DNA from: Hexactinellida sp. DTS-2022
Taxonomy: Eukaryota; Porifera; Hexactinellida
Reading direction: 5' to 3'
DNA length: 64,000 nucleotides
Assembly (NCBI GenBank): GCA_028753945.1
Contig: JAPNXP010000009.1
Coordinates: 6,076,001-6,140,000 of the forward strand
The translations under genes and the position numbers were made by a program. Below are positions 1-64,000 of the stretch, piece by piece. The notes beneath the pieces were generated by a model, which saw only the letters and a list, made by a program, of their open reading frames with translations, ran no database searches and was not told the origin of the DNA. The first letter of the stretch is position 1, and each line of letters starts with the position of its first letter.

Positions 1-2
1 CT

Positions 3-3000
3 ACAACATCCCTACGGGTACAACTGACTCTAGAAAATCTCAATGAAATTAAGAGACTCTCCTCTTTAGCCACTGCTGTCAGGAATACATTCCTTTCCAT
101 CACAAAGCACGCTATACAGGATACGAATTATAATTCCATAGTCGCTATTCCTCCTATCAGAGCTCTCCAGGTCTCTACTTTTGTGAATGATATGACTTCG
201 CTTCAACTCGTTAGCTTCAATTTGGATCTTTCGAACAACACTTTAACTGTTTTCTTTGACGAGACAGTAAACGCTTCAAGTCTCATGGTTGTAGAGCTCA
301 CATTTTTTGGAACAGACAACCTCACCCTTGGGCCTGAATACACCCTCACAGGCGGCGTTTCTAATTCTTCTGATGGAACTGTTTTGGTAGTGGATTTAAC
401 TAGGAATGACCTCAATGCTCTCAAAGAAGATTTGCAATATTATATTAGTGACACAACAACCTTCATCTACCCTACTAGTAGCTTCATCAGAGACATGAGC
501 GGGAACTTTCTCTCACAGCCGCTTGTTCCTATAGCTATTTCCATTTTTAATCCTGACATTATTCCTCCCAGAATTGAGTCTGCTTTTCTAGACATGAACC
601 AGGGCATTTTAAGTCTGTCCTATGACGAGGTTGTTCTCGGATCTTCTCTGAATGTGGAAGAAGTGTTCATACAGGCTCGAATAGGCGCTACAGATAATGA
701 ACAGCGATTGCGTCTCAACCGAACCCTCGGATCAGCTGATCAGACGGGGACTACCGATGGAGTAGATTCTGAGATATCCATTCGACTCGGGGCTAACGAC
801 TTGAACGAGTTGAAGAGACTCACACAGATCGCTATGAGTCTCAACAGTACCTATTTATCTTTCTCCCAGTTCTCTATTGTAGACACGAATGGAAATAAAG
901 TTGTCTCTCGCCCCTACAATAATCCATTACAAATTAGTGACCTCGTATTTGATATAACTCGTCCTAGATTATTATCATTCGATATCGACATGAACTCCGG
1001 ATACCTCGATCTAACTTTTGACGAGACAGTTAACGTGAGTAGTCTAGTTCACACGGAAATAACATTACAAGGAACCGAATCGTTTATTCAATCAATGACA
1101 CACTCCATTCTACTGAGTGGTGGTACTACGCTATCTCTGTTAGATTCGACTCAAATACAGTTCGTTATAACAACTGAAGATTTGAACCAAATCATGTTTT
1201 TGCAGTTGCTTGCTACCTCAATTAATGACACTTATATCGCAATTACGAATCACACTATTAGAGATATGAATAATAACTATGTCTGGGCGGTCTCCACTTC
1301 TTCTGCCATTCCTGTAACAGATTTCAAACCGGATACAACAAGGCCTAATTTAAACCAATTCACACTGGACATGAATCTAGGCATAATTACAATCTGGTTC
1401 TCTGAGACTGTTAATGCTAGTTCTTTGTACATCTCTTCCCTCACGCTACAGGATTACACGACTGCTGCTTCTAACTACACACTCACAAACAGCACCTCCT
1501 CCCAAACAGACTCGACCACCCTTCTAGTTTATCTATCATTCACAGACCTTAATGCTATCAAAAGCAATCGATATATTGTTACTTCACGTACCGATACTTT
1601 CCTTAGCTTTCCACATACACTCGTGTTGGATATGATTGGGAATTGGGTAAATCCTAGGCTAAATGGGTTTGCTATCCAAGCTGCTAACTTCACTCGAGAT
1701 TTCATCCGGCCCCTTCTCGAGGACTTCTCTCTTGACATGAACACTGGAGTATTAGTGCTCACCTTTTCAGAGACGATTGACACCAGAAACTTTAACGTAA
1801 CACAAATAACTCTACAGAGCATCCAGATCTATAATTCCTCTCTTACAGAGCAAACTTATACTTTGAGAAATACTTCTATCCTGGGAGAGGATTATTACAT
1901 TATTCCTATACAGCTAGGATATGAAGATATCAACAGTGTCAAGCAGCTCTCAGAACTCGCTACCTCAGTCTATACCACTTATGTTGACTTCCCCTGGACA
2001 GCATTTACGGATATCGCTGGCAACCAAGTACAACCAATTTACTCAACTGATGCTAAGAGGGTGTTTAGTTTTATCGAGGACAATACCAGACCCCATCTGC
2101 TATATGGTAGCCTGGATATGCACGATAGTCTCATTACGCTGACATTTTCTGAGATGGTTAACCAGAGTTCTCTGTTACTCAATCACCTAACTCTTTACAG
2201 CAGTACATTTGCTCCCTCTCAGTCCCATTCTCTAACTTCTGTCTACTCTTTTAACTCTACTTACGAGGGTACGATATCGCTGACTGCTAGCCTATCTCTG
2301 GAAGATACGAATCGTATTAAGATGCTCACCAGTCTCGCTACCGATGTTTCCAATACTTATCTTTCTATTACAGAGCTTCTGATTCGAGATATGAACGGTA
2401 ATAATGTGTATAATATTTCGCAGTCTAACTCTATTCGGGTAATAAACTACATACAAGATCTCCATAGGCCGATACTAGAGCATTTTAGCCTAGATCTCAC
2501 CACGGATATCCTATCTCTATCCTTCTCAGAGACTGTTAATCGCACCTCGTTTGACGTCACAGGCCTCGCCATACTGAACCCATTCACTAACTCCAGCAGG
2601 CGTTTGGTATCTGGTACAGTACTAACTCAGTGGTACAGCCCTATACTGGATGTACTCCTCCACAATCAGGACTTGAACTACATTAAAATATACACAGACC
2701 TGGCAACTAATTATCATAACACCTTTTTATCAGCTCGTCCTACTACTGTATTGGACATGAATTGGAATTATTTGACGGAAATTACTGATTACCACCCATT
2801 GAATGTTACAAACTTTACCCAAGACTTGGTCCATCCAAATCTAACTTATTTTACTCTTGACTTGAACACTGCTCAGCTCAATCTCACCTTTACTGAATCA
2901 ATTAATGTATCTTCTCTGTACGTCTCTCAGATTTCAATACAGAACGCGGTATCTGCTGTCGCCAGAGACACAGTTAATCTTACTCCCGGTGGCTCCTTCT

Positions 3001-6000
3001 CCACTAGTCCTAATTGGCCTTACCTCACAATAGAAATCGGTGACATTGATCTCAACCGCATTAAATTCCTCTCACAACTAGCTACCATTGCGAACAACAC
3101 TTATCTTAGAATCACTCAGTTTACTATACAAGATATGAATGGAAATATGATCAATCAGATTCCTAATGGATTTGCTTATCTGGTCGCTACCTACATTGCT
3201 GACACAATAAATCCTGATCTAACAAGCTTCTCTCTCGACATGAACACAGGGACATTGTACCTAACTTTCTCTGAGACTGTCAACACCAGTTCTCTTACAA
3301 TAGACTATATATCCCTACTGGATAGGCCCACCAGCCTCTCTCCTCTGCTGCTCAGTCTCTCTGGCGGTATCGTTCTAACGCTTATAGATAGCACTAGTAT
3401 TGATGTGAGACTCACCAAGTCGAATCTTGACACCCTAAAACGAGAGAGAGGACTGGCTGATAGTATTAACACGACTTATCTAGCCATACAATACGCAGCT
3501 CTCTTTGACATGAATACAAACTTTCTTAATTATATTTCCTTGGAAAACGCTATCAAGGCATCTGACTTTATTCCCGATAAAACCCGTCCTACGTTGCTAT
3601 CATACAATTTGGATATGGACAGTGCACTTCTCACCCTCTCTTTCTCTGAGACTGTTGAGAGTGACTCCTTGCTTGTGGATCAGCTGACTCTGCAGAACGC
3701 TCCCACAGCCTCGCGAACTGTCTCTCTTTCTAACTCTTCTTCTCACGTTAGGGTCGACTCAACTGTTATCTATGTCAATATTTCATTTGAAGATTTGAAT
3801 CGAATCAAACTTGAACGTTCAATTGCAAGTGTCGCGAATGGTACAAACGTATTCTTGACATTTTCAAACCACACAATTCAGGATATGAATGGCAATTATG
3901 TGATAGGAAAGTCAGATTCAGAAGGTGTTCTGGTCACTGAGTTTATTGAAGACACAACTCCCCCGTTTATCCTCTTATTCACGTTAGACATGAACATAGG
4001 CGTATTCAACATTACTTTTAATGAAGTGGTTGATGCTCTAACTTACAACGTAACTGCTATTTCTTTACAGCAGAACTATTCTCTATCAAACGACTCAGAG
4101 TATTATCGTATAACAACTCAATTCCTGTTATCAGGAGATGGACTCTTTATTTCCCAGCTTATCCAGAAGGTAGACTTAGATCGTATTAAGACTCTGCGGA
4201 ATCTCGCCATCTCACTTGATACTACCTATCTTTCAATTAGCTCATATCTTGTACAGGATATGAATAAGAACCGAGTGTCTCCTATACTCAGTAATACTGC
4301 CTTGCTCGCTACCGAATTTATTACTGACCAGACTAGACCAATATTGCAGGACTCTACACTTAATATGAATCTCGGACTTTTGACCCTAACCTTTGATGAA
4401 TCAATGGACACCATAGCCAGTCTGGATGTGTCACAGATTGGTTTTTCTTCTATCCAGAACGGTTCCATCTTGTTTTATCTCTCCTCCCAGAATGATACCT
4501 ACTCCATATCTCCTGATGTTCCTACTGTCGAGATAGCAATAGGAGACTCTGACCTCAATGAGCTCAAGAGGTTACAACCACTAGCCTCCAGCAAATACTA
4601 CACTTACATATCTCTATCGGGTACAACTATAAAAGACACTTCAAACAACTTCAATAGACCAGTACAGAGTGTACAGATCTCTGTTTTCTATGACGACACG
4701 ATTCAACCTCAACTTGTTAATTTTACGATAGACTTAACTCTCGAATTACTAACGCTATTCTTCTCTGAAACGGTCATTAGCAGTTCCTTGAGATTTAATC
4801 AAATCACATTCGTTTCACAGTCTCTCCTCCCGATATACAGTCCCGTATACTTTAGACTTCTCTCCCCAGACGGCACTCGTGTTGTCGTTGAGTTAGATGG
4901 GTTTGATCTTAATAACCTCAAGCTACTAACGGGCCTCCTCACTATGCGGAATAACACACTCACCTCAGTCACGGGCATTTTCATTCAAGATATGAATTCC
5001 AACTACAATCTCCCCATTCCAATATCAACTCCTCTAGTCGCCGCAGCCTTCCGGCCTGACACGGTAGCGCCCCAACTCCTATCTTATTTGCTAGATATGG
5101 ATCTATTGATTCTGCAGTTGACATTCGATGAGCCCGTACTATCGGGAACACTGAACATAAGTCTGTTTACAATACTCCCTTACCCAAATGCCCCGGCTTC
5201 CGAGAGCTACTCCCTGACTCCTTACAGCTACTCACAATCTCATAATGGATTGGTTCTTCAAGTTGTGATTGGTCCTAATGATGCCAACCAGTTAAAGTAC
5301 ATGTACCATTTGGCACAAGGAATATATTCGACCTATCTCTCATTCCCTGAGGAGGCTATCTTGGACATGAACATGAACCCAGTGCTGCCAATACGTCCTG
5401 CTAACGCGTCTAATCTTGTTACTTTCATAAAAGATACTTCTAGTCCTATACTTCAATATTTCAGTTTAGATTTGAGTGTGGAAATTGTACGGTTAACTTT
5501 TGATGAGACAATCAATGTAGCTCGGACTGTTTTTAGTGGAATTTCCTTCCAACAATGTTCGACGTGTATTGTATCCTCTCAGATCGTGCGTCTCACCTCA
5601 GGGTTTGTCCTTGGAGATAACTCTACAGTATTGATACTTATGCTCTCGAAAGAAGATCTACATTCCATTAAACTCAAGACGCAGCTAGCAACAGATGTCA
5701 ACAATACTTACATTCATCTGCTTCCTTCTTCTGTTCAGGACATGGCTCTATCTACGAACCAGATTTCTGAAACCACACAGAAAGTCTCGAGTTTCACACC
5801 GGATTCTGTCCGTCCAATTCTCACTCAATTTCTTATCGATATAAATCGTGAAGAACTGACCTTAGTTTTTGACGAGCCTGTAAACTCCTTATCACTGAAC
5901 ATTTCAGCAATTACATTCCTGAGTAACTCCAGTCTCTACTCTCACTCTTCCTACACGCTAACTGGCGGCCTGACTACTTCTGCCAATGGACTCTCTATTG

Positions 6001-9000
6001 TGATTCAGTTAACTCCGTTTGACGTTAATCAGATTAAACTGTTGGAGGATCTTCTAGTCAGCTCTGAAAGCACTTTCTTGAGTATAACTAGACACCTCAT
6101 TTGGGATATGAATAGGAATCAGCCTGTTGAAATTGCAACTACTGACCCATTACCTACTTCATTCTTCCTCAACGATACTCTATCTCCTTACCTGATTCGA
6201 TTTGATCTTGATATGAATACAGGACATATTGTTATGTATTTCCAGGTAGGTTTTCAGATTTACAGTACAGGTGTTTTATTTTTGATTATTTATAATGTAT
6301 TTCTAATAGGAAATAATCGATATAAGTTCTGTCAACATATCTTGCTTGATCCTTCAGAGCTCTTTTGCTAGCTCCAACAGATATAGGCTAACTGGCGGAG
6401 ATTTGATTTCTCCGCTTGCTCGCTCCTTTCCCAATCCAGCCAACTCGTATCCAGAAGTGGGGAGCTACGCTGTCCCCGAAGTAGATATCGATTACGGTAG
6501 GTTTGCTGCACTTGATAATACAGCTATTATTGTTCGCTTAATATTGGATGACCTGAATAAGATTAAGGAGCGACTAATCGCACACTCCCCCTCTACTTCC
6601 TGGTTGGCAGTAGATCAGTGCGTGTTAAAGGACCAAAATGGCCAGTATATAATACCGCTTGTGAATGGCATCAATACTCAACAGGTTACAAACTACACCG
6701 AAGATAGGACTCATCCTAGATTGCTGAATTTCACTCTCGATATGAACACTGGACTTATTGTAATGTTCTTCTCAGAGACAATAAATCTAGCCACGCTTAT
6801 GCCCTCACAGCTAACTCTACAATCTACTGCTAACATATCTACAAACTCCTCTGAGAGTTATACCTTGGCACACACTGATGCGTTGGGCAGTGGATACGCT
6901 ACCTATCTGGCTCTGCAGATTAACATTCTAGATTTGGACCAAATTAAGTTTCTGAGAGTTCTAGCCACCAACATCGACAACACTTATTTATCCATTACAA
7001 GAATGACAATTGACGATACTGAAACAAACTTTGTCATTAGCATATCCATATACAATGCGCTGAGAGCGTCAAACTATACCAGCGATTTAACAAGACCAAA
7101 CTTGCTATCATTTGATTTCGACATGAACACTGGTGTATTCACATTAACTTTCGATGAGACTGTTTCAGCAGTTACCTTTACCCCCACTAGTCTCGTGTTA
7201 CAGAATGATATATACGTTCCTACAACATATTACAGTCTGACTGGAGGCTATTTCGCCGCTGTAGACTCTACATTTATTACTCTCTCTGTCAGTGAGGATG
7301 ATTTGAATGAGATAAAGAAAATTAGAAATATTGCCATTAATCGATACACTACAAATTTATTGTTCAACAGCTCACTTATCGATGACACAGATGGTAACAA
7401 GGTTAATCCTACCACACTCACAGTTACCGTATACACACCTGATACTACTGATCCTTATCTCCGCTCATTCGCGATTAATCTCACTTCTGAGACGATACAC
7501 TTTGTATTTTCTGAAACTATAGACGCTTACACTTTCGACTCTTCTCACCTGACTCTTCAAGATGCTCCCTCACTTCCTAGGAAGATTACTCTCTCTCCCA
7601 TTTCCACTCTGATACAGCCAGAGGACTCTACTCAGCTGGTCATGTTGATAGAAACCTCAGCACTTAATTACTTTAAAATATATCGAGACTTCTTCACCAA
7701 TATGAATAACTCTTTTATAAGTTTCACTTACTACCTGGTTACGGACATGAGTGGGAACAGAATTGTCAGTGGAGACGGTATAAAAGCATCTTCTTTTTAT
7801 GGAGACTACGTACGACCTGAATTAAACTTCTTCAATCTCGATCTTACTAGAGAGACGTTAGTTCTCACCTTCAGTGAGACTGTGGACTATGCAACTCTCT
7901 GGGTTAACGAACTGACTCTGCAACAAGCTAATGACCATGTCGGCTCCTCTGTAGAGGACTGGTCACTCACTGGAGGAGATATCTCCCCTGTCTACAGCAC
8001 TATACTTACAATTCAATTGACCGAATACGATCTTAACAACATCAAGCGTATTGTTGAGTTGGCTACCTCTTCAAGTACAACTTATCTACGACTCACATGG
8101 AGATTCATTCGCGACATGAATAACAACTCGATTGTTGCTATTCCTGAAAATGAGGGTTTGCGTGTGACTCAATTCACAAGTGATACGATTCGTCCTTATC
8201 TTGTCAGCTACACTGTTGATTTAACGCGGAACTTTATCAACCTTACATTCAGCGAGACTATTTCTCAGCCAAGCTTCCAAGTGCGGTATTTGACACTCCA
8301 GTATTCTGAAACTTCTGACTTTTATTTTATCACCTTAACCTCTTACGCGGCTGTCTCCGAATTCAACGCTACATTCCTAACATTTTATTTTGAGCACAAC
8401 GACCTTAACGTCTTGAACGCAATAACACAAGTGGCTACTTCTCCGAATGACACATTTCTGTCACACACGTCAACTCTAATCTCTGATATGTCTGGAAATA
8501 CCATACTACCAATTCTGCAGTCACATGCTCTGCAAGTTGAAAATTTTATCCCCGACTTTGTCAGTCCTTTTCTCATCAGCTTTGATTTCGATCTCAATCT
8601 AGGTACCATCACTCTCTCTTTCTCAGAGACGTTGAATGCTGCTCCTACAAACTTCTCATCTCTCATATTCCAGTCCTTCTCTAACCTCACATTTGCTAAT
8701 CTAATGGCTATTAATGTCTCCACGCTACGATTGGCCACTGGCAACGTTACTTACATAGCACTCGATCCACCTAGAGTGATCGCCTCTTGCCACTTCTCGC
8801 CTAGTGATAAGCTCCACATCGAAATTAGCGCTGAAGATTTAGATTTATTCAAATCTGATCCAAATCTCTGTGACAGTGAAACGAATTGTTTTCTTACCTT
8901 TGATACGTCTGCATTTGTTGATAGTGCTGGTAACAAAGTTATTTCGATTCCTAGAGATGGCGCTCGCCAAGTTACTCAGTTCATTGTTGATACTGGTTCT

Positions 9001-12000
9001 CCCAGTCTCGTGCAGTTTATATCTATAAACATGAACTCAGGAAAACTAGAGCTTAGATTTAGCGAATCTATCACCCGTTATACGCCCGCTATGCTACCCC
9101 CAAATAGCGTTAGATTACAGAGATTCTATCGCAATATAAACATTATAAATCCGTTGGAATCGTTACTCCTTTCTCCTGGATCTGTGTCTGTTGGTAGACC
9201 ATCATATTTCGTAACCATTACCTTAACAGTGGAAGATTTGAATGAATTGAAGAAGACTGATTCACTCTGCACATCCATATCCAATTGCTGGCTGTCTCTG
9301 CAGGCTGGCACCTTTTCTGACTGGAATTACAACGGGAACGTAGAAGTGGGGATAGATAATGCACTTGACGTTTTTATCTTTATTGCTGATGCGTATCCGC
9401 CGGCACTTGTTAGTTTTGATTTTGGAATTGACTCTGGGAATCTCAACCTAACATTTGATGAGCCCATTCGTCCCAGTACTTTCAACCCTAACTTGCTCTA
9501 TTTTGTTAATTCTCAGATTAACCACTCTGTCAGCTATAACCTTACTTCTGAGTCGAAGATCAGATCTTCCCTAAATGACCTTGTACTCTATATACAACTT
9601 TCCAAGAATGATATTACTGCTATTAAAAATCTAACCAACCTATCTACTGATCAGAATGACACTTTTCTCCAGTTACTGTATGCTGCTGTGTCAGACGTGA
9701 TTGGCAACCCTATTCACGAGACTCCAATAATACCAGTTAGGAACTTCGAGCAAGATTCAATTTCCCCTCGCCTTATAGAATTTTCTCTAAACCTAATTAC
9801 AGATTCGCTATCATTTACATTTTCAGAAATTGTATTATCTTCTTCATTCAATCTTAATTCGTTCTCTTTATTCCCCGGGCCTGGTCTTCCAGGCATTACT
9901 CTATCTCTGGAATCTTTCCGTGGAAACTTCGGTACATTCATAATCACAGCTGATTTATCTGCTGACGATATCTTACAGCTCAAGCTTAACTACCTACTCG
10001 CAACTCACACTTACAACACTTATCTAACTGCTACGGCCAATGCTGTTGCAGACATGCAAGGAAACAATCTCGAACCGATCCCATCTTCTGACCCGTTGAG
10101 AGCTTCTTCTGTTGTTATTGACACCAAACCACCCAGTCTAATCAGTTTCACGTTTGATTTAAATCTGGGTCATATAGCCCTCACATTTGATGACGTTGTA
10201 ATTAGCAGTTCCCTTCGTGGCTCCTCACTCGTGTTACAGAACGGAACCACTCGTTCTGTATACCTCCGCTTGTCGGACTTAAGTTATACCACCAGTCCTA
10301 ATGGTTATTACATAACTCTAGTTATAGTGTTAGATGATCTAAACGCAATAAAAGCCAACCCTCTCTTAGCAACCGATATCAACAACACTTATGTCACGAT
10401 TGGGGCAGGTTTGATTCAAGATCAGACCAGTTTGGATGTTCTCCCTATCTCTAATGATAACGGATTGCGTGCCTCTGCATTCATTCGGGATATAACTGCT
10501 CCGGAACTCGATGGGTTTAGTTTTGACCTTAATACTGGCTACCTGACTCTCTCTTACTCCGAGACTGTACAAGGACAGTCCTTGAGCGTAACAACATTGA
10601 CATTGCATGCATATAGAGATTCCGCCTCTACTAGTTACACGCTACGTTCCTCTCAATCTATTTCTGACTACACAGATGAGGTTGTTGTTGTTATGTCTCC
10701 ATATGATCTTAACCGGGTTAAACTCTTAACGGATCTATTCACTAAGAAGAGCAACTCCTACCTTAGCGTGTCAAATAGCAGCATACTGGATGTATCGGGT
10801 CATTACGCAGTTTCGATCCCAGTTGCTAGTTCTCTGCAAATCAATCAATTCACCCCAGATACCACTAGTCCTACACTCCTCACTTATGATTTGGACCTCA
10901 ATAGGGGGGCTGTAAAGCTTACATTTTCTGAAGCAATCAATATTAGTTCTTTCGTCGCCAGTGGTCTGACGCTACAAAATGAGGAGGATACTATATTTCC
11001 GCTTGTAACATTTAATGATGACGTCCGTATTTTATTAACTTCCTCCCTGGGTATATATTTTGAATTCGAAATTGACATCGATGATTTAAATAGAATCAAG
11101 TATTATTCTAATCTTGCAACAAAAGTTGATGATACATTCCTTGTTATAGACCCAGTAACAATAACTGATATGTCAGGCAACCAAGTGGTGGCTGTGTATA
11201 ACCCTTTTGCTATTCGAGTTTCTAATTTCAAATCCGACTCCACTTCCCCTGTCTTCATCACATTTACTCTTAACTTGAATCTTGTTATCCCGTTACTGAC
11301 TCTTGTATTTGATGAGACTGTTGATTCCTCGACCCTAGATGTCAGTCAAGTTATTTTACAGTCCACAACAGAACCGTATTGTAACTCTACTGTGTCCTCT
11401 AACAACTCGAACTGCCCAGTAATCCATGCGTTTTATCCCGGTCCCCTTCCTCTTTACACGCTAACAGAGTCTGACAACTCCACTGTTGTTGTTGTGCAGA
11501 TAGGTGAGGTTGATAGTAACAGAATAAAGTACTTATCACAACTCGCTACTTCACTTCATTCAACTGTTGTGCACATCATTCGGTATGCTATTCGGGATAT
11601 GAACTGGAATCCTTTCAACCCACTTCTCAATATCAACCCCAATGGGACCTTTTATCCGGACCAAATTCCCCCCACGCTTAGAAGATTCTCTCTTGACATG
11701 GACGAGAGAATAATTTCGCTTACTTTCGATGAAACAGTCAATATTGATTCTACGATTCCTTCCCAAGTCCTCCTACAAAACATGGCATTTTCTACAGTTT
11801 CTCTCCCACTCGTATCTAGCAACTTGACCCCCGGCCAGGATAACTCAACTATTGTAAATATCCCGATTTCAGATCAAGACTTTAATTTATTAACAGCTGA
11901 TACTCTCTTGGCTACTTCTACAGAGAACTCTTACATTCGATTACTATACGCTGCTATTGGAGATATGAACACAAATCCTATACAAGACATTGTTAATGGG

Positions 12001-15000
12001 AACGCTCTTCCCCCTTTCCTCTTCATCCCAGATGCGTCCAGACCTGCTATTGTATCTTTCTCAATTGATATGGATTATCTGCGAATAGTACTCACCTTTA
12101 GTGAGACAATGAACGCAACTTCATTGGAAATAAATACCATCAGCTTGCACCAAGTATTATCTACCAGCGGCGGGGAATCCTTCACATTTACTCAGAACTC
12201 CTATACCACCTCGTTATACTCGACTGTAGTTAACATTGAAATCGGTAGGCAAGATGCTAATGAAATAAAGCGACTGTCTTTATTAGCTCAATCCCGAAAT
12301 TCTACATATCTAAGCATCACATCAGACACCATAGATGATATGAATCTAAACCCAGTTTATTCAAACTATCTCATTGCCGACTCATACACCCCTGATGTCA
12401 GCCCCCCAATTATTCTGGAAATCGTACTAAATCTCACCTCTGAGACTATTGCTCTCTCATTTGACGAGACTGTTAGAGTGTCCAGCATTGAAGCTACCAG
12501 GATCACAATCCAATCTACAGATATTATGTTTTCTCCCTCGCTTGTGTTGTATACCCTCAGGTACCCCTTACAAGTTCTAACCAGTTATGACAGTACGTTT
12601 CTCACTGCTGTTATTGATGTCAGGGACCTTAACCAACTTAAGCTTTATCTAGACTTGGCTACTAGCCCTTCTAACACATTCATTGCATTCCAATTTAATG
12701 CTATTGTTGACATGGCTCTAATTCCTAACTCAATAGTGGCAGGCACAATAATGCAGAGCGAATCTGTGTTTCAGGATATTACCCCACCTAACTTTATATC
12801 CTTCGAGGTTGATATGAACAGTGGGTCATTAACTTTACATTTTGATGAGCCGATCAATGTTACTTCTATTTACATTCCAGCAATCACTGTTCAGACCGCC
12901 GCAAGGTCGCGGACTGGTCTTCAACTCTATAACAGTTCTTTATTGACTCCTTCAAACGGGCTGTCTATTCTTGTCAGATTATCAGAATCAGAATTGAATG
13001 AAATCAAACGAATTGATTCATTATTTACTCTTCTCTACGATTCGTATATTTCAATTACAAACCAATTTATCACGGATCTCAATCGTAACCCAGTGGTACC
13101 CCTATTGAATGGATTTGCATTGAGAGCATCAAGGTATGCTCCAGACATGAATCGACCTTCCATCCTAGCATACTCAATTAACATGAATATTGGGTACATT
13201 TCCCTCTCATTCTCAGAGACTGTTAACGTATCTTCATTTCGTTGTTCTGATATCTCCATATCGGAGCGACCGTATTGCAACAACAGCTACAGACTGACAG
13301 GATGCGTTATAGACACATCAGGTGCGGTATATGACAGCCAGGATATCGGCAATGCTGGTAACCAGGCTGGAGGTTATGGGAATGCGACGAAATGGAATAC
13401 AACCTTTTTATACTCAACAGCCCTTAAATTCAACCTTACTCTCTTCGACTTGAATATTTTGAAGACTTTGAGAATCGCAGTTGACCAATCTTCATCTTAT
13501 CTCCACTTCAAACGCAGCACCATCACTGACCAACGGGATCTGCCAATATTAGAGATCAACTGTTCCAGTTCAGGTCTCCTGCCTCTAAGTGGGTTCTTCT
13601 CAGACGAAACGAGACCGTCTCTGGATTCGTTTTCCCTCTCTCTCGCCTCGGGCCTACTCGCTCTTAATTTCTCCGAAACAGTTGATGGGTCTAGATTGGA
13701 CGAAACTAAATTAACATTTGTTGGTCAGGGAGATAATTCATCTATCTACTTTGAGTACTATACACTGACACAAGTTACAAATACAAATGGACTTAGTCCT
13801 TACTTAACTGTTTATATTTCAACCTTCGATCTGAACAAAATCAAAGAGAGAATATACTTAGCTACTGGCACAGCAAATACTTTTGTTACCATCACAGATG
13901 CCTTTATTACGGACACAGTCAGCAATCCAGTTAACTCAATTGTTGTTCCTACTGCGTTACAGGCAGCTGCTTTCTATCCTGATATGATAGAATGTAAATT
14001 ACTGTCCTACGATTTTGATATGAACACTGGTACTTTTACTTTAACATTCGATGAGACGGTGAACGCATCTTCTCTTATACTCTCTGAACTTTGGCTTCAA
14101 GCTCAATCAAATATCTCATTTCCTTCCTATAGGATAGTATCAGGGAACCATTCTACATCCGCTAGCACAGTTGTTAGTCTCACTATATCAGAATACGACC
14201 TGAACGCTATCAAGAATCTCACTGCACTTGCAACATCAAGAACAAATACGTACATTTACTTTTCATCTCAATTTATTTCGGATATGAACTCTAATGCAAT
14301 TGTCCTGGTTCTTCCCACTAACGCCAGTCAAGTTGTTAGTTTCACTGCTGACCACACGCAACCAGAACTTATCCGATTTACAGTTAATCTCACATCGGAA
14401 ATTATGAGTCTAACTTTCTCAGAGGTCGTCAATTCCAGTTCTTTCCATGCTCCTACTTTGTCTGTACGCTCCCAACTAGCTCCTGGCCAATTCTATGCTC
14501 TATCGGGAGGTGAGAGATTAACTTACTTTAATTCACTTGTGGTTGACTTTCGACTTCTTGTTACTGATTTGAATGTGATTAAAGTGGACACTGGGCTCTT
14601 CACAAGTCTTGATACCAGTTTCATTAGTTTCGTTTATTCTCTCATAAGCGATATGAACGCAAATCCAATTGTTGCTAATAACATTGGTCTACAAGCTAGC
14701 GAGTTCTATGGTGACTTCATCAAACCGAATCTTGTCAGCTTTAATTTAAATCTTAACACACACTTTTTAACTCTAAATTTTGATGAAACTGTCAATGTGG
14801 ATTCATTGGACATCAGTGAAATTACAATTCAATCTCAAAATAACTCTGGAGATTCCTGGACCTTAACTGGCGGAGGAGCTCATTTTACCTATTCTAACTT
14901 GTATATACACATGAACTCAACAGTTGTTGTAATACAGTTGGGCTGGATTGATCAACTTAACCTTAAAGTTAATACAAACCTTGCAACCTCCAGTCAGACC

Positions 15001-18000
15001 ACTTACCTCTCCCATTCTTCCCATCTCATTAGGGATATGAATTCTAATTATGTTGAACCAACTTCAAGTACAGATGCTCTACAGGTATCTCTATTTACGC
15101 CTGACCGCATACCACCTGAATTAGAATACTTTGACTTGGATTTGGACAGAGAAGTACTTACTTTGGAATTCAGTGAGGTTGTAAACGCTTCTTCCTTGAA
15201 CTGCCAAGGACTTTCTCTATCAAACAAAGCTGCATTCCCCACGAATAGCATCTCGCTCTACAACTGTTCAGTAAGACTATTCAATGATTATATTCTCTAT
15301 GTCGATTTGGGTCTTGATTTCCTGAATGAAATCAAACTAATAACCGATTTAGCAACCTCCACGTCTGATACATATATGTATTTCTCTGAGACCGTCGTTA
15401 CGGACATGAATGACAATTTTGTTATCGCTATATCAGTCAATCAATCTCAGCCAGTTAGGTATTTTACTGAAGATATAACCTCGCCGAGTTTGCTCAGATT
15501 TGAATTGGATATGGACTCTGGGTTTGTGAGTCTATTCTTTTCAGAAAGTATGAATGTTTATTCTCTAGACCCGACTCAGATTATTCTCTCATCGTCTCGA
15601 TTTCTCAGCAATACAGACTCTGTCTACCAGCTTTCTGGCGGCTCAGTTAATCTTTATAACAGCCCTGTCATTAGCTTTAACATCACGAAATATGATCTTG
15701 ATAGAATCAAACTACTCAGGAATCTCGCTACTTCATCCCTCAACACGTACATGCTATTTAATATAAACTCTACAGTTGACCCATTCGCCTTGGATATGAA
15801 CTTAAATAAGATAAATCCTATCTCCAATGGATCTGGGTTGCAGGTTTCTGCTTTTACTGAGGACTCTACCCCTCCAGATATCGTACATATCACTCTCGAT
15901 CTAAACTCCCCTCGACTCACAATCTCTTTTACGGAGCCTATAGATTCTCTCACGATACAGATTAACAATGGGAATATTAATTTCTTTAATCATATAACTG
16001 ATATATTGTCTCCACCACAGTACACACTTATTAACGGATATTCTAACAGCCACGATGGTCTCGTTATTGCTATCAATATCTCTTTACAGGATTTCAATCA
16101 ATTGAATTATATTTGGACAGTTGCATTTAGTCGAACTTCTACTTTCCTATACTTCCCTGATTTGGTAAGCGACATGAATGGAAATTTAATTACAACACTC
16201 TTTAATGGTGGTAATTATACCCGTCTTATTTATACATTTATACCTGATGGCAATAACCCTTGGGTTGTTAGTTTTGATCTTGATATGAATTACGGTTCAC
16301 TAGACGTTACATTTAATGAAGTAGTTACAGATATTGTACCTCTACATTTCGCTCTTCTGAATAGTGCAAATCAGTCATACAATCTCCTCACTTCAACTAT
16401 TGTGTCTGGTCCTGCAATCGACGGTCCTGGCCACCCACCAGAAATCACAATCCTGATCTCAACTCGGGATCTTAACGAAATCAAGGCACTTCGTAACCTC
16501 GCGACTTTTAATGTCACTACATTCCTTTCAGTCACTAGTCAAGCTGCGAAAGATATAGCTGGTAATCCTATCCTGCCTAGTGGCTCCTCTCCGACCCCAG
16601 TGTCACTATTCACGCCTGATCAGACCAGCCATCAGCTGATTAGTTTCACATTTAACTTAAACAATGGAGTTTTGGCATTGACCTTTGACGAAACTATTTC
16701 TGAATCTTCCACACAACACACTGAGATCTCTTTTCTCAGCTCAGCTCAGGCTCCTGAGGCCTCCTACACGCTACAGTTTCCCACAGACAGCTTAATTTCC
16801 TCTGACGGAACTACAAAGCTATATATTGACATATCAGAAAATGATCTTAATGAGATTAAAGTTATTCCAACTCTTCTAACTGAACTATCCAATTCATTCA
16901 TTTCGTTAACTGACACTTTTATCCTCGATACGAATTCCAACCCACTCAATACATCGAACCTACCTCTCAATATCTCTCAGTTTCTTCCTGACATCACTAG
17001 ACCGACACTCACATCATTTGATCTCGACATGAATACCAACATCCTCACTCTCTATTTCTCGGAGTCCGTCAATGTATCTTCTCTAAACATATCGCAAATA
17101 ACATTACAGTCCTACTATCACATTGTTAATCAGTCCATGGATAAGTACACTCTACAATCTGCGGACACGTCCAGTATCGATGGAATTATCGTTGTTATAA
17201 ACTTGAGTTATAAAGATATTAACGAAATTAAAAAACGGACTCTTATAGCTACGCGATCTGCAAACACTTACATAACTATAACTGCCCTAACTATATCTGA
17301 CATGTCTGCGTTGCAAGTTAATCCGATATCCGATGGGAATGCCCAGCCAGTTAACGTGTTTATTGCAGACTCTACTCGTCCTTCTATGGTAGATTTTCAG
17401 TTTGATTTTGATGATGGATTATTATCACTCACGTTTGACGAAACCATTGACATCAGTTCATTTGACCCTTCAGAAGTAACTTTTTATAACTCCATGTATT
17501 CTTACACGCTTCAACTAGGTGATCTCTATAATGTCACTGAAGATTCTACTTCTTTCACTTTCTCCCTTCAAAAGTTTGATATTGACAATTTAAAGCTACG
17601 AAGTACACTTTTGTATGCCCATGCAACAACCAATCTCCAGCTGGGGAATGGCACTGTTGTGGATCTTTCTGACGCTAGACTGGAATCTAACTCTGTGTTG
17701 AGAACCAACATTAGCTTTATTCCAGATACTACAAGCCCCCAACTCATTGCGTAAGTTGTACATGTTTAATTGTTTATATTATCATTACTTTTACTTTGCC
17801 GACTACTATGTAGTTGGCCAGTATTGTTCTTTATATTTATATCTTTAACTCTTTGTTTCTTTCTTCAGATTCACAGCTGATTCTAACATCAGTGTTGTGT
17901 ATCTCAACTTTGATGAGCCGGTTGATGTATCTTCATTGGATACTCTTCAGATAACTCTGCAATCAACAGCAAACACTTCTCTATCCGGATCTTCCTATAT

Positions 18001-21000
18001 ACTTACAGGGGGAATTGTGCATAACCCCTCCATCAATGGTTTGATGGCCCAGTTACAGGTTACTGAAGATGATTTGAATGAAATTAAACGTATAACCGAC
18101 TTATTCACTTGCCAAGACAACCTGTACCTCAGTGTCACAGCCGACCTGATTACAGATATACGCTTTAACAAATTGAAACCTATCCTCTCGACCTCAGCTC
18201 TCCCTGCTACCGGCCCAATTTGTGACGACAATCGACCCAGACTCCGCTTCTTCTATCTAGACATGAATTCTGAACAGATTACACTCTCGTTCTCTGAAAC
18301 AATGAACGTTAGGAGTATTAACTTCAATTCAATCGTTCTCCAAGCGATGTCTGATACGACTGGTGTCTCGATGAAGTCCTATAGGCTGAACGGAGGGTTT
18401 ATCAGTACTCAGAACTCATCAACTGTAACTCTAAACTTTCTACTTACTGACCTGAATAACATTAAATCTCTCCGCATAGCTGAGTCTAATTATACTTCCT
18501 GGCTGGTAATGGATGCGACTGCTATTCAGGATATGAGTGGTCACCAGGTAGTGCCTCTTGTCAATGGAGTTAGTGCACACATCGCGGATACATATTCCTC
18601 TGACAAAACTGACCCAACATTCCTTTCATTTCGGCTGGATATGAATACGGGTATTATGATACTCACTTTCTTTGAGACAGTAAATCCGACGACCCTGGAT
18701 CCATCCACAATAGCTCTACAGCCTGAGATGAATGTAACTTCTCCAACTATACCAATCTATATCTCAGGTTCATATGGCATCACGACTGATTACAGCACTA
18801 TTGTATCCATACAGATATCCTCTTTCGATCTGAATAGACTTAAGCTCAGAACTGATTTAGCCACCTCTTTTTCAGACACGTTTATAACTCTGACAGCAGG
18901 TACAATCAGTGACATGCAGTACAACCCGCTAGTGCCTGTAGTTAACGAAGATGCTGTACAAGTATCTTATTTCACAGAAGATTCCACTCCACCAACCTTG
19001 TCGAGCTTTTCACTTGATATGGATACCGCACAGTTAAACTTGACTTTCTCTGAAGTAGTGAACGGTTCTAGCTTCGTTCTAACTTCTGTAATATTCATGC
19101 GTCTCCCCACCTACATGTACCAGCTGACAAATGGGTCATTTATTGCTTCTGATGGAACCGTTGTTGTTATGTACTTAGGGGTTTTGGATCTGAACTTATT
19201 CAAGAAGAACGGACTCTGTCGGGGTGACTTGCTAACTGACTGTGATATTCAACTGTTGTATGGCACCATTCTTGATATGAATGGTAATCCAATCAATACA
19301 ACTTCATTTACTTCAATTTCTCCACACCCTCCTTACCCAATACAGGACTCTACACGGCCAACCCTCTTATACTTTAGCTTGAACATGAACAGTGGAATGT
19401 TGAGTTTAACTTTTTCAGAAGTTTTAAAGACATTCTATCCGACACAACTTACAATTGCAGCTTCTCCATTCGAGACTTCTATCTCCCAGCCTAATATAAA
19501 CTCAGCCGATATAAACCGTTTCAACAACACAAGAAGATTCCTACATATTTCTGGCAGTTCATATCCACCTAACGGTACTAACTTTATACCAGGGTACCCC
19601 CCAGTTATTTATTTTCTCATCCTCCCTGATCAGCTCAATATTCTGAAGAGCATGGAGTCAGTGGCTACCTCTTTAGCTGACACCTACCTCTACATGCCAG
19701 AGGGTACTGCATCTGATTTTAGAGACAATAAAGTCGTGTTTCTTACTCATGGTACGGCTACTCAGGTTAACGACTACAAACCTGATGTTACACGGCCAAG
19801 AATACTAGCCTTCAGTTTAGACGTTAATTATGGTAAGTTAGCAATCAAATTCTCCGAGACAGTTGATGCTGTAACTCTGTCAGCTGATGCGATTACTCTC
19901 CTGGGAAACACTAATCTGTTGGGGGATAACATTACCCTCAGTGGTGGGACTACAGTGAGCTATGACAACCCTGATATTGTAATAGACATACCGGTAGATG
20001 ACCTCAACAAGTTAAAGCGTCTTACGAAACTTGCCACCTCTACCAGTAATACTTTCATATCAATAACTACTGATCTAATTCGTGACCAGGATGGAAATGA
20101 TGTTGTTCCAATTACTCTTTCTTCTCCACTGAACACGTCTGCTCTGATCAGTGATAAAACGCGGCCTAATCTCTCCTCTTGGAGCTTGGACATGGATTCA
20201 AGATTAATTGTCCTCACTTTCGATGAGACCGTTCTCAGCTCCTCGTTTGACGCAAATGATATTGTATTACACACCAACACCTCACCATCTCGTGAACACC
20301 GCATCTACAATTGGACACTCTTGAGCCAAGATTCGATATATGTTGAATTTTCGTTCAGTAAGGAAGATTTGGATTCCATCAAATTACTTGAAATTTGTAC
20401 ACGAGCAATGGCAGGAGATGACTGCTTTATGAACTTTTCTTCTAGTCTCATTTCTGACATGGTTAGCAACATTGTAGTGCCACAGGACAGTTTGAGAGTG
20501 CTACTGTATACTCCAGACACAACGTCACCCGAACTGATTCAGTTCTCTGTCAACATGTCCAGTGGAATTATAGATTTTTTATTCTCAGAAATTGTGCTAG
20601 TTTCTACCTTCTCCGTGTCTGCATTGACACTCAATAGCTTCAGTGTCCAGTCTTCTTCTGTTGATTATCCACTTGCAAACGGGAATTTAATTACCACAGA
20701 TAATGGATTAGGTATTCGGTTCTCTCTCACAAAAACAGATCTCGATGGAATCAAACTTATTACTAACCTCTACACCTCTGTCACGAACACTTATATTAGT
20801 TCGACTCCATCCCTCATACGAGATATGGCTAATAATCAGTTGAAACAAATATCAAATCACCTGACTTCGCTCTTTACTCCAGACGTTATTCTTCCTAACT
20901 TATTGGCATTCTCACTAGACATGAGTGTTACACCTGGTAACTTAACTTTAACATTTGACGAACCTATGCTTGCCTCTTCTATGGATGTTTCAACTGTAAT

Positions 21001-24000
21001 ACTCCAAAACGGCCTTTATTCAACGTTACAGTACTCATTTACAGATGGACAGTTGAATATCCCCATCAACAACGATGTATTTTCTGTTAGTCTGTCTTTG
21101 TTCGATTTTAGAGCTATTCAGGGTATAGAGTACTTAGCTGACTCCATCAACACAACATGGATCTCATTTCCCCAAAGCTTCATCACTGATATGAACAACA
21201 ATCCAATTATTGCAAGAATAGATGGAGTTAATGCAGTTCAGGCTTCTTCTTATTTGACTGATGCTACGAGTCCCTTCCTTGTTGAGTTTACACTATTAGA
21301 TCTGAATGATCGTATTTTGATACTCTCTTTCTCCGAGCCTGTTAATCTTACTTCTCTTATTGTACATGCTATACAATTGCAGGTTGATATGGATAGGGAA
21401 TCTACTCAAGGAGAGTATTTCGCTCTTACAGATTACCTGTCTGTCTCTTATACAACAGCTGATAAATCTAGTATAACTATATATCTGGTTGACTCGGACT
21501 ACCTAGCATTGGAATTGAGTTTGATTGGAGAGACAACCTCTACTACTTTTGTTACACTTTCTAACGGTACCATTCTCGATATACAAGGCAACCCACTTAT
21601 TGGTATACCTGAGGATAATGGGCACATAGCTAGCTCTGTCATCATAGACACGAATACACCATCTCTCCAGGAATATACGATAGACCTTAATTCAGGGACC
21701 CTCTATCTTACATTTTCTCACGTCATACGAGCTGATACTGCTCTCCCTCAGTTCCTTCAGCTACAGGGCAATATGGACGGTACTGCAGGTACTTATTCGT
21801 TAGCTGGTGGGACCACCAGTCTCCAGAATGGATTCAATATAACTGTTACCATAACACAAACCGATCTCAACAATCTCAAATCTCTAACCAACATTGCTAG
21901 CTCTCTAGACAGTACATTCCTTGCGATGAGTGCTGACTTTCTCGACCATTATTATAACACCGACATTACCAACGATCCTCGGATTAATGTAATGGCCATA
22001 ACAGAAAGTAATGCGTTAAAGGCATTGGCGTTCCTACCCGACAGTACGTCACCACAGCTCGTTGCATTCGAATTGGATTTAGATAGCAACGTGCTAACAC
22101 TTACCTTTGACGAGACAATCTACGCCCCGAGCTTATACCCAACTGATGTTGTTCTTGTTGGGGATAATAGGAATGTTTCCTTCGCATTAACTAACAGAAA
22201 ATCTCTCAGCAATGCTACCTATTCTTCTCAGGTCTTCTCGCCTATCATTACTATCTATCTGAGCGTTGACGACTCAAATGAAATTAAGAGACGCACTGAT
22301 ATTGGGACAACTGAAAACAATACATTCTTATATCTAAAGCCAAACAATATAGAGGATATGAACATGAACCCACTCGCCCAATTGGGTATAAACGAGACCT
22401 TGATGGCGAGTCGGTTGACCCCTGACTCAACCCCTCCCTCCCTAATTAATTTCAGTATCGACTTAGATAGTGGACTACTATTACTAACTTTCTCTGAGAC
22501 AATGAACGCGACTAGTATTAACCCAGATCGGCTTGTTATACGTTCTGATGCCTTCTCCACAATAGGCCAGGTTTATTTATCCAATTCTCGAGTATATATT
22601 CAAGTCAATGACTACATTGTGTATGTTAGTATCAGCTCTGAAGATCTGAACGCAATCAAATTCAATCCAATGCTAGGTACCAGCGCCTCCAACACATTCC
22701 TATTTATCCTTTCTGCTGCTGGTTACGATATGAATAACAATGAATTGGATGTTCAATTTTTCGCGACGCCTGTTTCTTTCTATCAACGAGATATCTCTCC
22801 TCCTCGCTTCCTAAATTTCACACTGGATATGAATACTGGCGTGATGCTGCTCACTTTTGATGAAGTAATTGACTCAAACACTTTCCAGCATGGCCTTATA
22901 ATATTATCTAGTAGAGCGAATACATTTAATTCAACCTGTCCTTCTCACAGATTGAGCGTACAGCCTGCAGTGCGGGTAATTGACCCTACTTCTGTTGAGT
23001 TTATTCTTTATAAAGTGGATGTCGATGCCATTAAGCTAATTGAGTGTATGGCTACAGAAGTTAATAATACTTATTTAACGATCGAAGCTGACGGGGTTAG
23101 AGATGTGTCAAGTATTCCTAATTCTATCACAAGGACTACAATCAAATCTTCTCTTGTAGGAATTGATATCACACCACCAATTTTTGTTAGTTTTATTGTA
23201 AACCTAAACGAGAGCTTACTTATGTTATCATTTGATGAACCGGTGGCTGCTTCAGCACTAAATCCCACTCTATTCACACTCCTACAGTTACCCTCTCCTG
23301 TTTTTGGCTCCTATCAGTTGACTTCAGGGACAACTAACAGCCCAAACGGAGATTTAATTACTCTCTACATCTCAACATATGATTTAAACGAAATAAAAAA
23401 GCTAGAGTCACTTTATGTAACCAAATTTTCCTCCTATTTGATTCACGCACAGGATGCTATAAGAGACATGAGTGGAAACCAGGTCGAGGCTATTACTGCC
23501 ACCTCAGCTAAACTAGCTGCAGAATTCATTTCTGATGAAATGCGTCCCAGGTTAATCTCCTTCGACCTAGACATGGATACTGGAGAAATGAACCTGACTT
23601 TCTATGAGACTGTTGACTATATTTCATTGAATGAAACTGCCCTAACTCTTCAGTCTCATTTCTCATCCAGTTCGGCAGGAAATACCCTCTCTCTTCTGGG
23701 AGGAGTCATCTTATCCTCTGTGGACACTACAGCTGTTGCATATCAACTTTCTGAAAGCGATCTGAACGAATTGAAACTCAGGAGGATTGCCACATCGAGT
23801 AATTCTACTTATCTCACTATGACGTCATCAGCAATATTAGATCAATTTGGCAATCAAGTCATTGCTCTGATTGATGGAATAACAACCGCTAAAGTTGATA
23901 ATTACATTTCTGACACGACTGATCCCAGACTTGTCTCGTTTGACTTGGATTTGGATGGAAGTGGTCGACTCGATCTTACATTCTCTGAAACAATCCAATC

Positions 24001-27000
24001 CAACACACTAACTGTAACAGAAATAACTTTACAGAATAGTTTGATACGTAACGTCTCTTATTCAAATTCCTACCATACTCTCTCTAACCTCACTGCATCT
24101 CCCTCCCCGGACGGACTGGTAGTATACCTCTACTTCTCAGTGCAGGATCTTGATGAGATCAAGCGGAAGTATCAGCTTGCATTATCCCAGGATTCCACAT
24201 ATATTTCCATTACTTCAAACACAATTCTAGATATTTTCTTTAACTTTAACTCTCCCATCACTACTCGAGTGTCGACTTTGATATCTGATGACACAAGCCC
24301 GATTCTCATTTTCTTTTCACTTGATCTGACCTTAGAAGAAATTACTCTCAGCTTTTCTGAAGTTATTGACGCTAGTACCTTGGTGGTACAGGAAATAACT
24401 TTATTCAGCAATTATACTCAAACGCCTGCTACCTCATCATACTCTCTGACTACGTCATCACTTCTCTACGGGCCGGGTCTCCCCGGATATGATTCCACGC
24501 GAGTTGTGATAACTCTCGGGAGCTACGACCTGAACATAATTAAGAATATGACTGGATTAGCTATCTCTACGAACACTACGTATATTGGATTGACTAGTTC
24601 CGCTATAAGTGACATGTCAGGTAACCCAGTGGAACCAATACTTCCCCCTAGTGCTCTTTTCCCAGCTAACAGCTTTAAAAAAGACACTACTCATCCCCTA
24701 CTTATCCAGTTCACATTTGACCTTAACACCGGAGTAATAATGCTTAGTTTCAACGAGATTATGCAGGCAGATACACTGAACGAAACTGAGGTAGTCCTCA
24801 TAAGCCATCCAGGTTCTACTTATACATACTACAGACTCACTGGTTATCAGTATAAGACTCAATCTAATGAAGTTGAATTGGCAATTCACATCACAAAACA
24901 GGACCTTGACCAGATCAAAGCCCTGCCTCAACTCGCTACGAGCCACGCGACCACCTATCTTATATTCAGCAGCAACCTAATTTCTGATATGAACAATAAT
25001 CCTATTGTAGCAATCCCGGCCGTTACAGCCAAGAATACCTCTATGTTCCATCAAGACAGTACTCCACCTGAGCTCCTTAGCTATACTGTAGACCTGACAG
25101 AGGAGCTGCTTGTGCTGAGCTTTAGCGAAACTGTCCAGACGGATACTCTCGTTATTCCAGAGCTCACATTCTCCTCACTCAACACTTCTACCACTTTATA
25201 CATTCTAACTCGAGGACAGTTTAACTTTACATACGATACTGTAGTTAGAATCGAACTAGATACAGATGATCTTAACGATATCAAGAAATTACCTGGCCTG
25301 TTAACAAGTCAGTTGAATACCTATCTATCTTTCTCCAGTGGGTTAATATCTGATTCTAGCGCTAATCCCGTGGTTGCCATTCCTATCTCTAGAGCCCAAA
25401 TAGTCGGACTGTTTACTGCGGATTCTATATCCCCAGTACTCTACTCTTTCAGGTTAGATATGAACTTTGGACTTCTCAGCTTAGTATTCTCAGAAACTAT
25501 CAACGTGACATCTCTCCAAATCAATCAGCTGACTCTGGTTGATGCAAGTGGCTCCGGAGAGAATTATACTCTTACTCAATCCACTGTTGCAGTTTCAACT
25601 GATGACCCTCTTCTGTTTCTACAAATCGGTATTGAGGATTTGAACGCACTGAAAAAGAGCATGTACCTCACCCACGCTACATTCTTCACCTTTTTAACTA
25701 TCTCACGCGAATTTATTCGCGATATGAACAAAAATATGGTTGCATCCCTGTCACAGTTAGAAGCTACCAATGTCACTGGAGATATAACAAATCCTACGCT
25801 GCTAAACTATACACTGAATCTAAACAATGGTTACCTGACTCTCTCATTCTCCGAGACTACGATAGGAGGATTGATGATGCCAAGTATGTTCATCATACAG
25901 AGCCAGAGTAACATTGTGAATGCGAGTCATGTGCAGCTATCAGCTGATAGTCCCCATTCGCTGCATAGAGACCCTGTGCAGGTTATTATTATTCAAATTG
26001 AAGATTTGAACGAAATAAAAAGATTTACAGACTTGGCAACAGGCCGAGATGATACTTATTTATCTGTGAGTGATCTAGGTATTCAGGATTATCAAGGCAA
26101 CAATCTTACTCGAGTTTCTCCATTTGCCGCAAAGAATGCTTATTCTTACATCAGAGATTCCACTCAACCACAGCTGGACAATTTCCGGTTAGATTTGGAC
26201 GAAGAGACCCTGACACTTTATTTCAGTGAGACTGTCAATGCTACTTCTATTCAAGTTGATAAAATTACTTTACAGAGTGGCATGACAGCAAATGCCATTC
26301 AGAATTACACTCTCATTGACAGCCTTGTAATCACAGAAGATTTTCACATTATAACCATCCGACTCAGTTTCCAAGATCTAAATGAGATCAAGGTCCGGAG
26401 ACAGTTAGCTTCCTCTGCTAACGGCTCTAGCACTTTCATTTCATTTCCTCCTTTCCTCTCGGATGAACAGGGCAATCTCATTCTGGCTATACCACGCTCC
26501 TCAGCTAAGCGAGTACAGAATATAACGCTAGATAAAACATCTCCTCGTCTCGATAACTTCACATTTGACATGGATACAGGCTACCTTTCTCTCACATTCA
26601 ATGAGGCTGTTGATTCCACAACCCTCGAGCCCACTACATTCCTTATTCAGAACTCAGATGCATCTCTATCGCATCGTGTTATTAGCGCATTTGTATATCA
26701 AGTTGATGGTTATATACTCTCTACACTGCTTAGTATTCCTGATCTGGATGAGCTCAAACGGATTCGAGGCTTAGCTGATAGTGAGACTGACACGTTTATC
26801 GTACTAACGCCAAACTCTGTGAGAGATTTGAATGGTAACAAGCTAATATTCCCGGTGCCGTTACAAGCAGCGCAGCTGTTGGAAGATGAAACAAGACCGA
26901 ATTTAATCAGTTTGAATCTCAACTTAACTTCCAATAAACTTATTCTAGAGTTTGATGAGACGGTTGAAGCAAGCAGTCTCCTCATTCAAGAAATCGCCTT

Positions 27001-30000
27001 ACAAAACAGTTATTCACTTCCTATCAACCAAACTAACTCTCCAACTTACCGTGAGCTAGAGTCTGTAGGTTCAAGCCAAACAGACAGCACAAAATTAATT
27101 ATCTATCTGGACAGAGCTGATACAGACTACTTGAAGCTGTACTCAAGCTTTGCTACTAATCTCACTAACACTTTCATTTCATTTCAAAATACCACTTTGG
27201 TGGATATGAACGGAAATTCTGTTGTAGAAAGACTTTCCAGCAACGCTTTTCAAGTAACAACATTTACTGATGATGAAGTGCGGCCTACTCTGTTGGCTTA
27301 TCAACTTAACCTCACATCTGGTACAATATACTTATCATTCAGTGAGGTCATCCTGCCTGCTACCATTGATCTTATCTCTCTGACTATCTCTAATCGGTAT
27401 AATCAATCTGTTACTCTAACTGAGGGATTGTTCTCTATGAGTCGCAGCGATAAAGTTACCATTTCGCTTAATTATTTTGATCTCAGTCAGCTGAAGAATA
27501 TTTCCACACTCGCTATTTCTGCAAATACTTCGCTGCTTTCTTTCCCAAGTTCCTTCCTTTACGATACATTTTCTAATCCTATCTACCCTGTATCTCTCTT
27601 AATGCCAGATATATACACACCTGATAGGGTACAACCCATACTATTAGACTTCGATTTTGACCTGAATCTAGGGCTATTAATGTTGAATTTCAGTGAGTTT
27701 GTGAACCCAAAGAGTCTGATAATACCCAACTTAGTTCTCCAGCCGAATGCATCGCTCTATTTTAACACCTATTACGCTCTCACGAACTCTTCTTTTACCA
27801 ACAGTTACGATGGAGACACTGTTATAGTCTGGATTGGGACTGATGATTTGAATGAAATTAAGAAACTTGTTAATTTGGCTAGTTCGGCAAGTAACACTTT
27901 TCTATCTGTTGCTCATGGAAGTATTGTGGATTTAAATAACAATCCATTGGAGCTAGTGTCACCCATGTCTGCTCTTCTTGTACGGGAGTTTACTGAAGAC
28001 GAGACTGAACCTGTTTTCGTATCTTTTGATTTAGACCTCACCTCTGAAACTTTGACTATAACTTTTTCTGAGACTGTTAATACCTCTACATTTAACATTT
28101 CAGATATTCTATTACACTCTTCGCCTTCTAATTACCTCGTATCTTATCGTCTGAGTTTGGAATCAGTGCTCTCTTCTGGGAAAATGGATTCAATCGTATA
28201 TACTGTTGAACTAAGTCTCCTGGACCTGAATGAAATAAAGCGGTTAATCGGACTTGCATACTCACAGAATTCCACATTCTTAACTTTAACGAGATTCGCC
28301 GTTATAGATATGGCTGGTAACTCTCTTAGTGCTGTTAGCGGAGAGAAAGTTCTAAATTTCATCCCAGATAATACCAATCCTTTATTGCTTAATTTCAATG
28401 TTGATATGAACTCTGGAGTTTTAACTCTCTTTTTCAGTGAAACAGTCAATGCTTCTACTCTCCTAATACAAAGTTTAACCTTACAGAATGCTGAAAATGC
28501 TTCCTATCCAACTCTTCTCCTTTCTACTCGTAGTAGTTCTAGCTCAGATAACAGCGATGTTCTTACCGTATCGCTAAGCTTGAGTGAGCTCAACGCTCTT
28601 AAAGCGGCTGTATACATGTACAACTTTGCCAACGATTCCTTCTTATTAGCCGCGAATGCAGCCGTATTGGATATGAACGGTAACCCTCTCGTTCCGATAC
28701 TCAACACATATGCCAAGATGGCTTCCAATTTCACCCAAGACATAACTAGACCTGAACTTTTGAACTTCACTGTTAACCTTGATTCTGGGGAAATATTTTT
28801 TGATTTTGACGAGACCATACTAATTTCTAGCATAATTCGCTCCCGAATACGCATTGTGTGTTCTTCTAATGGCTCCCCAGTTTACAATCTCACAGGCGGG
28901 GATATTACAGACTTGTATGCTGACGATTTTACTCTCCAGCTCACAAAGAGTGATCTTGACAGTATCAAATTAATTGAGCTGTGTTGGACAGATGTGAACA
29001 ATACTTACCTCAAATTAGACTCGAGTGCCTTAACAGATACTTCCCCAAGTGCGAACGCAATTCTAACAATTACAATTAAATCATCAGATCCACCAATTGA
29101 GATTGCGAGACCGTATTTGTTAACTTTCTCGGTCAACATGACCAGTGGGGTTCTGACTCTCCTATTTAACGAGCCAATAAGGCCTAATTCCTTCATGTAC
29201 AACCTATTTAGATTACAAAATAGTCAATTCAATTACACATCTTTCTACACACTAACAACTGGGTCTACAACGCTTATTAATGGCTTACAAGCATATGTAT
29301 TTATACAATTCAATGATTTGAATTATATCAAAGCAAGAGATAGTCTCTTCATTTCACGAAATACTTCGTATCTCTATTTGGGTCCTAACGCTGTGGTTGA
29401 CATGGCTTACAACCCTTCCGTGTATACTGCTCCTCCAATCCACGCTGCACAGTTCTACATGGACATTATCCAGCCTTATCTGGTCAGCTACTCAGCTGAT
29501 TTAAATAGCGGTTTGTTAAATCTCACTTTTTCAGAAACGGTGAATGTATCTTCGCTGGATGTTAATCTTATTGTTCTTCAAGAGTACCCCTCAGTTGACC
29601 CAGCTGATGAGCACTCTTTCCATCGTCTCACTCTGCCTACATTTGCTGTGAGCAGCACACCAGCTGATGACAGTAGATTCGTTACAGTTTCATTATCTGT
29701 TGATGACCTTAACGAGATAAAACGTAAGGAGATTGGGAGGAACAATCGTACATTATGGTTAGTGATTGATGAAAATGCGCTTTTTGATATGAATAAGATA
29801 CCAGTGTTACCTCTATTTAACGGTTCTTCCACTCGGCCAGTTGATGAATATAAATCTGATAGCACAAGACCGATGCTAATTACAAGTTATATCGACTTGA
29901 ACGCTGGAATGATAACACTCTCCTTTTCTGAAACTGTTCGTCTATCTACAATTAATGTAACACAATTGACCCTTCAATCTTCTCGTTCAAATCCCACACA

Positions 30001-33000
30001 GAGCTTCACTCTTACAAACTTCAGTTTAACAAACGATGCAGATTCTACCATGCTAGATATTGCCATATCAGTGGATGGTCTCAATCGAATTAAGTTTCTT
30101 TCAGAACTTGCTGTTGACCTCAACTCAACGTTCCTATCCCTTACAGCTTTATTTATAACTGATATGTTCGGAAATCGCATTGTCTCTATCCCCGCTACTG
30201 GTGCTAAGCAGATTACTGGATTCACTCAAGATGTAATCTCTCCAGTTATTGAATACTTTGATTTGGATTTGAATGTTGGAAATTTAACAATTGAGTTTTC
30301 AGAGACTGTGAATGCCTCTTCACTTGACGTCACTAAGATTAGACTACAGAATTCATTGCTACCTTCCGACCCTGGCTTCGTATTCTACTCACTCACAGCT
30401 TACCCCCCTTACCCTGTTGGTTCGAGATCCTTTGATATTGATGGCACTACGTTGATTGTGTCCATTGGCAGTCAAGATCTCAATCAGATAAAGAAAATCC
30501 GTTTACTAGCCACGAATACCTCCAATACTTACTTCTCCTATACGCCTGAGTTAATACTCGATATGAATGACAATTTAGCTTATGCCAGGACGCTACCTGT
30601 CAGATTTTTCACTGAGGATAAGACTAGTCCTGAACTCCGTAGCTACGGCCTCGACCTAAATCTAGGTTTGCTTAATATGACTTTCTCAGAAACAGTTAAG
30701 GTCAATGACACACTTGACTTGACTCAGATTCGCATACAATCTACTCGAGCTGGTATGAGCAACCCGCTCACTTACCAGAGGCTAGATGGTGTCTTCCGTA
30801 TTGAGCAGAACTCAACGAGCCTCCTATTCAACCGCACTGAATATATTCAGTACCCTTTCCCACAAGGGTCTCTCTCAGGGTTCGATCCCATACGATCCTA
30901 TTCTATATCTGAAGACGGAACTGTTGTGTCTGTACACCTCGGCTTCATCGATCTAAACGCTGTCAAATACAAATCCATTTTGGCTACTCGAATGAATGAA
31001 ACATACCTTGCCATAACTAACTTGACAATATTGGATTTGAATGACAACAATGTCATAGCTATTTCATCCAGTGACGCAACACGCGCTTCCTACTTCATCC
31101 CCGACGCAACATCCCCCATTCTCCTCCGCTACGACCTCGATTTAGATCTTGATCTTCTCTCGCTTACCTTTGATGAGTTCGTAGAGAGCAGTTCTCTCAA
31201 TGTACAGTATATCGCAATACAAAGTGCTACGCTATCCGACCCAGCTTACCACACCTCGCCGCGTGCTCTCACACCCGGCACACAGCAGTCGCACACTGTA
31301 AATGATAACGGCCATGTCATCGTCATACAGCTGGGACCTGAAGATAGAAACGAGATTAAACGTAGACAGGGTCTCGCGGTTAATGATAGCACCACCTACT
31401 TAGTGGCTGGTACCTCTGCGGTACTCGATATGACTGGCAATAATCTGACTAAGATAAGAGACGGGTCTGCATTGCCAGTCTCTGTATTCACAGTTGATGC
31501 AACTACACCCAAACTAACTAATTTCTCAATAGATATGAACTTCGGCCGGTTTGTACTGACCTTCACTGAAACTATTCGTGCTTCCACACTGAAGATAACA
31601 TCAATATCTCTACAGGATTATAAGCTCGCTCTATCAAGCCATACACTAACTGATGGTACCTCTTCTGTATCAGACGGTACTGAGGTAACAGTCACTTTCT
31701 CAATTGATGATTTAAATACGTTGAAGAGGCTGATTATATGCCGCCTGGCCACCCAATGCTATATAACATACGAGATTGATACTATTCGCGATATGGCGAA
31801 CAATTCGGTGGAGGCTAGACCCGATTCAGAGAGCTTTGCTGTCAGTCAATTCAAACCCGATGTCACCATGCCCCGCTTGGTGATGTTTACTGTGAATATG
31901 ACCGAGGAAATTGCAGTGCTGACTTTCAGTGAGACTGTTAATGCTACCAGTCTCAATTACACTGCTTTCACTCTGCAAGACTTTTTCGACCCTTCCACTG
32001 CCTACACTCTGACTGGAGGCGTTAACAAGCAGAATGACTACAGTACTATCGTGGTGCTCAGCTTCTCATTAGATGATCTAAACCTTATTAAGAACAACAC
32101 AGACCTCTTCACCTCGCGGCCCAATGGTTGGCTTACGGTTACTAAGTATGCGATTAGAGATATGGCTTTTGATGCTAACTACGTTATGCCGATAAGTAGT
32201 TCGATTAGCTTTGGAGATGGTCTCGTTGCTGAGGTGTTTACCCCCGACATGAAGCGACCCGAGTTGTCCTACTTTGACCTTGATATGAATAATCACATGT
32301 TGCATCTCTTTTTCACGGAGACAATGTACGCCAACAGCTTGTACTTCAACCTATTAACCATACAAAACAAGAAGTTACAGAATATCACCGAATTTCACTC
32401 TCTCTCGATCCGAAACCAACTCCTTACACCTAACTTTCCTGATCTTACCATTCAGCTCGATCAGTATGACACTGATATTATCAAGGCTTTCACAAAACTG
32501 GCTACAAACAACAACAACACTTTCCTAAGTCTCACTGAAGACACAATTGATGATATGAATGACAATAAAATAGTAGAGATTCCCTTCACTAATGCCCTGA
32601 AAGTTCGCTTCTTCTTTCCAGATAGAATGAATCCGTCTTTGCTAAGTTTTAACTTGGATATGAATACAGCTATTCTATACCTAACATTCAGCGAAGCTGT
32701 TAATGCCGCCTCGCTCAACGTAAGTGACATCCGACTCCAAGGCTCACCAAGTTCTATTGGCGAGTATCACACACTAACTCCGGGGCAGGCACCTAACTAC
32801 ACACTAACTAACAGCCAAAATACACCTTTTATCACAGTAGAGATCGGAACTAGCGATATGAATGCCATAAGAAAGTTGTACAATCTATGTACCTCAAGCA
32901 GCACCACCTATTTGTCTCTCACTACAAGGGCTATTATGGATATGATTGGTAACCATGTTAAAGAGATCTCTACCAACAACGCAAATATAGTTACAACATT

Positions 33001-35473
33001 CACACCCGACAGTATAAACCCCAAGCTTGTATCTTATGACATAAACCTCAACAGTGAGCTGATACTGCTAACCTTTGACGAGACTATCAATGTTGCTTCC
33101 TTTGACGTGACACAGATGAACGTACAGTCTAACCAGTACACTAACTTGATCTCCTTAGTCTCATACTACAGACTATCTGGGGGGAACTACTCCTATGAAA
33201 ACTCCACTGTTCTTATTCTACAATTTGACTTGAACGATCTTAACGCACTCAAGGGCATGACTTCCCTGATGACAGATAAATCCAGTACCTATCTCACTTT
33301 CTCCCATCTGCTGATTGCTGATATGAATGGGAATAGGATTGAAGAGATTATTAACGGCAGGGGTAAACAAGTTCGTATCTTCACAAGGGACAATATGTCT
33401 CCTCAAGTACACTCGTTCCTGCTAGACATGGACAGTGGAGTTCTCTCGCTGACATTCAGAGAGACTGTGAATGGTCTGTCATTGTACGTTCAGTCGCTAA
33501 CTCTACAGAACTCCCAGAACAGCTCTGCTCGCCTCTCTCACACTCTCACCAGCTCGAGTATCGGTATTGACTTATCCTTTGATACAGTTGTGAGTGTACG
33601 AATTAGTAAGACAGAGCTGGACACCATTAAGAGTGTCGATAATTTCGCGATAAACTCTGGCACCACCTGGCTGGTATGGGACCATTTCCTTATCAGGGAT
33701 ATGAACGATAATTCTGTTGTACCTCGCTATGACGGCGGAGCACTTATGGTGGGCATATTCTTCCCAGATATTACTCCTCCCTTCTTGATTCGGTTCAGTT
33801 TGAACTTCATTACGGAAGAGTTTACATTTGAGTTTAACGAACCGATAGCTTCATCCCTTGTGCAGATTGGCCAGATCACTCTACAGGACGGGTTAACTGC
33901 AGTGGACAGCTATACACTCACAAATGGAACCTGGGTTTCTTATAATGAGAGCAAAGTATTCGTTGTTGTTGTCAGCCCAGTAGACTGGTCCTATGTCAAA
34001 CGACACAATTCACTGGCCACATCTATCTATGACACTTTTATTGCATTCACCCCACTCGCCTTCTTTGATAAGGCCGCTGTTCCGAACACGATTCTGCCAC
34101 TTGTCGACACTGCCAATGCCACCCAGGCTTCCGCATTCCTGTACTATCCGGCTCCAGTATTCGCCTCCGTCCGTCCTACCGCGGGTCGCGCTATCGGCGG
34201 AACCAGACTGACAATCGTAGGAAACAACTTCGGCCCATTACCCGGGTACCCTGGGCAACGTGAGCTCGAGGTTCACATCGCTGGCAGACTCGCCCTCAAC
34301 ACTACAGTCTCACGGAACAATACAGAGGCTGTGGCGTACACGCCGGCTGCGGCTGCTTACACTGTTGGTACACCGGTCTCTCTTCGCTTGACTATTGATC
34401 AGAGCGCGCTACTGGTTAATGTACCCGGCGCATTCACATACCTATCTCCACCTGTCTTCACTCGGATATTCCCTATTGTCGGCACGAGGTATGGCAAGAC
34501 TCTAGTGACCGTGTTTGGAGAGAACTTTGGTCCTTCAACTGCATCGCTAGAAGGCCCTACGGTATCCGTAACGATTAGCGGGAGAGATTGCTCGAATTTA
34601 ACTGTTATTGACAACTATACACTGACCTGTGTTACTCCCTCTCTCGGCCCATACTCGCATGACATTAACATTACTGTGGATGGGGTAACTACTACCGCAC
34701 TGTCTCCGTTCCGGTCTGTCAGCCCTGCTGTGGTTCTCTCCGTTACCCCCGAGACAACCTACCGAGCCCGCTACACACAGGTTAATATCACTGGACGGAA
34801 CTTCGGACCGACAACCGTGTCCCAGACCGCTCCAGCTCCGGTTGTTGTGTTCCACCAGTCAGAGGACAACTCTACTCTCAGCTGTTCAAACGTAGCTGTT
34901 CTCGTTAACGACACTCTCCTCACTTGCCTTGTGCCGCCCGGACTCGGATTCTCCACTATTAGCGTATCTGTAGACGGATCCATCTCTCTTATCAATCTCA
35001 ATGTCACGTTTCTGCACTACGATGATCCGGGTAGTTTCTCCTTCGCAAGCGAGCAGTTCTTTGTGGGAGAGCTCCTTGTCGCGGGTAATGTCACTGTCAT
35101 ACGTAACGACTACAGGAAGTACGCCTCCCCTGCCTACGTCACCGTACAGACATACGACTATACTGCGATAGACAGTGCTCACTACATCAACAGAACCACA
35201 ACCTACCTCATGGATTATAACGTGTTCTCTCTGAGGTTTGAGGTGACAATAACCGCGCGGGACTACCAGCCCTTGAGACTGAGAATGGGTATTGAGGATG
35301 ACGTCACATTGTATGTCCGTATAGACACAGTGACACCACTGTTTGGCACTAGCTATGTTACGAGGGGCGAAACTAGCCTCACTATAAAAGCTATCTGTGA
35401 AATCCTGAGCAGTTTTTGTGTGGCAGACCTGACTCAGTCTGGACTGCAGTATTTGAGGATTGAAGATACCTAG
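3..35473 (+). CDS. Giant tandem-repeat protein with IPT/TIG and Calx-beta-like C-terminus (5' partial)
   Basis: The gene is open from the first bases, so the start codon and any signal peptide lie upstream. I join three exons: 3-6245, 6310-17750 and 17869-35473, giving 11,762 residues in the window. Intron 1 (6246-6309, phase 0) and intron 2 (17751-17868, phase 2) are GT-AG. Both joins restore the repeat consensus: MYFQ joins EIIDISS, and SPQLIA joins FTADSN. The protein has 89 complete units of about 126 residues, then three IPT/TIG domains and a Calx-beta-like domain. Each unit reads roughly LxSFxLDMNxGxLxLTFSE, TVNxSSL, ITLQ, YTLTGG, DLNxIKxLxxLATS, NTYLSI, IxDMNGNxV, DxTxP. Sequons of the type NxS/T are very common and cysteine is rare, which fits a secreted or surface glycoprotein. 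No membrane segment is visible near the end. The units resemble bacterial-Ig-like (Big_5 or SWM type) repeats from memory. The role is unknown; adhesion or matrix is an inference. Confidence 0.9.
203..34149 (+). repeat. Array of 89 protein-level repeat units (about 126 aa each)
   Basis: I counted units by the conserved strand motif [hydrophobic]xxF x[LF][DN][ML]N followed by LTF[SD]E. There are 17 before intron 1 (the last is split by it), 29 wholly between the introns, one split by intron 2, and 42 after it. A further partial unit precedes position 203. Other fixed landmarks in each unit are DLNxIK near the middle and DMNGN near the end. Conservation is in the protein only: neighbouring units differ widely in codons, so this is an old expansion and not a recent DNA satellite. 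Variant units recur at intervals. Those with FDEP or FNEP in place of FSET lie near 5870, 12841, 17906, 23230, 29162 and 33834. A variant with a TSWL or TWLV-like segment near the DMNGN end occurs near 6595, 18500, 29750 and 33665. Confidence 0.85.
34141..35013 (+). other. Three IPT/TIG domains at the end of the giant protein
   Basis: Three immunoglobulin-like IPT/TIG domains follow the last repeat unit. Each opens with the family pattern P-x-V-x-x-[IV]-x-P-x-x-G, continues with a G-x-x-x-x-[IV]-x-[IV]-x-G core, and has the G[NER]NFGP motif. They start at about 34147, 34445 and 34721. Domains 2 and 3 each carry a cysteine pair (SGRDCSN with TLTCVTP; SCSN with LLTCLVP), as in plexin and fibrocystin TIG domains. 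Such domains occur in extracellular adhesion and matrix proteins. This is the clearest evidence that the giant protein is extracellular. Confidence 0.85.
35020..35340 (+). other. Calx-beta-like domain, C-terminal end of the giant protein
   Basis: After the third TIG domain the protein reads DDPGSFSFASEQFFVGE, then VTVIRND and YVTVQTYDYTAID with SAHYI. This matches the Calx-beta order of PGxhxFxxxxhxVxE, hxVxRxxG and VxYxTxDGTAxxGxDY, though the acidic calcium ligands are only partly kept. Calx-beta domains bind calcium in Na/Ca exchangers, integrin beta-4, FRAS/FREM proteins and sponge aggregation factor components. About 50 unassigned residues with two cysteines follow, ending at the stop codon at 35471. 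I see no membrane anchor or GPI signal. Confidence 0.6.
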
Positions 35474-36003
35474 CAATCTGCTCAGACGACACGTAACATA
35501 CTTTCTTCCTATTTTATTATAGCTTATAAGTAACTCCTTAATTTAGTATTTAGAGAAACGAACTCTACATTTTATATTAATTTTCTTATATTTTAGGCTG
35601 CTTACCACTTCGGCTAACTACCCTATATTTTTATTCTTATCTATTTCTATATTTTATTAACTATTTTGTGCATTATTTATTTTATTGGGGATTTTAGTGC
35701 ACTTACTAAATCAATGAGAACAGCTACTAGTGACTTAATATACCAAATGACCATTGGCTATTCAGTCACTAATCCCATTCCTGATATCCATCATGTGGTG
35801 CTCCTTTATCACACATGTTATGACCAAATCCCTCATGGTCTCTAGTAGCTTAATTCTTATAGTTTCTCTTGTAAATTATCATTCAAGCGAACTGAATGTG
35901 AATTTATAAATGTGCATTTTTATGACACACCATTTTCATAAAGCTATATAATGCAGTGTACATTAACTGTAAATATTTTATATTAGTTGGGAATTGAAGC
36001 AAT
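35474..36003. other. Intergenic region with nested inverted repeats
   Basis: This holds the 3' untranslated end of the giant gene and the 5' flank of the V-ATPase G gene. It is AT-rich with no open frame of note and no clear AATAAA. Two nested inverted repeats are visible. TAGTGACT at 35728-35735 pairs with AGTCACTA at 35764-35771. AGCTACTAG at 35722-35730 pairs with CTAGTAGCT at 35842-35850. These could be a short decayed element or a hairpin in the transcript. Confidence 0.6.
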
Positions 36004-36369
36004 ATGGCTAGCAAACATGGCGGTAACAAGGACGGGATTCAGACGCTTAGGAACGCAGAGAGAGACGCACAGTCGAAGATAAAACTAGCTCGCGAGAAGA
36101 AAGCGAGACGGTTGAAAGAGGCTAGGGATGAAGCTCAGAGAGAAATTGAGGACTATCGTCACGAAAGACAGCGAGAGTTTGAGTTTAAGAACCAAGAGGC
36201 GACAGGACACGGGGACTCGTATACCAAACAAATAGAAGATAAGAAGTCTATTGAGATTGCTGAGATTCATGTACAAGTTAAGAAAAATAGGGATCAGGTT
36301 ATTCAGATTATTCTAGATCAGGTGTACAAGATTTCACCTGAGCTGCACCAGAACTATCAAACACCTTAG
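36004..36369 (+). CDS. ATP6V1G: V-type proton ATPase subunit G
   Basis: This is a 121-residue single-exon gene; the animal family is usually about 118 residues. Subunit G forms part of the peripheral stalk with subunit E, linking the catalytic V1 head to the membrane Vo sector of the proton pump of endosomes, lysosomes and plasma membrane. The N-terminus (GIQTLRNAERDAQSKIKLAR) is the family signature that contacts subunit E. It is followed by a long charged helix rich in Arg, Lys and Glu, ending in the usual weakly conserved tail. I chose the ATG at 36004 because the family motif begins about 10 residues in. The gene sits 530 bp after the giant gene and 252 bp before CFAP57, on the same strand. 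Confidence 0.95.
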   Translation: MASKHGGNKDGIQTLRNAERDAQSKIKLAREKKARRLKEARDEAQREIEDYRHERQREFEFKNQEATGHGDSYTKQIEDKKSIEIAEIHVQVKKNRDQVIQIILDQVYKISPELHQNYQTP

Positions 36370-36621
36370 CTTTTTAACTTACATGAGAAGACAGCTATCC
36401 TATTTTATTCTGTTTGATTAGTATAGTGCTTTTTTGCTTGTTAACTAGTGGATCTTGTAAATATATATTTCTAAGCATTCCGTGTGGAGAAATATCTTCT
36501 AATGAGATTATATCATTGTACTGAGGGAGTTATTCATTGTTTGAATCTACAAATGGGTTGATACATTTACACCAGTTTTTCTAAATTAATAATCTAATTG
36601 AATTTGTATAAGGACACTAGG

Positions 36622-39600
36622 ATGGCTATTGCTAGTGTACAGACGCGCTTCGCCTATGGCCTGCGCTCTGACGTCGGTGGAAATGTACATTTCCTGGACG
36701 AACAGAACGTGATATACCCAGTAGGCAGCAACATTGTGATATACAACATTGATCAGAAGACACAGAGGTTCATCCCGAGTTCTCCCACCAGTCTGGGGCC
36801 CTCCTGCGTAGCCATCAGTCCGAACAGACGGTACCTGGCTGTAGCAGAGAAGGGGCCGGAGCGCGGACAGATTGTTGTACACGATTTGGTGAGCAACAAG
36901 AAGAAGCTCTTGCAGTGGAAAGAGATGCAGTCGCAGTCCTTCACCAGTATCTCGTTCTCTTCCGACAGCAAATTCCTTGCGTCTCTCACTGACAAACCTG
37001 ATCAGGTAGAGTTATACATACACTATAATATGTATACTAAAGTACTTAGTGATTAACAACTATTCAATACTTGTAGACTCTGCTTTACTGGGGATGGGAC
37101 AAAGCTAAAGTGTTCGCTTCTCTGAAAGTTTCCTCAGGAGCCCCGGGACCCTCTCTAATGGCCTCCCAGGCGGGAGATCTCATCAAAGAGGCGAGACAGG
37201 TGTCATTCAACCCCTCAGACAACACAGTTCTGTGTCTGACAGGAGACATGATATTCAAGCTGCTGCGCTACTCAGAAGGAGCTCTCAAGACGTTTGGCTA
37301 CGCGCGTGCCGAGCTCGCGGATTATCTCAGTCACTGCTGGATATCTGACGAGAAGCTGGTGGTGGGCACTAACAACGGGCGTCTGCAGCTGTTTGAGGGA
37401 TCTGACCTGAAGTGGGAGTGTAATATATGTGATGAAGACAAGGCCGAGAATGGACAGGGTGCCCGTGATGGTGAGCATTGCTATAGACTGTATGTTGTGT
37501 GAGGTTATATTGTACTTTAGGATCTCAAGTGACTTCTGTCCGAGCTTCTGCTGACTCTAGCGTGAAGAAGACACGGTTTGAGGGCGTGCCGAGTAGCATG
37601 TTTGAGTCTGCCCCGAGGCTGCCTAAAGTGGAGAGCATTCTCTCCTACTCCAAGGGGTTTATTTGCGCGGGAGGAGTCGGTCTGTTGCACCTGTTTGAGA
37701 AGTCGGATGACGTCAGAGAGCATTATAAGAGGAAAGTTGTTAAAGTTAACAATCTGCCTGAAATGAGTCTCTCTCTGGCCGCCAAAACTCAATCAGTTCC
37801 TATGCTATCAGGTGTGCTGTCATGTATCCACTTTCCTTACTAATAAGTTGAAATTATTAGTGTGTTTGTACGCAATATATCTGTTGCAGAAAGCACGGAA
37901 GGATCAGATAAAACCCTCTCTCTCATGGACTGTTTCGAGGTGTCCTGCATCTCAATCAGTCCATCTGAAGAGAACGTTGTTGTGAGCACTAAGGGCAATC
38001 AGCTGTACTCTCTGCTGCTGAGCACTGCCGACATGACTACCACACGGACAGACCAGGTGTCCTTCGACCTGCTCAGTCACTCGTTCCATATGAACCAAAT
38101 CAGAGGTGGGATAATTACATATTTGTTGGGTTTGTACTTACACTGTTTGTAACAGGACTTGATGTTTGTCTGCGAAAGCCTCTCGTTGCTACCTGCTCCA
38201 TGGATAAGACAATTCGTATTTGGAATTATGAGACGAACTGCATTGAGTTACAGAAGGAGTTTCAGGAAGAAGCTTACTCCATTTCTCTACATCCATCCGG
38301 TCTGTTTCTCCTGGCCGGGTTCTCAGAGAAACTCCGTTTGATGAACATCCTCTATGACGACATTCGTGTCTTTAAGGAATTTATCATTCGCGGATGTAGA
38401 GAGTGCGCATTTGCGAATGGCGGTCATATGTTTGCCGCAGCCAACAACAACCTTATACAGATATACAGCGCGTATTCATTTGAGAATATACAAGACCTCA
38501 AGGGTCACAATGGAAAGGTACATAAATACATATCTAATAACTGAAATTATAATCTCCTTGCCTTACAGGTTCGGTCTTTGGCATTCTCCCAAGACGATCA
38601 GCGTCTCATCAGCTGCAGTGCTGACGGCGCTGTCTACGAGTGGTCTATCGCTAAGGGCTGCAGGGAGGGGGAGGCGGTCCACAGGCAGTGCATATACACC
38701 TGTCTGGCCCTCTCTCCCGACGCGCGCACCAGCTACGTGGTGGGGTCGGATGGCCACCTGAAGGAGCTCGTGCTGATGGACGGACACGAAGTGAGGCGGG
38801 TGTCTGCTGGAGACGCAGTGCTAACGCAGGTAAGAGCAGTTAACCATTTGATAATAGCAAGTCGAATTTTCCACAGAATAGGCGAATTTCCATTAGAGAA
38901 ATCTCGCTATGTTCTCATCGTATGTGTGTGTGTGGTATAGGTTGTACTGTCGCGCTCTGGGAGAATGCTATTCTGCGGAACAAATCAAGGAGGCATCAGG
39001 GCCATGAAGTTTCCTCTGTCTGAACCCGGTAAGTTCAACGAAACCCAAGCTCACAACGGCGCTGTGACTCGAATAAAGCTAACTTATGACGACCAGTACC
39101 TGATCACCACTGGAGAGGATGCCTGCATATTTATGTTCAAGATAACTGATAAAGAAGGAAAGGGACTGAAGTTGGAAAGAGAAGTATGTTAACACTAAGA
39201 GACTGTGACTACATATATCATGGCTATACCGTTGCTAGATTAGCTACGCAGAGGAGATACTTATCACGAAGAGTGACTTGGAAGAGAAGAATCAGCTGAC
39301 TCAGGAGCTGAAGTCTAGAGTCGAAGAGCTGTGTCTAGACAATGACTACCAGATGCGCATCAAGGAGATGGGGTACCAGGATAAGATCAAGGACCTCTCT
39401 GATAAGTTCATTAACGACCACAATGCTCTGAGGTATGTTCTGCTTGTTTGTATATACAGTCGACTCCGCTTAATAGAGCCACTGGTTAATAGATTTCTCC
39501 GCTTAAATGGGGTCAAAATTAACAGGATTTAAAGGACGGAATGGCAGTTTGGCTAAAAAATATTTTCGGTTAATAGTTTTCTCCGCCTATTTGGGTCAAA

Positions 39601-41588
39601 GTAACCTGGTCCCGAAGTGACTCTATTGAGCGTAGTCGACTGTATGTATATTTGAATCTCGCTTTGCTGTAGGAATCAAGTTGAGAAGGTGCAGAAGGAG
39701 AACGAGCAGCTCAAGCAGGAGTCCGAGGAGAGACAGCAGCAGATGGGAGAGGGACACACACGGGAACTGCAGGAGATAGAAGCTTCTAACAACCAGAAAC
39801 TGATGGCTGAGTACGAGAAGTACCAGGAGCTCCAGGCCCGCAACCAGCGACTACAAGACCAGCAGGAGAAGAAGGTAGCAGAGCTGCACGCACAGCGACA
39901 GAGAGACATGGAGGAGAACACGATAGAGTACCAGAACAAGCTGGAGGAGAGAGGGCGGCTGCTGGAACAGGCGCAGGAGGAGCTGAGACAGCAGATGCGA
40001 GAGCACGAGGAGCTCAGACAGCAGCTGGAGGATGACGCGGACAGAGAGATACTCGATCTGAGGAATAACTACGAGCACCAGCTGAGACAGGAGAAGGAGA
40101 AGAATGAGCTCCTCAGAGGTCTGCTGGACATACCGTATTTACTAGAATAGTACCCCCCCCCCTCCAAGGGCTAAAAATTAAATAGCCCGGGCTACTTTTC
40201 GAGTAAATACTGTATATATTTTGTATTATAACTAAGTATATACATTGTGTAACTGTCTGTAGGGGATAGAGGCGTGTTTGAAAAGAAATGCGAATCTCAG
40301 AAGAAGGACATTGCTGAGCTTAGGAGAGATATTGACCAGCTCACCAACGAGAAATCTAAACTAAACGGAGTCATCAAGAGTCTTGAAAATGACATTGTTG
40401 GCCTCAAGAAAGAGATTCAAGAGAGAGACGACACGATACATGATAAGGAGAAGAGAATATACGATCTCAAGAAGAAGAACCAAGAGCTAGAAAAGTTCAA
40501 ATTTGTACTAGAATACAAAATCAAAGTATGTTATAATCAACTCTAAAAATAGTTTAATTTTATTATACTTGCTTTAGGAATTGAAAAAGCAGATAGAACC
40601 TCGTGAGCAAGAGATTAAAGAGAAGAAGGAACAGATCCACAAGATGGAGTCGGAGTTAGAGGATAAATCCCTGACCTGTAAGAACCTAGAACATGAGCGA
40701 GACGAGAAAGAACTCAAACTCAAAGCTACCACCAAAGAGCTTCTCTCAGAGAGACAGCGGGCCAGGGGCCTCGCGGCTCTCACCAGAGCGTTTCAGGTAA
40801 AATGTAAACTTAGTATTTGATTATTCATTTATAGTAGATGGTACGGAGGGATTGAGTAAATAGTAATCTTGCACAAGTTTAGGGTTTATTTAAGTAAATG
40901 TAATTTATAATTTATTTATTCGATTGAACAATCCAAGTTCTCTAAGTTCTCATTTCTAATTATTTACAACATTTTATGGTGTATCATAAGCACAGTTTAA
41001 ATTATTTGTCTTTACTTGTTTATTATAATACAGGTGGATTTACATAACACCGTCGGTCTGATCCAAGAGCCTGCAAAGCTGAAGGAGAGCGTTGTCTCGC
41101 TCTACCAAACATATTTCAAAATAGATGAGGAGAGTTTGAGCAAGGGTGCCGGACAGTTTGAGGCAGATGCTCAGGATGAGTACGCTCGCCAGCGGGAGCA
41201 CTTGGAGCGAAATGTAACTGCGCTCAAGAAAAAGCTGAAGAAGGAGAGTGACATTCACAAATCTGATAATGTGCGGGTGATGCAAGAGAATGTTACATTG
41301 ATTAAGGAAATAAATGAACTTAGGAAAGAGCTGAAAATTGCTCGGTCAACCGTTCATGATCTCGAAACTGCAATGGTTATTGCTAAGAGACAGGGATTTG
41401 ATGAGAGACAAGTTCCAAAGCCTCAAATACCAGCGACAGGGTTGGGAAAATCAGAAACAGTAAGCCCTGGGGATATAATCGAGCGACAGACCAAAGAGAT
41501 TTGGAAATTGAGAAAGGAGATCCAGGAGGGTGATACTAAGGGAGATAAACTTCCCCCCGTTACTGATCAACCAATGGTAGCGACATAG
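36622..41588 (+). CDS. CFAP57: Cilia- and flagella-associated protein 57 (WD repeats plus coiled coil)
   Basis: CFAP57 (WDR65) is an axonemal protein linked to inner dynein arms and the nexin-dynein regulatory complex region. I join 12 exons: 36622-37005, 37077-37470, 37521-37811, 37890-38105, 38156-38517, 38569-38829, 38941-39183, 39239-39432, 39673-40118, 40263-40525, 40578-40796 and 41034-41588. This gives 1275 residues; I recall the human protein as about 1250. The N-terminal half is WD beta-propeller, starting FAYGLRSDV and including [20 protein letters not shown] and [10 protein letters not shown]. The second half is coiled coil, with family-diagnostic stretches [37 protein letters not shown] and [20 protein letters not shown]. 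The start ATG at 36622 aligns with the usual N-terminus. Intron 8 holds a pogo-like element. All joins are GT-AG and in frame. Confidence 0.95.
39457..39642. mobile_element. Pogo/Tigger-like MITE in CFAP57 intron 8
   Basis: This 186-bp element has inverted ends CAGTCGACTCCGC and GCGTAGTCGACTG and is flanked by TA on both sides (39455-39456 and 39643-39644). Those ends and the TA target site are typical of non-autonomous pogo/Tigger members of the Tc1-mariner superfamily. It contains internal echoes of a GGTTAATAG-TTTCTCCGC motif and has no coding capacity. It fills most of the 240-bp intron, which is several times longer than the other CFAP57 introns. Confidence 0.75.
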
Positions 41589-42565
41589 CTGAATACATTG
41601 GACAACCCGATCATTACTTTACATTTCATAATCACTTGAACTATAATCTATTGCATACTAATTACTTATGTTATCCGAATACTGATACTGTTACAATTCC
41701 AGTTCTAATATATCCAGTAAAACATTCCAACTAAATTATAATTCACATCATATTTACCCTCTATTTAGATTTGTGATTTATACTGTGTGTTTTTACAAAC
41801 CTAACTTGGTTTACTGTTAGTTTTCAAGTCCTCAACGGAGCAGGTTTTACTTCAGTGAAGATGATTCCAGAATCTACACAGCAATGCAAGTAAGTTATTC
41901 TATCAGCGATTGCAACTATCTAATTTTGATTATAGTAAAACGAGCCCACAAATATACGTATACTATTGAATTGAAATTCTCTAGAAGAGAGTTGTAATTG
42001 GAGAACATTTAGGTGCGTGCAAGGCCTTATTAGGAGCATGGCTGATTGTATGTCTCCTGATAGAGGGAGGAACAGGTCTGAACTCCTTATTCTACTCAGT
42101 AATTCTAATTTATGATACCTGTTACTCGATCAGGTTTGTTTAGGAGTTTTGTATTGTATCTATATACAATCAGCCAACAATCAACTATAAAACCTGCTGC
42201 ATTCATGACTTTAATTTACCGCGCGAATAATCTTTCTTTGGTTTCCGTTTTGTATAATTAAATTTCTGTGTACAGAACAGAAAGTTGATTATTTATTTAT
42301 TTATTGATTTATACTATTTCAAGTTCGCATTACATACTAGTTTCTATGTTTAGTTCCGTTTAGAAGTTAGTTCTGTCAATGCTACTAGGCTTTTCACATA
42401 ACCTATAAATTAGGCTTATATACAAATTGGCACAAGGTAAATGAATCATTAGAAACTGTTTTCATTAGATCAGAAGGCCATTACGTGTGCAGAGTTTATC
42501 AGTTAGTCAACAGCTTGTTACTTTTGAACTGAAACATTTGAAGTTTGCAACTCATCGTGATAATA
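41589..42565. other. Intergenic region between CFAP57 and IGF2BP-like gene
   Basis: This 977-bp AT-rich stretch has no convincing coding ORF. Around 41821-41890 there is a less AT-rich segment containing an ATG at 41862 and a good splice donor (CAA then GTAAGT at 41889). That could be a 5' leader exon of the following gene, but I cannot find its partner acceptor with confidence. A 12-bp perfect inverted repeat, GGCTGATTGTAT at 42040-42051 and its complement at 42064-42075 of the next hundred (42164-42175), brackets 136 bp. A simple ATTT-rich run lies near 42289-42310. Confidence 0.55.
42040..42175. repeat. 136-bp segment bounded by a perfect 12-bp inverted repeat
   Basis: GGCTGATTGTAT at 42040-42051 is matched exactly in inverse by ATACAATCAGCC at 42164-42175. 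The interior also has TAGGAG beside both ends. The size and inverted ends suggest a miniature transposon, but I see no clear target-site duplication and the repeat does not extend beyond 12 bp. Confidence 0.45.
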
Positions 42566-47947
<5,382 letters not shown>

Positions 47948-48517
47948 CCTCTCTGTTACGTCATCAGATCCTCAGCCCCGATTATACTTCATATAGCTTT
48001 TTTTTATTATATATAGATCCGTTTCTTTATTTGTGTCCGTTCATTCAACCTGCAGATTCATCACCAATCAACTTGCTAATATGTTATAGACCCACCCGTC
48101 ACCCTCATTCATGATTGATTCTCCAATGCTCCATTATTTACAAGGATAATCACGAACCCTATTTGATTGTTGATTCACCCTCATCATGCTCATTTTTATA
48201 CATATTTATTAGAATTCTACCTTATTTGTTTTAGAAATTTTCACGCAATATTTTCATGTATACAATTCGCTTGCCGCTGTCAATTCCGTATTCATTCAGT
48301 TTAGTGTTTTCATACTTTCTTATTATTAAAGATTAATTACAACCTGTCTCCACTTTATTTTATGGGGCTTAATTAATTGAAAATCCAGTTTGAAATTGGG
48401 GTCAAAATTCATAAACCTGGGTACATTCGATATCCTATCTAAAATTGACCTCGCAAACTAATAACATAGTATAGCATGCTCGTATTACAGTACAGTCCCT
48501 TTTATGTTGTATGTAGC
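47948..48517. other. Intergenic region between IGF2BP-like gene and IFT81
   Basis: This 570-bp AT-rich stretch carries the 3' end of the IGF2BP-like gene and the 5' flank of IFT81. A possible polyadenylation hexamer ATTAAA lies near 48326. A short ORF in frame upstream of IFT81 (from ATG 48476) would extend that protein by 14 residues, but the downstream ATG fits the family better. I see no RNA gene or repeat. Confidence 0.6.
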
Positions 48518-51500
48518 ATGAGTGAACAAATAAAGATAATCATTCAGACTCTCAACCAGCCTCCTTTCTGTCGTAATTACAACATAATTACGTTCGATGA
48601 TCTCGAGCCGCTAGCCTTACTGCAGGTTCTGAATGACATCCTATCCCATCTCTCTCCACAGCATGAGATCGATATACGACAGGAAGAACCTAAGACTACT
48701 GCTCTCAGAATGGTTCAGTTCCTAAAAATGTTGAAGTATAACTTCCCCGCTTCCCAGCGAGACATGGCACAGGGTATAATAGGGGGCGAGAAGCGGACCA
48801 TCTACCCTGTAATGGAGTGGCTGTTGAGTCGACTGGCAGACCTCAAGACGAGAGCGTACCTAGCGCAGTACCTCGTCAAGATAGAGGTCCCGCCAGAGTT
48901 CCTAGCGGATCACCAAGTTAGTTACACAAACGCTGCATAGTTATTCTATTGTTTCTTGTTGCTTCTATTCATGCTCTGTTTAGATACAAGAGTTGTACAC
49001 CAGATATGATGCACTGCTGTCTGAGTTCAAACAGCTGCACAGAGCTAGGCAACAGAACCTGACCACTGGAATGAGCGCAGAGGAGGTTAGGAAGGACATT
49101 GAGAGAATGGAAGAGGAGAGAGACCAACTCCAGAACAGGTAATCACACACCTCGATATGATAGCAACTAGTTACAGTAGACCTCGTTCATGCGAATTTCT
49201 GGTTATTACGTACACAGTTTCAGTCTTCTTCAAAGCCTTTCATACAAATTACATCGGTTAATATGAATTTCGGATAAGGATATTTTGACGGTCCTTTGGT
49301 GTATGTTTAATGACGAGATTCTATGTATACTGATTAGACTGAACAACCTAAAGAAGCGAGCAGAGCAGATGCCTAGCTTTTCCCAGAGTCTGGAGGCCTG
49401 TCGCTCCCTCCGAAAGGAGCGAGAGAACCGAGCGGACCTAGCGGAACAGCTGCTGGCCCAGCGGAGCTCTATATCCCGCGCAGACGTGCGTCGCATGAAG
49501 CTGAGCGAGGAGCTGAAGAGTCTACAGGCGCACGGGGACCGGCTCTCCGGACAGACGCTGCTGGACATGAGTGCAGACGAGCTGAGACTCAAGAGGAGTC
49601 TGGCCACGGAGAGGCTCCCTAGAGAGGTACTGCATATAACTTATGGAATTAATTTGTATTTATATCGGCCAACGCCTTCTATTGTAATTTCAGGCATTGA
49701 CAAGGGCATTTGAAACCAGAGGCGTAGATATTCCTGCATTAAGGTGCGGCACTTGTAAATATGGGTGCTGAATTTTCGCACTATAGAATTATATTGATGG
49801 GCATTTTGTGGGATGTGCCGCACCCTGGCTACCCCTCTGTTTGAAACTCAAAATTAACCTTTGCGAAGCCAGGTTTTAAATTTAATAGGTGTTGTGTTAA
49901 AATGTCCGTTTATTATTTACTAATTATACTTGTTAGATATCTGAGATAAAGGATAGGTGCTCCGAGATAGAAAGAATCGCGATGGAGCCAGCCATGACCG
50001 ACCAGGACCTGGAAGTGATGAGAAGTGGAGTAGCCTCGATTAACCGCGATATTGAACAACTCGTGACTGATAAGCTACAAACTATTGACACCAAGGTATT
50101 GCAGTGTGATATGTGTACTAATTACCTTATTATGATTACACAAATAGGTAAACAAATTAATGAAAATTCAAAATCATAGCGTCCCTTTCTACCATTTTCA
50201 TGGTAGAAAGTGTGAGGAGTAAATTAACGCGAATTGCTCCAATTCGCGTTAATTTCATGGAGCGTTAATCTCCGTCGTATTAATTTCATGGCGCGTTAAT
50301 TTCCTATAATAAGGTATGTTTCTCTAGCAAGCAATCATATCTGTGCAAAATGTGCTTTGCTAATTAGTAGTGATCCTTTACTTATAATTCGCTTATGATA
50401 GGGAGATGACAGCCTGATGCTGTACAGACAGCAGGCTAGCATGGTGTCCAACAAGAAGACTAGCCTCAACTCGGCTTGGAGAGAAGCAGACGAACAAGCG
50501 CGAGAGCTGCAAGAGGACCTCGAGAAGAAGCGATACGCGGCTAAGGAAATGGGAGCTACTGAAACACTCAAGGGAGAAGATTTCAAAAGGTGCTTGTATG
50601 ATATTTATATAGATTAATAGCTGCACTTATTGGCTATAATGTTCCCAGATATGTGAGCAAACTCCGTGCGATGAGTAACACCTTCAAGAAGAAGAGACAG
50701 GAGCTGAACGAGCTGAAAGCAGAGGTGGGCGTGTTGGTCCGGACAGAAGAGCTTCTCCATCAGCAGGCCAGAGAGTCAGGCGTAGCGCTGGAAGACGCAG
50801 AGAGAGGCAAGGGGGTGCACGGATTCAGAAAGACACAGGACAACCTAGAAGAGGTCTCAGATGTAAAGTCTAAACTCGACGAGCAGAAAGGCAACACGCT
50901 GGAGAATATGTCACAGGTGAATACCCTACCCTACAGAGCGTGTATAGTCCATGGTTGTATCTGAGTTGACCCCAGGTAGTTGTGAAACTCTCGGAGGCTA
51001 TTTCAGAGAAGAAGGCAGCTCTCGCGCCTCTCATAAAACAGCTGCGTCCGCTCAGAAAGCAAGAGGCAGATCTAAGAAGCGAGCACGGGCTTAAGAAGTC
51101 TGGTTACGACACTGTGTACGTGCGTCTAGAGGGACAGAGGATGCAAACTGAGACAGCTGTTAAAGCCCTAAGACAGGAGTGTATGGCAGATGAGAGTAGG
51201 TTAGTCATCCTATTAACATACATTGGAATTGCTTTATTTGCAACTCGCATTTTGCATGAAATTTGGTTGCTAATAGGCGAAGTTGCTATTAGAGGAACAG
51301 AAATAACATTAAAAGCTCGCTTGAGAACTTAAAATATGTTGCTAATAGGGGAGTCGCTAATAAAGCGATTCCACTGTATCTATTATCCGTGAGTTTACGC
51401 CTAACTTCACTCAGGTATCACTACCTCCAGTTCATGCAGACAGAAGTGAATGCGGGGCAAGAGAGGGTCTCTAACGAGCTGAAGAGCTACATGGGCGGGA

Positions 51501-51757
51501 GGGACTCGCATAAGAAGAAATCTCTCCGAGATGTGTACACACGGAAGATACAGGAAGCCGAGAATGCAGGGAAAGCTCTGAAAGAAAAACAGAAAATTGT
51601 TAAGTCAACACACAGCGCAAACCTGGCTCAGATGGGAATGTGGGAAGATCTCCAAAAGCTGTTTCTCTGTAAACTAGAGCTAGCGGACCAACTAACGCAC
51701 TCCTCTCAGGAGCCTATAGGGGGCCTAAAGGATAGCGAGAATGTTCTCACTCTATAG
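48518..51757 (+). CDS. IFT81: Intraflagellar transport protein 81
   Basis: IFT81 is a core IFT-B subunit that, with IFT74, binds tubulin cargo for cilium building. I join 8 exons: 48518-48916, 48984-49138, 49338-49626, 49937-50095, 50402-50589, 50649-50916, 50976-51199 and 51415-51757. This gives 674 residues, essentially the human length (676 as I recall). The N-terminal calponin-homology-like module is clear: MSEQIKIIIQTLNQPPF, YNIITFDDLEPLALLQVLND, YPVMEWLL. The rest is coiled coil with family stretches SLMLYRQQASMVSNKKTSL, LKGEDFKRYVSKLR and RYHYLQFMQTEV. I use the ATG at 48518, which aligns with other IFT81 proteins. The 3' end faces the NHL gene tail to tail, 211 bp away. Four introns carry repeats: 2, 3, 4 and 7. 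Confidence 0.95.
49174..49325. mobile_element. Pogo-like MITE abutting an IFT81 3' splice site
   Basis: This 152-bp element has imperfect inverted ends: CAGTAGACCTCGTTCAT on the left and the complement of CATAGAATCTCGTCAT on the right. TA flanks both sides. It makes up most of IFT81 intron 2 and stops 12 bp before the acceptor AG at 49336-49337, so the branch point probably lies in transposon-derived sequence. Confidence 0.6.
49717..49839. mobile_element. Non-autonomous hAT element with perfect 8-bp target duplication
   Basis: This 123-bp element in IFT81 intron 3 begins CAGAGGCGTAG and ends CTACCCCTCTG, and both arms contain an inverted GGTGCGGCAC block. The 8-bp sequence TTTGAAAC stands on both sides exactly (49709-49716 and 49840-49847). 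CAGAGG-type ends with an 8-bp duplication are the hallmark of the hAT superfamily. The perfect duplication suggests a fairly recent insertion. There is no coding capacity. Confidence 0.88.
50185..50312. repeat. Strong hairpins and degenerate tandem repeat in IFT81 intron 4
   Basis: CTTTCTACCA and TGGTAGAAAG form a perfect 10-bp stem with a 6-base loop (50185-50210). TTAACGCGAATT and AATTCGCGTTAA form a perfect 12-bp stem with a 5-base loop (50224-50252). A GCGTTAATTTCATGG-like unit then repeats about three times. This resembles a palindromic mobile repeat, but no target duplication is evident. Confidence 0.7.
51221..51376. mobile_element. Pogo/mariner-like MITE in IFT81 intron 7
   Basis: This 156-bp element has inverted ends CATTGGAATTGCTTTATTTG (left) and the complement of CAGTGGAATCGCTTTATTAG (right). 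These continue as GCAACTC/GCGACTC and GTTGCTAATAGG-type blocks. TA flanks both sides (51219-51220 and 51377-51378). It occupies most of the 215-bp intron and has no coding capacity. Confidence 0.8.
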
Positions 51758-51968
51758 ACTTGTTATGGCAACCTGTTTACTTGATTATTTCTCTTAAATT
51801 CGTTATTCGATATCAACTTTGGATTGGTAAGTCTAATTTCATGAATATTTATACAACTAGCAGTTAATCTTTATATAATTTACACAAATAGGATTAATGG
51901 AGTCTCATTAATGTTGTTTTGGTAATCTCACACACAACCACTTGCATTTATACATCCCTAAGTGCATA

Positions 51969-53210
51969 TTAGTAACTTGTTATCAATTCTTTCAGTGGAA
52001 AACATTGGATTCTATTGTTATCTTGGTCGCATACCATGAGCAGCTCTCCGTTGATAGCTATCCCTTCTGGCCTCATGAACTGCCCGCATTCCTTTCCCCT
52101 ATTCCCATACTTCACACAGGTTGTTCTGTCTCCTTGGAACACCAAGAGGTTATGAGCCTGAAAGTCCGTAACGAATATGTCGTCATCGTCTGTGATGCAC
52201 ACATCCCAGCCGAGTCCCTCTAGCTCGCTCCGCGGAATCTGACACCCCAGTTGGAAGAGCAGCTGTCCAAACAGTGAGTATACGTTTATGCAAGGGTGTC
52301 CCCTGTGTAGCACCACTACGTCAGTTTTGCTGTTCATGTTAACGTTAATCGGCTTTCTCAGCTGGCCTGGAGTTTTGTTCTCGTAACCAATGAAATGTGA
52401 GAATGCTAAGTTTCTGAACACCTGTACTCTGTTGTTGTCACGCTCACACACCAGGAGCACATCGTCTCGAGCTGCCACTCCGAATGGGTACTGGAACTCC
52501 CCTTTATCATCCCCTCTCCTGCCCAGGGATTTAACGAAGGATTTATTCTTCTCATACACGTGCAGTGTGTGTTCGCTTGATAGGGTTACGAACACATGTT
52601 TCCTCGACACAGCGATTCCTCCTAGCTGCATTTTCCCCGAACACTTCATCGGGACTGTGCTTATAATCGACCCGTCTGGGGATATGGATACGATCTCTTT
52701 CTTGTATTGCAGAGAGAGAACATACGTGTTCCCCTCCTCGTCTGAGTCTATCGATAGGGGCAGGAACTTGTCGCTCATGGCCTCCCTCTCAGGGAGGATC
52801 TGGCTGGGCTGCACGTGCTGTCCGTCTAGCAGAATGCTGCCTAGGTTGGAGAGCTGGAGATGGATGGTTTCGTCAAGACAGAACTGGATATCTGTGAACT
52901 GTGGGACAACCTCCTGGTCTCGGATCTCTCTGATCTGCTCGTCGATGCTTTCTAGGAACATCTGTTTGAGAGATGAGACCTCCTTTGCTCGCATCTGTTG
53001 GTTGGTGCACTGTTTCATGGACTGGAGTTGTGAAATTACTTCTCCCTTTCTCTCTTCGACACCGAACTGTTCACGCTCCAGCTCGTCTAGCCGGTCGAGC
53101 AGCTCGTCTCTGCGCTTCTGGAGAGCTACTATTAACTCCTCAAATTGTGATGAGACCTCTTTTCTTGCCTTTTTGATCCTTTCTTGAATATTAAGATTTC
53201 TAGTTGCCAT
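51969..53210 (-). CDS. Coiled-coil NHL-repeat (TRIM-NHL-like) protein
   Basis: This is a single-exon 413-residue protein on the minus strand. Residues 8-110 form a charged coiled coil (VALQKRRDELLDRLDELERE). Residues from about 165 to 408 form a six-bladed NHL beta-propeller. Its blades show the NHL pattern, for example GEFQYPFGVAARDDVLLVCE, RDNNRVQVF, DIFVTDFQAHNLLVFQ and RPEGIAINGELLMVCDQDN. It looks like the C-terminal part of TRIM2/TRIM71-type proteins, but there is no RING finger or B-box, so ubiquitin-ligase activity is not expected from this chain alone. Such RING-less coiled-coil NHL proteins may bind RNA or proteins; which is unknown. It is convergent with IFT81 and divergent from the chloride transporter gene, 841 bp away. 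Confidence 0.9.
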   Translation of the reverse strand: MATRNLNIQERIKKARKEVSSQFEELIVALQKRRDELLDRLDELEREQFGVEERKGEVISQLQSMKQCTNQQMRAKEVSSLKQMFLESIDEQIREIRDQEVVPQFTDIQFCLDETIHLQLSNLGSILLDGQHVQPSQILPEREAMSDKFLPLSIDSDEEGNTYVLSLQYKKEIVSISPDGSIISTVPMKCSGKMQLGGIAVSRKHVFVTLSSEHTLHVYEKNKSFVKSLGRRGDDKGEFQYPFGVAARDDVLLVCERDNNRVQVFRNLAFSHFIGYENKTPGQLRKPINVNMNSKTDVVVLHRGHPCINVYSLFGQLLFQLGCQIPRSELEGLGWDVCITDDDDIFVTDFQAHNLLVFQGDRTTCVKYGNRGKECGQFMRPEGIAINGELLMVCDQDNNRIQCFPLKELITSY

Positions 53211-54051
53211 TCTCTTTTGAGTAATTGTATTAATTGAAGAGTTACTCCATTAGCATTGATTTCTCAATTTATAGCCGATATTTTTATATACTAATTCTTT
53301 TGTGGTTGTCAAAGGATATTCAGACGAATTGCCCTAATTTTCAATTAATTAAGTTTTGTGGACTCTTTCAGAAAGCTTCTACCGCATATCCCGAGCTAAT
53401 AATGATATCTGTGACTCAATTGTTTAGTCTCTTAGCACTCATTCCAATACTAAAGATACAATTTGGTTAAAAACTTACCAATGTACATTCATCATTTTAG
53501 TGCAAACACATACTGTTGACTGGATGCTCTCAAGCTTTCCACAAAAATTACTTTATTATTCCACAACACAAGTTGATTGTATAACTTTAGAGTAGATGTT
53601 GGTTTTTATATGAATTCTCCACACCTGTATTTGCTGTCACAAAGTTCGTACTTTCATTGAGTAGCTAAGCCAGTGGAGCAATTATGAATCAACATTTGCA
53701 ATGTTATTTTATTTTAATAATATGTAGGAAATATGTCTCTCTTTTCTCTTTTGTGAATCTCAATTACAAATGCGAGCTCAACTCTTCTATCAACCAAATT
53801 AAATGCTACCCTACAGATGGAAGTTTTATCTATGTGGGTTCCTTTTGTTTTGAGAAATTTAGGATTCATTATAGTAATCTTTATTTCCTTCACAATCAAA
53901 CAAATTCAATAGAAATCGTTTCGACATTGCACTGTGGTCATACATAATATAGGATTTAATGATTCCATTCATAAACCAATTATTGGTAACTACCTCACCA
54001 TTGTTGCCTATAAATACATGGATCGTTGTTAAATTACTTTAATTATACGAA
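53211..54051. other. Head-to-head promoter region (NHL gene and ClC-7 gene)
   Basis: This 841-bp AT-rich gap lies between the divergently transcribed NHL and chloride-transporter genes and must hold both promoters unless they are farther away. I find no convincing TATA box, tRNA or conserved repeat. An 87-codon ORF at 53684-53947 has no recognisable domain and the AT-rich composition of its surroundings; I do not treat it as a gene. Confidence 0.6.
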
Positions 54052-56586
54052 ATGTGTGACAGTGACGATGATAGCAGGCCACTACTCTGTGGAAATAACT
54101 CGGCACACATTAACGTTAATCAAAACGCACTCAATTATCGCCAACGCAAACACATCAGTACAAAATTGAATCATCCATCAGGCCTGGATTTCTCAGGCAC
54201 ACTCAACTACCTGGGCCAGAGGTCATATCGAGCTGTCAATGATTTCAAGACTTACATGCATCCTAAAGAATATAACTACTCTACTGTATCAGAGGAATTT
54301 AGCGAGAGCAGAGATAGCAGTTTCACTATTATCGACGAAGACCCGAGGATTGTTGAGGCTGTCAACGGCAGTCATTTTCTTTCCTCTAAATATGAGAGTC
54401 TTGACTATGACGTCATGGAAAACGAGCTCTACTACGAAGGCGAGAAGTCGCATGGGTCGCATCTCTACGTTAGTCTAGTGCGCTGGCTGCTTATGCTCTC
54501 CATTGGCTGTACTGTTGGTCTCGTGGCTGTAGGGCTGGATCTAGCTATGACTCACCTCGCGGAAGCCAAGTACGAGCTTATCAAAAGCACAATAACTCGC
54601 TGCATTGACTATGGATGCACTTGTTGGGCATTTCTCTTATGGATGACTATCGACTGTTGCTTGGTTCTGTTTGCAGCGACTCTTGCCGTGTGTGTCTGTC
54701 CTGCGGCTTGCGGCTCGGGCGTGCCTGAGATCAAATGCTATCTGAACGGAGTTAAGATCCCTGGAGTCGTCAGACTCAAAACCCTTATTGTGAAGTCTAT
54801 CGGGGTTATATGTGTGGTTGCTGGTGGGCTAGCGGGCGGGAGAGAAGGACCTATGATCCACATTGGGTCTATTATAGCAGCCGGTATTTCGCAGGGGAGA
54901 GCTAATAGTTTTCGTTTTGACATTCTGCGGTGGTTCCCTAAACTAGCTAAGGTATTTGAGAATTTTAGAAATGATAAGGAGAAGCGAGACTTCGTGAGTG
55001 CGGGCGCTGCTGCAGGTGTTTCTGCGGCTTTTGGCGCTCCGATCGGAGGGGTTCTGTTCAGTTTGGAAGAGGGAGCCAGTTTCTGGAACCAGGCCCTAAC
55101 TTGGAGGATATTTTTTTCTTCGATGAGCTCAGCTTTTGTTGTAACTGTTCTTTTGTCCGCTGTTGATGATCATCTAGGCGCCATAACGTATCAAGGTCTT
55201 GTTAACTTTGGACAGTTCCCTTACGAAAACTGTCACATTGACAGCTATGACATCTTCACTGTGATTATCCTTGGCACGATGGGTGGTTTGCTAGGCGCTT
55301 TATTCAACTCAATCAGCTTCAGACTAACTCTATTCCGAAGAAAATACCTGAACCGTCTCAAAGTGTGTAGGATTTTAGAGGCAGCCGTTGTCTCCATATT
55401 CTCCACAGCAATTGGCTTCTCGGCTATTTACTTCTTCAGCGACTGCCACTCATTGAGAACCTATGAAGAGTCAAAGTACGCAGAGCACCACCCCATGCAG
55501 ATGTTCTGTGCGGACGGAGAGTACAATGCGCTCGCAACGCTCATATTCACCACGCCCGAGGAGTCCATCAAGAAGCTATTCCACAACCCCAAGCTCGCTT
55601 ACTCCTGTCTGCATCTCTTGTTCTTCTTCGTGGTGTACTTCCTGCTCACTTGCTGGGTGTTCGGATTGTGTGTCCCTGCAGGTTTGTTTGTCCCAGCTCT
55701 TCTAACAGGCGCCACCATGGGGAGATCTTTCGGTGAGGGATTGCATGCCTTGTTACCGAATAGCGAATGGGTTGTTCCTGGGAAATATGCTGTAATTGGA
55801 TCTGCAGCCTTCTTGGGAGGGGTATCCCATATGACGCTAAGCTTAACTGTTATCCTCATAGAAACCACTGGGAATACTAGCTATGGACTCCTCATTATGG
55901 TAACTGTGATCATCGCTAAATGGGTCGGGGGCTTGTTTCAAGAAGGCATCTATGAGGCCAATATTAAATTGAAAAGCATTCCTCTGTTGCCTTGGGAACA
56001 TCCAGAGACAGCCACCAACAAGCAAGCTAAGGACGTGATGGCCTCTCCCGTATGCACATTCCAACCCATCGAACAGGTTGGCAAGATAATCGCGGTTCTC
56101 AGTCACACCAACCACAACGGTTTCCCTATTGTTGACGGTCGTGGCTGCAGCAGTGCACACGATGATCACTTTACATACGGCCAATACCGCGGCTTCATTA
56201 ATCGCAGTCAGCTGATCATTCTCTTAAAGCACAAAGTGTTCTTCAAAGACCTCCGCGCCCCCTATCGCCCGCCCTACCTCTCACTGTACTACTTCAAGAC
56301 CGAGTATCCACGGTTCCCTGAAATCGACTCAATACACACCACTGTTGAGGAGGACTCGCATTTCATAGACCTGCAGCCGTATATGAATAGAGGCACTTAC
56401 ACAGTTACGATTAACGCTAGCTATCCGAGGATATTCCGTCTGTTCAGAGCGCTAGGCCTGAGACACCTTGTGGTTGTGAACGAGAATAACGAAGTGGTTG
56501 GAATCGTGACTAGGAAGGATTTGGGAAGGTTTAGAGAGAGTAAGAGGTGTGGGAAACCTAAAATAGAATATCTAGATATTCGCTAA
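54052..56586 (+). CDS. CLCN7: ClC-7-type lysosomal chloride/proton exchanger
   Basis: The 844-residue protein comes from one uninterrupted exon. Family motifs in order are GSGVPEIKCYLNG (residue 221 on), GGREGPMIHIGS (gating glutamate E265), AAFGAPIGGVLFSLEEGASF (proton glutamate pair E339-E340), GLFVPALLTGA (544 on) and two C-terminal CBS domains (about 655-725 and 775-840, ending GLRHLVVVNENNEVVGIVTR). The keeping of both glutamates marks an exchanger, not a channel. Best resemblance is to ClC-7, which sets chloride and pH balance in lysosomes with OSTM1. The N-terminus has an acidic dileucine sorting motif, DSRPLL at residues 7-12, consistent with endolysosomal delivery. A polyadenylation hexamer AATAAA lies at 56670-56675. 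The lack of introns is unusual beside intron-rich neighbours. Confidence 0.95.
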   Translation: MCDSDDDSRPLLCGNNSAHINVNQNALNYRQRKHISTKLNHPSGLDFSGTLNYLGQRSYRAVNDFKTYMHPKEYNYSTVSEEFSESRDSSFTIIDEDPRIVEAVNGSHFLSSKYESLDYDVMENELYYEGEKSHGSHLYVSLVRWLLMLSIGCTVGLVAVGLDLAMTHLAEAKYELIKSTITRCIDYGCTCWAFLLWMTIDCCLVLFAATLAVCVCPAACGSGVPEIKCYLNGVKIPGVVRLKTLIVKSIGVICVVAGGLAGGREGPMIHIGSIIAAGISQGRANSFRFDILRWFPKLAKVFENFRNDKEKRDFVSAGAAAGVSAAFGAPIGGVLFSLEEGASFWNQALTWRIFFSSMSSAFVVTVLLSAVDDHLGAITYQGLVNFGQFPYENCHIDSYDIFTVIILGTMGGLLGALFNSISFRLTLFRRKYLNRLKVCRILEAAVVSIFSTAIGFSAIYFFSDCHSLRTYEESKYAEHHPMQMFCADGEYNALATLIFTTPEESIKKLFHNPKLAYSCLHLLFFFVVYFLLTCWVFGLCVPAGLFVPALLTGATMGRSFGEGLHALLPNSEWVVPGKYAVIGSAAFLGGVSHMTLSLTVILIETTGNTSYGLLIMVTVIIAKWVGGLFQEGIYEANIKLKSIPLLPWEHPETATNKQAKDVMASPVCTFQPIEQVGKIIAVLSHTNHNGFPIVDGRGCSSAHDDHFTYGQYRGFINRSQLIILLKHKVFFKDLRAPYRPPYLSLYYFKTEYPRFPEIDSIHTTVEEDSHFIDLQPYMNRGTYTVTINASYPRIFRLFRALGLRHLVVVNENNEVVGIVTRKDLGRFRESKRCGKPKIEYLDIR

Positions 56587-56837
56587 ATCAGTTCTATTCA
56601 ATTGTAATATATCATCTTTCAAGCAATATTAATGGGTTATTATTTGATATATGTACTGTAAGTATTTGGAATAAATAATGTAATATTATCACTTATTAAT
56701 TAATTTATTAACTTAGAATATGGATAACTAGTATTGTTACGAGTCCTTCGGTCAAATCACACTCGAGCCAAAGTGCCCCGATTAAGCGTAGTATCCTATA
56801 GTTAAATTGGTACTGTTGTTTGTTAGTGCGTAGTAGC

Positions 56838-57338
56838 ATGACTCAAGAGAATCGCCAGAAAAACCCGGAGGAGCTCCGGCGGATGGGTCTCGTGGAGCGC
56901 AGCAGACACCTGGCTTATCAGAAGCCGGACAGAGGGGTGGAGGAGGCTCAGAACTTGGCGAAAGTTCGTATTCAGAACACTTTCCAATTGATCAGGGATA
57001 AAACTCAATCTGAGGAGAATTCAGCGGAGATGAGAGAGCGAAACCTGTTAACAGGCGAACTTAAATCCGCAGAGGCTAGGGCGAGAGTGAATAGTCTCAA
57101 GTTAAAGTACGAGGACTGTAGGAACCGCGAGATGAATAGGATATTCCTCGCTCAGCCCACCTCGCTACGAGCTCTCAGACTCAGCACGCTATTGGAAGAG
57201 CCGCTAAACGACGCTAAGAGAATAAAAGCATTGTCTCGCAATGGAGGAAATGATGACTTGAATGAGATCGATAGAAACCGCTGCGAAACTATAATTGATG
57301 ATCGCGAAGGCCTCACTTTTGAGAGGAAAATGACTTGA
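56838..57338 (+). CDS. Unrecognised small charged helical protein
   Basis: This is a 166-residue single-exon ORF starting at the ATG at 56838 (an upstream non-ATG extension is ignored). I do not recognise it. The protein is highly charged and predicted mostly helical, with a Leu/Arg/Glu-rich middle (LKSAEARARVNSLKLKYED) and no cysteine cluster, signal peptide or membrane segment. The codon use looks like that of the neighbours and the ORF fills a gap of 251 bp after the ClC gene and 114 bp before the integrin gene, so it is probably real. The pattern faintly recalls small axonemal microtubule-binding proteins, but this is a guess. An undetected extra exon is possible. Confidence 0.6.
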   Translation: MTQENRQKNPEELRRMGLVERSRHLAYQKPDRGVEEAQNLAKVRIQNTFQLIRDKTQSEENSAEMRERNLLTGELKSAEARARVNSLKLKYEDCRNREMNRIFLAQPTSLRALRLSTLLEEPLNDAKRIKALSRNGGNDDLNEIDRNRCETIIDDREGLTFERKMT

Positions 57339-57452
57339 CCCAGTTATCACTTGTTTCTCGTATCTTTAATATATTATTCGTTATCAGTTTCATTAATTCA
57401 TTAAACCTTCAAGTTTATTTATATTATTTAGTTCATTAGCCAAGTTTATTCA

Positions 57453-60339
57453 ATGCAACTACCCGGTCACTTCTTGATAATCCTCTTGGCCATGGTGCCT
57501 CTTGTATCATCCCAATATCGGTCCCACTGCAATTCTCTCTCTTCCTGTGACCAGTGCATCTCCTCTCCCCTATACCCCTGTGCCTGGTGCGCCAACAAGA
57601 CGCTAGCGGAACAGTACTTCCCGCCATGCGACACGCCCACTTTCCTAGCCGACAATGGCTGTCCCGATGATGACATCATCACTAGGGAATCCTCTATATC
57701 AATCAGCGGCCAGTCAATTGCCGTATCTCCAACTCATGTACGTATTATCTCAATTGATTTATAATTCTTATAATTCTGTTGAATAGGTGGTTGCTTCACT
57801 GAGGCCAAATTCCCACGAGAGTTTTCAAATCAAGGTTTCCCCTCCTGAAAACTACCCAGCGGACATTTACATGATATTCGATAACACCCGTTCGATGAAC
57901 CCTTATCTTGAAATTGTCAAAGGCATGTCAATCGGTCTGTTGAAGTTCATTCGGAGTATCAGTAACTCTTCAAAATTTGGATTTGGGACTTTTGTGGATA
58001 AGGAAACGATTCCCTTCCATTTTAATCAGGGAAATGAGCCTGACTTTCCTGGCGTGTCTCACGCATTTGAGAATGTACTTCCACTAACTTCAAACGAAGC
58101 TATCGTCACTGCTTCAGTGAGTAACATTTCCTTGGGAACCAATGATGACCAGCCTGAGAACGTCCTTGAGGCAATCTTACAATCCATGGTTTGTACAAGC
58201 GAAATCAGTGAGTTATTCTTCCCTCAGTGAGTATGGGCTCAAACAAGCACATAATCTCTTGTAGGGTGGAGAAAGGTTTTCACTTCCTACCGCATGATAA
58301 TACTGATGACTGACTCGGAGTACCACTACGCTCTGGATGGCAAGCTCGCTGGGATTGTTAAACCCAACAACCTAAAGTGCAGTTTGGAAGGCGGGAGATA
58401 TGTGAACAGCGACGCCCAAGACTACCCCTCTACTCTCCAGTTCCTGACGCTCTTGCTGGAGCAGAATGTGCTGCCCGTTATAATAACGGACGGAGACTAC
58501 CGCGAGCTCTACGAGGAGCTGTTCCGCATAATCGGCATTGAGAACACCGCTGTCATCCTCACAACAGATCTCTCGCTTCTCCTCAGCACTGTGGAGGACA
58601 TCTACACTAGAGCCAGCACCAGCTCGCTCCCGCTGCTGCTGCCTGAGAACGAGGTGGTGCAGTTCAAGTAAGCATAGCATGCATAGTATAGTATAGTATA
58701 GTATAGTATAGTATAGTATAGTATAGTATAGTATAGCATAGCATAGCATAGCATAGCATAGCATAGCATAGTATAGTATAGCATATCATATCATAGCATA
58801 GCATATCATAGCATAGCATAGCATATCATAGCATAGCATAGCATTGCATAGCAAACTATTGAGTGTCTCTGTAGCTTGACAGTGGTGGATTGTGGCGGCG
58901 GAGTGTATATCGAAGAGAAGAAGAGCTGTGTTAGTATTCCGCGGAACTCGAGTGCCACCTACAATCTGGAGGTGTGGCTGGACCCGCTCCTAGCCTGCGC
59001 TCACGGACACAATCGCCCCCACGAGTTGGACGTGAGGTTCCAGGGGTTCGGGGTGGTTAACGTGACACTAATTTCTATCTGCGACTGTCCCTGCTCCAGC
59101 GCCCCCTCCCGAGCCTCTCCCGAGTGCAGCGCCAGCGGAGACCTGACCTGCGGCGTCTGTGAGTGCCAGCTGGGGTTCTCGGGGCCCAGCTGCGAGTGCA
59201 TGAGCAACACCACGCAGAGCTGCACTGAGCCCGGATCCACCATTGTTAGTAGCTGAGATATCTATGCTCTGTTCTTATAAGCTGTTTATAGGTCTGCTCT
59301 AACAAGGGGACCTGTCGATGTGGGGTCTGTGAGTGCGATCAGGCGGAGACGTTCGGAGCCTATTGTCACTGCGACAAGAGCCTATGTCCCCTGTACAACG
59401 GGGAGGTGTGTGGGGGGGCTGATAAGGGGGCGTGCACCTGTGACGGAGTCTGCGAGTGCACTGCTAAGTACGAGGACGGTCCGCAGGGACAATGTTCCTG
59501 TCTGAAGCAGGGCAGTCCGGAGGCTCAGCTGGTATGCACTGATCCGGAGGGACCCGTCAGTCAGCTGTGCAACGGGTTTGGTGACTGTGTGTGTGGGGAG
59601 TGCAAGTGTGAGGTCGGGAATGATGTTCTGGATCCGAATTATGAAGGGCGCTACTGCGAGGTAAATAGTAGATTCCAATTGTACAGTCGTAACTACAGTT
59701 CGTTATAGCGAATTTGGATATAACGAAATACCCGCTTATAACGATTTATATATATTCCCCAGACGGATAAAGTAATATAATTTTCTCCTCTTATATCGAG
59801 TTGATGTGTGTCTTGTTTAGATATGCAACTTGTGCACTAAGTCGTGTGCGCTGCTCCGGCCCTGTCTCTCCTGTCTGCTCTCCTCCGGCAGCGACTCCTG
59901 CTGCGCTGGGATCCCCGGGGAGTCTCTAGTGGTGTCCTCCAACGACACGAGACTTAACATCCTGCTGAGGGACAGCTCGTATAGGAACTGTATGCTGTTC
60001 GATGCGAGCGGGTGCATTTGGGATTATGTTGTCCCCTTCGCGTACACGGGGTACGAGAGCGATATAGAGATTCTCGCTCGGAGCCGGGTTTGTGACTCCC
60101 CGACCTGGTGGCCTTGGTTGGTGCTTGGGTTCCTAATTGTGACAGTGACTGGCGTTGTTATTATACTTGTAATTCGTATATTTGTGTGGGTGTTGGAGAG
60201 GAGGGAGTTCGAAAATTTTTGGCGCACGGCAAATAAAACGGAGCTCCCTTTCCAAGAAAGCCCGCTGTATATTCCCCCTGTCACCGAGATGAGCAACCCC
60301 ACCTACCGGAAAGTAGATCCCACACAACAAGTGGAGTAA
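57453..60339 (+). CDS. ITGB: Integrin beta subunit
   Basis: Integrin beta chains pair with alpha chains at the cell surface to bind matrix and link to the cytoskeleton. I join six exons: 57453-57737, 57787-58207, 58265-58667, 58875-59244, 59292-59660 and 59821-60339, giving 788 residues (human beta-1 is 798). In order there are a signal peptide (1-20), a PSI domain (about 22-72, CDQCISSPLYPCAWC), a beta-I domain with MIDAS motif DNTRS at 127-131, and NDDQPE for the ligand-associated site. YHYALDGKLAGIVKPN follows. Next come about four cysteine-rich I-EGF modules, a tail domain, one membrane helix (about 660-690) and a 46-residue tail. The tail has ERREFENF, SPLY in place of the first NPxY, and a second NPTY. 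The ADMIDAS aspartates are absent. The third intron holds a pentamer satellite. Confidence 0.93.
58672..58853. repeat. 182-bp pentamer microsatellite (TATAG/CATAG) in integrin intron 3
   Basis: About 36 copies of a 5-bp unit, first GTATA then GCATA and ATCAT variants, fill almost the whole 207-bp intron. The array begins 4 bp after the splice donor at 58668 and ends about 20 bp before the acceptor. The unit alternates between blocks of AGTAT and AGCAT, as expected of slippage plus a spreading point mutation. Long minus-strand ORFs through it are artefacts. Confidence 0.95.
59684..59807. mobile_element. Possible degraded pogo-like MITE in integrin intron 5
   Basis: The left edge reads TA then CAGTCGTAACTACAGTTCG and TTATAGCG, with GATATAACG and CTTATAACG echoes inside. 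This resembles the start of the TA-flanked elements elsewhere in this window. A partial inverse (CTTATATCGAGTTGATG) stands near the right side, but there is no second TA, so the boundary is uncertain. Confidence 0.4.
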
Positions 60340-60531
60340 ATAGTGGCGTAGGAGAGTTAATTTATATATTTTATATATTTTTATATTCTTACTTGTTTAT
60401 TGATTCTAGTTTGCATAATTATTATTAATATTCCGTAGATGCATTTCATATCTTCTAGGATAAATAATATTACTTGCACAGTTCTAGAATTCCATTACTC
60501 ACTAGTAGTAACTATGTAGCAGCTGTATACT

Positions 60532-63106
60532 ATGTCTGTGGAAAGACAGTATTCGTACTACGGTACCCCGCTAGCTACGGGCGAAGACTCGCTCGTCACT
60601 CGAAGCAAGAAAGCCGCTGGACTGAAGGAGAGGGCTATCGACCCACAAACAGGAAAACTAATCAGGTAATTCTTTTCGTTTCGGTGTACAAGTACAGTGC
60701 CATAGATATTATAGACTCTCATTAATATGAACACCAGGGGACTCTCAATTTAAAAAAATATTTACTGGAGCCATTTGAATGTATTTGTATAGGCTAGGGG
60801 AATTAAAAACCTTGTACCGATATTCGCCTTATCCCTGTTCCTACTAACGAGAGCTACTGTATTTCCGTATAGGTTTCACGGTGCCTTCACAGGGGGCTTC
60901 TCTTCCGGCTACTACAACACAGTCTCTACGAAGGAGGGCTGGACCCCCTCCCAGTTCTTCTCAACGCGAGCGCAGAGGTCCGATGCCGTCAGACAGCAGC
61001 CAGAGGACTACATGGACGAAGAGGACTTCTCGGACCAGGGCATTGCTCCGAAGAGATTCCAGCCCACTGACAGCTACAGTATTAGCAACAAGATCATGAA
61101 GTAATGTTAATCCTACGTATAACTGTATTATATTTATATCTAACTGTGTTTTAGCTCAGGGGTGATGAGAGATGAGCTTACTACGTCACTTCTTGAGAAA
61201 ACCTCGTTAGTATCATTCAGCAACACTTCAAGCATTGGGTTCGATCTGATGCGGACAATGGGCTGGAGGGAGGGACAGGGTGTCGGGCCTGTGCTTCGGA
61301 AGAGCAGAGATATCAACCTAGAAGCGGGAACCGAGATTAATGTTGAGAAGACAGAGACAAAAGACACAAAAGAGACAAAAGAGACAGTTAACAAAGATAG
61401 TATTGAATGTGAGACGAACAGTGGTGGAGAGAGTGAAGGTGAAATTATCGAAGATGTGATAAATAAAGACTCAAACCCTCCAGCTGATCCGAACAACTAC
61501 GTCATAGCACCCAGAGATAACAAAGAACCATTTGTCGCCATTAAGGACGACAAGATGGGACTAGGATACTCCGGAATGCGAGCTCCCAGCTCCTCTCTCC
61601 TCGCCTCGCACTTCCCAACAGACAATCCTTTCAGAGCAAGTGCGGACAGCGAGAAAATAACTTCTCTATTCGGAGGCACGCTCAACCACCCTTATGATGG
61701 AGACGAACTTGACTCCAGAGGAAGTAGAATGGAATGGTACCGACAGGAACCTACGAGTGATGACGAGGATAATTCCTTCGGATGGACGGGAGGGGGAGAA
61801 GGAATGAGACTCGCTAGTTTTGAACAAATTGGGAATCTGTGTTGTGTCATTCCTCCATGCAAGGTTAAGATCCCGCCCAACTACATTCCAACTGTCGCAG
61901 TTGTTGCCAAGACCGCACACACGGGACAAGTGCAGCCATACACAGAGCAATCTGCCGCAGCCAGGGGACAGCTGTTAGGTTTGTTCACAATGCATTACAC
62001 AGCCAGGTTATTTTATATACCAAAATTGGGTTCATAATTGAGAGAATTCATAATAAGCGAACTGAACTTAATACAAACCTATGTAAGTTGTTAATTTGGG
62101 AAAGTTTCATATTAAGCAGACGATAAATTGTTCACAATAAGCAGACCTGATGTTCTAATCTGTGGTCTATTTAGGAATCCAGAAGAGTCAGCCCAAACAA
62201 CAGTTTGACTCTTCTAAGATAAAGTTCAATCCCCTCATCCAGTCGCTAAGCAGTCGGTTTGTTCCCGCCCAGCTGCCCGACTCCGCCGCGCCCGCAGACC
62301 AGCTGGCAGGCGTCTCGGGACTCACCACACCCAAACAAGAGGTCAAAGTCCCGAAACAGAGCAAAGAGACCTTGGAGTGGCACCCCCATAGGATCCTATG
62401 CAAGCGCTTTGAGGTGCCGGACCCCTACCCCTCCTCGGGGCTGGTGGGGGTTCCCTTCCGGCCGGAGAGACTCACATTCAGCAGTCTGATGCTCTCGATG
62501 GGACCTGAGTCGACTGGAGCGAAAGAGACATCGGATACGAGTGGCGACGCGGCCCCCTGGTGTCCGACTAGCTCCGACCACCTCCCCAGCAGCGACCAGA
62601 GGCCCCCTATCGACCTGTTCACGAGTGTGTTCGGAGGAGAGTCTTCTAGCGAGTCAGAGGGGGAGAATAAGCTTGCTGAGGAGGGCACCAAGCAAACGCC
62701 GGGAGAGAAAGCTCCAAACTCCCAAAGTGAGTCCCGTAGCTCCCTACAGGTCCTGGCGCAGATGGCCTCTAAGGAGATCGAGAAGAAGAGAAGTCTGGAG
62801 GAGAAGAATAGAAAGAAGAAATCCAAGTTTGTAGAAGCAGACGAAGTGGAGGGGGACAGTCTCCCTAAATTCAGCTTACTAAAGGCGTTTGGGACCGACC
62901 TGCCCCCTGATATGTTCGCACCCGGTGCCTCCGTGGACAGGAACCTGGAAGACAGCCCGGAGCACAGATCCAACCACAGAGACGACAGGGGATACAAACG
63001 GAAGGATCGCGACAAAGACCGCAAGTACTCCTCTCGCTATTCCTCCTCTCACCACGACAAGAGGTATCACAATTATTCAAGCTCTAGTGGCCACAGACGC
63101 AAGTAG
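60532..63106 (+). CDS. GPATCH1: G-patch domain-containing protein 1
   Basis: GPATCH1 is a nuclear spliceosome-associated protein; G-patch proteins activate DEAH-box helicases. I join four exons: 60532-60665, 60873-61100, 61155-61978 and 62175-63106, giving 705 residues (human is about 930). Family signatures are the N-terminal [29 protein letters not shown], then [19 protein letters not shown]. The G-patch is at about 135-165 ([20 protein letters not shown]). The late block [20 protein letters not shown] is followed by [18 protein letters not shown], and a basic Arg/Lys/Ser/His-rich tail ends the protein. It is shorter than vertebrate copies mainly between the G-patch and the WHP block. The gene lies only 192 bp after the integrin gene and 153 bp before the transporter gene. 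Confidence 0.94.
62047..62146. repeat. Threefold degenerate motif in GPATCH1 intron 3
   Basis: TTCATAATAAGCGAAC (62047), TTCATATTAAGCAGAC (62105) and TTCACAATAAGCAGAC (62131) are near-copies inside the 196-bp intron. They look like internal fragments of a pogo-like element, but inverted ends were not found. Confidence 0.5.
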
Positions 63107-63259
63107 TTTTTAAGATTTATAATTGGTAACTTAAATTCCAAATAAGATATTGTCATGTCTTTATAGTTTCGTCTAATTAACATAGGCCCTGCTTAAAACA
63201 TTGTTTATCGATAACTTTATATCTCTTAGACTATATTTATATTATATCACAATAGTGTA

Positions 63260-64000
63260 ATGAGTGGAGCGAATGAGATGAGCCTCAAACATTACATTAA
63301 ACTATTCGGGAACATTTGTATCTCCTTTATGGGAGCTGGAATTCTCGGCTTGCCGTATGCCTTCAAACAGGCTGGCGTTATTCAGGGCACCATCACTCTT
63401 GTGTTAGTTTCCACAGTATCCGTTATAGGAATGCTAACACTGCTAGACATAAAGAAAGCTATTCCTAATCCTAACGGATCACCGAAGACACTTGACAAAG
63501 AGACAGAGAGTCAGCCTGTGGAGATCGAGTTCAGAGAAGTGGGACAGCATGCATTCGGGCCCATCGGTCTGCTTGTGGTGGAGCTAGCTATTGTGTTCTC
63601 GCAGGTGGGATTCTGTTGCGCGTATCTCATATTTATAACGGAGGCTATCAGTGATTTCTTCCCGGAATTCCCAATGTATTACTACTTGATCCCGGTTCTC
63701 ATTCCTCTGTTCTTCCTGGTCTCTCTCCCGACGCTAAACTCACTCGGCGTGTTCAGTATATTCGCTAACTTCATAACACTAACAGCCTACACCATTGTTC
63801 TAGGCTGTGAGCTGGAGAACATAGTCACAGGCGACAAGAAGGATATTAAAATGTCGAATGTCAGTGCATTCCCTTTCTTCTTTTCGGTATCCATCTACTG
63901 CTATGAGGGCGCAGGGCTCATTTTCTCGCTGGAGAGCTCGCCGCACAAATCAATACGTCATCACTTCCGTCCGATATTCATCACCAGTCTGACTGTAATT
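63260..64000 (+). CDS. SLC36/AVT-type amino-acid transporter (3' partial)
   Basis: The frame is open from the ATG at 63260 to the window end (247 residues). It belongs to the amino-acid/auxin permease-like family (Aa_trans), which moves amino acids with protons across lysosomal or plasma membranes. The family start is clear: a short cytoplasmic N-terminus, then FGNICISFMGAGILGLPYAF (residues 15-34). Helices follow at about 40-58, 105-128, 137-155 and 162-180. The conserved FPFFFSVSIYCYEGAGLIFS block lies near residues 206-225. No intron is seen within the part present, and the remaining helices are outside the window. Which SLC branch (36, 32 or plant/yeast AVT3-like) it belongs to cannot be settled from this portion. 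Confidence 0.9.
   Translation, partial: MSGANEMSLKHYIKLFGNICISFMGAGILGLPYAFKQAGVIQGTITLVLVSTVSVIGMLTLLDIKKAIPNPNGSPKTLDKETESQPVEIEFREVGQHAFGPIGLLVVELAIVFSQVGFCCAYLIFITEAISDFFPEFPMYYYLIPVLIPLFFLVSLPTLNSLGVFSIFANFITLTAYTIVLGCELENIVTGDKKDIKMSNVSAFPFFFSVSIYCYEGAGLIFSLESSPHKSIRHHFRPIFITSLTVI

What the first reader, a model, noticed from the sequence alone, without database searches (positions are those of the whole stretch)
3..35473. A secreted-type repeat protein of more than 11,700 residues
The visible sequence alone encodes 11,762 residues and the N-terminus is still missing. It has 89 complete units sharing the FSETVN, DLNxIK and DMNGN landmarks, then TIG and Calx-beta-like domains. The length and the combination of a bacterial-Ig-like array with metazoan surface modules are unusual. 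I cannot name a described protein with this layout.
Basis: partly seen in the sequence, partly recalled or inferred. Interest (0 to 1): 0.88.

Follow-up and report, generated by a model that had tools for sequence, protein, structure and literature searches.

The report
Giant secreted repeat proteins of sponges
The window holds most of an animal gene, almost certainly of a sponge, for a secreted, string-like protein of about 15,650 amino acids built from 120 similar beads; a sister gene has an unbroken reading frame of 49,073 amino acids, and the order of the beads looks conserved between very different sponges.

Summary
The gene starts 12,954 bases before the window. A 14-exon model reads 15,652 residues: signal peptide, 120 contiguous units of about 125 residues, three TIG domains, a Calx-beta-like stretch and a conserved tail. 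One unit is predicted with high confidence as an Ig-like sandwich closest to S-layer protein SbsC.

It is one of at least three giant loci in this genome. C12 has an intron-free frame of 49,073 codons. A 49,014-residue protein from one 147-kbp exon is in print for the glass sponge Aphrocallistes vastus, in one sentence without family or function; ours is probably its orthologue (sequence not available to me).

New, as far as I could search: unit order is conserved. Thirty-six consecutive units of Dysidea (demosponge) and 55 of an unnamed relative share one register with C18, and C12 carries a 23-unit super-repeat shared by relatives. I read these proteins as secreted filaments of fixed length and spacing, working like extracellular rulers or scaffolds. 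Where is unknown; the choanocyte flagellar vane is a bold, untested candidate.

The parts
3..6245 (+). Coding part of exon 12 (the exon starts at -2736, upstream of the window)
   Evidence: Open frame and spliced model
6246..6309 (+). Intron (GTAGGT...TCTAATAG, 64 bases)
   Evidence: Best of 4 candidates by unit-profile score, 95.8 against 80.5 bits
6310..17750 (+). Exon 13
   Evidence: Open frame, spliced model
17751..17868 (+). Intron (GTAAGT...TTCTTCAG, 118 bases)
   Evidence: Best of 4 candidates, 188.0 against 172.9 bits
17869..35473 (+). Exon 14, the last exon, with the stop codon at 35471-35473
   Evidence: Open frame of 5,874 codons from 17849; seven relatives of 5,633-5,892 aa match its first 2,500 residues at 54-91% identity and keep units 78/79-120 in register
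3..34141 (+). Array of about 125-residue Ig-like units (89 whole units here; 120 in the gene)
   Evidence: Unit profile; AlphaFold model of one unit, pLDDT 96.3
34154..35011 (+). Three TIG (IPT) domains: 34154-34441, 34451-34699, 34730-35011
   Evidence: Pfam PF01833 (places converted to window coordinates; 8.9e-28, 3 stretches)
35021..35203 (+). Calx-beta-like stretch (matched core)
   Evidence: Pfam PF03160 E 0.022, below its cut-off here; PF03160 precomputed for P0144, P0175, P0183, P0191, P0217, P0242
35204..35470 (+). Conserved C-terminal tail, no membrane segment noticed by eye (no predictor run)
   Evidence: Aligns to the last residues with P0121 (Oopsacas), P0122 and P0113 (Ephydatia)

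Best explanation
I think it works as an extracellular filament of fixed length: the signal peptide sends it out (inferred from sequence), the beads fold one after another into a thin rod of roughly 0.5 micrometre (inferred, using a recalled 4-5 nm per bead), each bead position carries its own conserved surface at which partners bind (inferred from conserved order), and the C-terminal cap anchors it to matrix or other strings (inferred). The C12 paralogue, about 395 beads (inferred from its length) with a 23-bead super-repeat, would be the longer ruler of the set. Shown here: gene anatomy, predicted fold of one bead, paralogous loci, order conservation, super-repeat. Not shown: expression in this species, location, partners, mechanics.
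Against: No RNA or protein data for this species. Mechanical or ruler function rests on architecture alone. Outside close relatives only about half or fewer of the single units find their own counterpart best (Dysidea 18 of 36, Ephydatia P0209 12 of 32, P0133 26 of 55): the register is a property of the whole run. The model of the C-terminal 568 residues was poor (pLDDT 57), so the cap is not structurally tested. C18 has no super-repeat. Dysidea P0165, Amphimedon P0208, Ephydatia P0120 and Oopsacas P0036 are not clearly in register with any array read here, and Ephydatia P0092 and P0093, Geodia P0046 and P0082 only ambiguously.
Confidence: 0.6

Rival explanations
1. It is a sponge cell-adhesion or self-recognition molecule in the manner of the aggregation factor (which, as I recall, also bears Calx-beta domains), and the array only holds the adhesive end away from the cell.
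For: Secreted by sequence, many sequons, TIG and Calx-beta-like end conserved down to the last residues. Tail identity to the demosponges Dysidea P0183 and Ephydatia P0113 (0.44, 0.45) is slightly above their mean unit identity (0.40, 0.42).
Against: One Calx-beta-like stretch, not a run of them, was found. Conserved unit order across species is the opposite of what a variable recognition array would show. The Wreath domain of aggregation factors (recalled) was not tested.
Confidence: 0.2
2. It forms the filaments of the choanocyte flagellar vane or of the mesh between collar microvilli, where strings of fixed length and node spacing are needed.
For: Vane filaments of a choanoflagellate are extracellular, about 3.5 nm thick, leave the flagellum for about 80 nm and then branch into a diamond mesh; the authors leave open what they are made of (PMC9671500, passages). 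A calcareous-sponge model uses vane widths of 0.3-0.7 micrometre (PMC7755389, passages). Twenty-three beads at a recalled 4-5 nm give about 92-115 nm (inference).
Against: No localisation or expression evidence. Bead length is recalled, not measured. [quoted passage not shown] Presence of the family in choanoflagellates was not shown: the organism of P0148 is not named in the listing.
Confidence: 0.12
3. The giant frames are assembly or annotation artefacts: collapsed, expanded or mis-joined repeats, or separate genes.
For: Giant repeats are a classic assembly problem; no RNA was at hand. The exact first junction of C18 is chosen among six open models by a small margin.
Against: Units are about 29-32% identical to one another with almost no DNA self-similarity, so reads would hardly be confused. 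Seven relatives keep the last exon's protein at 5,633-5,892 aa. A 49,014-aa single-exon protein is reported independently in A. vastus. 36,347 codons of C12 were read directly without a stop.
Confidence: 0.04
4. The genes are bacterial surface-protein genes, from a symbiont contig or from a recent transfer.
For: The fold and the weak profile hits are of the bacterial Ig-like kind, and relative P0017 matches Big_5 (5.8e-9).
Against: 14 exons with GT-AG introns, between genes read by eye as V-ATPase G and a sperm-tail PG-rich repeat protein and genes matched as WD40 and ClC channel; relatives in register in named demosponges. A scan of a collection with one genome for each of 84,980 prokaryote species gave no confirmed relative (8 pattern matches, none encoding one), though such a scan reaches only close relatives. 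An ancient transfer of the ancestral unit is not excluded.
Confidence: 0.04

Closest known systems
Avas.s016.g412.i1 of the glass sponge Aphrocallistes vastus (PMC10282587)
   Same: 49,014 aa, 5.34 MDa, one 147-kbp exon; the C12 frame here is 49,073 codons in 147,222 bases without an intron.
   Different: The window's own gene (C18) is a different, shorter paralogue.
Uncharacterized sponge proteins: Oopsacas LOD99_2401 (P0121), Ephydatia EMCRGX_G017625 and G017626 (P0113, P0209), Dysidea avara (P0183)
   Same: Same units in the same order; P0121, P0113 and P0183 also the same end.
   Different: Held as entries of 1,442-5,063 or fewer residues (1,765; 1,442; 4,063; 5,037), hypothetical or uncharacterized; G017625 and G017626 look like pieces of one gene (inference).
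Titin
   Same: Giant chain of Ig-like domains with higher-order super-repeats (recalled) that defines filament length (abstract starts).
   Different: Titin is intracellular, of I-set/FN3 domains with a kinase (recalled); here a signal peptide, a bacterial-type Ig fold and a TIG/Calx-beta-like end.
S-layer protein SbsC and Big_5-type bacterial Ig domains
   Different: Animal gene; the Big_5 profile finds nothing in this genome (no candidate in the first look).
SwmB of Synechococcus and Ig-array adhesins of bacteria such as MpAFP (recalled)
   Same: Giant surface proteins made of tandem Ig-like units (recalled).
   Different: Bacterial; SWM_repeat was not among the 21 families matched at E<=1 by any of 50 units.

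Membership tests
Big_5 (PF13205) | Units reach the curated profile cut-off | tested here: not met
   5 of 50 units match at E<=1, best 0.077; own genome 0 matches. Relative P0017 does pass (37.1 bits, cut-off 23.6).
Bacterial-type Ig-like fold | Ig-like beta sandwich resembling solved bacterial Ig domains | tested here: met
SWM_repeat | Profile match of units | tested here: not met
   Not among the 21 families matched at E<=1 by any of 50 units; HMMER's filters drop most matches above about 0.1.
TIG/IPT-domain proteins (PF01833) | TIG domains over cut-off | tested here: met
   Three stretches, 8.9e-28, 96.6 bits against 20.9.
Calx-beta proteins (PF03160) | Calx-beta domain over cut-off | tested here: inconclusive
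   15.2 bits against 27 here, also below in P0121, P0122, P0113; PF03160 precomputed for 6 of 120 listed relatives including Dysidea P0183.
Sponge aggregation factor | Run of Calx-beta domains and Wreath domain (recalled) | tested here: inconclusive
   One Calx-beta-like stretch only; Wreath domain not tested.
Titin | Cytoplasmic I-set/FN3 chain with kinase (recalled) | tested here: not met
   Signal peptide by eye; no I-set, FN3 or kinase hit at E<=1 in the 6,264 of 11,762 window residues scanned.
A. vastus 49,014-aa protein (with the C12 paralogue) | Sequence orthology | not testable with these tools
   Its sequence is not held; size and single-exon structure agree.

The most novel reading that the evidence does not exclude
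Sponges inherited from their common ancestor a set of three giant extracellular ruler proteins whose bead order has been kept ever since. The 49,000-residue one, with its 23-bead (roughly 100 nm) super-repeat, sets the node spacing of the filaments in the choanocyte flagellar vane or collar mesh, an extracellular structure of unknown composition that sponges share with choanoflagellates.
Probability: 0.1. Interest if true: 0.93.

Novelty: new variant of a known kind. Interest (0 to 1): 0.78.

Why it matters
A 49,073-codon frame without an intron would be among the longest coding stretches known in an animal, longer than titin or PKZILLA-1 (sizes recalled). Tandem arrays often gain and lose copies (general knowledge), yet here runs of 36-55 beads share one register between sponge classes, which suggests that exact length and position matter. 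The family, filed as hypothetical proteins, gives sponge biologists testable candidates for large extracellular filaments.

Tried and rejected
Membrane anchor or cytoplasmic tail: none seen by eye in the tail, and three relatives end at the same place. P0020, a short relative of unnamed source, does end in a hydrophobic stretch (read by eye).

Fold of the C-terminal region: model pLDDT 57, so no fold search was made with it.

First register control used one pooled null, which strongly orthologous proteins contaminate (10 of 120 proteins over its 99% point, 1.2 expected). I replaced it by a per-protein derangement null: 62 of 720 tests at the floor of 1/201, 3.6 expected (proteins and arrays are not independent). 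The order test looks at a single offset per array, so it does not exclude a gain or loss of units outside the matched run.

A super-repeat in C18: best offset 73 at 7.6, while the shuffled maximum is 7.6 on average, so none.

Signal peptide of the C12 gene and the exon after its frame's end at 3526955 were not found in the pieces read, so the C12 and C4 gene models stay open.

Sponge, and more narrowly glass sponge, is an inference: 67-72% identity to Oopsacas against 45% to Ephydatia over the C-terminal part.

Full report
What is there. Reading 60 kb upstream shows that the array continues to about -12.9 kb and begins with MDRIIFCILLLICLCIPASAQ, a typical signal peptide by eye. The spliced model has 14 exons and 15,652 residues, 1.72 MDa, pI 4.3, 57 cysteines. 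It has 120 units from residue 23 to 15,209, spaced 117-162 residues (median 125) without a gap, and 89 of them lie wholly in the window. Six choices of the first intron gave open models; the one kept scores highest by a small margin (11,544.3 against 11,539.5), so the first junction is the weakest part of the model.

The end of the protein. After the array come three TIG domains (8.9e-28) and a Calx-beta-like stretch below its cut-off. The stretch after the last unit has 443 residues here. Of the 15 proteins that end with it (P0125-P0131, P0133, P0144, P0154, P0175, P0183, P0191, P0217, P0242), 13 have 439-445 residues there; P0130 has 270 and P0242 460. The tail aligns to the final residues with Oopsacas P0121, P0122 and Ephydatia P0113.

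Paralogues. A 623-residue probe finds the same units at C12:3526952-3645541 in an open frame of 49,073 codons, at C4:3196518-3229583 in one of 11,202 (with 3194405-3195751 just before it in another frame), and at C4:3118461-3120290. I read both ends of the C12 frame (stop at 3526955, frame open up to 3674176) and 36,347 codons of it directly: no stop, no N, 293 units after removing double counts (299 before). With the TIG/Calx-like end as probe, C18 is the only strong match; the other, on C5, is weak (5.8e-5).

Distribution. Searches found 198, 4 and 189 proteins at E<=0.001 (at most 120 shown of each, and only the candidates sharing most words were scored). The organisms named in the rows shown are all sponges: Geodia barretti, Oopsacas minuta, Ephydatia muelleri, Dysidea avara, Corticium candelabrum, Amphimedon queenslandica. 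Most hits come from unnamed contigs, so absence outside sponges is not shown. Seven relatives match residues 1-2,500 of the last exon at 54-91% identity and 97-100% coverage, with total lengths of 5,633-5,892 aa against 5,874.

Conserved order. Oopsacas P0121 aligns to C18 in one register at 72% over its length, the next registers giving about 31%. Of 26 long relatives chosen for a unit-by-unit test, seven have every unit (42-43 of 42-43) best matched by its C18 counterpart. Eleven more have one dominant register: Dysidea P0183 (36 units, 453 against 64 for the next diagonal), Ephydatia P0209 (32 units, 327 against 73), P0133 (55 units, 562 against 62), P0135, P0144, P0154, P0175, P0191, P0217, P0147 and P0132. 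In these, single units find their own counterpart best in about half of the cases or fewer (for example 18 of 36, 12 of 32, 26 of 55). P0242 is weak (97 against 61), and P0136, P0143, P0146, P0168, P0208, P0148 and P0134 are not in register with C18. With 199 derangements of unit order, the eleven exceed every shuffled value (for Dysidea 453 against at most 195, for P0209 327 against at most 92), and reversed order gives 53-89. Of the seven that miss C18, P0136, P0146 and P0168 fit the 13 units of C4 read here (261, 247 and 268 against at most 161, 135 and 124), P0143 (Corticium) fits C12 over 50 units (408 against at most 104), P0148 fits C12 (263 against at most 92) but the next diagonal is nearly as good (228), and P0208 does not stand out (92 against at most 93); P0134 was not followed further. 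Dysidea P0165, Ephydatia P0120 and Oopsacas P0036 also fit nothing clearly, which is unexpected for Oopsacas, a close relative. Geodia P0016 fits C12 (170 against at most 134; p 0.01 in the smaller test). Across all 237 testable proteins of 244, 103 have a best register more than twice the next: 70 to C18, 19 to C12 pieces, 14 to C4. In one search, 62 of 720 tests reach the floor where 3.6 are expected. Ephydatia P0209 and P0113 fit C18 units 81-112 and 114-120, and their gene names are consecutive, so they look like pieces of one gene. Mean in-register identity is 0.38-0.42 for the demosponges Dysidea and Ephydatia against 0.32 out of register. That demosponges and glass sponges parted more than 500 million years ago is recalled.

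Super-repeat. In C12, units resemble those 23, 46, 69, 92 and 115 positions away. The value at 23 is 29.2 against a maximum of 5.9 over 500 shuffles, and 120 of 293 units have their best match a multiple of 23 away where about 13 are expected. Mean identity at distance 23 is only slightly higher than at distance 7 (0.318 against 0.294), so the super-repeat is old. Eleven of twelve blocks read show it (25.3-41.0); the last, incomplete block does not (1.1). Of 120 long relatives, those assigned to C12 have 23 as their strongest period in 11 cases and 22 in 4; those assigned to C4 have 18 in 9 cases and other values in at least 5. Corticium P0143 and P0148 show 23; Dysidea P0136 and Ephydatia P0168 show 18. 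C18 shows none.

How it may work. A secreted chain of beads whose order is held constant, with a longer paralogue that repeats its surface every 23 beads, is what a length or spacing template would look like; titin is the intracellular example (abstract starts). With 4-5 nm per bead (recalled), C18 would span about 0.5-0.6 micrometre, C12 about 1.6-2 micrometres, and 23 beads about 92-115 nm. Where this is used is unknown. The vane of choanoflagellate flagella is made of extracellular filaments about 3.5 nm thick that branch into a mesh, of open composition (PMC9671500, passages), and glass sponges and demosponges are described as having vanes and fine-meshed collars (PMC7755389, passages). 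That fit is suggestive and untested.

What is known. The Aphrocallistes vastus genome paper states in one sentence that its largest protein has 49,014 residues from one 147-kbp exon (PMC10282587, section 5 read; the gene name occurs once in the main text). Passages of the Oopsacas genome paper for the six terms I searched do not mention giant proteins (PMC10280926). Passages of the tulip glass-sponge genome paper were seen for context only (PMC10232365). The listings of my ten paper searches (one search returned nothing) show no description of this family; bioRxiv and most subscription journals are not in that library. So the existence of such a giant in a glass sponge is known, while its family, unit fold, paralogues, conserved order and super-repeat are, as far as I could search, new.

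Noticed in passing
G000:C12:3526955-3674176 (-): Intron-free frame of 49,073 codons of the same units with a 23-unit super-repeat; its start exon and what follows the stop were not resolved. A frame read by eye as syntrophin-like lies just downstream at 3524892-3526433.
   Followed up: partly
G000:C4:3194066-3229646 (+) and C4:3118461-3120290 (+): Third giant array (open frame 11,202 codons) and a smaller piece about 74 kb away; several C4-type relatives show an 18-unit period.
   Followed up: partly
L002 (C7:2285365) and L001 (C5:1103086): Other giant frames of about 4,700 codons with many TIG domains; the C7 one also has G8 and CEMIP beta-helix domains, as in fibrocystin-like proteins (that name recalled). 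The unit probe did not hit them.
   Followed up: partly
P0020: Short relative (1,430 aa) that starts with a signal-like stretch and ends in a hydrophobic stretch (by eye), so membrane-anchored small members may exist.
   Followed up: no
P0177, P0184, P0241: Some relatives show much stronger internal periods (15, 4 and 19 units), perhaps recent expansions unlike the conserved arrays.
   Followed up: no
window 36004-41588 and upstream about -16 to -13 kb: Neighbours read by eye as V-ATPase subunit G and a CFAP57-like WD40 protein downstream, and a sperm-tail PG-rich repeat protein upstream (WD40 parts matched).
   Followed up: partly
window 54052-56583 (+), 51972-53210 (-), 63260-64000 (+): Voltage-gated chloride channel (1.8e-78), NHL-repeat protein, amino-acid transporter.
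   Followed up: partly
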